Below, in pieces: positions 1-64,000 of a DNA stretch of 64,000 nt. This DNA is from Pseudomonadota bacterium (GTDB lineage Bacteria > Pseudomonadota > Gammaproteobacteria > Xanthomonadales > SZUA-38). The position numbers and the translations under genes are program-made. The number at the start of each line of letters is the position of its first letter. Positions within the stretch are counted from its first letter, which is position 1. The stretch covers positions 1 to 64,000 of the forward strand of contig JBCCCR010000036.1 in NCBI GenBank assembly GCA_039033415.1. The letters run 5' to 3'. The notes under the pieces are model-generated. The model saw only the letters and a list, made by a program, of their open reading frames with translations, had not been told where the DNA came from and ran no database searches.

Positions 1-71
1 ACCGGCACGCCGGCTTCGTGTTGCTTGAGAATGGCCAGAATCTGGCGGTCGGAAAATCGAGACTTCTTCAT
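1..71 (-). CDS. IS3-family transposase OrfA, N-terminal fragment
   Basis: Reading the minus strand from ATG at 71-69 gives MKKSRFSDRQILAILKQHEA and a few more residues before the window edge. This is the typical start of IS3-family OrfA, the helix-turn-helix protein that is fused by frameshifting to the DDE recombinase OrfB. A strong Shine-Dalgarno (GAAGGAG on the minus strand, about 77-83) precedes the ATG. Only about 23 codons are present, so nothing can be said about whether the element is active. Confidence 0.75.
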   Translation of the reverse strand, partial: MKKSRFSDRQILAILKQHEAGVP

Positions 72-141
72 GCTTCACTCCTTCTGCGATCATCTTAAAA
101 GTCTCTACTCAAAACCTCGACTAAAATCTGGGGGGATTACA
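1..141 (-). mobile_element. End of an IS3-family insertion sequence (partial, runs off left edge)
   Basis: The window begins inside an insertion sequence read on the minus strand. The likely terminal base is near 141, where the minus strand starts TGTAATCCCCCCAG; a TG start is typical of IS3-family ends. The element carries the first codons of a transposase OrfA. Its outer end sits inside a DUF2075 coding frame, so it is an insertion into a host gene. The other end and the target duplication lie outside the window, so the subgroup cannot be fixed. Confidence 0.75.
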
Positions 142-387
142 AATGAAGTCGACTCTTTTAGAGGTTTGAGGGACCTTGTATTCAATCGCCACGCCGGCAT
201 CATCAGGAATGCCGGCCCCAAGGAGCGCGTTGTTCATATACATCATCGAGTTTCGCCAAGACTCGATTTCCGATTTACTCGTTGATGCATGTCCGTGGGT
301 ACGAAATGCATTCAAGATTTGTTCTTCTATGGCGTTGTCATATACGTCCGCCGTGAACTCAGAACGGAGGGCGTCGTAAATAATCAT
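121..387 (-). pseudogene. DUF2075 (Schlafen-like ATPase/helicase) gene, 5' fragment cut by the IS
   Basis: The 88 codons begin MIIYDALRSEF and include SKSEIESWRNSM, IPDDAGVAIEY and PQTSKRVDFI, the conserved start of DUF2075 proteins (large predicted NTPases of the Schlafen/helicase type). Homology stops exactly at VDFI; the next codons (CNPPRF, stop) come from the IS end. A full protein would be several hundred residues, so the gene is disrupted here. Its ATG overlaps the stop of the upstream MazG-like gene as ATGA, indicating a two-gene operon. DUF2075 and MazG-like genes often occur in accessory or defence-type neighbourhoods; a defence role here is inference. Confidence 0.75.
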
Positions 388-743
388 CCGTTGTCCGGAT
401 CGTATTCAGTATATTTCTTGGCGCTACCCCTTACCCGGTCAGCCGGGTATTTCTCCGCGTTAATTTTGAGCTTTTCTTCAACCGCGCTTTCAATATCGAC
501 TCCCACAACATCAGCGAGTCGAGCTAGGTAGATCTGAATATCGGCGAGCTCTTGTTCGACCGCGGCCTTTTGATCGTCAGAAAGGTTTTGCGATTGTTTT
601 GGGTCAAGCCATTGGAAGATCTCGAGCAGTTCCGAAGCTTCTACCGTAACGGCCATAGCCAGGTTTTTTGGCGTATGAAACTGCTCCCAATCTCGTTCTC
701 TGGCGAAATGTCGGAGGCTCAACTGTAGGGCGTTAAGATCCAA
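384..743 (-). CDS. MazG-like nucleotide pyrophosphohydrolase
   Basis: This 119-aa protein belongs to the all-alpha NTP pyrophosphatase (MazG/RS21-C6, dCTPase-like) family, which hydrolyses nucleoside triphosphates to monophosphate and pyrophosphate. The metal-binding signature is present: E35 and E38 in VTVEASELLEIFQW, and E65 and D68 in QELADIQIYL. The length fits the single-domain subgroup. The gene is cotranscribed with the IS-interrupted DUF2075 gene (4-nt ATGA overlap). The A/T-rich base composition of this stretch differs from the downstream chromosome and suggests acquisition. Substrate preference cannot be read from the sequence. Confidence 0.85.
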   Translation of the reverse strand: MDLNALQLSLRHFARERDWEQFHTPKNLAMAVTVEASELLEIFQWLDPKQSQNLSDDQKAAVEQELADIQIYLARLADVVGVDIESAVEEKLKINAEKYPADRVRGSAKKYTEYDPDNG

Positions 744-760
744 GCGGTCATCCCTATACT
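733..760 (+). promoter_or_regulatory. Candidate sigma-70 promoter for the DUF429 gene
   Basis: TTAAGA (733-738) and TATACT (755-760) are separated by 16 nt on the plus strand, overlapping the start of the divergent MazG-like gene. Transcription would start near 767 and include two tiny coupled reading frames before the DUF429 start. Matches are 4/6 and 5/6 to consensus; prediction only. Confidence 0.4.
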
Positions 761-787
761 AATCAAAAGAGTGGAGGTTCAAGCACC

Positions 788-858
788 ATGAGGAGTATTG
801 CATGAAATTACCAGACCCAGCGTTCAGCCTCTGCTTGGACAATTGGGTTACTCGATGA
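788..858 (+). other. Two mini reading frames coupled to the DUF429 start
   Basis: ATG 788 opens a 5-codon frame (MRSIA) ending TGA 803-805, preceded by GGAGG at 773-777. ATG 802 opens an 18-codon frame (MKLPDPAFSLCLDNWVTR) ending TGA 856-858, preceded by AGGAG at 791-795. Each stop overlaps the next start as ATGA, the last one being the DUF429 ATG at 855. They may be leader peptides setting translation of DUF429, or remnants of an older coding start. Confidence 0.35.
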
Positions 859-1607
859 GTGTTCAGCTCATCGGTGTCGACTGCGCCGTAAACCCAAAAG
901 ACATCGGCATTGCTGTTGGACACTATTTCGACGCGGAAGTGGAAATTTCGCAGCTTATTGTCGGGCGTCCTCGGACAGTCGAAACTATTGCTTCAGTAGT
1001 AGATCCAAAAATGCCAACTCTTTTTGCCTTTGACTCTCCCTTGGGGTGGCCTCAGTCGCTTGCAGAAAGATTGGCGGATCACCAAGCAGGGACGGCCGTC
1101 GGAGCATGCCCGAATCATCTGTTTCGCCGCACGACGGATCGATTTATTCGTCACCTCGTCGGAAAGCAGCCGCTAGAGGTCGGAGCCGACCGCATCGCCA
1201 GAACCGCAGTCGCGAGTTTGAATCTGATAGCCGAACTTGAGGAGGCTCTTGGGAGCAATATCCCGCTGGTGTGGTCGCCTGCGGAGCTTTCATCTCTAGG
1301 CTGCATCGAGGTGTACCCAGCGGCAACACTAGAGGCCTGCAAACTGTCTTCTAGAGGATACAAGGGCAAGAAACCAGAGAACTTTGACGCCCGTAGTGTT
1401 CTGCTCGAATCATTATCAACACGATTTCAGTCTGATTCAGGATTGCTTGCTGAGGCCAAGGCCACCGATCACGGACTGGATGCAATGGTGTGCTGTCTTG
1501 CAGCTGTGCATTTTTTGGAGGGATCCTGCCCCCCGCCTCAAGACCTGGCCGTTGCTAGAAGGGAGGGGTGGATATGGGTGAAGTTACCCGGATCTAACAG
1601 TAGATAA
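855..1607 (+). CDS. DUF429 family protein (predicted RNase H-fold nuclease)
   Basis: The 250-aa product begins MSVQLIGVDCAVNPKDIG, matching the DUF429 N-terminus in which an early Asp in a GxD motif heads an RNase H-like fold. Later motifs fit the family: TLFAFDSPLGWP, RRTTDRFIR, IEVYPAATLEA and a late acidic pair in ATDHGLDAMVCCLAA. The family is predicted to be a nuclease but is poorly characterised. I chose ATG 855 over the in-frame TTG 798 because conserved sequence starts there and it is coupled to an upstream mini-ORF. It is divergent from the MazG-like gene and shares its lower GC. Confidence 0.75.
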   Translation: MSVQLIGVDCAVNPKDIGIAVGHYFDAEVEISQLIVGRPRTVETIASVVDPKMPTLFAFDSPLGWPQSLAERLADHQAGTAVGACPNHLFRRTTDRFIRHLVGKQPLEVGADRIARTAVASLNLIAELEEALGSNIPLVWSPAELSSLGCIEVYPAATLEACKLSSRGYKGKKPENFDARSVLLESLSTRFQSDSGLLAEAKATDHGLDAMVCCLAAVHFLEGSCPPPQDLAVARREGWIWVKLPGSNSR

Positions 1608-1746
1608 GTGATCGGGTCATGCCGCGGGTCATGAAGTGGCTGAAGCGGGGTTCTGCCATCAGATTTGGGTTTCTTTCGGGATAAGCTCGCCTAAAGCGCA
1701 CGTCAAAGCCATACTTCGTCGCCGATTTTCGATCGTCTGACAGGCG

Positions 1747-2589
1747 CTAAAAGGGAGCACTGCGCCCCGGAGACTGCGCAAGCTTTTGATAGTCGCCCGG
1801 CGTGACGCCGAACGCTTTGCGAAACACCCTCGTGAAATGGCTTTGGTCGGCAAAGCCTGTGATCTGCGAGACCAGCGACAGGTCGTTGCCTTCGTTGATC
1901 AGCTCTCGAGCCTTGGCCAGCCTGAGCTGCCGGAAGTAGTTGCCCGGCGTGACGCCGTGGCATGCGTGAAAGTCTCGGATGACCTGATTGCGACTGACCT
2001 CGGTCTCGTCGGCCAGTCTCTGAAGATCGATCGGTTGATCGAGATGCTGCTCCATCAGCGCTTCGTACGCGGGCGTTCTTTGCTGCGACCGATCGTTGTC
2101 CAGATCCTCCTTCGGTGCCGCGGCTGATACGGCGAAGCGAGCCACGAGCTGGGCGAGCGCCTCGATCGCGCTGGACTGACGATCCAACAGTTCGCCCTGC
2201 TGACTGTCCCGGTGGGCAGAGAGGAGCGTTTGCGCCATAGCTGCGTTGGCAATCTTTGGCGCCGCCAGCTTTACGCTGTCCGCCAGGCCGGCCGCAGCGC
2301 CGAGTTCGTCCATCAGATCTGCAGAGAGATACCAGGTCTTGTGCGACCAATGACCATCGTCAATGGGCCCGCACCCGTGCAGCTCTCCGGGGTTTGCTAC
2401 GGCAATCTCCTCGGCTTGAACCGTGATGGTGTCTCCCTGGTGATGAAAGGTTTTCCGACCCGAGTCGAGGACGATGATGGAGTAGGCGTCATGGGCGTGC
2501 ACCGCGTGTTCGTGAGGTCCGGGTTCCGCGCTGAACAGCGTCAGGCCATCGATTTCGGGGTGTAGCTCAAGCGTTGTTGCCGCGCCCAT
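1747..2589 (-). CDS. AraC-family transcriptional regulator with cupin sensor domain
   Basis: This 280-aa protein has an N-terminal AraC-type cupin (HAHDAYSIIVLDSG near residue 40, then a GELHGCG turn) and a C-terminal pair of helix-turn-helix motifs (LQRLADETEVSRNQVIRDF; ISLVSQITGFADQSHFTRVF-like, ending FGVTPGDYQ). The cupin would bind a small ligand; the C-terminus binds DNA. In-frame sequence extends upstream to 2670, but the family match starts at MGAATTLELHPEID, so ATG 2589 is used. It lies 99 nt downstream of the G8/beta-helix gene on the same strand and may be cotranscribed with it. Ligand and targets are unknown. Confidence 0.85.
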   Translation of the reverse strand: MGAATTLELHPEIDGLTLFSAEPGPHEHAVHAHDAYSIIVLDSGRKTFHHQGDTITVQAEEIAVANPGELHGCGPIDDGHWSHKTWYLSADLMDELGAAAGLADSVKLAAPKIANAAMAQTLLSAHRDSQQGELLDRQSSAIEALAQLVARFAVSAAAPKEDLDNDRSQQRTPAYEALMEQHLDQPIDLQRLADETEVSRNQVIRDFHACHGVTPGNYFRQLRLAKARELINEGNDLSLVSQITGFADQSHFTRVFRKAFGVTPGDYQKLAQSPGRSAPF

Positions 2590-2688
2590 GTTTGCTCCGA
2601 TTCTGGTGTGTGACACCGAGCATGAGAGGACGCGGAGCAAACTGCTGTGACGCCAATCACAGTGCAGCAAGCCCTACGGTGATCAACG

Positions 2689-4656
2689 TCAGTTCGGTGT
2701 CTCGAACGAGTCCCGGAACAGGTCGTTCGATGTTGCCCTGACCGACATGTAGGCGTTGTACTCCACCATGAACGTGGCGTCCGTTGCGATGTTGCGCCCA
2801 CCGATGTAAGTCAGCTGGCCGGTCCCGCTGACGGTACCATCCACGTCGATCATCAGGCTATCTTCCAGGTCAACGCCTTCGCGGCCCATGTACCAGAAGC
2901 CGGGGGTGTCGATCAGCGTGATGTTGGAGGCCCGCAGATAAGGAGAGGTATCCAGCACGTCCTTCCACATCGTAAACGCGCCGGGTTCAAAGCCCACAAA
3001 GGTCACGTTGTCGACTCGCGGGTTGTCTCCGCCGCGGCGTCCGCCCTGAAAGTGCATGCCGCCACCGAGATGCCGGCGATTCCCGATAATTTGATTCTCA
3101 CCGCCGATCAGATTGTCGGTCTGCTGGATGGCGACAATGTTCTCGATGTTGGACTGGTGGTTAAAGATCGCCATCGAGCTGTCGGCGATGATTGAGTCTC
3201 GAAAGGTGTGGTTGCGGTTCTCCAGCCACGCGCCGGCTAGCGAATTTTTGTAGGCGGTGAACTGCTCGAAAACCACGTTTTTCCCCAGCCCCGCGTAGTG
3301 GGTCACCATCAGCCCGCTGGTGCGGGTCTTTGGCCCATAGGTGGGAATGCCGCCGCCGGGCAGCACGCGGTAATGCGAGTGTGCGACGTTGCCCCGAAAA
3401 ATGTTGGGCGTCTCGTTGTACACAATAAACTGCTGATCCCGATGACCGATTACCTGGGAATCAAAGAAGAACCCAATGCCCTGCGCTCCGCCGGCCGCGT
3501 GGTTGTCTTCAATGATGTTGTGATAGCTCCGCATCCAGAACCCTGACGGGCGATGCTCCGCCTGGTCCGACTCGGTGTGGTCGTCGCGCGGAAACGAGAA
3601 GTCTTCGTTGGGGCGCCGCTTGTACAGCACCGCCAGGTTTCTGAGGTAAGCGTTGCCCACCTCGGTACCCGTCTCGGACGGCACGTACGCATGCCCCCAC
3701 ACGTCGTACACGACGTTATCGCTCACCAGCACGTTGTTCACCTCGTGAGTGACCACACCGCGCTGGAAACTGTTGTGGATGCTGGTGTCGCGGATGTAGC
3801 TGCCGCTGGCGTCTAAGCCAGGTTCTGAAGGGCCGTGCCAGTGAGCCGGATACCGGCCCTGTTTTCGGAGCTGGCCGCCGCGCGTCATCTCAACGCCCGA
3901 GATCTGTACCTGGCTAAGAGGCATGAACATGGCGTGGAAGCCAAAGTGATCAGCCTCGGAAGACTCGGGCGCCTGGATCCGAACGTTCCGGGTCAACAGG
4001 CCGACCTCAGCACGAACGTCGAGGTCGCGACCGACAATCGTTTTGACATGGCCGAGGTGCGGAAAGGCCAGCGCTGGCGTGAACGACACGGTATTCTCAT
4101 CGATCGCCGTTATCGTCAGTTTCTCAGCTTCTTCAGCATGGAAACCGCTGGCGGCGATCACAATTTCGTCGCCGATTGACCAGCCTGGCGCATTTGCCAG
4201 CGTCAGCTCAGTGTCGCCGGGATTCACGTCGGCCGCGAGCTGTGTCCAGCTCGTCTTGGCCGCGCTGGCGCCGTGCAGTGACAGCGAGCCGCCGCCCATA
4301 ACTCCGAGCACCCGGTTGCCCATGGCGCCGCTGCCCAGGTCGGGTTCGGTCAGCTCGATCACGGCGTTGGCGGTGAATGGTTGAGCCGAGGTGCCGACCT
4401 CCAAAGCGCCGCCGTTGTGAATCATGATGCGCGCCACCTCCAGGCGGAGATCCTGATCGGCAAAAGCCAGCGTTCCCATAATGTCGAGCGAACCCAGCGG
4501 CGGTGGCGAGACGTCCAGCGTGATGAGCTGTCCAGCCGGAATCGTAACGTTCTCTCCGGTCCCGGGAACGCCACCTGGCCAGCTGGCCGGATCCGACCAG
4601 TTTCCGGCGTTAGCAGCCACCGTAAGAAAGAGCAGGGAAAGCGCTAGAAGCCTCAT
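2689..4656 (-). CDS. Secreted G8-domain/right-handed beta-helix protein (CEMIP/TMEM2-like) with FE-type tail
   Basis: The 655-aa protein has a signal peptide (about 1-17, ending ANA). A G8 domain follows (WSDPASWPGGVPGTGENVTI, about 19-130), then a parallel beta-helix of the type found in animal CEMIP/TMEM2 hyaluronidases: GRYPAHWHG, DTSIHNSFQRGVVTH, VYDVWGHAYV, GTEVGNAYLRNLAV, FRGNVAHSH and FTAYKNSLAGAWLENR. Animal relatives depolymerise hyaluronan, so a secreted polysaccharide-active role is plausible but unproven. It ends DLFRDSFETPN, one of several similar tails in this window. It stands alone upstream of an AraC regulator, which could control it. Confidence 0.8.
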   Translation of the reverse strand: MRLLALSLLFLTVAANAGNWSDPASWPGGVPGTGENVTIPAGQLITLDVSPPPLGSLDIMGTLAFADQDLRLEVARIMIHNGGALEVGTSAQPFTANAVIELTEPDLGSGAMGNRVLGVMGGGSLSLHGASAAKTSWTQLAADVNPGDTELTLANAPGWSIGDEIVIAASGFHAEEAEKLTITAIDENTVSFTPALAFPHLGHVKTIVGRDLDVRAEVGLLTRNVRIQAPESSEADHFGFHAMFMPLSQVQISGVEMTRGGQLRKQGRYPAHWHGPSEPGLDASGSYIRDTSIHNSFQRGVVTHEVNNVLVSDNVVYDVWGHAYVPSETGTEVGNAYLRNLAVLYKRRPNEDFSFPRDDHTESDQAEHRPSGFWMRSYHNIIEDNHAAGGAQGIGFFFDSQVIGHRDQQFIVYNETPNIFRGNVAHSHYRVLPGGGIPTYGPKTRTSGLMVTHYAGLGKNVVFEQFTAYKNSLAGAWLENRNHTFRDSIIADSSMAIFNHQSNIENIVAIQQTDNLIGGENQIIGNRRHLGGGMHFQGGRRGGDNPRVDNVTFVGFEPGAFTMWKDVLDTSPYLRASNITLIDTPGFWYMGREGVDLEDSLMIDVDGTVSGTGQLTYIGGRNIATDATFMVEYNAYMSVRATSNDLFRDSFETPN

Positions 4657-4818
4657 AGACCATTCCTTATTCGATCGGCAGCCGGGAGCGGTGCCGGAAT
4701 GGGCTCAACTATCAAAGCAACCTTGAACGGGCGTATAGAACAGAATCAACGTGCGCTAAGCAGACGAACCATGAATTTTCTAATCTGTGACCCACTTCCG
4801 AAGAAAAGCGATTTCAGG

Positions 4819-5754
4819 TCACTGGCATTGGACCGACTCAAAATCATTCTGCACCAGCGCAGACCAGGTGGGGTTGAGTTCTGAAAAGCGGCAGAAGCGC
4901 TCCTGGAGCCCTTGCCGATCGCCAACCGCGAGCGAAAATCGAGCCGCGTTCAGCCAAATACGGTCCCAATCCGGAGCGAGCTTAAGGGCTAACTGCACAG
5001 ATGCTTCGGCCTTTTCCACCTCGCCGCGGGCCCGAAGCCTGCCTGCCTGAAAAACCAGGCTGCGGGCTTTGACGGCGTTGTAGGCGTGACGGAGTTGATG
5101 AACGGCGTCACCCGTCGCGAAATCAACCCGCAGATCGATATCCACCGGCCAGCCCTGCGGTGTGGCAACAAGCAGTGCAGCCGACATGACGCCGATCCGT
5201 TGGCCTCCTGCCGCAAGCCCTGCCTCAAGCGCGGTAAGCAGGCCCTCACCCAGAGGCCCCCGATGCTGTTCAAAGGTCCGGAGCATCGCTTCCAACACCT
5301 CATCTGACGCAAGCCCGTTGCCCTGCACCGAGACGTAGGCTGATTGGCGATGGCCGGCAACCGGGCCAGCACTCTCTCCGGTGAACGCCGCGCTGTCACC
5401 TCTGATCGAGACTACCGCCACCTGTCGCTCATCGAGCCCGGCCCCATCGCCGAATTCTTTGCCGGCCTCGAGCGCAAGGTCCAAGGCGCGCTGCGCCGAA
5501 TCGCCGGCCGAGAGTGAGGTCAGGAGGGCCTCGCGATGCAGCGGATTGGTCTCAAATTGTGAGACGCCGGCACCAACGCCAGCTTTGGCAAACGGCACGC
5601 TGTTACCGACGGCGAGGTTGTGTGTGGCAACCGCGACGCCGCAGGATTGAGTTTGCGGGTCGCAGGCCACGATGGAGTACGTTGCTGGCGCCGACGGCGA
5701 TACAAGGAGCAGCAGCCAGAAAAGCGCTGCGGTTCGGGAGATTTGGATAGGCAT
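4819..5754 (-). CDS. Secreted DUF1028 (Ntn-hydrolase-like) protein
   Basis: The 311-aa product has a signal peptide (ALFWLLLLVSPSAPA, cleavage near residue 24) followed by the DUF1028 signature: TYSIVACDPQTQSCGVAVAT, VPFAKAGVGAGVSQFETNP, QVAVVSIRGDSAAFTGESAG, YVSVQGNGLAS and PVDIDLRVDF. DUF1028 has an N-terminal-nucleophile hydrolase-like fold; its reaction is not established. The last 80 residues are helical and TPR-like (LRARGEVEKAEASVQLALKLAPDW). ATG 5754 is chosen because an earlier in-frame start (5829) would add 25 residues before the signal peptide. No clear operon partner. Confidence 0.8.
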   Translation of the reverse strand: MPIQISRTAALFWLLLLVSPSAPATYSIVACDPQTQSCGVAVATHNLAVGNSVPFAKAGVGAGVSQFETNPLHREALLTSLSAGDSAQRALDLALEAGKEFGDGAGLDERQVAVVSIRGDSAAFTGESAGPVAGHRQSAYVSVQGNGLASDEVLEAMLRTFEQHRGPLGEGLLTALEAGLAAGGQRIGVMSAALLVATPQGWPVDIDLRVDFATGDAVHQLRHAYNAVKARSLVFQAGRLRARGEVEKAEASVQLALKLAPDWDRIWLNAARFSLAVGDRQGLQERFCRFSELNPTWSALVQNDFESVQCQ

Positions 5755-5824
5755 TATCAAGCCGATTGCAAGAGTGAACTGTTGCTTAGACGCCGCAGGT
5801 GACCAATTTGCTACACGAAACGGA

Positions 5825-5841
5825 AACAAAAAGGGGTCAGG
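5825..5841. repeat. 17-nt direct repeat, copy 1
   Basis: AACAAAAAGGGGTCAGG occurs here and again at 7338-7354, so the two copies bracket the ECF sigma/membrane protein operon. Only the second copy is extended into a long inverted repeat. Confidence 0.7.
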
Positions 5842-5855
5842 AAAGCTAAACCAAA

Positions 5856-5881
5856 GCGCAGCCCCCGACCGGAGGCTGCGC
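5856..5881 (-). terminator. Candidate terminator of the sigma/membrane protein operon
   Basis: GCGCAGCC (5856-5863) pairs with GGCTGCGC (5874-5881) around a 10-nt loop. On the minus strand the stem is followed by TTTGGTTT. It lies 44 nt beyond the stop codon at 5925, which fits intrinsic termination of that operon. Confidence 0.55.
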
Positions 5882-5924
5882 CGTCACTTTCTGCCGTAAC
5901 TGGGCTCTCAGGCAGACGCCCTAG

Positions 5925-6704
5925 CTACTCCATGTCGACGACAATCGTGACGCCTTCGGGTACCGCAAAGAGCTCTGAGGGCAGAGGTTCATCGAAGGTA
6001 TAGGTTGCCTCGAGCGTCATTCCGTCGCCGATGTTGGCCTCGAGCCGTACGGGCTGGTTGGTATCGACGTCAGCCCATAGGGTGACCCGCGTTGCGTCAA
6101 GCTCGAGGTGGTAGCCGCGGCAGGGCAGGCCGTCGATGATGCGGGTTTCCTCGAGCGGTTCGGCCCTTCCTTGAAAGTCCCTCAGTTCGGCAAACCAGGC
6201 CAGCGACTCATTTCCCACCGCGGCCGCATCAACCGCCGAGTCCCAGCCGGTATCGCCCGCAATGGCGATGCGCATGGCCTGGTTACCCGGCAATAGCGTG
6301 GTCATCGTGGCCGACTCCGGATCGACGATGTGGGTAACCGGGCCCGTCTCGATGCGGGCGAAGCCACTCGCTTCCGCCATGACGTCGATTTCCGTGACGA
6401 TCGCGCCTCCGGTCTCGAACGTCATATGCATGTGGACGGTCTCGAAGTTTCGGAACCACTCCTGGACCGACGCAAACGCCACGCCGTTGCCCGGCACGAG
6501 CAGCGGAAAAAGCCCGACGCAAGCGACGAGCGCGAGGGCGGCGCCAGCCCAACGCAGGGGGCCTGACAAACGGGAGGCCGGGCGGGGTGACGGCAGTTGT
6601 TCCTGAAATCGTCGCGCCGCCTGGTCAACGGCGGCTTGCGGCGTATCACTTCGCGCAGCGTCGATGCAGGAGTCCAGCAGGTTGTTGGTCATGTCCGTAG
6701 TCAT
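5925..6704 (-). CDS. Membrane-anchored probable anti-sigma partner, LolA-like periplasmic domain
   Basis: The 259-aa protein has a cytoplasmic N-terminus of about 50 residues, one transmembrane helix (about 50-70, WAGAALALVACVGLFPLLVP) and a periplasmic beta-rich domain with sequences such as VHMHMTFETGGAIVTEIDV, RIIDGLPCRGYHLEL and TYTFDEPLPSELFAVPEGV. That domain resembles LolA/LppX-type folds seen in outer-membrane-lipoprotein sensors and some anti-sigma proteins. Its ATG overlaps the sigma factor stop by 4 nt, so the two are translationally coupled. The anti-sigma role is inferred from that arrangement. No classical zinc anti-sigma HxxxCxxC motif is seen. Confidence 0.65.
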   Translation of the reverse strand: MTTDMTNNLLDSCIDAARSDTPQAAVDQAARRFQEQLPSPRPASRLSGPLRWAGAALALVACVGLFPLLVPGNGVAFASVQEWFRNFETVHMHMTFETGGAIVTEIDVMAEASGFARIETGPVTHIVDPESATMTTLLPGNQAMRIAIAGDTGWDSAVDAAAVGNESLAWFAELRDFQGRAEPLEETRIIDGLPCRGYHLELDATRVTLWADVDTNQPVRLEANIGDGMTLEATYTFDEPLPSELFAVPEGVTIVVDME

Positions 6705-7261
6705 TGTGCTTCTCCAGTAGTTTGAGGCGCGGCATCCAGGAGTTGGCTCAGGTCTTCTGACAACCGTTTGCGGAGCCGATGCAGAGCAACGCCGACAGCG
6801 TTGGCGTTCATTCCTAGCTCACGACCGATTTCTGCTTGATCAAGGTCCGCAAAACACTGCAGCGAAAACAGCGTGGCGTCGCGTTCAGAAAGCCCCGCGA
6901 CGGCGGTGCGAAGCGCCTCCGCACGCTGGCGTTGGACCAGCTGTTCGTCGGGTTCTTCGGGCAGCGTTAGATCGACCGGAAGCTGCGACGGATCCCGGCG
7001 CCTGCGCAGCTGATCAATCGCCCGGTTCACCGCCATCTTCTTGAGCAATGCCGGCCAGCTTCGAACTTCCGCTGGACGTTTCCTCAAGAGCTTTTCCGCG
7101 ATGTCCTGGGCAACATCTTCGGCTTCCGCCACGTCGCCAAGCACTCTGGCTGCCGCGCTGATCATCAGGCCCGCATGTGCACTAAGCGCCTCGATTAGCT
7201 CCTGCTCATCGACGCGGCTCGGAAAGAAGCGCGCCATCAGGTCCCGCGTTCGGGTGGTCAT
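6701..7261 (-). CDS. ECF-subfamily RNA polymerase sigma factor
   Basis: This 186-aa protein has a sigma-70 region 2 (about 25-95, with DVAEAEDVAQDIAEKLL and a WPALLKKMAVNRAIDQLRRRR stretch) and region 4 (about 125-175, LSERDATLFSLQCFADLDQAEIGRELGMNANAVGVALHRLRKRL). It directs RNA polymerase to a dedicated promoter set. It is the first gene of a two-gene operon with a membrane protein that probably holds it inactive until a signal. The gene is bracketed by two copies of a GGGGTCAGG-containing repeat. Its regulon is unknown; the beta-helix gene transcribed toward it is a neighbour rather than a proven target. Confidence 0.9.
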   Translation of the reverse strand: MTTRTRDLMARFFPSRVDEQELIEALSAHAGLMISAAARVLGDVAEAEDVAQDIAEKLLRKRPAEVRSWPALLKKMAVNRAIDQLRRRRDPSQLPVDLTLPEEPDEQLVQRQRAEALRTAVAGLSERDATLFSLQCFADLDQAEIGRELGMNANAVGVALHRLRKRLSEDLSQLLDAAPQTTGEAQ

Positions 7262-7341
7262 TTCATTGTCATCCTAAGTGCCGTTCGACAAGGAGACGTG
7301 GGTCTGCGGACTTTCTTACACACGCGAGACAAAAGAGAACA

Positions 7342-7391
7342 AAAAGGGGTCAGGTTCAATTACCAAAGGGAAATTGAACCTGACCCCTTTT
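7342..7391. repeat. Perfect 20-bp inverted repeat (hairpin), also direct-repeat copy 2
   Basis: Arms 7342-7361 (starting AAAAGGGGTCAGG) and 7372-7391 are exact reverse complements around a 10-nt loop (ACCAAAGGGA). The left arm contains the 17-nt repeat also found at 5825-5841. The stem ends in runs of A and T on either side, so it could terminate the beta-helix gene transcript (stop at 7409) before the ECF operon. Similar GGGGTCAGGTTCAATT palindromes are widespread intergenic elements in proteobacteria, so a mobile REP-like origin is likely. Confidence 0.8.
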
Positions 7392-7408
7392 CGCCAACAG
7401 CGATGCCG

Positions 7409-9517
7409 TCAGGCGGAGTCGATCTCAAGCATGTAGCGGTTCTGGATGTCGCCGACGCCAAACACTCGCAGCGTGTATTCGCCGCCCTCGCCAGGGGGAA
7501 CCAGATAATTGACCGATTCGTTATTGGTTGTGGAGTCGCCTCGGGCGACCACAGCGCCAGAGGGGTCGAGCAGCTCAAAGTCGATGTTGCCGCCGGCATG
7601 ATCAAAAGTTGCCGTAAGAAACACGACCTCATTTTCCTCCGCCGTAAACCGAAAGAAATCGTCATTGCCGCCGCAGCTCACAAAGCTGTCGCGCTCGAAG
7701 GGCGTTAGGATGACTGTCGGGGCCGCCAGGGAGTCGTTGGGTTCCCAGCCGTCGTCAAGCGGGCAGAGCTCTTCGAGGCTGTCGGAGAACAGTTTGCTGG
7801 TTGCGCCCACCTGGGTAAAAAATACCCGGCCGAAGAACTCGTTCTCGTTGGCGTTGGGTGATTCCAGGATCCGCAGAGTGTCGAAGACGATTGGCGTCCA
7901 TATTCCGACGAAGTTGTCTACGGACGGGTTCGGCGTTCGAAACGAGAGCGTCCCGACTTCGCGGCCGAGCAAAAACATCACGGCGTCAAAGGTGGAAGGG
8001 CTGGATCCGCCGGATGCGTCGTCAAATTCAATACCCAGACCTCGAACCGATTGGCCAATTGCCTGGATAACGAGGTTCTCGGCGTCGTTGATCGCCAATT
8101 CGATGTTGTTGTCGCCGGGAAAGTCCGCCGGCCAATTGCTGAAATTGAGCGACGAGGGTGCCACCGCCGAGAGCGTGACACCGCCGCTGACAAAAGGCTC
8201 GCCGGGGCTGCTGTTGTTAGGATAGGGGTCGGATACAACAAACCCCGCCGGCGCGCCTTCAAACACCTCCCGACGGGTGATCAGCAGCGGCGCCTCGGCG
8301 TCAAACTCATAAGCCCCGATGTCCGGGCCGCCGCCAATTCGTCGGGTGGCGCCGTCCGCGTCCAGTCGGAAGGAGCCATCACCGCTGGCACCCCTATCGA
8401 TCAGGGACGACTCTTTGCGCAGCCGGAAATTGGCACGAGCAACGTCAACAAAGTGAGGGTCAATCGCCAGCACGCCGTCAGCTGCCGAGCCCTCCAGGCC
8501 CACATCCGGCTGACCATTGTTGAAGCTGTTGTTGTCCAGCACCAATAAACTCGAAGCGGCACCCTCCGGGAGGATCCTATATCCGGATTGGCGCGCTTCG
8601 GAAACCGTGTTGTTGATGATGGCCAGCGAGACACTCGCGCCGGGATCAATGATAAAAACATCGATGCCGTCACCCGTGCCCTGGATATCGTGCATCGTGT
8701 TGTGCTGAAAGTCAGCGTCGACCTCCGCCGCGTCTTCAATGCGGAGCTGGATTCCACTCGCGTTGCCGCAGGAACATCCCGCGACCGAGTAGATCACGTT
8801 GCCGTAGGCCCGCAGGTTGTGGGTCCCGGTGCCGATAATTCGGTAGCTCAGGCCGGAGTTGCTCTGTTCCGGCAGGCTGGTGGTGACAACGTTGTCGAAA
8901 AAGTCGACAGTCGTTGCATCGCCCTCGCTCTGCACCCGGACGCCTTGCCCGGTGCTCGCAATGTGATTGCGTTCGATGACCGTCGTGGTCGGGACCTCCA
9001 GCCGCAAATCCACGGCGCCGGAATTGTTGTTGTCCAGCTGGAACGTCATCCGATTGTTTCTGAGCAGCAGCTCATGGCCCGTGCCAAACCGCACAACGCC
9101 GGTTAGCCGGGCGTTGTCGAAAGTCAGATCTTCGACGATGACCCGCTGGTTGTCACCGCTTATGCCCGTTTGCCCCAGACCGCCGAAATCAATACCGCGA
9201 GTGGTTTCGCCACCGCCGATCACCGGCGTAAAGCCGGGAGCGGGCCGCAGCCTCAGCGTGCGACCGATGAACAGCTGTTCGTCGATCGGCGTGTTGGTCG
9301 CAATGTCGATCGTGTCACCCTCGGCGGCCGCGGAGATGCAGGCCTGGAGCGTTGTGTCGCAGGGGGCCGGTCCTGGGTAAATGAGCTGGGCCGCCTGCAC
9401 CGATCCGGCTATTGACAAGGCCGCCAGCGCAAACAGCGCTGGAAGGAGGGAGGTGGCGGCCTGCACAAGGAGTTTCTTTCTGCGCCAAATCAAGGGCGCG
9501 ATAGTCGGCTTGCTCAT
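7409..9517 (-). CDS. Secreted right-handed beta-helix protein with C-terminal PPC domain
   Basis: The 702-aa protein has a signal peptide (LLPALFALAALSIAGSVQA, cleavage near 43). A parallel beta-helix follows with many repeated Asn/Val turns (about 60-420). An anchor-type segment comes next (SSLIDRGASGDGSF to GPDIGAYEF), then a beta-sandwich (about 430-570) with the motif LFSDSLEELCP. The last 100 residues form a bacterial pre-peptidase C-terminal (PPC) domain (EPNDSLAAP, DDFFRFTAEEN, GGEYTLRVFG). MSKPTIAP at 9517 is used as start; 10 more in-frame codons exist upstream. Function is probably extracellular or surface binding. The LFSDSLE stretch matches the tail motif of five other proteins here but is internal. 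Confidence 0.75.
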   Translation of the reverse strand: MSKPTIAPLIWRRKKLLVQAATSLLPALFALAALSIAGSVQAAQLIYPGPAPCDTTLQACISAAAEGDTIDIATNTPIDEQLFIGRTLRLRPAPGFTPVIGGGETTRGIDFGGLGQTGISGDNQRVIVEDLTFDNARLTGVVRFGTGHELLLRNNRMTFQLDNNNSGAVDLRLEVPTTTVIERNHIASTGQGVRVQSEGDATTVDFFDNVVTTSLPEQSNSGLSYRIIGTGTHNLRAYGNVIYSVAGCSCGNASGIQLRIEDAAEVDADFQHNTMHDIQGTGDGIDVFIIDPGASVSLAIINNTVSEARQSGYRILPEGAASSLLVLDNNSFNNGQPDVGLEGSAADGVLAIDPHFVDVARANFRLRKESSLIDRGASGDGSFRLDADGATRRIGGGPDIGAYEFDAEAPLLITRREVFEGAPAGFVVSDPYPNNSSPGEPFVSGGVTLSAVAPSSLNFSNWPADFPGDNNIELAINDAENLVIQAIGQSVRGLGIEFDDASGGSSPSTFDAVMFLLGREVGTLSFRTPNPSVDNFVGIWTPIVFDTLRILESPNANENEFFGRVFFTQVGATSKLFSDSLEELCPLDDGWEPNDSLAAPTVILTPFERDSFVSCGGNDDFFRFTAEENEVVFLTATFDHAGGNIDFELLDPSGAVVARGDSTTNNESVNYLVPPGEGGEYTLRVFGVGDIQNRYMLEIDSA

Positions 9518-9774
9518 TCGGTTCCTCGTTGATCCACCTTGTCTCACCCTAGCGGTGATTAGCCTCTTTGACTACAGGGTGAGTGAAGCTGGTGCAGTCG
9601 CGGGACGGGAACCCGCCCGAGCTCTGAAGTAATGGGTGAAGCCCTTGATCACAGGTGTTTGGTGATTGCGCGTATCGCTTTGAACGCTAGGTTCTCATAC
9701 CTGCTTTTGGTCGTGCTCGAGGATCACCGAACTGAATTCGGAGGTTCAGCATCATACGGAGGGGCCATAAGTAG

Positions 9775-9788
9775 TGTACAATCGTACA
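9775..9788. promoter_or_regulatory. Candidate operator of the brnTA operon
   Basis: TGTAC-AATC-GTACA is a perfect 5-bp inverted repeat 14 nt upstream of the brnT start. It overlaps TACAAT (9777-9782), a possible -10 box; another TACAAT is at 9789-9794. BrnA is a ribbon-helix-helix repressor known to autoregulate its operon, so this is a natural binding site. Confidence 0.5.
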
Positions 9789-9802
9789 TACAATTTAGTT
9801 AA

Positions 9803-10075
9803 GTGGAATACGTCTGGGATTTAAAGAAAGCCAAGGCTAACCGGATCAAGCACGGCATTGATTTTGCTGATGCCGTGATTGCGCTTGAGGACGACCTCGC
9901 CTTGACGATTCTCGACCCCGATTTTCCAAACGAAGATCGATTTGTTTCCCTTGGTCGGGACGCCTTTGGCAGGCTGTTGGTGACTGCATTTGTATTGCGT
10001 GAGAGCACAATCCGAGTGATTTCTTCGCGCAAGGCCTCTCGCGGTGAACGACGTATGTATGAGTCAAGAAGATGA
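9803..10075 (+). CDS. brnT: BrnT-family ribonuclease toxin
   Basis: The 90-aa protein has the BrnT signature: VWDLKKAKANRIKHGIDFADA at the N-terminus, then DPDFPNEDRFVSLGRDAFGRLLVTAF and a C-terminal IRVISSRKASRGERRMYES. BrnT is a RelE-like type II toxin that cleaves RNA and stops translation. Translation starts at GTG 9803. It is coupled to the antitoxin gene by a 4-nt ATGA overlap, with toxin first, as is usual for brnTA. Confidence 0.9.
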   Translation: MEYVWDLKKAKANRIKHGIDFADAVIALEDDLALTILDPDFPNEDRFVSLGRDAFGRLLVTAFVLRESTIRVISSRKASRGERRMYESRR

Positions 10076-10320
10076 AAAAGGAATACAACTTTTCCCAAGC
10101 TCAGCGCGGGCCGGTTTCTACATCTCCCTCTGGCAAGACCAGAGTGACGATTCGTTTAGATGACGATGTAATCGCCTGGTTTAAGGAACAGGTTCACGCG
10201 GCTGGCGGCGGCAACTATCAGACGCTGATCAACGCTGCCCTGAGAGAACACGTCAAGCGCAAGGCTGAACCTCTGGAAGATACGCTTCGCCGGGTCCTGC
10301 GCGAAGAATTGAGCAACTAA
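10072..10320 (+). CDS. brnA: BrnA-family ribbon-helix-helix antitoxin
   Basis: This 82-aa protein contains the RHH signature TRVTIRLDDDVIAWFKEQ (about 24-41) followed by GGNYQTLINAALREHV, typical of BrnA antitoxins, which neutralise BrnT and repress the operon as dimers. It overlaps brnT by 4 nt. Its TAA stop overlaps the stop of the convergent RND permease gene (sequence CTAA at 10317-10320), leaving no room for an intergenic terminator. Confidence 0.9.
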   Translation: MKKEYNFSQAQRGPVSTSPSGKTRVTIRLDDDVIAWFKEQVHAAGGGNYQTLINAALREHVKRKAEPLEDTLRRVLREELSN

Positions 10321-13300
10321 CCGTGCTCCGGGACCGCCTCGGGCGCCGCATGTTCCTCGATGCCAAACAGCCGGTGAAACCAGACCTCTATCCCGCGGAC
10401 GTAGGAAAACACCACGGGTACCACCAGCAGGCTGAGGGCTGTTGACGAGATCAGGCCGCCGATGACCGCAACCGCCATCGGCTGGCGGAAAGTGCCGCTG
10501 CCGCCGAGGCTCAACGCCAGCGGCGTCATGCCGGCGACCATCGCCACCGTGGTCATGAGAATCGGGCGGGCCCGTTTGCGGCAAGCGTCGATCAGGGCCT
10601 CGATGCGGTGCTTTCCCTCCTCCTGCATGCTCACCACGGCAAAGTCCACCAGCAGGATCGAGTTTTTGGTCACGATGCCCAGCAACATGACCAGGCCGAT
10701 CAGCGACGGCAGCCCAAGCTCGCTGCCCGAGATCAGCAGCGCGATCATGGCGCCGCCCACCGACAGCGGCACTGCGGACAAAATCGTGATGGGCTGGAAC
10801 CAGTCTTTAAACAGCAGCACCAGCACGCAATAGACGCACAGCACGCCGGTAGCAAGCGCGAGCAGGAAGCCTGAGAACAGCGCCTGCTGATTTTCAGCAT
10901 CTCCCGACTGTAGCAGGGCCACCGAATTGGGGCGGCCAGCAATCGACGGCAGCGCCTTGGCGGTAGCCAGCGCCTCACCCAGCGGGTAACCGCCCAGGTC
11001 GGCGGTGATGCTCACCTGACGCTGTCGGTCGTAGCGATTAATCTGGGTGGGGCCACTGGAGACAGAGATATCGGCCACGCTCGCCAGCGGCACCAGGCCG
11101 TTTCTGCCCGGAACCCGCAGGGCGGAGATGGCGTCGAGGTCAGCCCGCACTTTGTCGGGCATTATCACCCGGATGTCGATCTGGCGCTGGTCGAGGTTGA
11201 GCTTGGCCAGCGCTGAGTCGAAGTCACCGCTGAGCGCTACCCGCAGCGTTGCGCCGATGGCCTGGGTGGTCACCCCGCGCTCCGCGGCGCGCTGCGGGTT
11301 GGGGCGGATCACAATTTCCGGCCGCTCGAGGCTGGCGGTTGAGGTCACGCCGGTCAGGTAGGGCACGTTGCGCAGCTCGCGCTCCGCGGCCTTGGCGGTG
11401 GCTTTGAGCGCTCGTGTGTCGCTGCTGGCGAGGATGAGCTCCAGCCGGCGGCCGGGGCCGCCGCCGGTGACCGAAAACCGTCCGCCAGGCACTTCTTTCA
11501 GCCGGTCCCGGATATCCCACTCAATATCCTGCTGGTGTCGTCGCTGGCTGCGTTCGGCCAGCACTACCGATAGCGTCGCCTGGCGCACCTCGCCGGCGTT
11601 ACTTTTGTCCGGATCGCCGACCGTGGTGAAGATGGTGACCACGCCCGGCGTGTCTTTGATAGCGCGGCGGGCTGACTCGGCGATCTCCTGTGTTGACTCG
11701 AGGCTTGACCCCGGCGGCGACTCGATCGTGACGGTGGTGGTGCCGGAGTCGGTGGCGGGGATAAATCCGGTCGGAATCAGCGGTACTAGAACTACCGCCA
11801 GCGCAAAGAAGCCGAGACCGGCGATTACCGTGGTCTTGCGGTGGTGCAGGCACCAGGCCACCAGGCGCAAGTAGCCGGCCAGTAGCGGGCCATCGCGCTG
11901 GTCGTGCTCTTTCGTTGGCTTTCGCACCATCCAGATGGCCATCACCGGCGTGATGACTCTGGCCACCAGCAGCGACACGACTACCGCAAACACCACCGTC
12001 CAGCCAAACTGCTTAAACACTAGACCGGGTACACCGTCCATAAACGCTGTCGGCAGAAACACCACCACCAGCGTCGCGGTGGTCGCGACCACCGCCAGCG
12101 CAATCTCTTTCACGGCATCAACGGTAGCCTGCCGCACCGACTTTCCCTGACGCAGGTGTCGGGCGATGTTTTCCACTTCCACGATCGCGTCGTCAACCAG
12201 GATGCCAACCACGACCGAGAGCGCCAGCAGCGTGATGAAGTTGAGCGTGTAGCCAACCCAGGACATGAACGCGAACGCCGGAATGATCGATAGCGGCAGC
12301 GCCACGGCCCCGATCAGCGTTGCCCGCCAGTCGCGCAGAAACAGCCAGATCACCAGCACCGCCAGCAGGGCGCCTTCGTACAGCACGCGCATCGAGCCGT
12401 TGAAGTCGCGCTTGGTGGTAGTCACGGTCGTGGCGACCAGCTGAAACTGGATGTCCGGATAGGCCTCACCGACCTTCTCCAGCACGTCGGCCACCCGCTG
12501 GGCCGTGGTGATCTCGTCGAATCCTTTGGTTCGCAGCACCTGAAAGCCGAGTGCTGGCTGGCCGTCCAGCAGCGCTGCCTGGGTGCGGTCGGCGTGCGTG
12601 TCCGCGACGTTTGCCACCTGGTCGAGACGGATGAAGCGCCCGTCCCCGAGCGCAATCGGCAGCGCGGCGAGCTCGTCTGCGGTTTGCACCGTGGCGATCG
12701 TCCGCACACCCTGCTCGCGACCCCCGATGGTCCCCCGACCTCCCGAGGCTTCAGCCTGGACCGTGCGCAACGCGCGGGAAACATCCAGTGCCGTTACGTT
12801 GAGTGATGCCATCCGCGTTGGGTCCACCACCACATGCACCTCTCGCTGCACGCCGCCCAGGCGCTGGAACTCTCCGACGCCAGGTATACCTAGAATCGGC
12901 TTGGCGAGCGCGTCGTCGACAAACCACGACAGCGCCTCTTCGTCGCGTTGGTCGCTATAAACGCCGTAGCTGAGCAGCGCGCCACCGGGCCCTATCTGCA
13001 CTTTGCTAATCTGAGGCTCCTCCAGATCGGCCGGAAGATCGGAGCGAATACGGTCCACCGCGTCTTTCACGTCGGCCAGCGCCTGCGTGAGCTCTGTATC
13101 CAGCTCAAAATCCACCCGCATCGTGACGTTGCCGTCCGTGATGGTCGTCTGGATGTGCTTCAGTCCGGTGAGCGTCGCCATGGAGTCTTCCACCGGGCGC
13201 GCCACTTCGGTCTCCAGCTGGGCCGGGGCCGCACCCGGCAGCTGCAGCTTCAGGTTGATTCGCGGCAGATCCAGGTCGGGAAAGCTCTGAACGGACAGCG

Positions 13301-13391
13301 TGTTGAATCCCACCAGCCCCGCCAGTGTCGCGAGCCCAAACAGCAGAATCGACGGGATCGGATTGCGGATGGACCAGGTGGCGAGATCCAT
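10317..13391 (-). CDS. RND-superfamily efflux pump inner-membrane permease (HAE1/AcrB-like)
   Basis: The 1024-aa length and architecture (12 TM helices, two large periplasmic loops) match AcrB/MexB-type proton-driven pumps that expel drugs, detergents or dyes. Proton-relay residues are visible: the Asp pair in VVVGILVDDAIVEVENI (TM4) and the Lys in LLGIVTKNSILLVDF (TM10). The N-terminus NPIPSILLFGLATLAGLVGF is typical. It is the second gene after the periplasmic adaptor (3-nt gap). No outer-membrane channel gene is adjacent, so a TolC-like partner elsewhere is expected. Substrate unknown. The gene is flanked on both sides by toxin-antitoxin operons. Confidence 0.92.
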   Translation of the reverse strand: MDLATWSIRNPIPSILLFGLATLAGLVGFNTLSVQSFPDLDLPRINLKLQLPGAAPAQLETEVARPVEDSMATLTGLKHIQTTITDGNVTMRVDFELDTELTQALADVKDAVDRIRSDLPADLEEPQISKVQIGPGGALLSYGVYSDQRDEEALSWFVDDALAKPILGIPGVGEFQRLGGVQREVHVVVDPTRMASLNVTALDVSRALRTVQAEASGGRGTIGGREQGVRTIATVQTADELAALPIALGDGRFIRLDQVANVADTHADRTQAALLDGQPALGFQVLRTKGFDEITTAQRVADVLEKVGEAYPDIQFQLVATTVTTTKRDFNGSMRVLYEGALLAVLVIWLFLRDWRATLIGAVALPLSIIPAFAFMSWVGYTLNFITLLALSVVVGILVDDAIVEVENIARHLRQGKSVRQATVDAVKEIALAVVATTATLVVVFLPTAFMDGVPGLVFKQFGWTVVFAVVVSLLVARVITPVMAIWMVRKPTKEHDQRDGPLLAGYLRLVAWCLHHRKTTVIAGLGFFALAVVLVPLIPTGFIPATDSGTTTVTIESPPGSSLESTQEIAESARRAIKDTPGVVTIFTTVGDPDKSNAGEVRQATLSVVLAERSQRRHQQDIEWDIRDRLKEVPGGRFSVTGGGPGRRLELILASSDTRALKATAKAAERELRNVPYLTGVTSTASLERPEIVIRPNPQRAAERGVTTQAIGATLRVALSGDFDSALAKLNLDQRQIDIRVIMPDKVRADLDAISALRVPGRNGLVPLASVADISVSSGPTQINRYDRQRQVSITADLGGYPLGEALATAKALPSIAGRPNSVALLQSGDAENQQALFSGFLLALATGVLCVYCVLVLLFKDWFQPITILSAVPLSVGGAMIALLISGSELGLPSLIGLVMLLGIVTKNSILLVDFAVVSMQEEGKHRIEALIDACRKRARPILMTTVAMVAGMTPLALSLGGSGTFRQPMAVAVIGGLISSTALSLLVVPVVFSYVRGIEVWFHRLFGIEEHAAPEAVPEHG

Positions 13392-13393
13392 CG

Positions 13394-14512
13394 TCAGGAG
13401 TCGCCGCTCTCGCGGGCAGCGTCAGGGTCGTTGACCACTTTCACCAGATCACCGTTGTTGAGGAAACCCGCACCTTTCAGCACCAGCTTGTCGCCGGCCG
13501 AGACGCCGGACAGAATCTCGATCAGGTCGCCTTCGCGTCGGCCGGTATCGACCACCAGCTCGTCCACGACGCTGCCGCTTAAGCGAAACAGCAGCGATCG
13601 GCCGTCCCGGATCACGATGCTTGCCGCCGGCACTACCACCGCTGGGGCGTTCCCCAGCTCCAGCCGGCCGCTCGCGAACATGCCGGCGCGCGCGTTGCTG
13701 TCCGGTTCGATGTCAACGTAGGCCAGGCCGAGCCGCGTCTGGTTGTCCAGCGAGGCCGCCCGCTGACGTACGTTGCCTGTTGTGGTGGTCCCATCGGGCA
13801 GCGTCAGTTTCGCGGTCATGCCTGGACGAACAGCAGCAAACTGTGAGGGGTTCAGCTCGGCCCGCCATTCCAGACGACCCTGCCGGATCATGCGAAAGAG
13901 TTCACTGCCCGGCTGCGGCACCTGGCCGAGCGTGGCCGAGCGTGAGGTGATGACCCCGTCATCCGGCGCTATCACCTGCGTGTCTTCCAGCCGAATCTGG
14001 AGCGACTTCAGCGAGGCCTCGGCCGCCGCAACCTGGGCGATTGTCGTGTCGGCCGTGGTAACCGCCTGCAGAATGTCCTGTTCGCTGATCGCGCTGGATT
14101 TACCCAGCGCCAGCACCCGATCTTTATTGACCTGGGCCTGTTTGCGCATCGCCTTGGCCTCAGCGAGGTTGGCCTCCGCCTGGTTGATATCTGCTTCCAC
14201 GGTGCGGGCGTCAAAGCTAGCCAGCATCTGGCCTTGGACAACCGTATCACCGACGTCCGCGCTGATCTCCACCAGCGTCAGTCCCGAGACGCGCGCGCCG
14301 ACCACCGCCTCCTGCCAGGGCGCAATGGCGCCCTGCGCCACCACCACCTGCGGCCAGATCTCGCTGCTGGCGCTGACGGCGGACACCACAGCTACCGGAA
14401 TCGGCTCTAAAAGCGGATCCTCGGCATCGCTAGCGCCATTTGGCGCTCGAACGAAGAACGTAAGCCCTGCGAGCACTGCAATGCCCAGCAGGGGATAGAG
14501 CACTTTCTTCAT
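13394..14512 (-). CDS. RND efflux periplasmic adaptor (membrane fusion protein)
   Basis: This 372-aa protein starts with a membrane anchor (VLYPLLGIAVLAGLTFFV). It contains the two lipoyl half-motifs (AVVGARVSGLTLVEISADVG and DTQVIAPDDGVITSRSATLG), an alpha-hairpin coiled-coil between them (about 115-185) and a beta-barrel with LNPSQFAAVRPGMTAKL. It bridges the RND permease to an outer-membrane channel. It is the first gene of the two-gene efflux operon; the promoter lies in the 250-nt region shared with the divergent vapBC operon. Confidence 0.92.
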   Translation of the reverse strand: MKKVLYPLLGIAVLAGLTFFVRAPNGASDAEDPLLEPIPVAVVSAVSASSEIWPQVVVAQGAIAPWQEAVVGARVSGLTLVEISADVGDTVVQGQMLASFDARTVEADINQAEANLAEAKAMRKQAQVNKDRVLALGKSSAISEQDILQAVTTADTTIAQVAAAEASLKSLQIRLEDTQVIAPDDGVITSRSATLGQVPQPGSELFRMIRQGRLEWRAELNPSQFAAVRPGMTAKLTLPDGTTTTGNVRQRAASLDNQTRLGLAYVDIEPDSNARAGMFASGRLELGNAPAVVVPAASIVIRDGRSLLFRLSGSVVDELVVDTGRREGDLIEILSGVSAGDKLVLKGAGFLNNGDLVKVVNDPDAARESGDS

Positions 14513-14726
14513 TGTTAACTTAGCGGACTTTGGGTCCGCGCTGCTCCCTGGTGTCGGTTAGCGCGAAACGGATTAGAAGTCCCATAGTGGACGTCCAATC
14601 TACACGGTTCTGTGAACATCCTAATTATCGCCCACTTCGCCCAGAAGTTTCGGGATTGGAGCGGCTTTTTGAGCACATTTCCCACCGCTTCCCGCGTTGA
14701 AATGAGCCGGTATCGCGATGCGCAAA

Positions 14727-14755
14727 TTGACACAAAATTCGTGTTACACGAAGAT
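14727..14755 (+). promoter_or_regulatory. vapBC promoter with embedded operator
   Basis: TTGACA (14727-14732, perfect -35) and GAAGAT (14750-14755, weak -10) are separated by 17 nt. Between and into the -10 is a perfect 7-bp inverted repeat, TTCGTGT-T-ACACGAA (14738-14752), with another CGTGT half-site at 14756-14760 just before the ATG. Repressor binding here would block the promoter, as expected for VapB autoregulation. Confidence 0.6.
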
Positions 14756-14761
14756 CGTGTA

Positions 14762-14992
14762 ATGAAAAACATCACAATCACCCTCCCTGAAGAGGTCGCC
14801 CGCTGGGCGAGAGTATGGGCCGCGAGGCAAAACGGCAGTGTCTCAAAACTCGTCGGAGAGCTACTGACGGAACGCATGAACCAGGAAACCGCCTACCAGG
14901 CCTGCATGAATCGCTACTTGAACAAGAGGCCAAAGCCATTAAAGCCGGCTGATGCCCCGCTGCCCGATCGGGCCTCCAGGCATCAACGTTGA
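14762..14992 (+). CDS. vapB: VapB-type ribbon-helix-helix antitoxin
   Basis: The 76-aa protein begins MKNITITLPEEVARWARVWA, a ribbon-helix-helix DNA-binding motif, followed by SVSKLVGELLTERM. The C-terminal part would bind the toxin. ATG 14762 is chosen over an in-frame start at 14612, because it follows the promoter/operator directly and matches family length. It overlaps the toxin start. It neutralises the VapC nuclease and probably represses its own promoter through the palindrome upstream. Confidence 0.8.
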   Translation: MKNITITLPEEVARWARVWAARQNGSVSKLVGELLTERMNQETAYQACMNRYLNKRPKPLKPADAPLPDRASRHQR

Positions 14993-15420
14993 CCTGGTTT
15001 GTTGATACCAATCTGCTGGTCTATGCAAGGGATTCCAGTGAACCCTCCAAACATGGGCGAGCCAGAGATTGGCTAAGCTTCCTGTGGACCACGCAGGGTG
15101 GTCGTTTGAGCGTTCAGGTGCTGCAGGAGTATTACGTGACCGTCACTGCAAAGCTCAATCCGGGGCTCAGCCAAAAAGAGGCTCGTGACGACGTAGCGCT
15201 CTTTCTTGCCTGGCGTCCTCTGGGCGTCGATAGCGCGCTGCTGGAGGCGGGTTGGCGAGAACAAGATGACTTTGGGTTTTCCTGGTGGGACAGTCTCATT
15301 GTGGCAGCCGCACGGCAGCAGGGGTGTAAGGCGCTACTCACAGAAGATTTGCAGCATGGCCAGGATCTGGGTGGACTGCTCGTCGTCGATCCGTTTCGTC
15401 GGGAGCCGGAGGAGCTTTAG
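14989..15420 (+). CDS. vapC: VapC-type PIN-domain ribonuclease toxin
   Basis: This 143-aa PIN-domain protein has the acidic metal-binding set: D6 in TWFVDTNLLVYA, E47 in QVLQEYYV, D101 in SWWDSLIVAAA and E119/D120 in LLTEDLQHG. VapC toxins cleave RNA, usually tRNA or rRNA, when the antitoxin is degraded. Translation starts at TTG 14989, overlapping the antitoxin stop (TTGA). Confidence 0.88.
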   Translation: MTWFVDTNLLVYARDSSEPSKHGRARDWLSFLWTTQGGRLSVQVLQEYYVTVTAKLNPGLSQKEARDDVALFLAWRPLGVDSALLEAGWREQDDFGFSWWDSLIVAAARQQGCKALLTEDLQHGQDLGGLLVVDPFRREPEEL

Positions 15421-15725
15421 ACGACTCCTAAGCAGTCGTGGATGGCTGATGGGAAAACGTTCGCGATCAGCATACCGCTTCGTCGACGGCTTACGCCGGC
15501 CAGGTGCCGGCAAACTGAGCGCGTTCGCCGGTTTGAACGCTGACGCTGTGCGTCCAGACGAAGCCAAGTGCCGCCAGTATAGGGGAATTACGAGATACCA
15601 TGTCCCTATGCTGCCTGGTGTTCCCTAACCGCTAACTTAGGGCGCAAGCTGCGGAAAATAGTCTCGCAATTTCCGCGGCGTTTAGGTCACTCCACCAAAT
15701 CGGACTTGTTCCATCGTAGGCTCGA
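15421..15725. other. Intergenic region without a convincing gene
   Basis: No reading frame here has homology I recognise; a 60-codon frame from ATG 15448 is low-complexity basic and looks like chance. A short hairpin, ACGACT (15421-15426) with AGTCGT (15434-15439), follows the vapC stop but has no T-run. The region separates two convergent genes. Confidence 0.5.
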
Positions 15726-16604
15726 TTACTGTCCTAGCTGGCGGCTGTGTTCGGCAAAATGCTGCGCCCGATCAGTGTCACCCTGCGCCGCGTAAAGAGC
15801 TGACAGTTCGTCGAATATGTAGTGCCGTTGCGCGTTGCCGGACAACGCCTCGTCCGCCAACCGTTGCTGTATCTCGAGGGCTCTTTCAACCTGACCCAAC
15901 ACGCGCAGGGTTCGAGCAACGTGCCAGCTTGCGTCGCGGATCTGGTTTTCCGGCGCTTGGTCGAGTATCCGAAGCGCCAGTGCGCGCTGAAACTCGGCCA
16001 GCGCATCATCGTAGCGGCCTGCCTCAAACAGCGTCTCGCCGAGGTTGCTGCGAAGCGACGGTTCCCAGCGCTGGGCAGCCGGCTGCGTGGAGCGTGTCGC
16101 GAGCAGGATCGCCTGCTGATTCCAACGGATTTGTGCCTCTAGTTCCGTCTCCGCAAACGGCATCATATGCAGAGCATCGACGGCTAACCCATCCAATCCG
16201 GCCTGTTTTGCGAGAGTCATCGCTTGTCGAAAGGCCTCCAGCGCGAGTGCGCGAGTCTCAGGCGTTTGTGCCCCGTCGGAGTGCTGATGAGATGCGTATG
16301 AGCGACCCAGCTCCAACCAATAATAGGTCCGAGCTTCTGGACCCGCTGTCGGGAGCACCTTCTCTATGGCCTCCAGCTCTTGGCGGGCCTGATCGAACTG
16401 ACGTCGGAAAATATGGACGCGGGCGAGTTGAGTGCGAATGATCATCGCCTCATCGCCGCTAACGGCGGCGAGGGCAGCCTGCATCCGCGCCTCGCTAGCG
16501 TTCAGGTCACCCCGCTGCCATAGATCTGCAACCGTCAGTTCAGCAGCGCTGCTTGCGTGAGCGAACCAAAAAACCAATCCAGCAATAGCCGACTTCCATT
16601 GCAT
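15726..16604 (-). CDS. Exported tetratricopeptide-repeat protein
   Basis: The 292-aa protein has a signal peptide (IAGLVFWFAHASSA, cleavage near 20). Helical repeats of TPR type follow: SEARMQAALAAVSGDEAMII, FDQARQELEAIEKVLP, RYDDALAEFQRALALRI, VERALEIQQRLADEAL and DTDRAQHFAEHSRQLGQ. TPRs mediate protein-protein contacts; no catalytic domain is present. The gene is monocistronic, convergent with vapBC. Partner unknown. Confidence 0.65.
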   Translation of the reverse strand: MQWKSAIAGLVFWFAHASSAAELTVADLWQRGDLNASEARMQAALAAVSGDEAMIIRTQLARVHIFRRQFDQARQELEAIEKVLPTAGPEARTYYWLELGRSYASHQHSDGAQTPETRALALEAFRQAMTLAKQAGLDGLAVDALHMMPFAETELEAQIRWNQQAILLATRSTQPAAQRWEPSLRSNLGETLFEAGRYDDALAEFQRALALRILDQAPENQIRDASWHVARTLRVLGQVERALEIQQRLADEALSGNAQRHYIFDELSALYAAQGDTDRAQHFAEHSRQLGQ

Positions 16605-16722
16605 CGTTCGGTGTCCTCCTGGCTTTTATCCAGCCTAAGGGTCACCGCACCATAGTCAAGTGCGAACAAGGACGTAGCCCTCGCGTATTTCGTTTTGGCC
16701 GATTACCCTTTCCGTGATGACG

Positions 16723-17502
16723 ATGACGCAATACCAGGTTGACGCATTTGCTTCCCGGCCGTTTGAGGGGAACCCAGCGGCGGTTTGTCCGCTCAAGAGC
16801 TGGCTGGATGACAGTCTGCTCCAGGCGATCGCCGAAGAAAACAACCTGTCAGAAACGGCCTTTTTTGTGCCTGACGGCGAAAGTTTCCACCTGCGCTGGT
16901 TTACACCCCGTAGCGAGGTGGATCTTTGCGGCCACGCGACGCTGGCCACAGCACATGTTCTGTTCGAAGAGCTGGGTTACCGTGAGCCAAGCATCAACTT
17001 CAACACTCGCAGCGGCCGGCTGACGGTCGAACGGCGCGATGGTGCGCTCGTCATGGACTTTCCCGCCCAGCCGCCTGAACCCTGTGAAGCGTCAGAGGTG
17101 CTGATCGAAGGCCTAGGCGTGAAGCCGGTTGCGGCCCTGGCGGCGGACGACTACATCGTGGTGGTCGAGAGTGAGGCGGCGGTCAGGTCGGTGAAACCCA
17201 ATCACGCGCTGCTGAGCGAGATAGACCGGCGAGGTGCCATCGTCACCGCGGCGGGGAACGGCGTCGATTTTGTCAGCCGGTTTTTTGCCCCGGCGCTCGG
17301 CGTGCCGGAGGACCCGGTTACGGGATCAGCCCACTGCGAGCTGGCGCCTTACTGGGCCGATCAACTGGGCAAAAACCACATGACCGCCAGGCAGCTGTCG
17401 GCCAGGGGCGGCGAGCTGACCTGTGAGCTGCGCGGAGACCGTGTTGTGCTGACCGGCCAGGCCGTCACCGTGATGCGAACCGACTGGCTGATCGATCTCT
17501 AG
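16723..17502 (+). CDS. PhzF-family isomerase/epimerase
   Basis: This roughly 259-aa protein matches the PhzF family: YQVDAFASRPFEGNPAAVCPL, ENNLSETAFFV (its Glu is the family's catalytic acid), SEVDLCGHATLATAHVL and GVPEDPVTGSAHCELAPYW. PhzF itself isomerises dihydro-3-hydroxyanthranilate in phenazine synthesis, but most homologues occur outside that pathway, and no other phenazine gene is nearby, so the substrate is unknown. In-frame starts at GTG 16714 and ATG 16717 precede ATG 16723, which best matches the family start. Confidence 0.88.
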   Translation: MTQYQVDAFASRPFEGNPAAVCPLKSWLDDSLLQAIAEENNLSETAFFVPDGESFHLRWFTPRSEVDLCGHATLATAHVLFEELGYREPSINFNTRSGRLTVERRDGALVMDFPAQPPEPCEASEVLIEGLGVKPVAALAADDYIVVVESEAAVRSVKPNHALLSEIDRRGAIVTAAGNGVDFVSRFFAPALGVPEDPVTGSAHCELAPYWADQLGKNHMTARQLSARGGELTCELRGDRVVLTGQAVTVMRTDWLIDL

Positions 17503-17530
17503 CGGACCTCTTTTCTGGTCTGCTGTTTTG
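17501..17530 (+). terminator. Rho-independent terminator after the PhzF-like gene
   Basis: AGCGGACC (17501-17508) pairs with GGTCTGCT (17517-17524) with one G-U pair, loop TCTTTTCT, followed by GTTTTG. It begins within the stop codon. Confidence 0.65.
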
Positions 17531-17577
17531 TCCAAGCCCGTCTAACACCCAGCTACCCGCCCTCAAGGAGTCCATCA

Positions 17578-18252
17578 ATGATCACTGTTCATCATCTGGA
17601 AAACTCACGCTCTCAGCGAATCCTTTGGCTGCTCGAAGAGCTCGGCGTGGACTACGAGATTCAGCGCTACGAGCGAGACAAAAAGACTAGCCTGGCTCCC
17701 CAGGCGTTGTTCGACGTCCACCCGCTGGGTAAGTCGCCGGTGATCACCGACGATGACGTCACGGTGGCCGAAACGGGTGCCATCTTTGAATACATCATGG
17801 ATCAATACGCTGACGGGCGGCTTCGCCCGGGAGACGACGCTGCCGCAAAGCGAGCCTACACCTATTGGCTGCACTACGCAGAGGGCACCATCATGCCGCT
17901 GATGGTGATGTCACTGATCTTCAACAAAATCGAAACCGCTCCTATGCCGTTCTTCGTCAAGCCAATCGCGAAGGGTATTGTCCGGGAGGTGAACAAGAGC
18001 TATCTCGGACCGAACCTGGACCGCAATCTCGATTTCATCGAGGTGTCGTTGTCGCAGTCCACGTGGTTTACCGGCGAGGGGATGACGGCGGTCGACATTC
18101 TTATGAGCTTTCCCATCGAGGCGGCGGCCGCACGGGGCGGGCTGCTGGACGATCGTCCGAAAATGAAGGCGTTTCTCACGCGAATCGGGACACTACCAGC
18201 GTACCGGCGCGCGCTGGAGCGGGGCGGCGACTACCTTTACGCGGCCATCTGA
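17578..18252 (+). CDS. Glutathione S-transferase family protein
   Basis: This 224-aa protein has an N-terminal thioredoxin-fold domain (MITVHHLENSRSQRILWLLEEL; LGKSPVITDDDVTVAETGAI with the glutathione-binding ET pair) and a C-terminal helical domain (about 90-220, STWFTGEGMTAVDILMSFP). It probably conjugates glutathione to electrophiles or reduces peroxides in the cytoplasm. A good Shine-Dalgarno (AAGGAG) lies 8 nt before ATG. It is separated from the PhzF-like gene by a terminator, so it has its own promoter or relies on read-through. Confidence 0.9.
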   Translation: MITVHHLENSRSQRILWLLEELGVDYEIQRYERDKKTSLAPQALFDVHPLGKSPVITDDDVTVAETGAIFEYIMDQYADGRLRPGDDAAAKRAYTYWLHYAEGTIMPLMVMSLIFNKIETAPMPFFVKPIAKGIVREVNKSYLGPNLDRNLDFIEVSLSQSTWFTGEGMTAVDILMSFPIEAAAARGGLLDDRPKMKAFLTRIGTLPAYRRALERGGDYLYAAI

Positions 18253-18253
18253 G

Positions 18254-18295
18254 GCTGTGATCCGCATCTGTTAGGTGAGTTAAATCGATCACAGC
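18254..18295. terminator. Possible hairpin between convergent GST and soxR genes
   Basis: GCTGTGATC (18254-18262) is the exact reverse complement of GATCACAGC (18287-18295), with a 24-nt loop. There is no T-run, so termination is uncertain. Confidence 0.35.
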
Positions 18296-18316
18296 GACTA
18301 CCCGGATGTGGTTCGC

Positions 18317-18763
18317 CTAGCGGGCTTCGTCCTGCAGACGAACGGGCCCCGGACCCTGTGTGGCCAATTCGTCCTCGGGGTTGTAGATCGGGCAGCTTTC
18401 CAGCGACAGACAGCCGCAGCCGATGCAGCCGGTCAGACTGTCTCTGAGCTTTTCCAGCCGCGTAATGCGGTCGTTCAGCTTATTGCGCCATCGTTCGGAC
18501 ATCCGCGACCACGATTTCTTGCCCGGAGCCCGGTAACGCGGCAGCGGCGCGAATACCGCGGCGATTTCCTCGAGTGATATGCCTAGCTTTTGCGCCGTTT
18601 TGATCACCGACACACGACGGATCACGTCGCTGCCGTAGCGCCGATGGTTGCCCGCATTGCGGCTGCCGTGAATCAGCCCTTTGGCTTCATAAAAATGCAG
18701 TGCCGAGATGGCCACGCCCGTGCGACGCGCCACGGCTCCGACGCTATAGGTTTGTGATTTCAT
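18317..18763 (-). CDS. soxR: Redox-sensing MerR-family activator SoxR
   Basis: The 148-aa protein has the MerR DNA-binding domain (SVGAVARRTGVAISALHFYEAKGLI), a dimerisation helix and the diagnostic [2Fe-2S] cluster motif CIGCGCLSLESC (C113, C116, C118, C124). Oxidation of the cluster by redox-cycling compounds or superoxide lets SoxR activate target promoters with long 19-bp spacers. Its own start is 7 nt from a near-perfect SoxR box that also faces a small plus-strand gene. No soxS is adjacent, as usual outside enteric bacteria. Confidence 0.96.
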   Translation of the reverse strand: MKSQTYSVGAVARRTGVAISALHFYEAKGLIHGSRNAGNHRRYGSDVIRRVSVIKTAQKLGISLEEIAAVFAPLPRYRAPGKKSWSRMSERWRNKLNDRITRLEKLRDSLTGCIGCGCLSLESCPIYNPEDELATQGPGPVRLQDEAR

Positions 18764-18766
18764 GTC

Positions 18767-18797
18767 TTGACCTCAACTTAACTTGAGGTTTTAGCAT
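18767..18797 (+). promoter_or_regulatory. SoxR-type promoter with SoxR box
   Basis: TTGACC (-35, 18767-18772) and TAGCAT (-10, 18792-18797) are 19 nt apart on the plus strand, the long spacer that MerR-family activators require. The spacer contains the palindrome CCTCAACTTAACTTGAGG (18771-18788), one base from the E. coli soxS box as I recall it. It drives the plus-strand small gene and probably autoregulates soxR. Confidence 0.85.
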
Positions 18798-18837
18798 GCT
18801 GACGCACTGGCTGGCAAAGCCGTTAGCGGAATCTACG

Positions 18838-18999
18838 ATGACAACAAAGGCGAGCTTCGGGCCACCGACGGGCCCCGTCCTACAACGCATGCTCGAGAAA
18901 AAGCAGCGATTGCTTCGAGCGCTGAAGCGAGGGTTTTCCGATCCGGACTTTCGGCGGCGACTTCACCAGCTTGCTGCCGGCGTGATGAGAAACAAGTAG
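18838..18999 (+). CDS. Small basic protein (53 aa), predicted SoxR target
   Basis: The reading frame from ATG 18838 encodes a 53-aa, strongly basic, helical protein (core LQRMLEKKQRLLRALKRGF, then DPDFRRRLHQLAAGV). An earlier in-frame ATG at 18796 overlaps the SoxR-type -10 box and would lie upstream of the predicted transcript start, so 18838 is chosen. Transcription would begin near 18804 and end at the hairpin at 19024-19052, giving a transcript of about 250 nt. I recognise no family. It could be a small stress protein, or the transcript could act as an RNA. Confidence 0.55.
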   Translation: MTTKASFGPPTGPVLQRMLEKKQRLLRALKRGFSDPDFRRRLHQLAAGVMRNK

Positions 19000-19023
19000 G
19001 CGGTTGAGCAGCTGTAAAACCAA

Positions 19024-19052
19024 AAAACCCCGGAGCGCTGCCCCGGGGTTTT
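19024..19052. terminator. Bidirectional rho-independent terminator
   Basis: AAAACCCCGG (19024-19033) pairs exactly with CCGGGGTTTT (19043-19052) across a 9-nt loop, with T/A runs on both sides. It separates the SoxR-promoter transcript from the convergent gene at 19078-19470. Confidence 0.85.
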
Positions 19053-19077
19053 CGTTTCACCTTGCAGTACGGCTGCG

Positions 19078-19470
19078 CTACGCCTTTTCGGTCGGCTCCA
19101 TTTTCCAAAGCACGTTCTCACTGCACTCGGAAATGCCGTCAAACAGCATCTGCATTTCTTCGCCGCCTTCCGCGTCGAGGGTTTCCTGGACTTTGGCCCA
19201 GGCGGTCAGGCTCGGGTAGGAGTCGACAAACAGAAAAATCTGGCTGTTGCCCACTACCGCTGTGCCGATCGAGCTGCTTACCTCGACGCCCGATTTGTCG
19301 GTGACCCAGGACAGCCACTTGGCGTTTGCCGCCTGGACGTCTTTCACCGTTTTCCCTTTCTCGGTTTTGCAGGTGTACGACTCGACGTAAGTGTCCGCGG
19401 TCGCCATACCGCTGATCGCCAGTGCCCCAATACCGACTAACGCTGCCATGTTCGTTCGAAGATTGTTCAT
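19078..19470 (-). CDS. Exported protein of unknown function
   Basis: This 130-aa protein has a signal peptide (MAALVGIGALAISGMATA, cleavage near residue 25) and a small mature domain with two Cys (YTCKTEKGK and ISECSENV) that could form a disulfide. The segment QIFLFVDSYPSLTAWAKVQETL resembles ferredoxin-like alpha/beta-barrel domains of NIPSNAP or monooxygenase type, but this is only an impression. Periplasmic location is likely. It stands alone, ending at the bidirectional terminator. Confidence 0.6.
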   Translation of the reverse strand: MNNLRTNMAALVGIGALAISGMATADTYVESYTCKTEKGKTVKDVQAANAKWLSWVTDKSGVEVSSSIGTAVVGNSQIFLFVDSYPSLTAWAKVQETLDAEGGEEMQMLFDGISECSENVLWKMEPTEKA

Positions 19471-19744
19471 CGTTGTTCTCCCTGTTCTTGTTAATGGCCA
19501 GCGGTTTGAGTGTAGCTCGCATGTGTGGTCGCCAGAAGGAAAAGCGGCGGGAGTAGTGATTTCGGACCCAAGGCCTTAGAAACCTCGGTCTTTTTGACCG
19601 AAAACAGCGATCTTCGCTTGTTCCGGACGCGGTGCCGGCAGGAATACATGCTGAATCCGATCCGGGGTCGCAGCCGGAATCGATGAGGAAAACCCATATC
19701 ATTCGGGCCGCCCCTTTCTCGATGCGCCTTGCTATCCTGCGCTA

Positions 19745-20803
19745 ATGTTTCGCGCCCGCTCTGAAGCTAGTCATGAAACTCGGCGCTCGTCATTCCGACG
19801 ACTGATCTTTTTGGCAGTTACGCTATTGTCTGCGGTGCCATCCTGCCGCGGCGATACGATCATTCGAATCGGTTCCCACCTCCAGGCCCGCACCACCGCA
19901 ATCTCAAAAATTGTTCTTCCCTGGCTGGAAGCCGTGCGGGCTGAGGTTGGAGATCAGGTCACCATCAGGGAGTATTGGGGCGGCTCGCTGGGCCGCCACG
20001 CCGACAAGCAGATGGAGCTGGTGCAGAGCGGGGTGCTGGACATCGGTTACGTTGTCCCGGCCTACACTTCGGGTCAGTTTCCCGAGCTGGGTATCTTTGA
20101 GTTGCCCTATTTCTTCGAGTCGGCGGAAGTTGCCGGGCTGGTGGGGTGGTCCCTGTATGAGCAGGAAAAGCTCAGCGGCTTTGACCGGGTCCACCTGCTC
20201 GGAATATTCACCACGCAGCCGGCGGGGCTCTTTATGAGAACACCCGTCACGCGCGTCGAGGACCTCAGGGGTCTGAAGGTTCGTTCTCTTGGCGCGATCC
20301 ACAACAGCTGGCTCGAAGCATTCGGTGCCGCAGCGCAAACCATGAACCCGATCGACATGAATCAGTCGCTGAGTCGGGGCATGCTCGACGGCGGCATCCA
20401 GGGCTGGTCCGGTATGCGAACCTTCGACAGCTTTCCGCTGGTTGATCAGGCTTGGTCGGTGCCGCTCGGCACCACCGCCTTTCTGCTGCTGATCAACCAG
20501 CAGAGCTGGGAACGGTTGCCGGAGCCGGTGCGTAAGGCAATGCGCAAGCACGGCGGTCCGGCGCTGGCCCGCGCCAGCGCGCTCGCCTTCCAAGCGTTTG
20601 GTGAGCGGATTCAAAGTGATCTGCGGCGGGAAAATCGCGTGGCAATTGTGGCGCCCGATGAAGGTATCGAAGCTGAGTTTCGCCGGCGCTCAAAGGATAT
20701 TCATCGCGCCTGGGCGATGCGCACGCCGACGGGTTCGGAGATCTTCGATGCGGCGACACGCCTGCGAGACGATTTGCTGAGCGATGGTGTGATCGAAAAT
20801 TGA
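19745..20803 (+). CDS. dctP: TRAP transporter solute-binding protein DctP
   Basis: The 352-aa protein is exported (signal peptide LIFLAVTLLSAVPSCRG, ending near 36) and carries DctP-type motifs: IIRIGSHLQ, VTIREYWGGSLGRHADKQMELVQSGVLDIGYV, ELPYFFESAEVA, LRGLKVRSLGAIHNSWLEAFGA and GGIQGWSGM. It captures a ligand, probably a carboxylate, in the periplasm and delivers it to the DctQM permease. The conserved Arg in the LKVRS segment, which usually binds a carboxylate, is present. It is the first gene of the dctPQM operon. Confidence 0.92.
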   Translation: MFRARSEASHETRRSSFRRLIFLAVTLLSAVPSCRGDTIIRIGSHLQARTTAISKIVLPWLEAVRAEVGDQVTIREYWGGSLGRHADKQMELVQSGVLDIGYVVPAYTSGQFPELGIFELPYFFESAEVAGLVGWSLYEQEKLSGFDRVHLLGIFTTQPAGLFMRTPVTRVEDLRGLKVRSLGAIHNSWLEAFGAAAQTMNPIDMNQSLSRGMLDGGIQGWSGMRTFDSFPLVDQAWSVPLGTTAFLLLINQQSWERLPEPVRKAMRKHGGPALARASALAFQAFGERIQSDLRRENRVAIVAPDEGIEAEFRRRSKDIHRAWAMRTPTGSEIFDAATRLRDDLLSDGVIEN

Positions 20804-21330
20804 CCCTGACCTCTACGATCGACCGCTGGTTTGACCGGCTGACGGGTGCACTGGCGCTCGCCGGGTTTGCCGGTCTGGTGCTGTTTGCCGCGCTGACGTT
20901 CTACGACGGTACCGCGCGCTACTTCAACTGGCCGCGCGTGTCGGGCTTCAGCGACTACGCGGCGCTCTGGTTCCCCGTGGTAATCGCTTCATGTTTTCCG
21001 GCCAGCCTGATGAAAGGGTCCCACATTACCGTCAAGCTCGCCGGCAGCCTCGGCGGGCCGGGATGGCGGCGTTGGTTGGACGGTTTTGCTGCCGCCGTCA
21101 CGCTGGTGGTTTTTGCGCTGGTTGCATGGCAGCTGATTGAAATGAGCCGCGAGCTGGCGGCCGCCGGACGAACAACCCCCACGATTGAAATGCCCGTGGC
21201 GCCCTGGTGGTTTGCGGCGAGCGCTATCTTCGCCTTAAGCGTTCCCGTCCAGGGCTGGGTGCTGCTGCGGACGCTTGGCGGGGCGTGGCGCGGCGAGGAC
21301 GCGCCGCGGTCAGCGGGAGAATCGCTTTGA
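20800..21330 (+). CDS. dctQ: TRAP transporter small permease DctQ
   Basis: The 176-aa protein has four predicted TM helices (LAGFAGLVLFAALTF; DYAALWFPVVIASCF; FAAAVTLVVFALVAW; WWFAASAIFALSVPV), with the family motif around ALWFPVVIASCFPASLMKGSHITV. It joins DctM in the sodium-driven TRAP permease. Translation starts at TTG 20800, overlapping the dctP stop as TTGA. Confidence 0.9.
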   Translation: MTLTSTIDRWFDRLTGALALAGFAGLVLFAALTFYDGTARYFNWPRVSGFSDYAALWFPVVIASCFPASLMKGSHITVKLAGSLGGPGWRRWLDGFAAAVTLVVFALVAWQLIEMSRELAAAGRTTPTIEMPVAPWWFAASAIFALSVPVQGWVLLRTLGGAWRGEDAPRSAGESL

Positions 21331-22646
21331 CCGGGGATATGTGGATCGGTCTGGGCGGGTTGGCCGGCCTTTTCCTGCTGATCGCCCTGCACGTTCCCAT
21401 CGGCGTTGCCCTGATCCTCGTCGGCGTGTTGGGCACCGGCACGCTGATCGGCTTTGAGCCCGCTCTGAGCCTGCTGGCGATCGAACCGTCGGCCTCCATG
21501 GCGTCAGAAGGTCTAGCCATCGTCGCCCTGTTCATCCTCATGGGAAACCTGGCGCACGTCAGCGGATTGTCGGCTGAGCTCTACCGGGTCGCCGATCATT
21601 TCCTCGGCCATCTTCGGGGCGGACTGGTATTCGCCACCGTGGGCGCCAGCGCCGGTTTCGGCGCGGTTTGCGGTTCATCGGTTGCCACCACGGCCACCAT
21701 GGCCAAAATTGCCCTGCCGGAGATGCTTGACCGCGGCTACGCGCGGTCACTGGCGGCCGGGTCGATCGCTTCGGGTGGAACGCTCGGCATGATGATTCCG
21801 CCGTCGCTGATCCTCATCCTCTACGGCGTTCTGACCGAGAACTCCGTGATGGCGTTATTCATTGCCGCCATTGTTCCGGGAGTGCTCGCCGTGGTGTTCT
21901 ACGTGCTGAGCGTTTTTCTGACCGTACGATTACGCCCAGCGCTGGCCGCGCCAGGGCCACGCCGCACGTGGGCCGATCGGCGCCGGGCACTGGTCGACAG
22001 CTGGGGCATTGTCACCCTCATTGCGGCGGTGTCGGGCGGCATCTATGGCGGCGTCTTCACCGTGGCTGAGGCGGCGGCGGTTGGAACCACCGCGGCGCTG
22101 CTGCTCGGCGTGTTTCGAAGGCGCCTGGACGGCCGAAAATTTATCGCCTGTCTGCGCGATTCGGCTTCGAGTACCGGGATGATCTTTGTCATCATCATCG
22201 GCGCTTCGGTATACAGCTACTTTGCGACGTTGTCTGGTTTGCCGACCGCAATCGTCGATTGGATCAGCGGGCTCGGTCTGCCGCCCCTGGCGGTCATTAC
22301 TATGCTGTTGTTGATGTACCTGGTGCTCGGCAGCGTGTTCGACACCATTGCGGCGATGGTGCTGACGCTCCCGGTGGTGTACCCGCTGATCCTTGACATG
22401 GGTTACGACCCGATCTGGTGGGGCATCATCAACGTGGTGGTGATGGAGCTTGGAATGATCACCCCACCGTTTGGCATCAATGTCTTTGTCCTGCGGGGTA
22501 TGGCGAACGACATCCCGCTGGGCGCCATCTACCGGGGCGTCGTGCCTTTTGTCGTCGCCGACCTGCTGCGTTTAGTGGTGCTGGTGCTGCTGCCGGCGTT
22601 GACCCTATGGCTTCCGATGGAGCTGGGCTGGATCAAAGCCAAGTAG
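21327..22646 (+). CDS. dctM: TRAP transporter large permease DctM
   Basis: This roughly 439-aa, 12-TM protein has the DctM signatures FGAVCGSSVATTATMAKIALPEM, SGGTLGMMIPPSLILILYG and MELGMITPPFGINVFVLRGM. It is the ion-coupled transport subunit. TTG 21327 overlaps the dctQ stop (TTGA) exactly as dctQ overlaps dctP; ATG 21339 is an alternative four codons in. The operon ends here, converging on the methionine-synthase-like gene with almost no gap. Confidence 0.92.
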   Translation: MTGDMWIGLGGLAGLFLLIALHVPIGVALILVGVLGTGTLIGFEPALSLLAIEPSASMASEGLAIVALFILMGNLAHVSGLSAELYRVADHFLGHLRGGLVFATVGASAGFGAVCGSSVATTATMAKIALPEMLDRGYARSLAAGSIASGGTLGMMIPPSLILILYGVLTENSVMALFIAAIVPGVLAVVFYVLSVFLTVRLRPALAAPGPRRTWADRRRALVDSWGIVTLIAAVSGGIYGGVFTVAEAAAVGTTAALLLGVFRRRLDGRKFIACLRDSASSTGMIFVIIIGASVYSYFATLSGLPTAIVDWISGLGLPPLAVITMLLLMYLVLGSVFDTIAAMVLTLPVVYPLILDMGYDPIWWGIINVVVMELGMITPPFGINVFVLRGMANDIPLGAIYRGVVPFVVADLLRLVVLVLLPALTLWLPMELGWIKAK

Positions 22647-22647
22647 A

Positions 22648-23781
22648 TCAAGCATCTACGCCGCCCCAAATCGCGTCCGCGGTCTGGACCACGAGCTCGA
22701 GCTTGCGGCGCTGATCGTCGAACGTCAGCTCGTTGCCCTCCTCGGTGGAGGCGAATCCGCATTGAGGCGCGATGCCGAGCTGATCAAGATCAACGTATTT
22801 GGACGCCTCATCGAACTTTCTTTTAAGTGCCTCCACCGGCTCCAACTGCGGCGTCTTGGTCGTAATGAATCCCGGCATGACGCGCTTATGGCCTTTCGGC
22901 AAAAGGCGAAGTGGCTCCAGCCCTCCAGCGCGGTCGCTATCGTATTCCATGAAATAGATGTCGACATCGGTCTGGTTGAACACTGCGTCCGCAGCGGGGT
23001 CGTAGGCTCCCTCTGCCGCCCAGGTTGATCGGAAATTTCCGCGGCAAAGGTGCATGGCGATGACCATGTCGTCAGGCCGGTCCTCGATCGCGTCGTGCAT
23101 CATCTTGGCGTACTGGGTGATTAGCCAGTCCGGATCCATGCCCTGCGCGCGTTTTTCCTCGCGATGTTTCGGGTCGCAAAGGTAAGCAAAAAAGATGTCG
23201 TCCAGCTGCAGGTAGCGGCAGCCTGCTTCGTAAAAGGCGTGAACCGCCTTTCGGTAAGTCTGGCCAACGTCGTGGAACAACACTTCCGGATCTTTGTAGG
23301 CTTCAACCTTGATGTCATCGGCGGCGGTGCGGAAATGGCAGGCGCTCGGTCCGGGGATAGAGATCTTGGGCTGGACCTGACTGACCGACTGCAGGAAGCG
23401 AAAATGATCCAGCATCGGATGGTCGTCCGGGAAGTCGAGCCTGCCCGTGATCGTTGGGAAGATCGGCCGCAGATTCATACCGTGAAACGGTAACCCCTCG
23501 TTGCGCTCGACCAGCTCCAGGCCCTCAAGCGCCGCCATAAAATCGTAGTGCCAGAACGACCGACGCATCTCGCCGTCGGTCACCGCCTGAAGACCAACAC
23601 TTTCCTGCATGGTGACCATGTCGCGGATCGCGTCGTCTTCGACCGCCTTGAGCTCGTCGCAGGTCGCAAAACCGTCAGGCCCCAGCGCTTCAGCCTGGTA
23701 GGCCTTTCGGGCCTTGTGAACAGACCCCGGTCGGAGGAGGCTGCCAACGTGGTCAGCGCGGTAAGGAGCCTTGGAATTCAT
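22648..23781 (-). CDS. Cobalamin-independent methionine synthase-like methyltransferase (YxjG/MetE C-terminal type)
   Basis: This 377-aa protein is a single (beta/alpha)8 barrel like the C-terminal half of MetE. Zinc-ligand motifs are visible: AMHLCRGNFRS (His and Cys), YFMEYD (Glu) and GIAPQCGFAS (Cys). The start, RADHVGSLLRP, is typical of short YxjG/YxjH-type proteins, which are thought to transfer methyl groups to homocysteine or a related thiol. The MetE N-terminal domain is absent, as in that subfamily. ATG 23781 is chosen over ATG 23796. The methyl donor is not known from sequence. Confidence 0.85.
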   Translation of the reverse strand: MNSKAPYRADHVGSLLRPGSVHKARKAYQAEALGPDGFATCDELKAVEDDAIRDMVTMQESVGLQAVTDGEMRRSFWHYDFMAALEGLELVERNEGLPFHGMNLRPIFPTITGRLDFPDDHPMLDHFRFLQSVSQVQPKISIPGPSACHFRTAADDIKVEAYKDPEVLFHDVGQTYRKAVHAFYEAGCRYLQLDDIFFAYLCDPKHREEKRAQGMDPDWLITQYAKMMHDAIEDRPDDMVIAMHLCRGNFRSTWAAEGAYDPAADAVFNQTDVDIYFMEYDSDRAGGLEPLRLLPKGHKRVMPGFITTKTPQLEPVEALKRKFDEASKYVDLDQLGIAPQCGFASTEEGNELTFDDQRRKLELVVQTADAIWGGVDA

Positions 23782-23861
23782 GTTGTTCTCCCTCAAGAAA
23801 CCGATGGATCACGGCACACACTATGGTAGCGTTTCCCCGACTCTCCGGGGTGACTGACGCT

Positions 23862-24296
23862 ATGGATACCGCGCAACTGTTTCAACACGCCGGCCAGGCC
23901 GCGATGCTCGGCTGGGTGATTCTGCTATTGCTGCCGCGACATCGCTATGTGTTTTGGCTGCCGCGCTACGCCATTCCTTTTGGGTTGTGTCTGCTCTACG
24001 CGGCGCTTTGGTTTGGCTATGGATTTACCGGCGACGGTGGATTTGATTCGCTAACCTCCGTACGTGCGCTGTTTGAGCGCGACGAGGTGCTGCTGGCCGG
24101 CTGGGTGCATTACCTCGCGTTTGATTTGTTTATCGGCAGCTGGATTGCGCAGGAGGCGGATGCGCTGCGCATCTCACGCCTGCTGCAGGCGCCTTTGCTG
24201 GTCGCGACCTTTCTCTTTGGGCCGGTTGGCCTTGGTATTTTTCTTGCGCTGCGCTCTGGCTACCGCTGGCGCCAGTCGGAGGTTGCGCCGTCGTGA
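23862..24296 (+). CDS. ABA4-like (DUF4281) integral membrane protein
   Basis: This 144-aa protein with four predicted TM helices has the ABA4/DUF4281 motifs LLLPRHRYVFWLPRYAIPF, SVRALFERDEVLLAGWVHYLAFDLFIGSWIAQEA and FLFGPVGLGIFLALR. The plant member ABA4 is needed for neoxanthin formation; bacterial relatives are uncharacterised. ATG 23862 (MDTAQLFQHAG) is preferred over the in-frame ATG 23823. It overlaps the next membrane protein gene by 4 nt (GTGA), so they form an operon. Confidence 0.85.
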   Translation: MDTAQLFQHAGQAAMLGWVILLLLPRHRYVFWLPRYAIPFGLCLLYAALWFGYGFTGDGGFDSLTSVRALFERDEVLLAGWVHYLAFDLFIGSWIAQEADALRISRLLQAPLLVATFLFGPVGLGIFLALRSGYRWRQSEVAPS

Positions 24297-25120
24297 GTAC
24301 AGACCGTTTACTAACGCTCAGGCTGCCGCTGGCCGGCGCCCAAAACCCGGATCGGGTCACCCACCTGCTCGCCTCCGCGGCGCTTTTTGCTCTGGCGATG
24401 TTTGTGGTGCTGCTCCCGCCCTGGCTTACCGATCCACGTCTGTTCGAAGGAGCGCCAATCTTTTCCAAGCCGCAGAAGTTCAACCTGTCGATGGCGGTGC
24501 ATTTCTTTACGCTGGCGCTGCTTGCTCAACAGCTACCCCGGGCGGTCCGGCGCGGGCCGATACTGCTAACCACCAGCTATCTGGCGGTGGCGGCGATGCT
24601 GCTCGAAATTATCTACATCACGCTCCAGGCGGCCCGCGGCCGCCGCTCACATTTCAATTTCGAAACGGGCATCGAGGCGAGTATGTATGCCGTCATGGGC
24701 GTTGGTGCCGTCACGCTGATCGCCGCTGCCGTGGTGCTGGCAATTCTGCTCTGGCGTCGCGGGCAGACGGATATGCCGGGCTATCGCTGGGGCTCGATCC
24801 TGGGATTGATCACGGGCTTTGTCGTTACCGGCGTCGTGGCGGGCGTCCAGTCATCCATCGGCACCCATCCCGCTGACGCTCACCCGTCCGGCGGTGCGGT
24901 CATCCCGTGGATCGGGTGGTCACGCGAGGTTGGTGACCTCCGGCCCGCTCACTTCGTCGCGCTGCACCTGATGCAGACGGTACCGCTGATTGGTTATCTG
25001 GCGGACCGTCGGGGTCTGGCCGCGGTGCCGATCGTGATTGTGGCCACGCTCCTGCAACTGGTGCTGGCGTTTGCGCTCTTTGCTCAGGCGCTTGCGGGCA
25101 AGGCGTTGTGGCCGATCTAG
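24293..25120 (+). CDS. Integral membrane protein of unknown function
   Basis: The 275-aa protein has about seven predicted TM helices (for example ASAALFALAMFVVLLPPWL, MAVHFFTLALLAQQLP, LITGFVVTGVVAGVQ and VIVATLLQLVLAFALFAQAL). Conserved-looking polar motifs between helices include FSKPQKFNLSMAVHF, RSHFNFETGIEA and DLRPAHFVALHLMQT with several His residues, suggesting a redox, metal or quinone-type function, but I do not recognise the family. Start is GTG 24293, coupled to the ABA4-like gene. Confidence 0.65.
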   Translation: MSTDRLLTLRLPLAGAQNPDRVTHLLASAALFALAMFVVLLPPWLTDPRLFEGAPIFSKPQKFNLSMAVHFFTLALLAQQLPRAVRRGPILLTTSYLAVAAMLLEIIYITLQAARGRRSHFNFETGIEASMYAVMGVGAVTLIAAAVVLAILLWRRGQTDMPGYRWGSILGLITGFVVTGVVAGVQSSIGTHPADAHPSGGAVIPWIGWSREVGDLRPAHFVALHLMQTVPLIGYLADRRGLAAVPIVIVATLLQLVLAFALFAQALAGKALWPI

Positions 25121-25145
25121 CAAACCTTTCTTGAGCGTGAACAAG

Positions 25146-25178
25146 AATGCCCGGGGCCGAGCGTCGGCACCGGGCATT
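25146..25178. terminator. Bidirectional hairpin terminator between convergent genes
   Basis: AATGCCCGG (25146-25154) pairs with CCGGGCATT (25170-25178); an inner GCCGA/TCGGC pairing extends the stem. It lies between the stop at 25120 and the stop at 25183. Confidence 0.7.
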
Positions 25179-25182
25179 AGCG

Positions 25183-28029
25183 TTACTCAAACCCGCTGCT
25201 GAATAGCGTGTCCACGGGTGAGACGACCTCCGTGGTCTCAGCTGCCGTGTTGTTGATCGACTGCGGATCTATCTCCGCAGCAGAGGCTGTGGCGATCATC
25301 GTCATTTGCGTATCGGTGTCGGGCGCCTGCACGTTGATGTCGACCGACCGGCTGTCGCCATTGGCGAGAATTCCAAGCTGGCAATCCACCCGGGTGCCGG
25401 CAGCGCTGCAGTCAAAACCGACGCTGGCTTCGCTGATAAACGTGCTGTCGAGGGGGAGGCTCGTCCCCAGCATGACGTCGCTGGCGTTACTCGGACCGTT
25501 GTTAGTCACGGTCACCGTGTAGGTGACCAGGCCATCTGGCTGCACAGGGTCTACGTTGTCCGTCAGTTCCACCGCGATATCCGCCACCGGATTGTTGCCG
25601 GTGACCAGCAGTGTGCCGGCTACCAGATTGTTATTGGTCACCGCATCGACGGTGTCTCCCTGAAAGGTGACGCTCACCGACTGGAGGTAAGGAAAGGTTG
25701 TATCGGCTGCGCCGTCAGCCTCCGCCCTGACTTGCATCGGCAGCAATCGATCTTGCGGCAGGATTACACCAAACAGCACGTTGCAGCTGATCTCGACCGC
25801 GTAATCGGCATACGGCGTCTGAGAGCAGCCGAAGTAGATGCTTGTATCGATCTCCACAGAGTTCGGGTCTACGCCTCGCATGATGTAGCGGTAGCCGGTG
25901 CCGATGGGCGCCGGCGACAGTCCATCATTTCTGAGCGTGATTTCCATTTCGACCGTCGTACCGCTGTCGACCGACTCCACGAGCGGGTCGCCGTCGGTGT
26001 TCGGCGCCAGCAGCGTCAGTTCGGGGACCACATCGAAGAAGGCGATGCTGTCACCCGGCGCTTCGACGGCACCCACATCGACCGGCCCGCCGTTATCGAT
26101 GCCCGGAGCATCCTGAGGTCGCTGTCGGAAGGTTCCATCGATGGTAGTGTCGCTGGTCAGCAGCTCGTAGCCGCAGGCGTCGATGCCGGCGGCCTCCCCA
26201 CTGGTCGCAAGCCCGAAGTCTCCGTTGTCCGGGTCGATCAGAGTCTGGCCGCGGTCGATCAGGTCCTCCACGTCCGTGACAAGGCTGAGACTAACCAGAT
26301 CATCGGGATCGTCCAAGACGCTGCATCGCACCAGTGAATTTTCGGTCGGGGACGATGCCATATAGTCTTGAAAATCGTTCGAAATCAGGGGCAACGTAAA
26401 GTTGCTGTCCAGCATCAGTGATCCATCGATCCGAAATCGGTAATCAGTAGAGTTTCGTCGAATAAAGCCGCTGAAGAAGCCGAAATCGTCACCTTTGTTT
26501 CCGGTGCTCGTGAATTCGGCCGCGGTGCTGTTGATGAGCGCAAACTGATGATCAGCTTTTGACATAGAGGCGTGGAAAACGCTGTTGGCGCCGTAACCAA
26601 AGTGGCGATAGAAGACGCTGTTGGTGATCAGAACGTCACTGTCGCTGGCCGAGATAGCGGCCCCGCGAGGGTCATAATCGTGGACGTCGAATCCTAATGG
26701 GCAGGTGTCCTGGTCATAGCTGGCTTCGTTGTCTCGAAAGAGGACCTTGTCGATACGCAGCGTGGAATCGATCGAATAGATCCCGCCACCGTGGCCTGGT
26801 TCATGCGTGCAAAATTGAAAGGCCACAACCTCGAATTCGACGTCGTAGTCACCGATGGATTGATTTTCGGCGATCAAGATACAGGCTTCCTGCTCAGCTG
26901 GATCCTGCCCGCAGGCCATACTGCTGCTGATGGCGCCGTTTAGCGTTAGGTGGCTGTCATCCCTGGCGTAGATCCCAGCGCCGCGGACGGCCCGATTGCC
27001 CGTCATCTTCATGCCTGCAATGGTGGCTTGAGAACGATTCAGAAAGATCCCGCCGCCTACGTGGCTGTTCTTGCCAGCCCCCGGATCTTTGTGGTCGCTG
27101 ATCTGGACTAGGGCGGCATTGTCTTCTACAAAAAGTGGCTGGCTGCGTCCGGTCGTCATCGTTGAATCGACGAGGTAGAGGCCGCCGCCACCGAGCAACG
27201 ACAGCGCATCAAACTCTTTCGCGGACGGGAAATCCGACAGCATGCGAAGCGCGCGGTTGTCGCGGATGACTCGTCGCTCATCGCTTTGATCCGGATCGTT
27301 GCGTGTCGTGAGGCTGCAGTTTTCCAGGTACATGCCGCCGCCAAGTCCACTCTCCGGATTTTCTACCGCCGGATTGCCGCTGAAATAGATGGCGTCGTTG
27401 CCGGAGATTTGGCCTGACTGAAATTCAATAGTTCCGGTATCGCAGGCGATACCCCCGCCGCGCGACGCGCGATTGCCGGAGATCTGAATCGACTTCAGCA
27501 CCAGCTCCTTGCCGCCGGCGCCGTTCATCGCAATCGCGCCGCCCCGGCTGACTGTGTCATCGAACCCGTTGTCCAGCAGCGATACGTTATCGAGTACCAG
27601 ACGGGACGTAACTGCCGTATTGCCGTTCACCATAAGGATGCCCGAACCGGTTGCCGCCCGGAGATTGCGCAGGACAAAGTTGTTTAGTCGAATGACCACG
27701 TTGTTATTGCCGACGCCGGTGGATATACCGCTCAAGCCCTGGGAAAGCTGATCGCCGTCGATTTCCGTGGTGCTTGTCGGCGAGCCGCCGCAGCTCGTAT
27801 AACCCCCGGTGACTTCCACCGAGCGATTGAGCAGAACGGGCTCGGTGACCAGGAGGTCCTGGTTCACCAGGATATGAAATTCGCCGTCGGCCGCGTTGAC
27901 CGGCACGGCCTGGTGCGCGTCGTTGATTGAGTTGAAGTCGCAGGAAGGCTCGTCACCCACCCGCAGCAGCGTTTGCGCCTGTAGCGAACTTGCTGACATC
28001 GCTAGAGTTAAGGGAATCAGAAATTTCAT
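25183..28029 (-). CDS. Large secreted beta-helix protein with DUF11 domain and FE-type tail
   Basis: The 948-aa protein has a signal peptide (MKFLIPLTLAMSASSLQA). A long parallel beta-helix with polymorphic-outer-membrane-protein-like turns follows (GGGIACDTG, GLGGGMYLENC, SHVGGGIFLNRS, GHGGGIYSIDST; about 100-560). A choice-of-anchor-type segment comes next (FRQRPQDAPGIDNGGPVDVGAVE, about 640-680), then DUF11-like beta-sandwich repeats (VTYTVTVTNNGPSNASDV). It ends DTLFSSGFE. GGAGA 7 nt upstream supports ATG 28029. It is probably an adhesin or surface-coat protein. It is divergent from a Ser/Thr kinase gene; the shared 250-nt region may be coregulated. Confidence 0.75.
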   Translation of the reverse strand: MKFLIPLTLAMSASSLQAQTLLRVGDEPSCDFNSINDAHQAVPVNAADGEFHILVNQDLLVTEPVLLNRSVEVTGGYTSCGGSPTSTTEIDGDQLSQGLSGISTGVGNNNVVIRLNNFVLRNLRAATGSGILMVNGNTAVTSRLVLDNVSLLDNGFDDTVSRGGAIAMNGAGGKELVLKSIQISGNRASRGGGIACDTGTIEFQSGQISGNDAIYFSGNPAVENPESGLGGGMYLENCSLTTRNDPDQSDERRVIRDNRALRMLSDFPSAKEFDALSLLGGGGLYLVDSTMTTGRSQPLFVEDNAALVQISDHKDPGAGKNSHVGGGIFLNRSQATIAGMKMTGNRAVRGAGIYARDDSHLTLNGAISSSMACGQDPAEQEACILIAENQSIGDYDVEFEVVAFQFCTHEPGHGGGIYSIDSTLRIDKVLFRDNEASYDQDTCPLGFDVHDYDPRGAAISASDSDVLITNSVFYRHFGYGANSVFHASMSKADHQFALINSTAAEFTSTGNKGDDFGFFSGFIRRNSTDYRFRIDGSLMLDSNFTLPLISNDFQDYMASSPTENSLVRCSVLDDPDDLVSLSLVTDVEDLIDRGQTLIDPDNGDFGLATSGEAAGIDACGYELLTSDTTIDGTFRQRPQDAPGIDNGGPVDVGAVEAPGDSIAFFDVVPELTLLAPNTDGDPLVESVDSGTTVEMEITLRNDGLSPAPIGTGYRYIMRGVDPNSVEIDTSIYFGCSQTPYADYAVEISCNVLFGVILPQDRLLPMQVRAEADGAADTTFPYLQSVSVTFQGDTVDAVTNNNLVAGTLLVTGNNPVADIAVELTDNVDPVQPDGLVTYTVTVTNNGPSNASDVMLGTSLPLDSTFISEASVGFDCSAAGTRVDCQLGILANGDSRSVDINVQAPDTDTQMTMIATASAAEIDPQSINNTAAETTEVVSPVDTLFSSGFE

Positions 28030-28276
28030 CGTGTTCTCCATCGTTTTTAAAGTCGTTGGCAGGGTTTTCTGCCCGTCATTGGCTAGAAACGAGGGGAAAT
28101 CCAATGTTCGCCAAATTTTTTTGATTCAGCGGTGGTTAACGGATTGGCACGAAGAGTTTTTCAAATAAATCAGTTGCTTGGAGAGCTGTTGCGGCTGAGC
28201 AAAGAGAGCCAGCCTCTGTGCTACGATCGAGCTGGAAGCGCATAAGCGCTCATGAGTCGGAGCTAAAACACCCCCG

Positions 28277-30898
28277 ATGTCTGGCGTCCTATTGCTTGAA
28301 ACCGGCGGCGGTCTGGAAGTGCTGACCCGTTTTGCGGACGACGACGCGCAGACGAGCGGCCGTCACCTCGAGCCAGGTACGCCGATCGGTCCATATGAGG
28401 TAGGCGAGCGCGTTGGGCACGGGGGCATGGGGTCGGTCTATCGGGCCGTACGTCGGCACGACGGCTTCGAACAGGAGGTGGCGCTCAAGATCATCCGATC
28501 TGGCAGCGTCCCTCGCGACGAGCTGCTTGCCAGGTTCAGGCATGAGCAAAGGATTCTGGCAAGCCTGAACGCTCTCGGCGTGAGCCGAATGCTGGACAGT
28601 GGAGTCAGCGAGAACGGCCATCCTTACCTGGTGATGGAATACATCGAGGGTATGCCGCTGCAGGAGTATTGTGAGCAGCGCGAGCTTTCGACTCGCGATC
28701 GACTTGAGCAGCTCATCCGCCTTTGCCGCATCATCGCGCACTGCCATCGGCGCGGGGTGATCCACGGCGACATCAAATCGAATAACGTGCTGATCGACAC
28801 CGATGGCGAAGTCCGGCTGCTCGATTTTGGTATCGCCGAAATGCTGGGCGACCGCGAGCATCCCGAGTCCGATGAGCCGCGTTCGGTTGCTATGACCCTG
28901 GCGGTGGCGAGTCCGGAGCAGGCACTGGGTGAACCCGTGACCACCGAGTCCGACGTTTACCAGCTTGGGCTGATGATTTACAGCTTGCTGTCCGGAACAA
29001 CACCCCACCGCGTTCAGCCGGAGTCGGAGCCAGACACCTGGGCAACCCAGATCACCACGCTGCCGCTCCCGTCAGTCGACGAACACGTGAGGTGGCTCAA
29101 GCGGGATCGGGTCTCTGACTTTGGCGACCTCAACGACATCGCTCGAACGGCGACCGCGAAGAATCCTGAGAGCCGTTACCGCAGCGCAGACCTCCTGGCC
29201 GACGATCTGCTCAGCTATCTCGATCATCGGCCAATTTCGACCCGTCAGCACGATCGCTGGTATCGCCTGGGTAAATTGATGAGGCGAAACCGCCTGGCGT
29301 CAGCGTTGGCGTTGCTTCTATCGGTCGCCTTGCCGACGGCGCTCGCTGCGTATATCCAGCAGCTCAACGCGAGCCGGGCCGCGGCGGAGACGGCGGCACT
29401 CAAGGCCAGCCGCACGCTCGACTTTATCTCCAGCCTGTTTGAAATCTCGGCGCCGGAAAACCGCCTTGGCGAACCGGTCACCGCCAAGCAGCTTCTCGAT
29501 CAGGGTGTACAGAAGCTGGAGCCGCTGCGGCAGTCGGATCCTCGGAGCTTTGCTGAACTTCGTCTCGAACTGGTCGGACGTTACCTGCGGCTCGCGGAGT
29601 ATGGTTCGGCCCTCGATCTTGCCGTAGACACGCTGGCGGTGATTCGCAGCGACGAGCGCTACGGCGATTTGCTGGTGTTCGCGCTGGACCAGCAGGCGAC
29701 CGCCCTGAGCGGTCTTGAGCGTCACGCTGAGGCGCTGACGCTCGCGCAGCAGGCTTGGGACCTTTTCACCGTGGCGCCCGAAAATCATCCGAGGGTCAAG
29801 GCTTATCTACTGCACTACTCGCTCGCCAATGCTAGCTTTTTTCTAGGTCGGCTGGAGCAGGCCGAAGAGGAATCGCTGGCGGCGTTGGGCAGCCTTGACA
29901 GCGAAGAGGCGATGGAGGCGCAGGGGAACGTCAAAATTCGGATTCATCAGATGCTCGGCAATGTCTCTCGAAAGATGGGTAACCCTCAGGGTGCTCTCGA
30001 ACAATTCCAGCTGGCCCACGATCGGGTGGTCGAGGAATACGGTTCTAACCATCCTGAATTTGTCCGCTCTCTGGGGAATCTGAGCCTGGCGAACTGGGGG
30101 CTTGGCAACTACGGCAAGGCGCTGGCGTTGAGCGAATCGGTCTATGACGCCAATCGGCGGGTCTACGGGGCGCGCAATAAGCACACGTCGACGGCATTGG
30201 GAAACCTGGCGCTAAACTACGTTGAGGTAGGGCGCTACGACGAAGCGATCGAAAAGCTCAGCGAGCAGCAAGGAATCGTCAGCGAGCTCGGCCTCGGTGC
30301 TCGCAGCGTCGGCAATAACTGGCACAACACGGGTTTTGCGCTTCAGTCGGCGGGACGCTATCGCGAAGCGCAGCAGTCCTATGAGCAGGCGCTGGACGCG
30401 ATTGTCGAGGCAAGCGGCGAGGACTCGCTGTGGGCGGCCAATATGCTTGGCAATCTGGGAGAGGTGGCCGTCGAGCTAGGCGAATTTCAGCAGGCTGAGG
30501 CCTATTTCGAACGGTCTCTCAACATCAAACAAAAGCGCTTGGACGACACCAGCAGCGGGATGGCGTGGCCCTACTACGGGATGGGTTTGCTGGACCTGCG
30601 TCGAGGCCGCCTAGATTCTGCAACCGCCCATCTTGGCGAAGCGCTGGATCGCCTGATCGCGACGCTGGGACAGGATCATCCGGAAACGGCGTTTCCGCTT
30701 ACGGCGCTGGGAATGCTCGCGATCGAAGCGGGAGACTACGCGGAGGCCCAGCGCCATCTGGAGAAGGCGCTGGCGCTACGATCTCACCTGCCATCGCAAG
30801 CCGGTCCGCGGCAGCAAACCGTGTCAGCGCTGGCTGAGGCGCTGGCGGCCCAGGGCAAAGAGGACGAGCTTGCGCGGCTAAGAGCACAGGTCGAGTAG
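28277..30898 (+). CDS. Transmembrane Ser/Thr protein kinase with TPR sensor region
   Basis: The 873-aa protein has a PknB/Hanks-type kinase domain (about 38-315): glycine loop GERVGHGGMGSVYRA, K71 in EVALKI, catalytic D165 in HGDIKSNN and D183 in LLDFGIAE. A TM helix follows (about 338-358), then a long region of TPRs (about 430-860; for example RYDEAIEKLSEQ, RYREAQQSYEQAL, DYAEAQRHLEKALAL). The catalytic loop reads HGD, not HRD, making it a non-RD kinase. It likely phosphorylates regulators such as the convergent ECF factor at 33709-34266, by analogy with ECF/kinase pairs; the partner is inferred. Confidence 0.88.
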   Translation: MSGVLLLETGGGLEVLTRFADDDAQTSGRHLEPGTPIGPYEVGERVGHGGMGSVYRAVRRHDGFEQEVALKIIRSGSVPRDELLARFRHEQRILASLNALGVSRMLDSGVSENGHPYLVMEYIEGMPLQEYCEQRELSTRDRLEQLIRLCRIIAHCHRRGVIHGDIKSNNVLIDTDGEVRLLDFGIAEMLGDREHPESDEPRSVAMTLAVASPEQALGEPVTTESDVYQLGLMIYSLLSGTTPHRVQPESEPDTWATQITTLPLPSVDEHVRWLKRDRVSDFGDLNDIARTATAKNPESRYRSADLLADDLLSYLDHRPISTRQHDRWYRLGKLMRRNRLASALALLLSVALPTALAAYIQQLNASRAAAETAALKASRTLDFISSLFEISAPENRLGEPVTAKQLLDQGVQKLEPLRQSDPRSFAELRLELVGRYLRLAEYGSALDLAVDTLAVIRSDERYGDLLVFALDQQATALSGLERHAEALTLAQQAWDLFTVAPENHPRVKAYLLHYSLANASFFLGRLEQAEEESLAALGSLDSEEAMEAQGNVKIRIHQMLGNVSRKMGNPQGALEQFQLAHDRVVEEYGSNHPEFVRSLGNLSLANWGLGNYGKALALSESVYDANRRVYGARNKHTSTALGNLALNYVEVGRYDEAIEKLSEQQGIVSELGLGARSVGNNWHNTGFALQSAGRYREAQQSYEQALDAIVEASGEDSLWAANMLGNLGEVAVELGEFQQAEAYFERSLNIKQKRLDDTSSGMAWPYYGMGLLDLRRGRLDSATAHLGEALDRLIATLGQDHPETAFPLTALGMLAIEAGDYAEAQRHLEKALALRSHLPSQAGPRQQTVSALAEALAAQGKEDELARLRAQVE

Positions 30899-31079
30899 AA
30901 GGCGACCAAGCTATACCGCTTTAAACCAGAACGCCTTCACCCTGCCCGTTTGTAAGTCGCTGTTTTAGAAGAGATTTAAATTGATTAGATTTCCGTTGGA
31001 TTTCCTTCAAGACCTTCATAGCTGAATTCCGCACGATCAAGCTCACGATTTCGATCGATCAGGCAAAGGAGTGCAGGGC

Positions 31080-33671
31080 GTGAATACCAGCGCAGTCGAT
31101 TTTCCCCGTTGGCGGTCAGTTGGCGACACCCTAAGGGTGTTCGCTCTTCTGGCAGGCCCCGCGCTGGCGATGGCCGGTACACCCCCGGAACCACCGCCCC
31201 CGGTTCCGGAGGTCTATGAACTGGTTCCTCTGGGCCCTGACTACCAGGGTCTGGCAATGAACGATGCCGGGGAGGTGCTGCTGACCGATGCGATCAACGT
31301 GGCTTTCGACGAACCCTTCGACGTGCAGCGCAGCATCTGGCGGGATGCGAATCGCGACGGCGTGATCGACAACGATGAGCTGGAGCCGGTGTGCCGCTGG
31401 CGGCGAACCTTCAGCACCCCCCAGAACGACTTTCCGCCGGATATGTTTCTTTCGGGGTGCAGCAACAGCGGCTTGGGAGGGCTACTGAATAATTTGGGTC
31501 AGGTGGTTCTGGTCGATTGGGAAGAGTCTCGAGTGGTGCTCTCCTGCACGCCCTTGCCCGGTCGAACCTGCGCGATGCGAACTGATCGCTTCGTGAAGGC
31601 CTTTTTCTGGAATCGTGGTTCCGTGACGTTGATTGACGACGTTGCCGACACGCAGGGCGGTGGCAATGGGGACATGGTCCAGAACACGCAAATCTCTGAC
31701 CTGAATGACCTCGGTACTTTTGTTGGTCAGACCCTTCGGCTTTCACCTTTTGGCTCCGAGCCGTTTCTGTGGGACGGCGCGCTCCAGCGACAGCCGGAGC
31801 TACGAAATATCTTTGGCGCCCTTCGGATCAACAACCTCGGACAGATCGCCGCGCAGACTGATCTCATTCAGCCAAGCGGCACCATCGTGCCCTTCGGCGG
31901 GGTGATCTACGACTTGAACAACCTCGGAGACCTGGTCCTGACCGACGATATGGACCGCCGGGGACTCAACGTATGGCTCGAAGACGGCACCATCTATGAC
32001 CTGACGCCGGCGCTGGTGGAGCGTGGTCAGGAGTTTGCGCCCAGCGCTTACGCGTTTAACGATCGGAGGCAGTTGGTATTCGTCACGCCAGACGAAAACC
32101 AGGACCGCAAGGTGATCAACCTGTTCCAGGACGACAACCAGAACGGCCAGGTTGATCCAGAAGAGATTTACGACCTGCGTCTGCGTTTGCCCGATCCTCT
32201 GCCGTTTGAGTTTGTTCGCCGTATCCGCAAGCTCAACAATCGGGGCCAGATGCTGCTCGATACCAGCACCGGTGATTACCTGATGCGGCCCCAGCAGCCC
32301 TGGCTGATGATGGTGGTGCTGGCGCTGGACGACACGCTGCAGTTCGACGCCGCCCGCCAGGCTGCGCGGGTGCAGGTGCTGCTCAACGATCTGGAGGCTG
32401 CCGCCATGAACCCGGCTGTGAAGGTGGTAGCGCTGGTGGACGGCCCGGAGCCAAACGACAGCTTCTACTACCTGATCCAGCCCGACGACAGCGATGAGCT
32501 GCTCGCCAACTACGAAGACGGCGTGAACCGCTTTCCGCTGGGGGAGGCGGATCTGGCGCAGGCCGGCACGCTCACCGAATTTGTGCGCTGGGCCCGCAAC
32601 CGGGCGCCGGCGGCGTCCGAATTGCTGGTGCTGGAGGGCGCCGGTGGGGTCGGCGGTCTGCTCGTGGACGACACCTCCGAGTTTGAGCCGCCGTTTATGT
32701 CAATGAGCCAGTTTCAGGCGGCCATGGCGGACATCGGCAGCGACGGCCCGGTGGATGCGCTTTATCTGAAAACGCCCTTTCAGGCCATGCTGGAGGTGGG
32801 TTTTTCTGCAGCGCCCGGCGCGCGCTATCTGATTGCCAGCCAGGAATACATCTGGCGCTTCCCGGCCATCTATCGCCGTATCGGTGAGCGGTTGACGGGC
32901 GTCGGCGCGACCGAGCGGCTGGAGGATACGCTGCTGGCGCTTACCCAGGCCATTTCCGCTGAGCGGTCCATTGTTCTCGGAGGAGAAACACTGATTCCGG
33001 TAACAACGTCACTGGTCAACCTCAACAAGCTGCAGCCGGCGCTGGACCTCGCCAACCTGACGGCGCTGGCGCTGAACACCAATTTGCCGCTCTATCGCCC
33101 GGCGCTGGAGGCGACGCTGGACATTGTTCAGCGCTTTGATACGTCCGGTGACTCGCAGCATACGAAAGAAGACGATCTGATTGATCTGTTTGTTTTTGTT
33201 GGATTGCTACGCGGGTTTGCGGAGCAATTGCTCGACATCGACCCCGCCACCGACCCGCTGCTCAGTAGCGACATTACCGAAGCTGAGTTCAGGGCAGGTA
33301 CCGAATATGTGGTCGGTGCGTTTCAATCTGAGGATGAAACGTCTGTCGGCACCGACGTGTCGTTTGCGCTAGGCGTATCGATTTTCTTCCCTAGCGATGC
33401 GAAGCGATTCTACGACGGCGCCAACTACAGCTTTGCCGCCGGCACCGTTTGGAACAGCGGCCCGGGCAACAAGGGTCTGGCGCCGAGCGGTCCTCCGCTG
33501 TACGAACCGCCCGCCTGGGGTCAGTTCATCGCGGACTACGTGGCGTTGACCAACCCTGATGCGCCAGGCGTGGACGATTTGCCCCGGCCCGACGTAGCGC
33601 AGCCGGTGCCGATCGACATCACGCCCAACCGGATTTTTGGCAATGGTTTTGAATCGGCTGCCGCGCCGTAG
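31080..33671 (+). CDS. Secreted protein with HAF-like repeats and a degenerate clostripain (C11)-like domain, FE-type tail
   Basis: The 863-aa protein has a signal peptide (LRVFALLAGPALAMAG). The N-terminal half (about 50-400) repeats short NxxG turns (LAMNDAGEVLLTD, LLNNLGQVVLV, LNDLGTFVGQT, INNLGQIAAQT, LNNRGQMLLD), as in HAF-type extracellular repeats. Residues about 405-620 follow the clostripain C11 layout, but the His position reads VLEGAGGVGG and the Cys position reads LYLKTPFQAMLEV, so both catalytic residues appear lost. The protein ends NRIFGNGFESAAAP. GTG 31080 is preferred over GTG 31071 because AAGGAG lies 8 nt before it. It follows the kinase gene on the same strand. Confidence 0.65.
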   Translation: MNTSAVDFPRWRSVGDTLRVFALLAGPALAMAGTPPEPPPPVPEVYELVPLGPDYQGLAMNDAGEVLLTDAINVAFDEPFDVQRSIWRDANRDGVIDNDELEPVCRWRRTFSTPQNDFPPDMFLSGCSNSGLGGLLNNLGQVVLVDWEESRVVLSCTPLPGRTCAMRTDRFVKAFFWNRGSVTLIDDVADTQGGGNGDMVQNTQISDLNDLGTFVGQTLRLSPFGSEPFLWDGALQRQPELRNIFGALRINNLGQIAAQTDLIQPSGTIVPFGGVIYDLNNLGDLVLTDDMDRRGLNVWLEDGTIYDLTPALVERGQEFAPSAYAFNDRRQLVFVTPDENQDRKVINLFQDDNQNGQVDPEEIYDLRLRLPDPLPFEFVRRIRKLNNRGQMLLDTSTGDYLMRPQQPWLMMVVLALDDTLQFDAARQAARVQVLLNDLEAAAMNPAVKVVALVDGPEPNDSFYYLIQPDDSDELLANYEDGVNRFPLGEADLAQAGTLTEFVRWARNRAPAASELLVLEGAGGVGGLLVDDTSEFEPPFMSMSQFQAAMADIGSDGPVDALYLKTPFQAMLEVGFSAAPGARYLIASQEYIWRFPAIYRRIGERLTGVGATERLEDTLLALTQAISAERSIVLGGETLIPVTTSLVNLNKLQPALDLANLTALALNTNLPLYRPALEATLDIVQRFDTSGDSQHTKEDDLIDLFVFVGLLRGFAEQLLDIDPATDPLLSSDITEAEFRAGTEYVVGAFQSEDETSVGTDVSFALGVSIFFPSDAKRFYDGANYSFAAGTVWNSGPGNKGLAPSGPPLYEPPAWGQFIADYVALTNPDAPGVDDLPRPDVAQPVPIDITPNRIFGNGFESAAAP

Positions 33672-33708
33672 GTCCCTCGCAGGCGCGCCTTACCAACGCA
33701 ACAGAAGT

Positions 33709-34266
33709 CTAAACGCGATCAGGCGCCGGCAAATCTTTTTGCAGCTGACTGCGAGCCTGCTGCCACTTTCGCTGCACCGTGCGATGGGTCATCGAGAGCG
33801 CTGACGCCACCTCGTTGTCCGACATGCCGGCAAAGTATTTGAGCTCAAAGACCCGGGCCAGATCCTCGTCACTCTGCTCTAGCCGCTGAATCGCTTTGTC
33901 GATCTGCAGCACGAGATGCAGCGGCTGGCTGTCGCCACTGACCTCCGCAAAATCCTGGGACGTTTCCGGTCGGGCGAGCTTGCGGCGTGCCTCATCAATG
34001 ACAATCTGGCGAGCCGCCATGGCGGCGGTTCGAAAGAAGTGTTCCCGATTTTTGAACTCAAAGTTTTTGTTCTTGCTGAGACGCAGATAGAGGATATTGA
34101 CCACCTCGGTGGTATCCATATTTCCACTGCGGCTCTGCCGCCGGGCGATGTTCTTCAGGTGCGAATAGACGAGCTTGTAGAGCGCCTGCGCGCTGTCCTG
34201 ATTGCCGGACTGGCCCCGGTTGATCAGGTGGGTGATCTGGTCGTACTCGTCCTGTGGTTCCGACAT
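33709..34266 (-). CDS. ECF-type sigma factor of the kinase-associated (ECF43/Sig-70 X6-like) kind
   Basis: The 185-aa protein has sigma region 2 (about 28-95: QALYKLVYSHLKNIARRQ, EVVNILYLRL, NREHFFRTAAMAARQIVIDEARR) and region 4 (about 125-175: LEQSDEDLARVFELKYFAGMSDNEVASALSMTHRTVQRKW). The position that is usually acidic in ECF factors reads MDTTEVVN, with T52/T53. In EcfP of Vibrio parahaemolyticus, phosphorylation of a Thr in this region by kinase PknT activates the sigma factor, so the same switch is plausible with a kinase encoded nearby. The gene is convergent with the kinase-linked secreted protein gene. Confidence 0.85.
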   Translation of the reverse strand: MSEPQDEYDQITHLINRGQSGNQDSAQALYKLVYSHLKNIARRQSRSGNMDTTEVVNILYLRLSKNKNFEFKNREHFFRTAAMAARQIVIDEARRKLARPETSQDFAEVSGDSQPLHLVLQIDKAIQRLEQSDEDLARVFELKYFAGMSDNEVASALSMTHRTVQRKWQQARSQLQKDLPAPDRV

Positions 34267-34353
34267 TTCAATGCGGCGGCAGTGCCTGCCAGGTTGGTTG
34301 CCTAAGCATGCAGAAACCCGGGCCGGGAGTCGAGTGCCGGCCGGCCGCTAGGG

Positions 34354-34500
34354 TTATTGTCGGGCGAGGGGCTTACCGCTTCGCTGATGGCGCCAGCGGT
34401 CAACGGCACCGGCGACAGTCAGCACCACCGCCAACGCTCCGGTCAGAATTCCTAGCAGGCCCAGCGCCAGGGCCATTTGAAGCAGCAACGTCATCATCAT
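34354..34500 (-). CDS. Possible 48-aa single-pass membrane protein
   Basis: A short minus-strand frame from ATG 34500 encodes 48 aa: a hydrophobic stretch (LLQMALALGLLGILTGALAV, continuing VVLTVAGAV) and a basic tail (DRWRHQRSGKPLARQ), which is a plausible small membrane protein with the tail inside. Three consecutive ATG codons make the exact start unclear. It lies between the SARP/hydrolase gene and the ECF gene on the same strand. There is no recognised family; it could be chance. Confidence 0.4.
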   Translation of the reverse strand: MMMTLLLQMALALGLLGILTGALAVVLTVAGAVDRWRHQRSGKPLARQ

Positions 34501-34565
34501 CCATTACTCTGCCGTCCAGTTAATAGACGTCTAGGAACGGACAATCCCTCGCCGGTCGGCGAGAA

Positions 34566-36173
34566 TCAGCTGTTGTTGGTGCTCGACGCGGAGCCGAGAA
34601 AATCCCGGATCGCCGAGACAAACGCCTGTGAGGAAGGCTCACGACCCAGCAGCAGGTGGTTGTCACTCTCAAGTCCCAGAAACTCTGCGTTGGGAATGGC
34701 GGTGGCGAGATCGATGCCGGTCTGCACGGGGATGCGCTGATCGCGTAGCGAATGAATTACCAGCGTTGGCACCCGAAGCTTGCTCAGGAGGTGTCGGACG
34801 TCGATGTCCCCGAAGGCGGACAAAAAGCGCACCGCATTTTCCGGCGACGCGGTGGCCCGCTGAAACTCGTTGAACCACTCCAACTCTTCCGGTGTCGCCG
34901 TAGGCATAAAGGTCGATGAAAAGATCTGCCGGTAGGCCGGGTTGTCCTGACCCCAGCCGGAGGCGGTTAACGTCATGATCGCCTCCCGCTCACGGATGGT
35001 CTCTTCGTTGGCGTCGATACGCCAACCTGCAGGATAGCCCCCGAATAAGATGAGCTTCGAGACCCGGTGCGGATGCTTGACCGCGTACGCGATAGAGACC
35101 GCTGCACCCTGAGAAATGCCCAGTAGTGCGAAGCGCTCCAGACCCGATGCGTCCACGACAGACTCAAGGTCGGTGACAAACGCATCGAAGGTCAGATCGT
35201 CCACGTCCCAGTCCGATAGCCCGTTGCCTCGTTCGTCATAACGAATCAATCGATAGTCCATGGCGAGCTGGCGAAACAGGGGACTCCAGATCGGGGCGTC
35301 CCAGTCCAGCTCGAGGTGGCTCAGCCAGTTCGCCGCCTTCACTAACGGGAGCCCCTGCCCGACCGTCGCGTAGGCGATCCGGACGTTGTCCTCAGCCATA
35401 CAGAACTGGATCTTTTGTCGATCCAGGAATGGCCCCGCGCTGGAGGGTTCCGGTGCAGACTCTGAGCTCGACTGACTGGACACGCCGGTAGGCGCGCTCC
35501 AGTCTACGCCGGCCTGACTGAAGCGCTGAGCGTAAACGTCGCTCTGCTCACGAGCTTCATCGGCGAGGCCAAACTGTTCTAGCCGCGTGATCAGATTGCT
35601 GGCGGCTCGGCGGCTGAACGGCTCCGCTTCACACCACGCCCGAGCCAGCGGCAGCAGTCGGCCCGGCGCCAGGCCTGGATGGGTGGCGAGCCGAGCCATA
35701 ACCCGTTCGCGCAAGCGCTCGATCTCCTGGCGTTGCGCCGTCAGCCAGTGGGCAAAGGTCGGCTGGTCGGACAGATCGCACCCGTCCAGCAGCGTCTCGG
35801 ACAGCTTCTCGGAGATCTGTTCCAGTCTGGCCAGCGCGGTATCTTCAGCGTCGATCTCTGCGGCGAGCTTTCGGCGGTCGATTTCGATCTGGGTACTGTC
35901 GATGCCGGCCCGTTCCCGGTCGGTGATGAGCCGATCCTCGTCGCCGGCTTTGACCAGAGGCCGAATCTTGCTGAGCGACCAGCGAAGCGCGCCGCGGGGA
36001 TCATCAGGTTTCCACCACAGGAGTTCGCACAAACTTTCCCGACGATGCGACCGACCGGTGAGAAGCAGATAGCCCAGCAGCGCGCGGGTGCGCTTTGAGG
36101 CGGGCAGCGGCACCGCCTCACCGTCGCGGTGAATTGTCAGTTCGCCGAGCGTCTTAACCACCAGCTGAGACAT
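34566..36173 (-). CDS. SARP/BTAD-type transcriptional regulator fused to an alpha/beta hydrolase
   Basis: The 535-aa protein joins two modules. Residues 1-95 form a winged-helix DNA-binding domain of OmpR/SARP type (VVKTLGELTIHRDGEAVPLPASKRTRALLGYLLLTG), and about 96-225 a helical BTAD-like region. After a Ser-rich linker (about 228-248), residues 255-530 form an alpha/beta hydrolase with triad candidates S354 (GISQG), D478 and H506. The hydrolase part could sense or process a small ester or acyl signal that controls DNA binding. Upstream DNA resembles the region upstream of the beta-helix gene at 25183. Regulon and ligand unknown. Confidence 0.8.
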   Translation of the reverse strand: MSQLVVKTLGELTIHRDGEAVPLPASKRTRALLGYLLLTGRSHRRESLCELLWWKPDDPRGALRWSLSKIRPLVKAGDEDRLITDRERAGIDSTQIEIDRRKLAAEIDAEDTALARLEQISEKLSETLLDGCDLSDQPTFAHWLTAQRQEIERLRERVMARLATHPGLAPGRLLPLARAWCEAEPFSRRAASNLITRLEQFGLADEAREQSDVYAQRFSQAGVDWSAPTGVSSQSSSESAPEPSSAGPFLDRQKIQFCMAEDNVRIAYATVGQGLPLVKAANWLSHLELDWDAPIWSPLFRQLAMDYRLIRYDERGNGLSDWDVDDLTFDAFVTDLESVVDASGLERFALLGISQGAAVSIAYAVKHPHRVSKLILFGGYPAGWRIDANEETIREREAIMTLTASGWGQDNPAYRQIFSSTFMPTATPEELEWFNEFQRATASPENAVRFLSAFGDIDVRHLLSKLRVPTLVIHSLRDQRIPVQTGIDLATAIPNAEFLGLESDNHLLLGREPSSQAFVSAIRDFLGSASSTNNS

Positions 36174-36333
36174 TGGGTCGAGGCGTCATCCCTGTCGGAC
36201 CATGTGCTGATTACATTTTCCCGAAAAAAGGAGAAATTTCCACGATGTTGGCCAATTATTTTGCCTTTCTTCAGAGGTGTCCCAACTGGCGATAAACAGG
36301 CTGGGCTCGGTCCTAGCATGCTAAATTGCGCGG

Positions 36334-36756
36334 ATGCTTGAGCAGCTGCTGACCCCCCAGGTGCTGTGGATTCTGGCCGGCGCCTCGCTGGTCATGTTTG
36401 TGGCTTCGCTGATCGCCGTCCCCTGGTTTGTCGCGCGGATTCCCGCCGACTATTTTGCCGGTGAGGAACGGCCTCCTGCCGTGGCGTTTCGCAACCAGCC
36501 CGTGCTGCGGTTGCTGTTCAGGCTCCTGGCCAACGTGCTGGGGCTGATCCTGATCGCTGCCGGCATCGTGATGCTGGTACTGCCTGGGCAGGGCATTCTC
36601 ACGATCATTGCAGGCCTGCTGGCCATGAGCTTTCCCGGTAAATACCGCTTTGAGCAGTGGCTGGTAGGGCTGGGCCCCGTGCATCGTTCGATCAATGCGC
36701 TGCGGCGCTACCGCAACCAGCCGCCGTTGCAGCTACCCAATGAGCCGCTACCCTAG
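36334..36756 (+). CDS. PGPGW-family small membrane protein
   Basis: The 140-aa protein has TM helices near 10-33, 66-82 and 85-100. The core LGLILIAAGIVMLVLPGQGILTIIAGLLAMSFPGKYR resembles the putative transmembrane PGPGW family, with the PGPGW-type turn reading PGQGI. Function is unknown. Its TAG stop overlaps the stop of the convergent giant gene (CTAG at 36753-36756). Confidence 0.75.
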   Translation: MLEQLLTPQVLWILAGASLVMFVASLIAVPWFVARIPADYFAGEERPPAVAFRNQPVLRLLFRLLANVLGLILIAAGIVMLVLPGQGILTIIAGLLAMSFPGKYRFEQWLVGLGPVHRSINALRRYRNQPPLQLPNEPLP

Positions 36757-39700
36757 TGAACGGAAACTTGGGATAGCGCACGCTTCGCCCGTCCGGCGCT
36801 CTGGGTTCCTGCCGTTCCTTCGAAGCTGTCCCGAAACACCCGGTCAGTTTGGACGGCGCTAACGCCCAGAGTGACCCAATCCGAGGGTGCCGATTCCATC
36901 ATGTTCTCTGACAGGCTGGCGATCCGGTACTGGTAAACCGTATTCGGCCGTACGTTCGCGTCGGCAAAGCCGTTGACCGGGCTGAAGCCCACGCTGTAGA
37001 TGGTGGTGGAACCCTCCTCGCGCCGATAGATGCGGTAGCCGACGACACGGTCATCTTCCTCGATGCTCCAGTCGAGGAAGGCTATCGTGCCCACCTGGTC
37101 GGTGGAAGGACGCGGGTCGAACGGCACGGGCATGGCGCCAAATTCGACGGTGAGCGTGTTGTTGTCCAGCGTCGTCTCCGCAGGGCTCATCTCGGGGTTT
37201 AGCGTTACGTAGAGCGTATGCACCTCGTCTCGCTGAAAGGTGCGAGGGATCGGCACGCTCAAGACCTGCACCGCGGGGCCGTAGTCGGGTCGGATTAGCC
37301 GCTCGCCGGCGGATGAGCCGACGCCGAGTGGCCCATCCCAGTAAGCCGCCAGCGTCACTTCGCTATTGAAGGCCTCACCGAGGTTATCGAAGGTCACCTC
37401 AACGTCGACCGTCTCACCGGCACTGAGGATTCGCGATGCCGGCACCGCTCCGGTCAATGCACCATCGGGACCGCGCTGCTGGACGTTGATGAAGACGCCT
37501 ACCGTGCTGTCGAGCCCTTTGCTCATGACGCCCGGTACTGGACCGGTGACCACGTCGCTGGCGATGGACTTGCCGAGGCGGGCCTGAGAAAGCTGTTCCA
37601 CCGACAGGCCTTTGGCGTTCACCACAATCAGGTTGTTGCTGATCGGGTCAAACGTGGCCTCAGGCTGCCAGTTGACCGCGCCGTCGTTGCTGAGCTGCGA
37701 ATTCTCGCCCACGCTCAGGTCAGCGAGTGTGGTTCGGTACTGGAAAAGATCGCCGGTGCCGGTCACCACGCCGATTGACTGATTGCTTGCCGGGTTGCCC
37801 TCAATGCCGACCTGGCGGCCAACGATTGAAACCCGGTCAAAGCTGTCGATCTGGATGGTCGGGTTTTCGACATAAATCTGCAGACCGTCGTCGAGCAGCG
37901 CCTGACCGAACCAGGTGCACGTTCCGGCCGAGCAGTTGCGGGCCCGGGCAAGCCACAGCGAGCGTCGGTTGCCAAAAAAGGTTGTGTCGCTGGATTGGGT
38001 GAAAGCCACGGCGAAAGTCCCGTCTGAGAAGTCATCAGCGGAAGGTGAGCTGACACCCGCAGGCAGAGTTGTCGCTTTCTGCGGCCCGGCCGTTTCTTCG
38101 ATGAACTCGTACCAAAGCTCCCGCGACTGAAGGTTGAGGTTCTGGCGAGTGGCCAGCGGATTGCGAATCCAGGTAATCACGGGCTGTGCCGAGATCCCCT
38201 GCAGCAGGTCGCCGGCGATATACAGCGGCTCGGCCTGCACGTCTTTGGCCGTACTGCCGGGATCCACCGTGGTGACCGGCGACCAGGACTGCGTTGCACC
38301 ATCAAAACGGGCGTAACGCAGCTTGATGCTCTGTTCGTTGATGTCACCCGCCGTATCGATTTCCCAGACGGCCAGGATCTCCCCACCCGGCGCACAGCCC
38401 GGGTCTCCCCCCATGCACGCCGCGAGCTCAACACCTCCCTCACCGGTACTTGGGAGCGTCAAATCCAGCGTTGGCCCCCATGTGCCGTTTTCCAGCACCG
38501 CGTAAACCATATGCTGAAACTCGGTGCCCGGGAGCCGATTCGGTCCAGGCTCGTCGCAGCTGAGCGCGCCGGTGAGCGTATCGGCGTAGCTACTGGACGG
38601 ATCGTCGTGGCACGGGTCGTCGGACACCTGATCGGGCAGCGCGTCGAACGCCGCCTGATCGAGCGAGGACTGTGCCCAGACCGCGATGCCTTTACCGACG
38701 TCGAAGAACGCCGCCGCCGGCCGCATCGCGCCGGGGCCGGAATCCAGATCCTGCAGGTCGCCGGGCGTTCCCGCCGCCAGCCCAAAAGACTTGATGCCGG
38801 TGTCGGTCGCGTACACGCTGGCCGTGGTGCCAAACCCGTCAGTGGCGATGGCAAGCTTGCCGGCAATAGGTCGCTGAATGTTCTTGCGGCTTTTGTTGAG
38901 TCCGGACACCACACACATGTTTGGTTCGGCGTAGTCGATCATCCGCTCACTGAACCGCAGCTCAGCGCAGAGGGGGCATGGCCCGAGTGCAACCTCCAGC
39001 ACGATGTCCATTACAAAGTTAAAGCAGGGCCGTGTCGCCAACTCGTTTAGGAGTGTGTTGGTAACAACAATCGGCATGCTGATGCCCAGCGCCGGCGAAG
39101 CGGTGGCGCTGGCACTGACGATCCCGCCAAGCGCGCTGAGATCAACGAACAGGTCGAGCCCGCCGTTCACCTCGGGTTCGACGAGCCCGTCGACGTCGAT
39201 GATCAGATCCGCCTGATCCAGGAAGGCGAAGTAGGTCAACGTTGCGCGGAACCAGACGTCAGCACCGATGGTGAGCGCCGCGATGGGCGGTACGCCCCAG
39301 GCGTAGCGGAAAAGCGGAATCTTTCCTGTGTCGAGAATCGTCCGCGGCCCGGAGCTGCCGGTTGTTTCAAAGCCGATGCCCTGGTTGAAACGTCGTTTCA
39401 GGCACTGCACGACCCCCTCACCCGGGTTGCAGTCGTCGTCGACGAGCGTTTTGCGAAAGGCCTGATGCTCTGCAGGTGTCAGGTCGCGGCTCGCGAAACT
39501 TGCCGCGGAGCCCGTAAGAAATGTCTCGACCAGTTTTCCCGGGCCGGTCGGCTGATTGGCGACAACCTGGTCGGAGAAACCGGTACGTTGGATGGTCTCA
39601 ACCACGCCTCCATTGATCACCTGACGCATGCTCGCCATCTCCATATTGTCGTTTTCAACGGTTCCGACATCTTTAGGCACGTTCGGGGCTGTGGCGTCAT

Positions 39701-41816
39701 TGACCTTGTCCGCCTTCTCGTCAGCGCTGATGACGATGCGATCCAGGTTCCAGAACACGTTGACGTTCTCGAAGCGGTTCGGGTCATCCCACCAGGTTGG
39801 CCCCTGTTCGATGACCACTTCAAAGTCTTTGTAGTACAGCGCGCCGGTGTTTGTGGCGGTCTCGATTCGTCCGGGAACAATCGCTGACTGTGCGCCGTTG
39901 AGGTTCCAGGTGGCCAAGCCGCTGACCGCTATTCGGTAGGCGTCCTCCAAGGCACACTCAACGCCAGAGTCGGGCGTCATGACACCCACTACTTGGTTGC
40001 CGAGCTTGACCAACACGTCTTCTTCCAGTTCCCCGAAGAGTGCAGTCGACCAAGGTAGCACCAGAGTGGCGGTGCGGTCGTCCAAATCGGTGCCCCGCAG
40101 CTGGGGAAAAGCGATAACCTTGGAAAACCGAACGACGGCAGCGTCGTCCGGCTTGGCCAGACCCTCGATAAACGGTGTCGACTGCAGCTCCTGCTCCGCG
40201 CCAAGCTCGACCGTCGGCATGACCGAAATCAGTGTCTGGGTTGGGTCGAAGGGCACCTCAAAATCGGAGTCGAGGTTGCTGCGAAAAAAATAGGTGCCGT
40301 CAAACTCGCGCCGAAAGTCGTAGCGTAGCCCGCCATACAGGTTGGATCCCTCCTCCGTTCCAATGGGTATGCCGAATCCCAGCAGCAGGCCGTTCAGACG
40401 AATCAGAAACTCATTATCAAACGGGATCTTGGGTGGAATATATTCCACCTCACCGCCGGCCGTTGCGCGGATTTTGGTATTGGTGAAATTCAGGTAGTCG
40501 GTCTGCTGCGGGGAGAAGGCAAAGGAGAACTCGCCCTGGCTGTTGGTCACTCCGTTGTTGAGCGTCTTGGGGCAGCCGGTAGGCGTCAGCAGCTGAATAT
40601 TCGGATTGACCAGCTGATTGTTACCGTGGAGTTCGGTTGCTAACACGTTGACCGACGTGGCTTCTTGCTCACCTTTGCCCGCAAGGGGATTAACAAACTG
40701 CGTGCCGGGCTCGATGAGAGCGGTTTTTGCCGCGACGTTCCAGATGGCGCCCACGATGGGCTCGTTGTCGCTAAGGTCCGGATCGTTTTCGCTCTCGAAA
40801 GCCACCAGCTTGCCGGTGATGGTGATACCAAACTCGTCCTGGAGCCCGACGGCGGCGGAGGGGTGCACAATACGGCCGGACTGGCCGGTCTTCGGATTGG
40901 TGTACACAAAGCCCAGCTGGTCTTTGTCGCTGCGGTCCGCCGGAGGAAAGCCGTTCTGGATTGACGGCAGGGCGACGTCGACACGGAAGCCCACCGGCTC
41001 GCCACCCAGCGGCGCCTCCTGGCCTCCCAGGTCGAATGTCAGCGGCTGTGTGTTGACCGGGTACTGACCACCTTCATCGGCGATCCACACCACCGACCAG
41101 CTGTAGTCCGTGACCCGCGTTCCCTCCGGCACGCTCAGCGTGCCTTCGACATCGATGATGTCGTTTCGACTGAAGCTCGATGGCCACGTTAATGAACGAA
41201 CCGAAGGCGCTGCGAGCGTTTGCTCGCGCCGCAGCAAAGAATCGGAGCCGACGCCGACTACGCGTGTCCCGACTCGATTGATCAGCGTCGCAACAAGGGT
41301 TTCCTCGCGACCCTTGGGAATCACCACCGTGGTGGTGTACTCCGCTTCGCTGACGGCCCGCGAGCCGATGAGCGGGATGTCGTCCAAGTAGAACTCGATG
41401 AGGCCCGGTACCAGGTTGGAGAAGGTGACCGAAATTTCGGTGCCACCAAAACCCGACCGCTGGGCAAAGTCGATCACAGGCGGCTCGATCACCTCCAGTG
41501 CAGCGGTGGTCAGCAGCTCGTTTTCGGCATCGTCATACAGCTCAACTGTATAGGATCCCGGCGCTATCGAGTCAGGCAGGGGGCCGACAAATGCGCCTCG
41601 CCCTGCCGGATCGGTGGAGAAGCTGGTGATCAGTTGCAGCGAATCGCTGACGCCCGCCAGGCGCACAACGCGTTCCACCTGCGCGCCGTCGCCGCGCACG
41701 GAGCCGCTGAGGTCGCCGCCAACCGCCACTCGGTTGGGGAGCAGCTCGAACTGAAATTGTGCTATCGCCTGTGGGGCAGCAACGCACAGCAAAGCAAGGA
41801 GAGTCAGCTTTCGCAT
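36753..41816 (-). CDS. Giant secreted multi-domain protein with FE-type motif near the C-terminus
   Basis: The 1687-aa protein has a signal peptide (LTLLALLCVAAPQAIA). It is mostly beta-sandwich, Ig-like and carbohydrate-binding-like segments, with no catalytic motif I recognise. The C-terminal third contains a CARDB/DUF11-like repeat (LSAGETVDVEVTFDNLGEAF, about 1480-1590) and a fibronectin type III domain (GYRIYRREEGSTTIYSV, about 1600-1665). It ends DRVFRDSFEGTAG plus about 20 basic residues, so the motif is slightly internal. Several Cys pairs (CPLC, CSAGTC) suggest disulfides. It is divergent from the ECF/kinase pair at 42056-44894 and may be part of its regulon. Confidence 0.7.
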   Translation of the reverse strand: MRKLTLLALLCVAAPQAIAQFQFELLPNRVAVGGDLSGSVRGDGAQVERVVRLAGVSDSLQLITSFSTDPAGRGAFVGPLPDSIAPGSYTVELYDDAENELLTTAALEVIEPPVIDFAQRSGFGGTEISVTFSNLVPGLIEFYLDDIPLIGSRAVSEAEYTTTVVIPKGREETLVATLINRVGTRVVGVGSDSLLRREQTLAAPSVRSLTWPSSFSRNDIIDVEGTLSVPEGTRVTDYSWSVVWIADEGGQYPVNTQPLTFDLGGQEAPLGGEPVGFRVDVALPSIQNGFPPADRSDKDQLGFVYTNPKTGQSGRIVHPSAAVGLQDEFGITITGKLVAFESENDPDLSDNEPIVGAIWNVAAKTALIEPGTQFVNPLAGKGEQEATSVNVLATELHGNNQLVNPNIQLLTPTGCPKTLNNGVTNSQGEFSFAFSPQQTDYLNFTNTKIRATAGGEVEYIPPKIPFDNEFLIRLNGLLLGFGIPIGTEEGSNLYGGLRYDFRREFDGTYFFRSNLDSDFEVPFDPTQTLISVMPTVELGAEQELQSTPFIEGLAKPDDAAVVRFSKVIAFPQLRGTDLDDRTATLVLPWSTALFGELEEDVLVKLGNQVVGVMTPDSGVECALEDAYRIAVSGLATWNLNGAQSAIVPGRIETATNTGALYYKDFEVVIEQGPTWWDDPNRFENVNVFWNLDRIVISADEKADKVNDATAPNVPKDVGTVENDNMEMASMRQVINGGVVETIQRTGFSDQVVANQPTGPGKLVETFLTGSAASFASRDLTPAEHQAFRKTLVDDDCNPGEGVVQCLKRRFNQGIGFETTGSSGPRTILDTGKIPLFRYAWGVPPIAALTIGADVWFRATLTYFAFLDQADLIIDVDGLVEPEVNGGLDLFVDLSALGGIVSASATASPALGISMPIVVTNTLLNELATRPCFNFVMDIVLEVALGPCPLCAELRFSERMIDYAEPNMCVVSGLNKSRKNIQRPIAGKLAIATDGFGTTASVYATDTGIKSFGLAAGTPGDLQDLDSGPGAMRPAAAFFDVGKGIAVWAQSSLDQAAFDALPDQVSDDPCHDDPSSSYADTLTGALSCDEPGPNRLPGTEFQHMVYAVLENGTWGPTLDLTLPSTGEGGVELAACMGGDPGCAPGGEILAVWEIDTAGDINEQSIKLRYARFDGATQSWSPVTTVDPGSTAKDVQAEPLYIAGDLLQGISAQPVITWIRNPLATRQNLNLQSRELWYEFIEETAGPQKATTLPAGVSSPSADDFSDGTFAVAFTQSSDTTFFGNRRSLWLARARNCSAGTCTWFGQALLDDGLQIYVENPTIQIDSFDRVSIVGRQVGIEGNPASNQSIGVVTGTGDLFQYRTTLADLSVGENSQLSNDGAVNWQPEATFDPISNNLIVVNAKGLSVEQLSQARLGKSIASDVVTGPVPGVMSKGLDSTVGVFINVQQRGPDGALTGAVPASRILSAGETVDVEVTFDNLGEAFNSEVTLAAYWDGPLGVGSSAGERLIRPDYGPAVQVLSVPIPRTFQRDEVHTLYVTLNPEMSPAETTLDNNTLTVEFGAMPVPFDPRPSTDQVGTIAFLDWSIEEDDRVVGYRIYRREEGSTTIYSVGFSPVNGFADANVRPNTVYQYRIASLSENMMESAPSDWVTLGVSAVQTDRVFRDSFEGTAGTQSAGRAKRALSQVSVH

Positions 41817-42055
41817 GAGGATCACTTTTCAATCGCAATACCCTCTGAATGCCAAAATGAGGAAAACCGCACAAATCCCCGTTACTGGTCGGGTGGTTTC
41901 AAGCAGGTGAGGTAGATCAGAAGGTTAGGCAAAAAGCTGAGGACTTTCGGTGGCTCGTGCTTGCGCCACCCTTCCCGCCAGAATGGCGCTGGTATGCCAA
42001 TCGGTCTAACCTACGCTGATGCAGGGATTGGTGGTATGCGGCGGATGAGCAGGCG

Positions 42056-42627
42056 ATGACTGAGCCCGGAAAGCTGCTGGCCACCACTCAGCTGCTCGCA
42101 CGCTATCGAGACGGTGAGCAGGCGGCGGCTGACGACCTCTTTCGTTGCTATATGCCGAAGCTGCGCCGCTGGGCTCGGGGTCGACTGCCGGCCTACGGAC
42201 GAGACCTCTCGGAGACCGAAGATCTGGTGCAGGTGACTTTCTACCGCGCCCTGAATCGTCTGAAAGACTTCGATACGCAGCAGCCTGGTGGCTTTCTCGC
42301 CTATCTGCGAACCATCCTGCTCAATCTGGTGCGCGAGGAAATCCGGAACTCCGCGGCCGGCGCCCGGCCAAAGCGCCACTGGAGAATTCGCTGCCTTCGA
42401 ATCAGGCTGCCCCGCTGGAGCAGGTGATCGGTTCAGAGCAGCTGGCGGTTTATGAGCGCGCGCTAACCAAGCTACCCGATATGAAACGCAACGCCGTGAT
42501 CATGCGCCTGGAGTTCGGCATGACCTCCGAGGAGATTGCGACCGAGCTTGAGCGCCCGTCGGCAAACGCTGCGCGGATGACGGTATCCCGAGCTGTCGAT
42601 GAGCTCGCCACCCTGATGGCGCCATGA
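42056..42627 (+). pseudogene. ECF-family sigma factor gene, split by a frameshift
   Basis: Region 2 is read in one frame (42056 on: LLARYRDGEQAAADDLFRCY, ETEDLVQVTFYRALNRLKDF, LAYLRTILLNLVREEIRNS). Region 4 is read in another frame ending at 42627 (PLEQVIGSEQLAVYERAL, MKRNAVIMRLEFGMTSEEIA). The switch lies around 42345-42370 in a GC-rich run, equivalent to loss of one base; the first frame runs on to a stop at 42427. Region 4 ends with ATGA overlapping the kinase start. It could be a real mutation, a sequencing error or, less likely, programmed frameshifting. If intact it would be a roughly 190-aa sigma factor partnered with the kinase. Confidence 0.8.
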
Positions 42628-44894
42628 CCGACGACGAGAATAAACCCACCGATCTGGCCCAGCAGATTGCTGACCAGGAGTCGCCCGATTGGGATTCGCT
42701 GCCAGACGATCAGCCCAACGTGGATGCGCTCAAAATCCTGCACAGCATCTCAAGCGAGCTTCGTCGGTCTGAGACGCTGGAGCCTGAGAAGCCCAAGCTG
42801 TTCCAGTGGCGGCACCTGGAAGTGCGAGAGGAGATTGGCAGCGGCGCGTTCGGTCGCGTGTATCGCGCATGGGACGCCGTGCTCAACCGAGAGGTTGCGC
42901 TGAAGCTCGCCAAAGAACGTGAAGATTTTCGGGTGGATCCGAAGATGATCATCGCCGAGGCGCGGTCCATGGCGCGCGCCCGCCATCCCAACATCCTGGC
43001 GATCCATGGTGCGGATACCGAGGAACAACAGGTGGGCATCTGGACGGATCTGCTGACTGGCAGGACGCTGGATGAATACCTGGAGGAAAGCGGGTCGCTG
43101 TCGGTCGCCGAAGTTCTGAGGTTGGCCACGCCGTTGGCCGACGCACTGACGCTCATCCATCGACGAGCGATGGTGCACGGTGACGTCAAGCCATCCAACA
43201 TCATGATTCAAGCCGACGGCACGCCAATCCTGATGGATTTTGGCGCGGCCCGAGAACAGGGCCGCGGCTATTCTTCAGCACTGGGCTCGCCGCGGTTCAT
43301 GGCGCCGGAGCAATTTCATGGCGCCATGCCCGGCCCTGCCAGCGATCTATTTGCCTTCGGCGTGGTGCTGGCCCGCTGCCTTTCGGGGGCCTACCCCTGG
43401 CCGGCCGAGTCGCTCGAGGAGCTTGAGGCGGCCTATGACGCTGAGACGCCGCCGGATCTCAGCGGCGCGCCGCGGCGCTTTCGTCGACTGCTGAGTGAAC
43501 TCCTGGCCCGCACGCCGGAAGCCCGACCTTCCGCTGAACAGCTCTCGATACGTCTCGAGCACCTGCGCACGGCCCCGCAGCGTCGGCTGCGCCGGGCTGC
43601 GGTGGCTGGCGTTATCGGCGCGATGGGTTTGGGTCTGGTGACCTCGGTGATCGCGCTGAGGTCCGAACGGGCGGGGCGAGTCGAGGTTCAGGCCATTCGA
43701 GACGTGACCGTTGGGGCAATTCAGGCTGCGGACCCTAACATTGCGTCGGGCCCCACTGCCGTCAAACTGATCTTCGAGAAGCTTGATGAGTTCAGTGAGC
43801 CCTCGCTGACACCCTTCCCTGATGCCCTCGCGGAGATCCGCCTGCTGGCGGCTGACGGGCAGATGCGCTTTGGCGAGACGGAAGCTGCGCTTGCGCTGTT
43901 TCAGAAGACGTTGGGTGATCTTGATCCAGACGACAAGCGCCACATCCGCCGCCGCGCAATCGCCTGGGCGGGAATCGCGGATATCTATGCGGACACCGGC
44001 GAGCTGGACAAGGCCGAACACGCTGTTCGGAAGACTTTAGAGATATCGGAAAAGCGATTCGATCAACATGCTGAGGGTCAGAAGCTGGTGGCCCGAAACA
44101 AGCTGATCGGCTTACTGAACCTCCAGGGCCGAGCGGTGGAACAGCGCGACGAGCAGCTCAAGCTGCTGGCCGACCGCGAGGCGCTCTATGGCGTCGACGC
44201 CGTAGAAACGGCGGTAGATCACCACAATCTAGCGACGGCTTATCGGTCGCTCGGAGAGTTTGAGCAGGCGCTCGCCAGCGAACAGCGCACGCTGGAAATC
44301 CTGAATACTCACGAATTCGGCCGATCGCTCCGCGCTGTATTTGTGCATCACGCCCTGGCGTCCATCCACATAGACCTGGCGCAGCTGGATGATGCGCAGC
44401 AGATGATCAATGCTGCGGAGGAGATTGGAGAAGCGTCGCTGCCACCTGATCATTCGATGGTCTCTGAGCTACGGGTCCAGCAGGCGAGGCTGTGGCGCAA
44501 ACAGGGGGAGCTGGATCGTGCGGAGTCCGCGCTGCTTGCTTTGCTGGAGCTGAAAGCTGTCAACCTGAAATCTGCTCAAAAAGACGCTCGGCGGAATCTC
44601 GCCTACATCTATTTGACCCGAGAGCAGTGGTCTCAAGCTCAGTCGTTGTTCGCTGAGCTTCGCTCGGCCGTCAATGATCCCGAGAACTGGCGGATGAGCT
44701 ACCTCAGTGCAGCTGAGGCTTACGCCGGTGCACGGATCGACCTGACCGGTGTACCGGAGGCATTGGAAAAGACTCAGCGGGCGCAGGCGGAGCTGACGGC
44801 AAAAAATCTGACCCGCCTTGAGGCGTTCGAAAATCTGAGTGCCTGGAGCCTAGCGCTCGAAAACCCATCGCCAGGTGGATCTTCAGCGCCCTAG
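42624..44894 (+). CDS. Transmembrane Ser/Thr protein kinase with TPR region
   Basis: The 756-aa protein has an N-terminal extension (1-60), then a Hanks-type kinase domain (about 64-310): glycine loop EEIGSGAFGRVYRAWD, K94 in EVALKLA, D187 in HGDVKPSN and D205 in LMDFGAAR. A TM helix follows (about 325-345) and then a C-terminal TPR region (about 400-740; GETEAALALFQKTLG, GELDKAEHAVRKTLEI, GEFEQALASEQRTLEI). It is a non-RD kinase like the one at 28277-30898. It is translationally coupled to the upstream ECF gene, so the ECF factor is its likely substrate, by analogy with known ECF/kinase pairs. Confidence 0.88.
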   Translation: MTDDENKPTDLAQQIADQESPDWDSLPDDQPNVDALKILHSISSELRRSETLEPEKPKLFQWRHLEVREEIGSGAFGRVYRAWDAVLNREVALKLAKEREDFRVDPKMIIAEARSMARARHPNILAIHGADTEEQQVGIWTDLLTGRTLDEYLEESGSLSVAEVLRLATPLADALTLIHRRAMVHGDVKPSNIMIQADGTPILMDFGAAREQGRGYSSALGSPRFMAPEQFHGAMPGPASDLFAFGVVLARCLSGAYPWPAESLEELEAAYDAETPPDLSGAPRRFRRLLSELLARTPEARPSAEQLSIRLEHLRTAPQRRLRRAAVAGVIGAMGLGLVTSVIALRSERAGRVEVQAIRDVTVGAIQAADPNIASGPTAVKLIFEKLDEFSEPSLTPFPDALAEIRLLAADGQMRFGETEAALALFQKTLGDLDPDDKRHIRRRAIAWAGIADIYADTGELDKAEHAVRKTLEISEKRFDQHAEGQKLVARNKLIGLLNLQGRAVEQRDEQLKLLADREALYGVDAVETAVDHHNLATAYRSLGEFEQALASEQRTLEILNTHEFGRSLRAVFVHHALASIHIDLAQLDDAQQMINAAEEIGEASLPPDHSMVSELRVQQARLWRKQGELDRAESALLALLELKAVNLKSAQKDARRNLAYIYLTREQWSQAQSLFAELRSAVNDPENWRMSYLSAAEAYAGARIDLTGVPEALEKTQRAQAELTAKNLTRLEAFENLSAWSLALENPSPGGSSAP

Positions 44895-44918
44895 CGCAGC
44901 CGAATCGCTGTTTCGTTC

Positions 44919-46865
44919 TTAGCGCTGCGCAACCGAATTTGGACCGGCCGGACAAAGCGGTTTTTCGGCTTCCGCTTCGTAGGGCACCGTGACTCGAGTC
45001 AGACCTCGATGCCCATCACCATCTTCCAATAACTCCGCCTCGGGGGTTGCCGGATGGTTGGTCCAGCGGCCGTCGATGATGAATTTGTACAGATAGTCGC
45101 CGGGCGGAAGCGAAAGACAGGCCAGCCATCCGCCCTCCGGGCGACGGGCCATGCGCGTCGCAAACATGTGCCAGCTGTTGAAATCCCCCGTGACTGAGAC
45201 TTCTTCCGCCTCGTCGAAACCGGGGAGAACAATGGGGGTTTCGCCGGCAAGGGTCGGCAGCGGTCCGGAGTTTCTGCGGCGAGGCAACGGGTCGTCAAGA
45301 TCCGCGAGGCGCCACAGGGCTGATGCCACCGTCACTGCGTTGGCCCGCGTGGCGCCGGCAGGCACAAATTCCGGCCGATCGAGGGTTGTGTGATGGGTTC
45401 GCGCCATCGTGTCGAGCGGGTCTTGAATAAACTGGAACGCCGGAATCCCGACGTGATCGAAGAGCTCGTGGTCGGTCTGGTTGGCCGCCTGGATCGTTAC
45501 TGTTGAGGTCTGCGGTTCAGTGAGGATCTGCTCGAACGTGGTACGCAGATCGTTGCGTCCGCTTAAGTAAACGCCACGAATTCGCCCGGCGCCGTTGTCG
45601 ATGTTCAGGTACACGGAGATGTCGTGAAACAGCGGCGAGCGGATTTCGCCTGCGATGGTGCGAACCTCTCGTTCGAGATACCCGAGGGAACCCGCAAAAG
45701 CGCCCTCGTGGCCGCCCCAAAGCGCAATCTTGATGGTGCGCCGGGGTTTTGCTTCAGCCTCCTTGAGCAACGCCATGGCTGCAAGCAGCGTCGCAACGCC
45801 GGCAGCGTTATCTGATGCTGACGATCCTGCCGGCCAGCCGTCGAGATGGGCTCCCGCCATCACCACTTGATGCTTGAGCTGCGAATCCTCCCCAGGAATG
45901 GTTGCGATGAGCGAGACGCTGCTTTCGGGCAGGTCATAAAACGTCGAACGCAGATACAAACGCAGCTTTGGCGCCTGGCCGCCGTCAACGAGGCGGACAA
46001 CGCGCTGAAAGTCGTAGCGGTCCATCACGATGCCGGGAATCGATTCCTCCGGTTCCCGGTTCGGGTAGACCGGCAGCAGGTTGTTGGCGTCGACGTCGAT
46101 GATGCCGTCGCCGTATGTCGATTTTTGAACGATCGCCGCAACGCCCGCGTCGTGGAGAGACTCGAGAAGTGGTCTTACACGTTCTCGGTTTTCGTCCCAG
46201 CGCTTGAGCGTGCTCGGCACCGAAACCCGAGCGTGATACCCGATCAGCCGTCGATTGGTATCGGTATTCGCTGCAGCGGCCTGGAGTGTTTCCTGGCTGA
46301 ACGTTCGGATATTCACCGGGTCCGCCGGCCCACCATGCGGCGCGAAGTCGAGGAACACGAACGCCCCGCTGAGTGACTCCGGCTGGCTTGAGAGGGCTTC
46401 GCGTAGCTCCTTCGACGTTTGAAATACGGAAGCATGCCCGTCGAGGGTTCCATCGGTGGACGGGGAATACGGCAAGGCTCGCACTGCCAACGGTGACAGG
46501 TTGGGAGCCACCAGCCCCATATGAATCTCGCCGGAAGCCCAGCCGTTGATGTCCTCAAGGAAGCGCGGTCTATCAAAATCTTCGACGCCGGCGGCGCGCA
46601 GTATCTGCTCAGCCCATTCGAGAGACGCCAGATAGTGCGGTGTCCCGACGGCGCGCGCACCGAATCGGTCGGAGAGCTCGTACACGAGGTTGTGGGCGTC
46701 GGGCGCGCGCTCCTGCGCTTCGCGGAGCCTCGCCAGGCGCTCATCCCCAATCGCCGTGGGCTTCAGCTCCTCGTCCGCTGGCGTTTGGGCACCGGCGAAA
46801 CAAACCAGGGTGAGTCCAAACAATATCCCGGCAAATTGTTCAATTGAAGTGAGGCGCAGTCTCAT
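44919..46865 (-). CDS. Secreted M28-family metallopeptidase with C-terminal glycogen-binding-like (CBM48) domain
   Basis: The 648-aa protein has a signal peptide (FAGILFGLTLVCFAGA). M28 zinc-binding motifs are visible: GAHLDG and SDNAAG (His, Asp), GGHEGAFAGS (Glu), YLNIDNGAG and a late His in TMARTHHTTLD. A PA-like insert is probable between the N-terminus and the catalytic part. The last 100 residues (VSVTGDFNSWHMFATRM, GDYLYKFIIDGRWTNHP) resemble the AMPK/CBM48 glycogen-binding domain. It would act outside the cytoplasm as an aminopeptidase or carboxypeptidase. It is divergent from a TetR gene with operator-like palindromes between them. ATG 46865 gives the correct signal peptide. Confidence 0.85.
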   Translation of the reverse strand: MRLRLTSIEQFAGILFGLTLVCFAGAQTPADEELKPTAIGDERLARLREAQERAPDAHNLVYELSDRFGARAVGTPHYLASLEWAEQILRAAGVEDFDRPRFLEDINGWASGEIHMGLVAPNLSPLAVRALPYSPSTDGTLDGHASVFQTSKELREALSSQPESLSGAFVFLDFAPHGGPADPVNIRTFSQETLQAAAANTDTNRRLIGYHARVSVPSTLKRWDENRERVRPLLESLHDAGVAAIVQKSTYGDGIIDVDANNLLPVYPNREPEESIPGIVMDRYDFQRVVRLVDGGQAPKLRLYLRSTFYDLPESSVSLIATIPGEDSQLKHQVVMAGAHLDGWPAGSSASDNAAGVATLLAAMALLKEAEAKPRRTIKIALWGGHEGAFAGSLGYLEREVRTIAGEIRSPLFHDISVYLNIDNGAGRIRGVYLSGRNDLRTTFEQILTEPQTSTVTIQAANQTDHELFDHVGIPAFQFIQDPLDTMARTHHTTLDRPEFVPAGATRANAVTVASALWRLADLDDPLPRRRNSGPLPTLAGETPIVLPGFDEAEEVSVTGDFNSWHMFATRMARRPEGGWLACLSLPPGDYLYKFIIDGRWTNHPATPEAELLEDGDGHRGLTRVTVPYEAEAEKPLCPAGPNSVAQR

Positions 46866-46890
46866 CAGCTGTCGGGTATCCCAGTTATTT

Positions 46891-46908
46891 TGTGAATTAA
46901 TATTCACA
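46891..46908. promoter_or_regulatory. Operator-like palindrome 1 between M28 peptidase and TetR genes
   Basis: TGTGAAT-TAAT-ATTCACA is a perfect 7-bp inverted repeat with a 4-nt spacer, 25 nt upstream of the peptidase start. Its core TGAAT-N4-ATTCA is repeated at 46919-46932. Confidence 0.65.
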
Positions 46909-46917
46909 TCGTATGAT

Positions 46918-47565
46918 ATGAATATGGATTCACAAGTCAACCTCAACGACGACCAGGTCATCGCACCCAAACAGCAGCGATCGCGAGATACCCAGGAGCG
47001 TCTCGTCCGAGCGACGCTCAAGCTGTTGGAACGCCATCGGTTCGAGGAAATTGGGGTGGCGAGTATCACCGACGAGGCAGACGTTGCGGTTGGCACGTTC
47101 TATCGACGGTTCAAAAGCAAAGAGGCCTTGCTGCCTTTGCTCTACGACGTGTACAACCAGAAGGTCGACAACTGGCTGGCCCGCACCCGCAAGCGCAAAG
47201 GCTTTCGGGCTGGCCGCCGAATCGATCGGATTCGGTGTCTTGTCCGTGCGACGCTAGACCTGATCGACGAGACCCGGGGCCTGATGCGCACGCTGCATCT
47301 CAACAGTCGTATCCATGAAGAGATTGTTCCTGACGGAGCCGTTAAGCAGCGGACCGATACCTACAGCGCGATGGGAGCGCTGGTTGTGGGTGATGAGCCA
47401 TCTGCTGAAGAATCCTCCATCGCTCGAGTGATGGTGATGATCATCGTGAGCACCTGCATCGAATATCGACTCTACCCCGCACAGACTCCGACGGCGTTTA
47501 TGCCCCTCAACGACACCGATTTGGTAAAGCACCTGTCTCGGTCAACGAACGCGCTATTTGACTAA
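46918..47565 (+). CDS. TetR-family transcriptional regulator
   Basis: The 215-aa protein has the TetR DNA-binding domain (SRDTQERLVRATLKLLERHRF, then VASITDEADVAVGTFYRRFKSKEALL, about 18-70) and a helical ligand domain. It likely represses itself and the divergent M28 peptidase gene through the two palindromes at 46891-46908 and 46919-46934. ATG 46918 is used; ATG 46924 is an alternative. A palindrome overlaps the start codon, supporting autorepression. Ligand unknown. Confidence 0.88.
   Translation: MNMDSQVNLNDDQVIAPKQQRSRDTQERLVRATLKLLERHRFEEIGVASITDEADVAVGTFYRRFKSKEALLPLLYDVYNQKVDNWLARTRKRKGFRAGRRIDRIRCLVRATLDLIDETRGLMRTLHLNSRIHEEIVPDGAVKQRTDTYSAMGALVVGDEPSAEESSIARVMVMIIVSTCIEYRLYPAQTPTAFMPLNDTDLVKHLSRSTNALFD
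46919..46934. promoter_or_regulatory. Operator-like palindrome 2 overlapping the TetR start
   Basis: TGAAT-ATGG-ATTCA (46919-46932, followed by CA) repeats the core of the palindrome at 46891-46908. The centres are about 26 bp apart, so two dimers could sit near the same face of the helix. Confidence 0.55.
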
Positions 47566-47608
47566 TGCACGTCCATCGCTGTCTGTGGCCGCCCAGCAAG
47601 TCCGACGG

Positions 47609-49066
47609 TTAACGCGCTGCGCTGGCGGCAGCCAGGCTCTGTTGGCCTACGAGAAGCTCGCGGGCCTGCTGCACCAGGTCGGCATGAAGCAGCCACCGTC
47701 CATTGTTCAGCACCGCATAGGGCTGGCGCAGCGCTGCTAAACCCTCCTGAGGATCAGCGTCGACGAACAGAACGTCGGCCTCTTTGCCGGGAGCAATCTC
47801 GCCGATGTTCGGCAAACCCAACGTCTCGGCTGAGCGGCGTGTCGCCAGGTCCAGTACATCCATCAGCGGGATGCCGGCGTCAACGTGAAGCTGCATCTCG
47901 ATGGCCATCAGCGGACCACCGCCGTTTCCGTCAGTACCGATCAGCAGCGGCTGCCCGGCCTCGAACAGTCGACGGGCCAGCTCTCCGACCTTCGGCAGTG
48001 TGGCTCGAGCGGTTTCGAAATCCTCAGGCGTCCAGGTCATGCCGCCCATCCGGAGAAAGCCGGCGGAAGCTTCCCAGGTTTTGGGGTGGAGATAACTGAT
48101 CGCGTCTGCGTCGATCACCTGATCCATATCTCGGGAATAGGCCACCATGTGGTTGACCAGCAGCGTGAGGTTCAGCGTAACCTGCCGCGTCTTGAGTGTC
48201 TCAAACAGCTGGCGCATGGGCGGGGCGTTGTAGTCCACCCACTGAAACCAGAGGTGCAGATACTGCGAGCCTCTGGGCCGCGCTTGCTCGAAAGCCTCGC
48301 GATAGGTTTCCGGAAGTAGATCCGTACTTGTCGGCAGCGCATGCTCTAGCCCATCGATTCCCAGCTCAAGCGCCTTTTGCCAGCTAACCCGGTCGAGATG
48401 AGCAATTGCTTTCAGGCCGTGCGCGTGTGCGGCCTCGATGCCAAGCGCCAGCTCCTCTTCCGTGAGCGACTGATAGAGCTTGAAGTAAGTCATGCCCAGC
48501 GCCGCCTGCCGGCGGGCTTCCGCAAACCACTGATCGCGACTTTGAGGATACGCGAACGCATTACCACCAAACGGCGGCGGCTGGATAACGGCACCCGCGT
48601 GGAGTGCCGACGGCCCGAGCCAGCTGCCGGTAGCAACATGCTCGTCATAGCGCGAACTTGCCCCGGGATCACCTCCCGGATTACGAACGGTCGTAACGCC
48701 GAAAGCGAGCGCCATGAGGGCGTTGTAGCGCGTGACGTCGTCAACGCTGTCGATGGTGACCAACGGTTGACCGTCCACCATGCGAATCTTGTGGGGGCCA
48801 GAGGTGATGTGGCCGTGGCCGTCGATCAGTCCGGGAAGGGCCCAGCGTCCGTCAAGATCCACCCGCTTGCCCGAGAAACTCTCCGGTGTCGACCCGCTGC
48901 CCAGTTCTTGAATGGTCCCGTCGCGTACTACCATCCAGCGGTTGGGTACAACCTGGCGTGAGGCGCTGTCGATATGGTGAAAGTTATAGTAAAGCACCGG
49001 TTCCGCTGCCGCGGTCGACAGCATTAGGCCCAGCGCGGCGAGCGCCGACAGAATTCGGTAAAACAT
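47609..49066 (-). CDS. Exported amidohydrolase-superfamily protein
   Basis: The 485-aa protein has a signal peptide (ILSALAALGLMLSTAAA). Amidohydrolase metal motifs are visible: HGH in LPGLIDGHGHITS, a candidate bridging Lys in MTYFKLYQS, His in KAIAHLDRVS and Asp in LLIGTDGNGGG. The C-terminal IGEIAPGKEADVLFVDADP is typical of imidazolonepropionase-like amidohydrolases. It probably hydrolyses an amide or peptide-like substrate in the periplasm. ATG 49066 is chosen for the signal peptide. A 23-bp palindrome lies between it and the divergent ECF gene. Confidence 0.85.
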   Translation of the reverse strand: MFYRILSALAALGLMLSTAAAEPVLYYNFHHIDSASRQVVPNRWMVVRDGTIQELGSGSTPESFSGKRVDLDGRWALPGLIDGHGHITSGPHKIRMVDGQPLVTIDSVDDVTRYNALMALAFGVTTVRNPGGDPGASSRYDEHVATGSWLGPSALHAGAVIQPPPFGGNAFAYPQSRDQWFAEARRQAALGMTYFKLYQSLTEEELALGIEAAHAHGLKAIAHLDRVSWQKALELGIDGLEHALPTSTDLLPETYREAFEQARPRGSQYLHLWFQWVDYNAPPMRQLFETLKTRQVTLNLTLLVNHMVAYSRDMDQVIDADAISYLHPKTWEASAGFLRMGGMTWTPEDFETARATLPKVGELARRLFEAGQPLLIGTDGNGGGPLMAIEMQLHVDAGIPLMDVLDLATRRSAETLGLPNIGEIAPGKEADVLFVDADPQEGLAALRQPYAVLNNGRWLLHADLVQQARELLVGQQSLAAASAAR

Positions 49067-49112
49067 GGTTTGCTCCGCGGGAGTATTGGCGCAGGAGACG
49101 AGGACTCTTCGG

Positions 49113-49135
49113 TTTTCTGTCGAATCGACAGAAAA
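49113..49135. promoter_or_regulatory. 23-bp perfect palindrome between the amidohydrolase and ECF genes
   Basis: Two 11-bp arms (TTTTCTGTCGA and its reverse complement) flank a single A. The site lies 47 nt from the amidohydrolase start and 37 nt from the ECF start, an ideal place for a shared operator. The regulator is unknown; a transcript-end function is unlikely because both genes start here. Confidence 0.7.
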
Positions 49136-49171
49136 ATCACTGACCTGCGACTGACTGGTATGCGGAAAGCT

Positions 49172-49717
49172 ATGGACACCCAGGAATCGATCCAGTCGCT
49201 GCTCGACAACCATGGCGATATGGTCTGGCGCATTGTGCTGGCCCATGAGCACAACCCCGCTGTGGCTGAAGAGCTATACCAGGAGATCTGTTTCGCCCTG
49301 TGGCAAGCGGGCGACAAGATTCGGAGCGCGGACAATCCCGGCGCCTACATTGCCCGCATCGCCACCAACCAGGCCGTCTCGCATATTCGCCGCGAGGTCG
49401 CGCAGCCCACGACCGTGCCGTCACCGTTGGAGGGAGCCATGAGTGATGCCGCGTCGCTCGAAGATTCACTCAGCCGCTACGAGCAGCAGCGTCGGCTGCT
49501 GGACGCGGTTCGGCAGCTGCCGCTGAACTGGCGGCTCCCGATTACGCTGACCCTGGAAGGCTTTAAGCCGCAGGAAATTGCCTACGTCATGGGCATCAGC
49601 GCCAACACCGTTTCGCTGCGCCTGACGCGCGCACGTCGGACCCTGAGCCAACTGCTTTCGAACGACGCCACAAGCCGCCCGCAAAAAACCAGGAGTCAAG
49701 CTGATGAATCTTGCTAA
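49172..49717 (+). CDS. ECF-subfamily RNA polymerase sigma factor
   Basis: This 181-aa protein has region 2 (about 5-75: IQSLLDNHGDMVWRIVLAHE, VAEELYQEICFALWQAGD, PGAYIARIATNQAVSHIRRE) and region 4 (about 110-165: LDAVRQLPLNWRLPITLTLEGFKPQEIAYVMGISANTVSLRLTRARRTL). GGAAAG just before ATG 49172 supports that start over ATG 49160. It overlaps the following membrane protein gene by 14 nt, the usual sigma/anti-sigma arrangement. The divergent amidohydrolase may be a target. Confidence 0.88.
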   Translation: MDTQESIQSLLDNHGDMVWRIVLAHEHNPAVAEELYQEICFALWQAGDKIRSADNPGAYIARIATNQAVSHIRREVAQPTTVPSPLEGAMSDAASLEDSLSRYEQQRRLLDAVRQLPLNWRLPITLTLEGFKPQEIAYVMGISANTVSLRLTRARRTLSQLLSNDATSRPQKTRSQADESC

Positions 49718-50255
49718 GAACGACCGAGCCATCTCTGAACTCTGGCGGTCTTTGCCCGAGGGTGCCGGACCCAAACGGCCGACGGTCGACCTGCGCGCAC
49801 GGCGCCGCCGCCAGCTTCAGCTGTTGTGCATTGAGGTGCTGGTAGCCCTCGGCGGTATCTCCCTGGCGGTTGCGTTACTGCTACAGGGCAGCCTGGGCCT
49901 GGGCCTGGCGACGCTCTCGTACTGCCTGCTGGTCGGCGTGCTGGGCCTGCACGCTCGCCGGGGCAACGTGGCTGCGCTCGATCTGAGTCTGGCAGAGCAG
50001 ATGCAGGTAACGGCGGCCATGTTGCGGGCACGGCGAAGCTACGACGTGGCGTCGGCCCTGATCTGGGTCGTCGCGCTGGGTTACTTTTTCACGCTGGCGG
50101 TGCTGCGAGATCAGCCGCTGACGCTTTCGGGCCAGCTGATCGTGGCAGCTTTAGTACTGGCGATTGGTGTCCAGACTTGGCGCGCTGCACGAGCGCACCG
50201 TCGGTGGTCGGACTTCACTCGGCAAGCTGAACTGCTGAGCGAGAGCGCTAGCTGA
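49704..50255 (+). CDS. Integral membrane protein, probable anti-sigma partner
   Basis: The 183-aa protein has four predicted TM helices in two pairs (about 42-78: LCIEVLVALGGISLAVALLL, LGLATLSYCLLVGVLGL; about 115-160: VASALIWVVALGYFFTLAVL, LIVAALVLAIGVQTW) and a cytoplasmic N-terminus (SELWRSLPEGAGPKRPTVDL). Its coupling to the ECF gene suggests it senses a membrane signal and restrains the sigma factor; this is inferred from context only. Its end overlaps the convergent DUF2237 gene by 8 nt. Confidence 0.65.
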   Translation: MNLAKNDRAISELWRSLPEGAGPKRPTVDLRARRRRQLQLLCIEVLVALGGISLAVALLLQGSLGLGLATLSYCLLVGVLGLHARRGNVAALDLSLAEQMQVTAAMLRARRSYDVASALIWVVALGYFFTLAVLRDQPLTLSGQLIVAALVLAIGVQTWRAARAHRRWSDFTRQAELLSESAS

Positions 50256-50625
50256 GATCGACCGCAAAGCGTCGCAGCACGTCCATCGGCACCACGTCGA
50301 GCGCCCGTTGATGGGTCGACTGGAGATAAACCCTGGGTGCCGCATCGTTTTCGTAGGCCTCGAGCCAGCGCCCGGCGCAGAGGCACCAGCGATCGCCGTC
50401 CCGCAATCCGGGGAAACCAAAGTTGGGTTGTGGCGTGCTGAGGTCGTTGCCTCGGCTCTTCGAAAATGACAGAAACTCCTCCGTCACGCGGGCGCAAACC
50501 GTGTGGGAGCCCCGGTCCTCCCGGCAGGTATTGCAGTGCCCGTCGCGAAAGAATCCGGTGAGCGGCGCTTCGCTGCATGAGGACATCGGTTCACCCAGAA
50601 CGTTGAGCGCGTCGTCTTTCTCCAT
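50248..50625 (-). CDS. DUF2237 family protein
   Basis: The 125-aa protein matches DUF2237 throughout: LNVLGEPMSSCSEAPLTGFFRDGHCNT, REDRGSHTVCARVTEEFLSF, KSRGNDLSTPQPNFGFPGL and GDRWCLCAGRWLEA. The conserved Cys and His residues suggest metal binding or redox chemistry, but the family is uncharacterised. ATG 50625 gives the conserved start; an in-frame extension to 50946 overlaps the divergent S9 peptidase gene and is not expected to be translated. Confidence 0.88.
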   Translation of the reverse strand: MEKDDALNVLGEPMSSCSEAPLTGFFRDGHCNTCREDRGSHTVCARVTEEFLSFSKSRGNDLSTPQPNFGFPGLRDGDRWCLCAGRWLEAYENDAAPRVYLQSTHQRALDVVPMDVLRRFAVDLS

Positions 50626-50719
50626 CGTTTTCCTTTTCGCTGGTTCAACGATTTTTGCGGTCCAGCATCTGGTCCGCGGCTGACGTATCATCTTAGCCCC
50701 AAAACGCCGGTGATAGATC

Positions 50720-52615
50720 ATGCTGAATCGCCTCCTAGTGCTGGTCCTTTTGCTTTCGTTCGGTCCGATTGCTGTTGCCTCTGACGCTGCGCTATCCGCA
50801 GCCGTGATGCGTATGGCCAAGGTCGGCAGCTCTTCATCACCCAGCTTTTCGCCCGATGGCAAAACCCTGGCGTTTGTATCGACGCTATCGGGTCTGCCGC
50901 AAATCTGGACGATTTCGGCGTCCGGTGGATTTCCTCGCCAGGTCACGGCGCTGGAGGATCAGATTCAGAGCGTAACGTGGTCCCCGGACGGCGAGTGGCT
51001 GGCGTTCCTGCTGGCGCCCGGCGGCGGCATGAACAGCCAGATCTACCTGGTGCGGCCCGACGGTACCGGCATGCGCCAGCTCACCGCTGGCGGTCAGGTC
51101 AATAACTTTCTTGCCGGCTGGAATCGAAGTGGTTCGCGCCTCTGGCTGGCGTCCAATGAGCGAAGTCCTGCGGCGATGGACGCTTATACCTATGAGATGG
51201 GCTCAGGCGAGCTCACCCACCGCGCCAACAATCCGGGCATCGGCGGGGCCAGCGACGAAAGCCCGGACGGCCGACGAGCGATCCTTTGGCGGGTGCAAAG
51301 CCGTTCAGACGGCAATCTCTATGTGATCGACCTCAAGAGCGGCGCGGAGCATCTGCTGACACCTCATAAGCCGCCAGGGACTTTCAGCAATGGCCGCTTT
51401 CTGGACAACGAAACGATCCTGTTGGCAAGCAATGCCGAGCGCGATTTGATTGCGCTGGGTCGGGTGAAGCTGGACGAAGACGGTCGCCCGGGTCCGCTGG
51501 AAGTTGTCGCCTCCCACCCGACGGGCGAGCTGCAGAGCCTGACGCTCACCAAAGACGGTCGCACCGGGCTGCTGATCTGGAACGTCCGTGGCCGCAGCGA
51601 GCTGGCATGGCTCGACACCCAAACCTGGGAGACCCGCCCGGGCCCAACGGTGCCCGCAGAGGTGGTCTACAGCGCGACCTTCTCCGCTGACGGGAAGCAG
51701 CTGGCCTTTGTCGCCAACGGCGCGGCCCGACCCACGGACATCTGGGTCTACAACCGCGAGGCAGATCGGCTGACCCAGCTTACGCGCAGTCCTCACGCTG
51801 GGGTCGATCTCAAGAGCCTGGTGGAACCGGAGCTGGTGACCTTCGACGCTCATGATGGCCTCACGCTCTCGGGTTGGCTGTACCTGCCGCCTGAGCGCAG
51901 CGATCCGGTACCGATGGTCTTAAGTTTCCATGGGGGTCCGGAAGGTCAGTCGCGCCCACGGTTCCGCAGCGATTTTCAGGCGCTGCTCTCACTGGGCATC
52001 GGGGTGTTCGACCCGAACGTGCGCGGCTCCGCTGGCTTCGGCAAAAGATTTGTCAATCTGGACAACGGTGAGCTCCGATTCGACGGCATTCGCGATATCA
52101 AAGCCTGCGTCGATTACGTCGTCGGTGAGGGCTATGCGAACCCGGATCGACTCGGGATCATGGGTGGGTCTTACGGCGGCTATATGACCATGGCCGGCCT
52201 CGCCTGGTATCCCGACATGTTCGCCGCCGGCGCCAACCTGTTTGGCGTCGTGAATTTTGCAACCTTCTTTGCGGAAACCGAGCCCTGGATGGCGGCGATA
52301 TCGAAGGTGGAGTATGGCGACCCCGACACGCAGGCCGAGCTGCTCGCGCGCCTGTCACCCATCAATAAGCTGGATCAGGTAAAAGCCCCCACCCTGGTGC
52401 TCCACGGCCAGAACGATACCAACGTGCCGGTCGTTGAGGCGGAACAGGTGGTCGACCAGCTCAAGGCGCGGAATGTTCCGGTGGAGTACGTGCTGTTCCC
52501 CGACGAAGGGCATGGATTTCGCAAAACCGCCAACCGCGTCACGTCCACCGTTTCAATTGTTCGCTGGTTTGAGCGTTATCTGCTGGCAGAAAATGCACCC
52601 AAGGCGGCGCCATGA
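50720..52615 (+). CDS. Exported S9-family serine peptidase (prolyl oligopeptidase/acylaminoacyl-peptidase type)
   Basis: The 631-aa protein has a signal peptide (LLVLVLLLSFGPIAVA). A beta-propeller of PD40-like repeats follows (FSPDGKTLAFVST, WSPDGEWLAFLL, FSADGKQLAFVAN; about 40-370), then a C-terminal hydrolase domain with the triad S484 (GGSYGGYM), D566 (HGQNDTNVP) and H598 (DEGHGF). It would cleave short peptides in the periplasm. It overlaps the VOC gene downstream (ATGA) and heads a run of seven same-strand genes. Confidence 0.92.
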   Translation: MLNRLLVLVLLLSFGPIAVASDAALSAAVMRMAKVGSSSSPSFSPDGKTLAFVSTLSGLPQIWTISASGGFPRQVTALEDQIQSVTWSPDGEWLAFLLAPGGGMNSQIYLVRPDGTGMRQLTAGGQVNNFLAGWNRSGSRLWLASNERSPAAMDAYTYEMGSGELTHRANNPGIGGASDESPDGRRAILWRVQSRSDGNLYVIDLKSGAEHLLTPHKPPGTFSNGRFLDNETILLASNAERDLIALGRVKLDEDGRPGPLEVVASHPTGELQSLTLTKDGRTGLLIWNVRGRSELAWLDTQTWETRPGPTVPAEVVYSATFSADGKQLAFVANGAARPTDIWVYNREADRLTQLTRSPHAGVDLKSLVEPELVTFDAHDGLTLSGWLYLPPERSDPVPMVLSFHGGPEGQSRPRFRSDFQALLSLGIGVFDPNVRGSAGFGKRFVNLDNGELRFDGIRDIKACVDYVVGEGYANPDRLGIMGGSYGGYMTMAGLAWYPDMFAAGANLFGVVNFATFFAETEPWMAAISKVEYGDPDTQAELLARLSPINKLDQVKAPTLVLHGQNDTNVPVVEAEQVVDQLKARNVPVEYVLFPDEGHGFRKTANRVTSTVSIVRWFERYLLAENAPKAAP

Positions 52616-53115
52616 AGCTCAGCCAGATGGTCCGTACGGCTATCCTCACCGCGAACCTTGATCGGTCGCGCACGTTCTACGAGCAGGTGCTCGGAATGAC
52701 GGACGTCTACTGGCAGGGTCATCTCAACGATCCGACCGTCTGGCACCTGCTGGGCACGGCGGACAACGCGCAGTGTCGCGCGGTCATCCTGAAGCCACCG
52801 GGTCAGCCTGATTTTGGCATGGTGGGATTGTTTGAGGTTTCCGGCCCAGGGCCATCAGCGCTGCCCGAAGCCTCGAACGAAATCCGCGTCGGAGAGGGAG
52901 TCTGCGTCTTCTACTGCTCCGACCTGGAATACGTTGTTGATCGAACCGAAACCTTTGGCGGGCGCGTCGTTGCGGCGCCAATCAATCTCGTCCATGAAGG
53001 CCGTACTAAACAGCGAGAAATGTGCCTGCGAGACCCCGACGGTCACGCGATCAATCTCATCGAATGGGATCCCGCGGAGGTGCGACGACCGGAGCTGACT
53101 CCGGGAGAGCTGTGA
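52612..53115 (+). CDS. VOC (glyoxalase/dioxygenase superfamily) protein
   Basis: The 167-aa protein has two beta-alpha-beta-beta-beta halves: RTAILTANLDRSRTFYEQVLGM near the N-terminus and CVFYCSDLEYVVDRTETFGG with REMCLRDPDGHAINLIEW at the end. VOC proteins bind a metal and act as glyoxalases, dioxygenases or drug-binding proteins. The reaction cannot be told. It overlaps the S9 peptidase gene by 4 nt. Confidence 0.85.
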   Translation: MKLSQMVRTAILTANLDRSRTFYEQVLGMTDVYWQGHLNDPTVWHLLGTADNAQCRAVILKPPGQPDFGMVGLFEVSGPGPSALPEASNEIRVGEGVCVFYCSDLEYVVDRTETFGGRVVAAPINLVHEGRTKQREMCLRDPDGHAINLIEWDPAEVRRPELTPGEL

Positions 53116-53285
53116 GTCGGGAATCGAACCGGTACTCTACTGTTTGGAAGCTCAACCGCTCCGCGCAGCGCTGTTGTTCGTTCACGCGATCAGAGACGGA
53201 TCCCTTGGCCGGGCCGTCTCAATGGGCGTATTCCACCGCGCCTAGTTTCCGGGCACCCCGTTAAACCGACAGGAGCTCCTCCGCT

Positions 53286-53669
53286 ATGAACCGGCTTTTC
53301 ACCAATATTCTGACCAACGACGTTGCTAAAACCGCTGCTTTTTATGAGGCCGTCTTCGGCATGAATCGCCACTACGATTCGGACTGGTTTGTGATCTTGG
53401 TGCATGACGCGCAGCCGGGTCAGGAGTTTGGTGTACTGGATCGATCCTCCGAGATTGTCCCGGAAGTTGCTCGCGGCGATTTTGGTGGCGCCATGATCAC
53501 CTTTGTTGTCGACGACTGTGAACAGACGTTCTTGCTGGCTCAGGGTCAGGGAGCTGCGGTCGTCGAGGCGCCGCAGCTAATGCCGTATGGCCAACGCCGC
53601 GCCGTCGTGCGTGATCCGGCCGGCACGGTCATCGATATCAGCTCTCCGGAAGGAGAACCCACGGGATGA
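53286..53669 (+). CDS. VOC (glyoxalase-like) protein
   Basis: The 127-aa protein has the VOC pattern: NILTNDVAKTAAFYEAVFGM at the start, MITFVVDDCEQTFLLAQGQGA in the middle and QRRAVVRDPAGTVIDIS at the end. A good Shine-Dalgarno (CAGGAGCTCC) precedes ATG. It resembles bleomycin-resistance-like VOC proteins that lack strong metal ligands. It lies 11 nt before the alpha/beta hydrolase gene. Confidence 0.85.
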   Translation: MNRLFTNILTNDVAKTAAFYEAVFGMNRHYDSDWFVILVHDAQPGQEFGVLDRSSEIVPEVARGDFGGAMITFVVDDCEQTFLLAQGQGAAVVEAPQLMPYGQRRAVVRDPAGTVIDISSPEGEPTG

Positions 53670-53680
53670 GGCGCCACTGA

Positions 53681-54514
53681 GTGAAGCATCGGTACGTCGA
53701 CGGTAGCGAAGGCCAGCTTCATGTCAGCCTTGCGGGCAAGGGGCCACCGGTTTTGCTGCTGCACTGGGCGCCGCAGTCTGCGCGTATGTATGAACACGAA
53801 ATGCCCCAGTTGGCGTCTTCCGGTTATCACGCCATCGCGGTCGATCTGCTGGGTTTTGGTCGCTCGGACAAGCCTGAGACCATCCTTCCCTACGAGCGCC
53901 AGGCTCAGGCCGTGGCCGAGGCGGTGGATCAGCTGGGTCTGGAACGCTGCGCGGTCCTTGGCGCGCATTTGTCGGCGCCGATAGCCGTGCATTTGGCGCT
54001 GACCCATCGGTCAAAAGTCACCGCGCTCATGCTGGATGGCTGTGCCCATTTGCTGCCAGCGGCCGCGCAGCGGCGGATCGGTGAAAAAATGGCGGCCGTC
54101 AAGCTCAAGCCCCCGGGTTTCCACGAAGACGGCACCCACGAATCGCTGCCGTGGAAGCGGGCCCAGCGCTCGCTGGAAATCTACGATCCGGACTTTGTGG
54201 TCAGCGAGGCAACGCTGCCGCTGGTTTATCGGATCATGGCGGACGATCTGGCCGCCGGGCTGCTGGAAGACTACGGAACCTTTCAGCCTTACGACATGGC
54301 CGACGCGCTAGCTCAGGTCACTCAGCCGACGCTGGTGCTTTCGGCCGAGCGCGACCCGTTGTTCGACGCGCAGGCGCCCACCGTCGCAGCCTTGAACGCC
54401 GGCCATGCATCGGTTAAAGCGAAAACGTTTCGAGGCACCCACCCGCTCCATAATCCCCGACGCCGCGGCGAGTATGCGGGTGCGGTAGCCGACTTTCTGG
54501 AGGATCAGCGGTGA
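53681..54514 (+). CDS. Alpha/beta hydrolase
   Basis: The 277-aa protein has the hydrolase pattern: oxyanion-hole segment VLLLHWAPQSARMY, AIAVDLLGFGRSDKP and a late TLVLSAERDPLF (acid) with FRGTHPLHNP (His). The expected nucleophile elbow reads LGAHLSAP, that is, GAHLS with His where Ser usually stands, so the catalytic Ser may be displaced or lost; this deserves checking. Start is GTG 53681. It overlaps the PhyH gene (GTGA). Confidence 0.78.
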   Translation: MKHRYVDGSEGQLHVSLAGKGPPVLLLHWAPQSARMYEHEMPQLASSGYHAIAVDLLGFGRSDKPETILPYERQAQAVAEAVDQLGLERCAVLGAHLSAPIAVHLALTHRSKVTALMLDGCAHLLPAAAQRRIGEKMAAVKLKPPGFHEDGTHESLPWKRAQRSLEIYDPDFVVSEATLPLVYRIMADDLAAGLLEDYGTFQPYDMADALAQVTQPTLVLSAERDPLFDAQAPTVAALNAGHASVKAKTFRGTHPLHNPRRRGEYAGAVADFLEDQR

Positions 54515-55371
54515 TCATCGACGACGCGGTTGTGGGAAGGTATCGCCGGGATGGCGCGGTTCTGATTCCCAACGTTTTTGGAGACTGGACAGCTTCTCTT
54601 GGTGACGCCTGTTTGTCGGTGCTGGATGATCATCGTGCCGGCGGTATCGACCCGTCCGTCCCCGTGTCGGCGCACCAAAATCCCTTGACGGTTGTCGAAG
54701 GCTTCGGCGGTGGAGCGATGATGCTGAATCTGGTGCCCTACCACGCTGGTTTCGCCCAGTGGCTGGAGGCTTCGCCCGCGGCGGAGCTCACCGCGAACGT
54801 GATGCAAAGCCAAACCTCCCGCTTCTGGGTGGACGCTTCATTCCTCAAGGACGAAGCCGACGCGAGCGAAGGCACACCGTGGCACAACGACACCTGCACC
54901 TGGCCGTTCTGGGGTGCACAGATGACCATACTCTGGATCGCGCTGACAGACGTTGAAGAGGATAACGGCCCGCTGACGACCGTCGCCGGGAGTCATCGCG
55001 GGACTGGCCGGTACTACTCCCCTTTTTTTCCGCCCACGGACGCGATACCTGAACCTTACGAACCGTGGCAGGCTCTGCTCGACCAGGTGGAGGCACCCGA
55101 CGCGCGTATCCAGACCTGGACCATGAGGCGTGGCGACTGTCTCTGTATGCATCCCTCAACCATCCACGGTTCGCTGCCTCGCAAGGGTGGCGCAACGCCG
55201 CGACTGGCGTTCAGCAGTCGATGGCTGGGGGATGACGTCGTCTGGAAACCCGATCCGCTCACCGAACGGATGACCACTCAGCTCAACGACCATCCGGCGA
55301 TGCACCGCGGTGAACCGCCGCCCGAGAGTGTAATGCCGATTCAATGGGGTGCTGCCAACGCCTCCGCTTGA
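54511..55371 (+). CDS. Phytanoyl-CoA dioxygenase (PhyH) family Fe(II)/2-oxoglutarate oxygenase
   Basis: This 286-aa protein has a double-stranded beta-helix oxygenase fold with the iron triad H125-x-D127 (TPWHNDT) and H219 (PSTIHGSLP), plus the 2-oxoglutarate-binding Arg expected about 10 residues later (TPRLAFSSRW). It hydroxylates an unknown substrate using O2. GTG 54511 overlaps the hydrolase stop, so the two genes are coupled and may act on related compounds. Confidence 0.88.
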   Translation: MIIDDAVVGRYRRDGAVLIPNVFGDWTASLGDACLSVLDDHRAGGIDPSVPVSAHQNPLTVVEGFGGGAMMLNLVPYHAGFAQWLEASPAAELTANVMQSQTSRFWVDASFLKDEADASEGTPWHNDTCTWPFWGAQMTILWIALTDVEEDNGPLTTVAGSHRGTGRYYSPFFPPTDAIPEPYEPWQALLDQVEAPDARIQTWTMRRGDCLCMHPSTIHGSLPRKGGATPRLAFSSRWLGDDVVWKPDPLTERMTTQLNDHPAMHRGEPPPESVMPIQWGAANASA

Positions 55372-55445
55372 CGGCGAAGGGTGTTCTACCTGGCGAAGGT
55401 CTATGGCACAGTGGGACTGCACAGTTTCCATACCAGGTCTGTTCG

Positions 55446-56102
55446 ATGCGATTGACTCTAGCTCTTTTAGTTCTTCTGCTCAGCGGTTGCGCCGGTTCAT
55501 CCAAGCCGCCAACCTTCGACACGCCACCTGACGTGACGCCGGATGGTCTCCAGCGGTTCGACAGCCCGGTTTTTGAGCTGGTGTACGTGAAGCCTGATCT
55601 CGATCTCTCGAGCTACAACCTGATCCAGATCCGACCGATCGGCTTGGGCTACAAGCGAGACCCGGCGAAGGGCCCGATGCTGCTGCGGCCGGCGAGAAAC
55701 TTTGAGCTGAATCCGTCCCAGCGCACGCAGGTCAGCCGAGCGTTTGCACGGGCGTTTACCGAGGCCATGACGGGCGATCAGCGGTATCGCCAGGTTATTG
55801 ACCCGGAAGCGGGCGCCATGCAGGTGAAACTTGCGTTGGCCAGACTCGAGGTCAATATCCCGGAAGCCGGTGCCGACACCACCGAAAAAGTCACGGTCGA
55901 CAAGGCCGGTGAGATGACGCTGGTGGTTGAGGTGTCAGACTCCATCAGCGGGGAGCCGCTGGTGCGGGGGCGCGATACTTATGTGGTTTCAGGGGATGGC
56001 CAGTCCCGGGCTGACCTCAACCTCGAAATCAGCGCGGTATTCACCCAGTGGGCTATAGACATCCGCAACGGTTTTGATCAGCTATCGCCGGGCAGAAACT
56101 AG
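55446..56102 (+). CDS. DUF3313-family lipoprotein
   Basis: The 218-aa protein has a lipoprotein signal (RLTLALLVLLLSGCAGS, lipobox LSGC at about 13-16). The mature part fits DUF3313: LSSYNLIQIRPIGLGYK, LNPSQRTQVSRAFARAFTEAM, VKLALARLEVNIPEAG and a late WAIDIRNGFDQL. It is probably attached to the outer membrane; the family is uncharacterised. ATG 55446 is chosen for the signal peptide, since in-frame sequence upstream encodes no export signal. Confidence 0.85.
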   Translation: MRLTLALLVLLLSGCAGSSKPPTFDTPPDVTPDGLQRFDSPVFELVYVKPDLDLSSYNLIQIRPIGLGYKRDPAKGPMLLRPARNFELNPSQRTQVSRAFARAFTEAMTGDQRYRQVIDPEAGAMQVKLALARLEVNIPEAGADTTEKVTVDKAGEMTLVVEVSDSISGEPLVRGRDTYVVSGDGQSRADLNLEISAVFTQWAIDIRNGFDQLSPGRN

Positions 56103-56110
56103 CCACGGTT

Positions 56111-57169
56111 TTGGACCAGCCCCCGGCGCTGAAGCCGGCTTTTAGTACAATCCTCGAGATAGGTACGTGGCGATTACGTCGTCTTCTTGTACTGGGCATG
56201 ACCCTCAGTCTTTCCAACGCCATCGCTGCGGCTGGCTGGATCGAAGCGACCGCAATCGTTCGGTCATTGGACCGCCACGTAGCGTTTTTTGTCGACGTTG
56301 GTGGTTACGAGGTGCGGCATACAGGTCAGACGAGCCGAGCGATCCTGCGCCACTGGGGTCTTGGCGAACAGGTCACCGGCCGGGAGCTGCTGTTGGCGGA
56401 GCCCGAGTCTACCCGGGGATTTATCCGACTCGTTGCGCTAACCGGCGCAGAAAATCAGCGAGAGATCCGATCAGCCGGGCAGTTTTTCGATTCCGGCGGC
56501 ATCATGGGCCTGAACGTGCGGGTCAGCAGCATCAGCAAAACGTTCGAGCGGGCTCAGGCTTCGGGCTGGCGCCCACTCTCGGGTCCAGTCTGGTTTTCGG
56601 TCGAAGACTTCTCCGTCGGAGAAGCGGTTTTCTTGGGTCCCGACGGCCTATCCATCGGGCTGATCGAGCGCAAAAAGCCGCCGCTTGGACCTGAGTGGGC
56701 GCTGACGGACGGAACCTTTTCACGTCCGAACAACGCATTTGTGATCACGGCAGATTTGCAGTCCTCAAGAGCGTTTTATCTGGGAGAGCTCAGTTGGAAA
56801 CCCTTTCTTGAGGACACCGGTCCCGCGGCGCAACCCGGGATGAACCTCTACGGGTGGCCGCACAACCGAGTCGAGGATGTCGAGCGCCACGTGGTGTGGT
56901 GGCATCCGGGCGAAGGTGGAGAAGGTTCGCTGGCACAGATCCAGCTTCGCGGTGCGACGGGGCGAGACTTCAACCAACATGCTGCGCCGCCCAACCTGGG
57001 TTGGGTCGCGTTGAGGCATATCTCGGATGACGATTTGACCGAAAACGCTCAGGGCTCATCTTTAGTGTTGGAGCCTTACGGTTGCGTCCACTTAAGTCAC
57101 CGCGTCGACCCCGATGGCGTTCGCCATGAGTTTCTCCGCCGATCGTCTGCCTGCCCGGACGTGAGGTAG
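56111..57169 (+). CDS. Exported double VOC-domain protein
   Basis: This protein of up to 352 aa has a hydrophobic segment (LRRLLVLGMTLSLSNAIAAA, about 22-41) that looks like a signal peptide, then two VOC-like halves (AIVRSLDRHVAFFVDVGGYEV with FLGPDGLSIGLIER; FVITADLQSSRAFYLGELSW with VDPDGVRHEFL). An exported VOC protein is uncommon, since most act in the cytoplasm. The start is uncertain: TTG 56111 gives a long N-terminus, ATG 56198 would remove most of the signal. It follows the lipoprotein gene by 8 nt. Confidence 0.7.
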   Translation: MDQPPALKPAFSTILEIGTWRLRRLLVLGMTLSLSNAIAAAGWIEATAIVRSLDRHVAFFVDVGGYEVRHTGQTSRAILRHWGLGEQVTGRELLLAEPESTRGFIRLVALTGAENQREIRSAGQFFDSGGIMGLNVRVSSISKTFERAQASGWRPLSGPVWFSVEDFSVGEAVFLGPDGLSIGLIERKKPPLGPEWALTDGTFSRPNNAFVITADLQSSRAFYLGELSWKPFLEDTGPAAQPGMNLYGWPHNRVEDVERHVVWWHPGEGGEGSLAQIQLRGATGRDFNQHAAPPNLGWVALRHISDDDLTENAQGSSLVLEPYGCVHLSHRVDPDGVRHEFLRRSSACPDVR

Positions 57170-57196
57170 GCGGCTCACACGAAGCTTAACGACACG

Positions 57197-57610
57197 TCAT
57201 GAGGGCTTGCTCGGTGCACCGATTGTCCAGGTGTACCCGAACGGGTCTTTGAGGTGACCATAGCGATCGCCCCAGAACTGATCCGCTAACGGCATCGTCA
57301 CCTCGGCACCAGCGGCTACCGCCCGGTCCCACCACGCGTCAGCGTCATCCACGGCCAGATGGAATACGGCACACGCGGGCTCGGGCGCTTGAGCGCCCCC
57401 GCGATATTCCGGGAAATCGTCGTGCATCATGACGAAGTCCCCGTTGATCACGAGCGCCGCGTGCAGCAGGCGAGCGCCGTTGTCCTCGGCTTGCCGGGCC
57501 AGCTCCTCGGCGCCAAACGCTAGCTTGTAAAACTCGATGGCCGCAGCGCACTGCCCGCCGCGAATGGTGAGATGCGGCGTGACGCCGCTGGATGGTCTGT
57601 CTTGTGCCAT
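57197..57610 (-). CDS. VOC-family protein (PhnB/glyoxalase-like)
   Basis: The 137-aa protein resembles PhnB-like VOC proteins: TPHLTIRGGQCAAAIEFYKLAFGA, INGDFVMMHDDFPEYRGG, VFHLAVDDADAWWDRAVAAGA and FGYTWTIGAPS. Function is unknown. ATG 57610 is chosen over 57664 because the family starts there. It is the fourth VOC gene within 5 kb. Confidence 0.85.
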   Translation of the reverse strand: MAQDRPSSGVTPHLTIRGGQCAAAIEFYKLAFGAEELARQAEDNGARLLHAALVINGDFVMMHDDFPEYRGGAQAPEPACAVFHLAVDDADAWWDRAVAAGAEVTMPLADQFWGDRYGHLKDPFGYTWTIGAPSKPS

Positions 57611-57729
57611 GACCAATCTCCCTCTGAACGTGTCGCCATCATACTTGAACTCTTTTAGGCGCATTCTCGGGAGCGAAGGTTACAATCCGCGAATCGGTGT
57701 CATTGGGTTGATGCCAATAGGAGGAAAAC

Positions 57730-58149
57730 ATGACGGCAACCTGCATCTGCGGCGCGGTCGAGATATCGATTGTCAGCCGGCCCGAATTTATTCACGACTG
57801 CAACTGCAGCCTGTGTCGAAAGACCGGAGCCGCCTGGGGTTACTTCACCGGCGCCCAGGTCACAACCAAAGGTGAGACTGAGACTTTTGTTCGCCGCGAT
57901 AAATCGGGCGCCGCGGCCCAGGTGCATTCCTGCCGCGTCTGCGCGACCACAACCCATTTTGATCTCACCGAAGCGTTCAAGGCAGACAACCCCGCTGCCG
58001 ACCAGGTTGGAGTGAACATGAGAATGTTTGAACCGCACCTGCTCGAAGGTGTGGAGGTCCGATATCCCGACGGCGCAAACTGGGCCGGCCAGGGGGCGTT
58101 CGGCTATCGTCGCGAACCGATGACCATCACCGCCATGCAGCCGCTCTGA
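57730..58149 (+). CDS. GFA (glutathione-dependent formaldehyde-activating enzyme-like) family protein
   Basis: The 139-aa protein has the zinc-binding Cys set of the GFA fold: C5 and C7 (CIC), C24, C26 and C29 (DCNCSLC), C68 and C71 (SCRVC). True Gfa accelerates glutathione-formaldehyde adduct formation; many relatives have other or unknown roles. A strong Shine-Dalgarno (AGGAGG) precedes ATG by 5 nt. It lies between VOC and GST genes, fitting a detoxification neighbourhood. Confidence 0.88.
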   Translation: MTATCICGAVEISIVSRPEFIHDCNCSLCRKTGAAWGYFTGAQVTTKGETETFVRRDKSGAAAQVHSCRVCATTTHFDLTEAFKADNPAADQVGVNMRMFEPHLLEGVEVRYPDGANWAGQGAFGYRREPMTITAMQPL

Positions 58150-58170
58150 GGTTTCTCGCTCGCTCTATGT

Positions 58171-58839
58171 TTAGGCAAATGCTTCGTCAATGAAGCTGAA
58201 TCGCTCATCGATTGGCGTGCTCTCCCATTCGAGAAAAGCCTCATCGCTAAAGATTGCGTCGGTATAGCTCGCCCCGGGTCCGCTCACGGCAATGCCGTAA
58301 GTGCGAAACCGTGTAGCGACGGGTGCAAAGAACGCGTCGGCAATCGATCGTTGGCCGAACAGCCAGGGACCCTCCGACCCATGGGCGGTACAGAGCTTGT
58401 CCCACAGCGCGAGCACTCGATTGATGTCTCGCTGAGTGCCTTCCCTCAACCCGCTGGCCTGGCAGCGACGCTGAATGTTCATCGGCAGCTGGTCGCGCAA
58501 ATCCATAAAGCCTGAGTGCATCTCGCAGGTGGCGCTGCGCGCCTGCGCCCGCTTAAGCGGATCCGCCGGCCACAGCGACGGCGCCTTCTCGGCCGCCCAC
58601 TCGGCGATGGCGAGGCTGTCCCAGATTACCGTATCGTCGACATGCACCGCCGGAACCCGGCCGTTGGGGCTCACGGCGAGCACATCTTTGATCTCACCTC
58701 TGCCGTAGCCTTCCTGGGCCAGCGAAATCACTTTCTCGTCAAAGGGAATGTCCGCCCAGCGCAGGCAAAGCCATGGTCGGAGCGACCAGCTGGAGTAGTT
58801 TTTGTTGCCGAGAAAAAGGACGGTGTTAGCGTTTGACAT
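58171..58839 (-). CDS. Glutathione S-transferase family protein
   Basis: The 222-aa protein has a thioredoxin-fold N-terminus starting TVLFLGNKNYSSWSLRPWLCL, with GRVPAVHVDDTVIWDSLAIAEW (glutathione-binding DSLAI), and an all-helical C-terminus with WLFGQRSIADAFFAPVATRF. The SSWS start is typical of a bacterial GST subgroup with unknown substrates. It is convergent with the GFA gene. Confidence 0.9.
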   Translation of the reverse strand: MSNANTVLFLGNKNYSSWSLRPWLCLRWADIPFDEKVISLAQEGYGRGEIKDVLAVSPNGRVPAVHVDDTVIWDSLAIAEWAAEKAPSLWPADPLKRAQARSATCEMHSGFMDLRDQLPMNIQRRCQASGLREGTQRDINRVLALWDKLCTAHGSEGPWLFGQRSIADAFFAPVATRFRTYGIAVSGPGASYTDAIFSDEAFLEWESTPIDERFSFIDEAFA

Positions 58840-59124
58840 AGGTCGCTCCTGTTAGCGTCGCAGGACACTCAATCTCGCTACCCTAACGGCAAGCACCCGC
58901 CGCCGGTACCTACAGTTATTCAGGCTGCCGCGGTGGTACTGGGTATCTGAATACCGCCTCTCCGAAGTTTTCGCACAATCCGCGGCTGCGCTTTTTTCGA
59001 ACGCGTCGCCGATCAATTCACCCCAGCTGAAACCGTCATGCGTGTCGTATCGCTGAACCGCCTACGTATTGGAAGAGCAGGCCGCTTGAAACGCGCGGTG
59101 CGCTTAGGGACGAAGGGAGGCAGG

Positions 59125-62100
59125 ATGAAAAAACGTCACGGAAAGGCAGGATTAGTGGCAGCTTTGCTGCTGAGCGTAGCGGGGCTGGAATTGACCCAAG
59201 CGCATGAGCTCACGCCGCCGCCTGGGGTCGTGGCGCCTTTTGTTAGTCCTAACGAAGGCTACATTTTTTGGATAGACCCCATGCCAGTTCTACTCCCTTC
59301 TGGCCAGTTCAACACCGACTTTTACCCGCCGGCAAAGATTCTGCAGGACGTGGCGTCTATCGATCGCACCGGCCCATGGTCGATCGGGAATCCTCAGGGT
59401 TACGACCATGGCTATGAACTGCTCGGATTCCGGGAGCCAAACTTTAACGGTGGGCCGAGGTCATTCTTTTACTGGGACTGCGGAGAGGCTTGCAACGGCG
59501 GGATAGCGCAGGCCAGCCAGGTGGTTATGCCGAGCGAAACCTGGCGCGGCCTCTCTGAGTCTTGCGCAAGAAACACGCTCGGCCATGAGCTGATGCACAA
59601 GATTCAGCGCGCTTACTACACCGATACGGCCCCTGATAACCTCGGCACCTGGGTCATTGAGGGTCACGCCAGGGCGCTACAGGACAAGGTTTACGCTGAG
59701 TTTGACACGCTCCCAGAAACCGACTGCCGAACGATCTACGTTCAGCAGGTCAGAAACTATCTGCGGGTGGTCAACGGAGAGTCGCTTTGGGATCTGAGCT
59801 ACGACGCGGCGCTCTGGTGGACTTATCTGACGGAACAGTATGGCGAAGTCACTGTCGAGCCCTGGTATGGCGCAGACTTTCTGGTTACCTGGTACGACCT
59901 CGCGCTGCTGGCGGGGGAGAACGCCAACTCCTTTGACATCACCAACACCGCTATCCAGTTTTTTAACCCCTCAGAAACGATCACCTCAACCTACCGAAGC
60001 TTTGTGCTGGCCAACATCTTCAAAGATATGCGGCTGGACGGGTTCAGCGACGATTTCCTTCGTCGTTACACCTACGTCGACGAGCAGGCGCCTGGAGAAG
60101 ACCGTTATGCCGAGGTGAAGTTTGCTGACACCCTGCTGATCAGCAACGCGAGCACCGAAGACACCACCACCTTTTCAGCGTCCGACTTCGGCGTGCAGAA
60201 CTATCGGGTGGATATCTCCGCCTGTGGCGGCGGCCGGCCGGTACGGATCAGCTTCGAGCCATTTTCTGAGGTGCCGGTATTCGGCACGCCAATCAATCAG
60301 AACGGGGCTTGGGGGGTCATCGTCGGACAAAGCAACGATGAATCTCAAACGCTCTCCACCCAGCGCCCCGCCAAATACTTCAAAAAAGTCGACGAGCAGT
60401 GGGCGGTGAATTTCTTTCAGCCGTTTAACAACCCCTATGAAACCGTCTACGCCACGACCAGCGGCATCGGCGGTTCGGTCATCGGCACGCTGCGGGCGCA
60501 GTGCCTGCCGTTTCCGGATAACGGGTATACACCGGACGTACCGCTGGTGAACCCCCTCGATCCGGTAACGCCGGGGACGCCGCTGGGGCTCACTTATGGA
60601 GAAGTCTGTGCGGTGCCCAGCGCGCCGCTGCCCGGACTGGACCCCGCCGACTACACGATCGATGTCGGCGACGTTCCGGCCCGCGTGCTGGCCGCCACGC
60701 CGAGTGATGATGGCCATTGCCTGCTGGTGGAGTTTCCTGAACAGCCGGCGCCCGGCGTGTTCGATCTGACGGTTGGCCTGGCGGGACAGGAGGTGACCAT
60801 TCCCGGCGGCGTCGTTCACAACAACCCCAACCCGCAGGTGCTGATCGCCATCGACGCGTCCAGCTCAATGCTGGAACCGGTTGCCAATCCGAAGCTGGCA
60901 GACGTCCAGGCGCTGGTTGAAGGCTTTATCTTCGAGCGGGTGGAAGGCGCCGGCAGCGTGCCGCCCAACATCGGACTGCTGGAGTTTGCCGGGGACAATA
61001 TCGAGCCGAACACCGATGCGAGGATCCTGGCACCGCTGCAGGCGGCTGACCCGGATCATCTCGAGCGACTCAGCACCGGCCTTGACACGCTGACCAGCTC
61101 CGTTGGCGGGTTTACGGCGCTGGGTGACGCGCTTCTTGCGGCCGAGAGCCTCTACGCGGCGGCCGGAGATGGCGATCAGTCTCGCCACCTCGTGCTGATT
61201 GTCGATGGGCCAGAAAACGACGCTGTGCTCTGGGACGATATCCGCGACCAGATCATCGCTTCCGGCATCAACGTCCATACGATCGCTCTGGGTCCGCTGG
61301 CCGATCAGCCGCTGCTGTTCGATATCGCTCGGGCGACCGGTGGCAGCTACCGCTATGTCCACGTCGACGACAACCGAGCGGATATCGCTGCTTTCTCCCA
61401 GGCCTTGTCCGACATCGCCAACCTGCTTGCCGGCGCCGTTTCCATCGCCGAGGAAAACATTCCGCTGACGCCCGACGGCATCAACGAGTTTGGTTTTGAC
61501 GTACCCCGTCAGGCAGTTGGCTTGTTGCTGCCCGCTGTGCAGCAGGTCCGAGAAGCCGCTCGGCGCAGCGAGGCAGAGCTCGCTGAGCTCAACCTGACGG
61601 ATCCTAACGGCGTCAGATACTCTTTTGACCTCCTCGACAACACGGCAAATTTCGTCAAAATCCGCGCGCCGCGCGCCGGAACCCTTCCTGCCGGTCGCTG
61701 GGAGGCGACCTTAAACAGCAGCGAAACCGCTAGCGATGACCTCCAACTTTCAGTGGCGGCGCAGCTCGAGACTCCGCTGCTGTTCAGCGCGGGCATCACC
61801 CGGCCGGAGGCTGACGATCCCCTCGAGCCTGGCTTTCAGGAGGGTGACCCGGTACAGCTCAACGCCACGCTGGTAGATATCTGCGCGGCCAATCCCGACT
61901 GTGATCCGGGTCGGAAAGGCGGCGCTACGGCAAGAGTCATGGGTGGTGACGGCGAGGTACGCCAACTGAGTCTGGCACAGCCCGATACCGCAGGTACCGA
62001 GGCTGACGGAGAATCGGTTCGACGCTTCAGCTACACCCTGTTTCTGGCAGATGGATCACCGGTTCGAGCCAATGATGACGGCATGACCGGTGGTGTCGGC

Positions 62101-63321
62101 AGCTACACCATCGAATACGAGGTGCCGCTGGTTTACGACAAATTTACGGCGAGCGTTTTCCTGCGCGACGGCGTTGCGGTTGCTGACTCAGGTATTCGGA
62201 CCCGCGACAGTGACAGTGACGGCCTCCCTAATCCGTACGAGGCGCGAAAGTTTTGCCTGGAAGATGGCGTGGCTGATGGGGCGCTCGATTTGGATGACGA
62301 CGGCTTAACGAGTGTGGAGGAATATGAGGCCGGGACGGATCCCTGCAATCCGGATACGGACGGCGGCGGGGAGCTGGACGGCTCAGAGGTGGCGGCTGGG
62401 CGGGAGCCGCTCGACCGTTCAGACGACGCGGTCGACGGCATTCGTTACGCGCGGGTAGCTCACGAGGTGACTCACGACGATCCGCAAAGCTTCGCGTCTG
62501 CCTCGATCACCATTGAGTACGCTACCTATCCGAGCGTTGCCAACCTCGTGCTGAAACGCGGGCGCCCGGGCGGGTCCGTTGAAGCAATTGCTGACCTCTC
62601 ACCCGGCTCGGGCGCGCTCTACGTCGATACCAATCTGGAGGTAGGCGCTGAATACTGTTACCAGCTCGATCCGGAGGACGCGGCGGGCAACCGAGGGGCT
62701 TCCAGCCGCTGGTTCTGCGATATTGCTCGAAACGATCCCGCCCACCCGTGGGGAGATCTGCTGATCAACCGCGGCAGGCCGCGCACCGACAATCCCACGC
62801 TGAAGCTCGAGCTTTCTCTGTACAACAAGAGCGGTACCGGCAGCCAGATGCGCCTTGAAGGTGATGGGCTGGACACCGGCTGGATTGCGTTCGAGCCAAC
62901 GTTTGAGTTTCAGCATCCCGGCGTGAACGAGCCAACATCCGTGTCGGTCAGCGCTCAGTACCGCGACGCGGAGGGTCAGGTATCGAGGCATTACCTGGAG
63001 AGCATCGAGCTATGGCCGCCGCAGACGCTGGGCCGGCTCACGGGGCGGGCGCTGCTCGAAACCGTGTCGCCAACCGCCGGGGTAATGCTCCAGATCATGG
63101 ATGCCAGCTGGGAGCCGCCAGCCTACACCGACGTGGACGGTCAGTTTGTGTTTACCGATCTGTCTCCCGGAGACTACAGCGTGCTGGCCAGTCTGCTGGG
63201 CTGGGAAACCACCAGCAGCACCGGCTGGACCGTTACCGCCGGCGGCGAAACGGATGTCGGCGACATTGTGCTCGACGTCATCGTTGATCCGCTGTTTGCT
63301 GATGGGTTTGAGTCGCCCTGA
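59125..63321 (+). CDS. Giant secreted HExxH metalloprotease-like protein with von Willebrand A domain, calcium-binding repeats and FE-type tail
   Basis: The 1398-aa protein has a signal peptide (GLVAALLLSVAGLELTQA). An N-terminal domain carries HELMH (154-158) and E179 (WVIEGHA), a gluzincin-like zinc site. A von Willebrand A domain follows (about 570-770) with MIDAS motif DASSS (577-581), T in GGFTALG and D in LIVDGPE. Further on are thrombospondin type-3-like Asp-rich repeats (DSDSDGLPN, DLDDDGLTS, NPDTDGGGE; about 1030-1090), Ig-like domains and a carboxypeptidase-regulatory-like domain (TDVDGQFVFTDLSPGDYSV). It ends PLFADGFESP. GGAGG before ATG 59125 fixes the start. It is probably a calcium-dependent surface or secreted protease. 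Confidence 0.75.
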   Translation: MKKRHGKAGLVAALLLSVAGLELTQAHELTPPPGVVAPFVSPNEGYIFWIDPMPVLLPSGQFNTDFYPPAKILQDVASIDRTGPWSIGNPQGYDHGYELLGFREPNFNGGPRSFFYWDCGEACNGGIAQASQVVMPSETWRGLSESCARNTLGHELMHKIQRAYYTDTAPDNLGTWVIEGHARALQDKVYAEFDTLPETDCRTIYVQQVRNYLRVVNGESLWDLSYDAALWWTYLTEQYGEVTVEPWYGADFLVTWYDLALLAGENANSFDITNTAIQFFNPSETITSTYRSFVLANIFKDMRLDGFSDDFLRRYTYVDEQAPGEDRYAEVKFADTLLISNASTEDTTTFSASDFGVQNYRVDISACGGGRPVRISFEPFSEVPVFGTPINQNGAWGVIVGQSNDESQTLSTQRPAKYFKKVDEQWAVNFFQPFNNPYETVYATTSGIGGSVIGTLRAQCLPFPDNGYTPDVPLVNPLDPVTPGTPLGLTYGEVCAVPSAPLPGLDPADYTIDVGDVPARVLAATPSDDGHCLLVEFPEQPAPGVFDLTVGLAGQEVTIPGGVVHNNPNPQVLIAIDASSSMLEPVANPKLADVQALVEGFIFERVEGAGSVPPNIGLLEFAGDNIEPNTDARILAPLQAADPDHLERLSTGLDTLTSSVGGFTALGDALLAAESLYAAAGDGDQSRHLVLIVDGPENDAVLWDDIRDQIIASGINVHTIALGPLADQPLLFDIARATGGSYRYVHVDDNRADIAAFSQALSDIANLLAGAVSIAEENIPLTPDGINEFGFDVPRQAVGLLLPAVQQVREAARRSEAELAELNLTDPNGVRYSFDLLDNTANFVKIRAPRAGTLPAGRWEATLNSSETASDDLQLSVAAQLETPLLFSAGITRPEADDPLEPGFQEGDPVQLNATLVDICAANPDCDPGRKGGATARVMGGDGEVRQLSLAQPDTAGTEADGESVRRFSYTLFLADGSPVRANDDGMTGGVGSYTIEYEVPLVYDKFTASVFLRDGVAVADSGIRTRDSDSDGLPNPYEARKFCLEDGVADGALDLDDDGLTSVEEYEAGTDPCNPDTDGGGELDGSEVAAGREPLDRSDDAVDGIRYARVAHEVTHDDPQSFASASITIEYATYPSVANLVLKRGRPGGSVEAIADLSPGSGALYVDTNLEVGAEYCYQLDPEDAAGNRGASSRWFCDIARNDPAHPWGDLLINRGRPRTDNPTLKLELSLYNKSGTGSQMRLEGDGLDTGWIAFEPTFEFQHPGVNEPTSVSVSAQYRDAEGQVSRHYLESIELWPPQTLGRLTGRALLETVSPTAGVMLQIMDASWEPPAYTDVDGQFVFTDLSPGDYSVLASLLGWETTSSTGWTVTAGGETDVGDIVLDVIVDPLFADGFESP

Positions 63322-63454
63322 TCGACGCCTCGGGGCAGGCCACTGAAAAGCTGTTGTTCGGCGGCTCGAAGCGCCACAACGCCGTGGGCACAACTCTGAC
63401 CCGCGAGTTCGCTTGGGTTATAGTCCACGACGTTGCCTCATCGAGACTTCGACC

Positions 63455-64000
63455 TTGGACGACACCCCCACGACTCCGACCTTCGCGCCGACCAGTCGAC
63501 TGAATTTTGTGATCGGGATTTCGGCGATGGTGGTGTCGTTGGCATCGCTCTACGCGACGTTTCTTCAGGCCGGCTCGGCCGAGCGCCAGGTCAAGGCGAT
63601 GACCTATCCGCTCGTGCAATACAGCTCCGGGAACTACGATGTCGATAAGCAGGAGCAGGCCCTCTCCATGCGGCTGATCAACAACGGCGTTGGCCCGGCG
63701 ATCATCCACAGTACCCGCTATCAGTATGGTGACGAGCCGGTGGACGGGGTTTATGGATTTATCCGAGCCTGCTGCCTGGAGGCGGCGGAGGCGTTCCGAT
63801 CCCAGGATCGATCAGACCCGTCTGCCTCCATCATTACCTCGACTGACCGCAACGTGATTTTGCCGGCAAATGAAGATATCGATATCTTCTACCTGCTTCG
63901 GCGCCCCGAGAACGAAGATCTGTGGGAACTACTGAACCGCGAGCGACGCAAGCTCGGCGTGACGGTCTGCTACTGCTCTTTGCTCGATGAGTGTTACGAG
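63455..64000 (+). CDS. Membrane-anchored protein, N-terminal part (runs off right edge)
   Basis: An open frame from TTG 63455 continues past the window end. The first 180 residues show an N-terminal TM helix (LNFVIGISAMVVSLASLYAT) and a soluble domain (MTYPLVQYSSGNYDVD, MRLINNGVGPAIIHSTRYQY, VTVCYCSLLDECYE). The pattern 'single helix then NNGxGPAI' is common in uncharacterised periplasmic or cytoplasmic-face proteins. The start is uncertain: no ATG lies closer than 63527, which is inside the helix. No family assigned. Confidence 0.6.
   Translation, partial: MDDTPTTPTFAPTSRLNFVIGISAMVVSLASLYATFLQAGSAERQVKAMTYPLVQYSSGNYDVDKQEQALSMRLINNGVGPAIIHSTRYQYGDEPVDGVYGFIRACCLEAAEAFRSQDRSDPSASIITSTDRNVILPANEDIDIFYLLRRPENEDLWELLNRERRKLGVTVCYCSLLDECYE

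Follow-up and report, generated by a model that had tools for sequence, protein, structure and literature searches.

What do two Ser/Thr kinases control when large proteins with the same short motif near their C termini are encoded beside them? This question is raised by a 64,000-nucleotide stretch (the window) of a 6.4-Mb Lysobacterales genome, from an uncultured bacterium, that encodes 53 Ser/Thr kinases. Both kinase-TPR genes and the three giant proteins with a C-terminal FE motif lie where the original prediction had placed them (Table 1).

Table 1. Genes of the two kinase loci and other FE-tailed proteins of the window
Feature	Coordinates	Strand	Properties
FE-tailed exported protein	25183..28041	minus	952 aa from likely start 28041; 973-aa ORF from 28104
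Ser/Thr kinase 1	28277..30898	plus	873 aa; kinase domain 40-309; HGD catalytic loop
FE-tailed protein	31071..33671	plus	866 aa; ends NGFESAAAP; tail ...NRIFGNGFESAAAP
ECF sigma factor, class I (ECF43-type)	33709..34266	minus	TIGR02999 141.8 bits
Giant FE-tailed protein	36753..41825	minus	1690 aa; RDSFE 22 residues before stop
ECF sigma gene, class II (ETEDLVQ), split	42056..42627	plus	region 2 in 42056-42427; region 4 in other frame to 42627
Ser/Thr kinase 2	42624..44894	plus	756 aa; kinase domain 66-307; HGD loop; start overlaps sigma gene end
Further FE-tailed protein, no kinase adjoining	2689..4656	minus	655 aa; ...NDLFRDSFETPN
Further FE-tailed protein, no kinase adjoining	59155..63321	plus	1388 aa; ...VDPLFADGFESP

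At the first locus, the 952-residue protein contains PMP-like repeats and a DUF11 domain (Chlam_PMP, E = 6.3e-05; DUF11, E = 1.4e-18), has a signal-like N terminus as judged by eye, and ends in ...VDTLFSSGFE. Kinase 1 has a single predicted transmembrane helix (residues 340-358), followed by a TPR-rich C-terminal part. The FE-tailed protein on its other side was restricted to its own genus among 26 genomes searched; its weak similarity to clostripain (Peptidase_C11, E = 0.2) is a lead only. The ECF gene is convergent with the kinase 1 side, with one gene between, and is uncoupled from kinase 1.

At the second locus, a sigma gene does adjoin and overlap the kinase 2 gene, as predicted, but it is not a single open frame: a frameshift falls between regions 2 and 4. 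Since the gene is intact in the sister species and the two versions differ by 2 bases in the length of the interdomain linker, the split is best read either as a break that arose recently or as an error of assembly. Should the frameshift be genuine, the kinase 2 module probably lacks a sigma factor of its own in this genome. Absence of conservation was to count against the proposed arrangement. The sister species keeps the gene order of both loci, apart from an additional called gene (181 aa), and 19 of 27 units in the genome itself show an arrangement of the same kind, as described below.

Both kinases have the layout of PknS, with a kinase domain presumed to be cytoplasmic, one transmembrane helix, and a TPR domain presumed to be periplasmic. 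An AlphaFold model of kinase 2 (mean pLDDT 86.4) consists of the kinase domain, one long helix with the predicted transmembrane segment, and a TPR solenoid; among the 50 matches listed in a PDB structure search with kinase 2, only kinase-domain matches were present. The genome holds about thirty kinase-sigma units, 27 of them contiguous. A transmembrane segment follows the kinase domain in 28 of 30 sigma-linked kinases, and an HGD loop is present in all seven class II-linked kinases of this genome.

The sigma genes of the two loci fall into two classes. The first is ECF43-type, scoring 141.8 bits (cut-off 126.15) with TIGR02999, which we take to be the ECF43 model, and matching PF07638 at E = 2.5e-30. 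ECF43 factors are characterized by loss of the acidic DAED motif of sigma2.2 and by Thr at the phospho-acceptor position; the motif here, DTTE, has the Thr but retains acidic residues at both ends. Thr occupies the position of EcfK T51 in 18 of 21 class I sigma factors. The region 2 fragment of the second gene scores 19.7 bits and is therefore not ECF43 by this model, and the sigma2.2 motif of this gene is canonical and acidic. Six class II paralogues likewise had no TIGR02999 match at E 1e-12. Sig-70_plancto1 (TIGR02984) ranks first or second among the models that match the class II factors, which are related to it without being members (63.1 to 88.4 bits for six genes; cut-off 183.75). As class II keeps the acidic sigma2.2 residues, the mechanism by which charge is supplied in ECF43 cannot apply unchanged. 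Two further sigma-like genes, at window position 49172 and at locus L119, were labelled class II by their best HMM.

The FE tail, with the consensus [LIV]F-x-[DNS]-[GS]-F-E near the C terminus, is conserved as a protein-level signal. In the genome of the window, it was present at 52 of 1053 C termini compared to 15 of 11866 internal 30-aa windows. Fifty-one tags were encoded by 50 distinct DNA versions with mixed F and E codons, a diversity that rules out a DNA-level element at gene ends. One 1965-aa protein (L109) has the same motif near its N terminus. Exact FE-stop sites occurred in 25 of 41 genomes of the order (at least two in 21 genomes, up to 36), while a control with the reversed pattern gave zero. 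The exact tag was missing from the other 16 genomes, some of which contain ten or more ECF43 genes. Outside the order, 23 of 271 other Gammaproteobacteria had one exact site, and none had more. Counts of ECF43 genes and FE-stop sites were correlated across the 41 genomes (Spearman 0.65); the correlation was weaker over 12 family means (0.52, P = 0.085), indicating that relatedness accounts for part of it. In families 7, 9, and 10, ECF43 genes are present yet exact FE-stop sites are very scarce, and a tail in family 9 may read DRFE. In named Wenzhouxiangella and Marinicella loci, the tails are DRFEP and DGFD. In searches of the open-licence literature by tail string and by topic, none of the publications listed concerned the FE tail.

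Within the genome, FE-tailed genes are concentrated beside sigma-kinase units. An FE-tailed gene flanks 19 of the 27 contiguous units (16 and 15 under stricter definitions of the tail). Counted by gene, 23 of 51 flanking genes were FE-tailed compared to 9 of 396 in 24 control stretches (P = 1.5e-17), which were picked at round coordinates away from kinases and are not a random draw. The frequency was 12 of 275 at least four genes away in the same loci. Next to kinase-only units, among which kinase 1 of the window was counted, it was 5 of 49 (P = 1e-4 compared to sigma-kinase units). The sigma genes at L078 and L089 were not called by the gene caller, and their kinases were scored as lacking a sigma factor in one own-genome count; L089 has an FE neighbor and L078 has none. 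The 25 flanking proteins form 17 unrelated clusters and occur in every orientation (8/6/6/6). Duplication of a ready-made block thus fails to explain the arrangement and was rejected. We also looked for two-box motifs enriched in the upstream regions of 24 class I sigma genes, 66 FE genes, and 10 class II-labelled genes, with 860 control regions for comparison; the class II-labelled set comprised six intact genes, both halves of the split gene, and the sigma-like genes at window 49172 and L119. After correction for the motifs tried, no convincing shared promoter motif was found upstream of the sigma or FE genes.

The class II arrangement extends to other proteobacteria, where 18 of 36 loci had an FE neighbor (11 of 25 when two genomes of the same family were left out). 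Flanking genes were FE-tailed in 21 of 66 cases and distant genes in 13 of 220 (P = 2e-7); without the two genomes, the values were 11 of 44 and 7 of 145 (P = 3e-4). Class II loci in other phyla gave no significant excess (6 of 56 compared to 5 of 85). The protein family that includes the 1690-aa giant (P0006) was found at 14 loci in five genomes, and all 14 members are FE-tailed. Eight of these loci adjoin a sigma-kinase pair, or six of 11 if a pair that also occurs in the sister species counts a single time, and the loci beside such pairs vary in species, orientation, and even sigma class.

For ECF43 units, we take coupling to FE genes to be genuinely weak outside the family of this genome, an effect made worse by crude gene calling at high GC. 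We sampled 40 loci from the best-scoring hits in 12 other genomes of the order, mostly of other families, with two loci from a genome of the same family (G003); the gene caller, which is poor at high GC, found a sigma gene in 30. Seven of these 30 units had an FE neighbor, not significantly above distant genes. A count of exact FE-stop sites in 10 genomes placed 35 of 223 within 7 kb of an ECF hit, where at most 13.1 were expected, and the remaining 188 farther away; the excess was not significant in five of the 10 genomes, including that of the window (2 of 14 sites, 0.94 expected).

We next consider what the tail may do. It is common to many unrelated exported proteins and lies mainly near the C terminus, as would be expected of a C-terminal sorting tag. 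Tagged proteins matched models for choice_anch_Q, the NxxGxxAF choice-of-anchor domain, ExeM, ScyF, and MXAN_5453 (E of 0.001 or better), and the tail is carried by folds as different as FG-GAP, beta-helix, nuclease, and NHL. Among 30 ExeM relatives in the order, seven have the FE tag, three have a tail flagged as hydrophobic, and the rest have neither. By a crude test, a signal-like N terminus is present in 27 of 53 tagged proteins, so that about half lack one, compared to 149 of 813 for other genes. The last 40 residues are hydrophobic in one of the 53, and 14 stop right after the motif. NCBIfam matches to the three giants of the window all stopped short of the tail, as did those to nine Acidobacteriota proteins, judged by their best stretches, and neither a processing enzyme nor a receptor for the tag was identified. 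The FE tail looks like an apparently new, undescribed surface-sorting tag under kinase control.

Our main reading, to which we assign a probability of about 0.5, is that the units are switches like PknS/EcfK that control neighboring surface proteins bearing this new C-terminal sorting tag. In each unit, a Ser/Thr receptor kinase in the membrane would sense through its periplasmic TPR domain and, by phosphorylation, switch on a paired ECF sigma factor, as in Xanthomonas citri PknS acts on EcfK. Large exported proteins, one or more per unit, whose genes adjoin the unit would be its main local output. With about thirty units in parallel, most would pair a sensor with a different surface protein. 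Counting against this reading are the failure to find a shared promoter motif, the weak coupling of ECF43 units elsewhere, the exact FE-stop sites far from ECF hits, the genomes of the order that lack the exact tag, and the acidic residues of the class II sigma factors.

The relationship could also run the other way. As input, the tagged neighbor would have its export, or its capture of a surface ligand, monitored by the kinase TPR domain, and the sigma factor would act on genes elsewhere. The TPR solenoid predicted beyond the membrane helix is consistent with such sensing, as are FE genes without a shared upstream promoter and tagged neighbors that are mostly unrelated, which suits sensors as well as outputs. 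We consider this unlikely: free orientation fits co-regulated neighbors equally well, and local output has a precedent, since EcfK maps within the region encoding the T6SS that it induces (PMC8999054).

Other explanations separate the tail from sorting or the adjacency from function. The tail might be a structural end piece, such as the last beta-strand of an Ig-like, propeller, or helix fold of the kinds that are frequent in large exported proteins. Such a role would suit the N-terminal motif of the 1965-aa protein, and the long form in Acidobacteriota could be a longer structural segment, but this explanation is made doubtful by the sharing of the tail among unrelated folds, its rarity within proteins, and its absence from many ExeM relatives, of which a few end in a hydrophobic tail instead. 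Adjacency might in turn be a by-product of genome organization, with kinase-sigma pairs and large exported proteins gathering in variable regions while functionally unlinked. Although the weak coupling of ECF43 units sampled elsewhere and the slight excess beside kinase-only units are in its favor, the concentration of the excess at the immediate flank and the recurrence of the P0006 family next to such pairs in different species and orientations, and even with different sigma classes, render a by-product highly improbable.

A further reading links the TPR domain to the tail. TPR domains read C termini such as EEVD (HOP/Hsp90) and SKL (PEX5). It is conceivable, if a long shot, that the TPR solenoid of the kinase reads the free C-terminal -F-x-D-G-F-E of a neighbor waiting in the periplasm. 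Through such binding, the tagged cargo would inform the sigma factor of its export or of its state at the surface, forming a cargo-sensing feedback circuit on a new, helix-free sorting tag in about thirty parallel copies.

The kinase-activated sigma factors that we found in the literature are single examples, and here one genome contains about thirty kinase-sigma units. As most adjoin an exported protein, these parallel units offer a natural system for asking how phospho-switches stay insulated from one another. Since sigma factors that have lost the acidic sigma2.2 residues and factors that keep them occur in the same type of unit, kinase control of acidic-motif sigma factors becomes directly testable. 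The tag, borne by a set of large exported proteins in much of the order, hints at a sorting machine yet to be found.

Among known sorting signals, PEP-CTERM, GlyGly-CTERM, and MYXO-CTERM resemble the FE tag in being short C-terminal motifs on many unrelated exported proteins, and families whose models take their names from such tails (ScyF, MXAN_5453, and choice-of-anchor Q) bear the FE tag here, whereas elsewhere the families on which it sits have PEP-CTERM or MYXO-CTERM tails. Their tripartite signal of motif, transmembrane helix, and basic residues is absent from the tagged proteins. Lacking a transmembrane helix, the FE tag would be an unsuitable substrate for the known intramembrane sorting proteases.

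Among known switches, PknS-EcfK of Xanthomonas citri and PknT-EcfP of Vibrio parahaemolyticus, of the ECF43 group, also consist of a transmembrane Hanks-type kinase adjoining an ECF sigma factor. The originally proposed analogy with PknS/EcfK holds for the kinase architecture, as C-terminal periplasmic TPRs are described for PknS and the same architecture is predicted here. It holds in part for the first sigma factor, whose gene is convergent with the nearest kinase and one gene away, and fails for the second, which is neither ECF43 nor intact here. The genome of the window also differs from both systems in having about thirty units, most adjoining a tagged exported protein, and a second class of sigma factors with canonical acidic residues and kinases with an HGD loop.

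Both kinase loci were checked gene by gene (Table) in their source genome (6.42 Mb, 62 contigs). The nearest named record found, the uncultured Lysobacterales bacterium IP29b_bin.149, is 92% identical in kinase 2 and 93% in the 1690-aa protein. The two kinases share one layout, a Hanks-type domain followed by a single predicted membrane helix and TPRs; an AlphaFold model of kinase 2, for which 35 related kinases were aligned, shows a kinase fold, then a long helix at 304-368 and then a TPR solenoid (mean pLDDT 86.4, pTM 0.54). The three large neighbors end in SSGFE, NGFESAAAP, and RDSFE plus 22 further residues. The original prediction of two kinase-TPR loci with giant FE-tailed proteins stands with a correction to the ECF gene coupled to kinase 2: a frameshift splits this gene, while the sister-species copy is unbroken, the two differing in length by 2 bases in the linker.

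Genes of the two kinase loci and their surroundings in the window
Feature	Position	Strand	Remark
FE-tailed neighbor	25183-28041	-	
Kinase 1	28277-30898	+	
FE-tailed neighbor, 866 aa	31071-33671	+	
Sigma gene, class I	33709-34266	-	motif DTTE
535-aa protein	34566-36173	-	alpha/beta hydrolase domain, C-terminal half; 93% identity in sister species
FE-tailed neighbor, 1690 aa	36753-41825	-	
Sigma gene, class II	42056-42627	+	precedes kinase 2
Kinase 2	42624-44894	+	
Sigma-factor-like gene, 181 aa	49172-49717	+	class II model is best local match
Gene overlapping the sigma-like gene	49704-50255		may be its regulator

Among 25 relatives searched, only the sister species has the 866-aa protein. Residues 442-606 weakly match clostripain (C11; E 0.2) and read Ala-Gly where this family has its catalytic His-Gly; the protein is possibly a dead peptidase. 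By eye, the N-terminal half of the 535-aa protein resembles a transcriptional activator. No kinase lies within two genes either way of the 181-aa sigma-like gene.

The source genome, a gammaproteobacterium, has 53 Ser/Thr kinase matches and 43 matches to PF07638, 25 of them strong. For each of the 51 kinases lying outside the window we took the surrounding stretch, added 24 hand-picked control stretches, and called genes with a simple codon model. Thirty kinases had a sigma gene no more than three genes away, and 21 of these had an FE-tailed protein as immediate neighbor, versus 3 of the 23 other kinases (two sigma genes in this count were missed by the gene caller); 9 of 315 control genes were FE-tailed. 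When units were restricted to contiguous sigma and kinase genes, with the kinases and the two sigma classes identified by HMM, an FE-tailed gene flanked 19 of 27 (16 and 15 under tighter tail definitions). FE-tailed genes made up 23 of 51 flanking genes. Their share was 9 of 396 among control genes, 12 of 275 among genes four or more positions away, and 5 of 49 among genes adjoining kinase-only units. Kinase 1 counts as kinase-only under this definition because an FE-tailed gene separates it from the sigma gene. These units do not repeat a single block: once their last 15 residues are trimmed off, the 25 FE proteins beside them group into 17 BLAST clusters (E 1e-5; largest six, three, and two members), and the 26 kinase-neighbor pairs, in which one protein appears with two kinases, show four orientations (8, 6, 6, and 6).

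Related genomes conserve the coupling in part. In a survey of class II loci (72 of 80 named loci readable), 18 of 36 proteobacterial loci with a complete neighbor had an FE neighbor, and 21 of 66 flanking genes were FE-tailed versus 13 of 220 distant genes. Without 11 loci from two genomes of the same family as the source, the counts were 11 of 25 loci and 11 of 44 versus 7 of 145 genes (P 3e-4). In other phyla, 6 of 34 class II loci had an FE neighbor, at background level. The 1690-aa protein family (14 loci, 5 of 26 genomes) has the tail in all 14, eight of which adjoin a sigma-kinase pair (seven class II, one class I), or 6 of 11 when loci paired between the source and the sister species (three pairs) are counted once. 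Ten genomes together contain 223 exact FE-stop sites (F-x-[DNSG]-[GS]-F-E, then TAA or TGA), of which 35 lay no farther than 7 kb from an ECF hit (class I only, except in the source genome, where both classes were used); at most 13.1 were expected (P 1e-7). Without the source's family, the count was 29 of 184 versus 10.9 expected. Five single genomes reached P 0.05 and five, including the source, missed it. Counter to the coupling, ECF43 units from 12 other genomes had an FE neighbor in only 7 of 30 cases.

Aligned on the motif, 53 tails gave the consensus [LIV]-F-x-[DSN]-[GS]-F-E, which is the very C terminus in 14 and lies within three residues of the end in 36. A stricter motif occurs in the last 30 residues of 52 of 1053 complete proteins versus 15 of 11866 internal windows. 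The underlying DNA varies, 51 tags giving 50 distinct 21-mers with both Phe and both Glu codons. Lys is scarce in tagged proteins (0.9% versus 2.8%), and D, N, G, S, and T are abundant; by a crude test, 27 of 53 have a signal-like N terminus versus 149 of 813 other proteins, and one of 53 has a hydrophobic end. At one sampled locus (L109:11550-17447), a 1965-aa protein carries VFQDGFEG close to its N terminus, not its C terminus, and adjoins a kinase whose opposite neighbor is FE-tailed.

A domain scan of 44 of the 53 proteins (three of at least 1400 aa omitted, six discarded by eye as likely chance matches) against 22 NCBIfam models gave matches at E ≤0.001 to tandem-95 repeat and XAC2610 (five each), choice-of-anchor Q (four), ScyF (three), and NxxGxxAF, ExeM, and MXAN_5453 (one each); FG-GAP and beta-helix domains were also found. 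ExeM matches occur in 115 of 151 Lysobacterales genomes. At the 30 ExeM loci given, the longest frame, which is cut in three and at a few may not be ExeM, ends in the FE tag in seven (two from the source's genus), a flagged hydrophobic tail in three, and neither in 20. By eye, the tail at one of these loci, L335, resembles the flagged ones; hydrophobic tails of ExeM relatives presumably resemble IPTL-CTERM.

The exact pattern is present in 25 of 41 Lysobacterales genomes (at least two sites in 21, maximum 36, reversed control 0) and absent from 16, some rich in ECF43 genes. Of 271 Gammaproteobacteria outside this order, 23 carry a single site and the rest carry no site; the reversed control also gives 18 single matches by our own count, placing these sites at chance level. 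Ten proteins encoded at non-proteobacterial class II loci (Acidobacteriota, Eisenbacteria, and others) have a longer C-terminal form, near FxDGFESGDxSAW plus a few residues. All come from Acidobacteriota or Thermoanaerobaculia records (Acidobacteriota loci L151, L165, L177, L192, L196, L197, L209, and L210), and none of the 206 genes of these non-proteobacterial loci encodes the form internally. Five flank a sigma-kinase unit (5 of 56 flanking versus 4 of 122 genes, P 0.14). Nine were scanned: choice-of-anchor Q scored above cut-off in three and choice-of-anchor B below it in one, and no best NCBIfam stretch reached the tail.

Class I factors are ECF43-type, with Thr at the site matching EcfK T51 in 18 of 21 genes having the region (two further genes are truncated). 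Class II factors keep the canonical acidic motif, [DE]T[DEH]DLVQ, in all seven. Kinases adjoining class II genes have an HGD (non-RD) catalytic loop in 7 of 7 cases in the source genome and, elsewhere, in 35 of 36 proteobacterial loci with a kinase called and 22 of 25 others. The ECF43 analogy in the original prediction fits the class I gene in part; the class II gene is not ECF43-type. In the published mechanism, the kinase supplies ECF43 factors with the negative charge missing at sigma2.2, EcfK has a second site in the linker, and other kinase-linked sigma groups are said in a review to retain the acidic motif and perhaps act differently (PMC13147305, PMC8999054). Class II factors, which already carry this motif, need a step other than charge addition.

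Given the observed adjacency, tag, and kinase and sigma architectures, the best-supported reading is that these units are receptor kinase-sigma switches with tagged surface proteins as their local output. The kinase would act on the sigma factor, probably by phosphorylation, and the switch would control transcription of the neighboring genes, whose products the tag may sort or anchor without a membrane helix. The nearest model is MYXO-CTERM, described as a tag deciding surface display versus release (PMC11980579); MYXO-CTERM has a membrane helix, whereas the FE tag has none.
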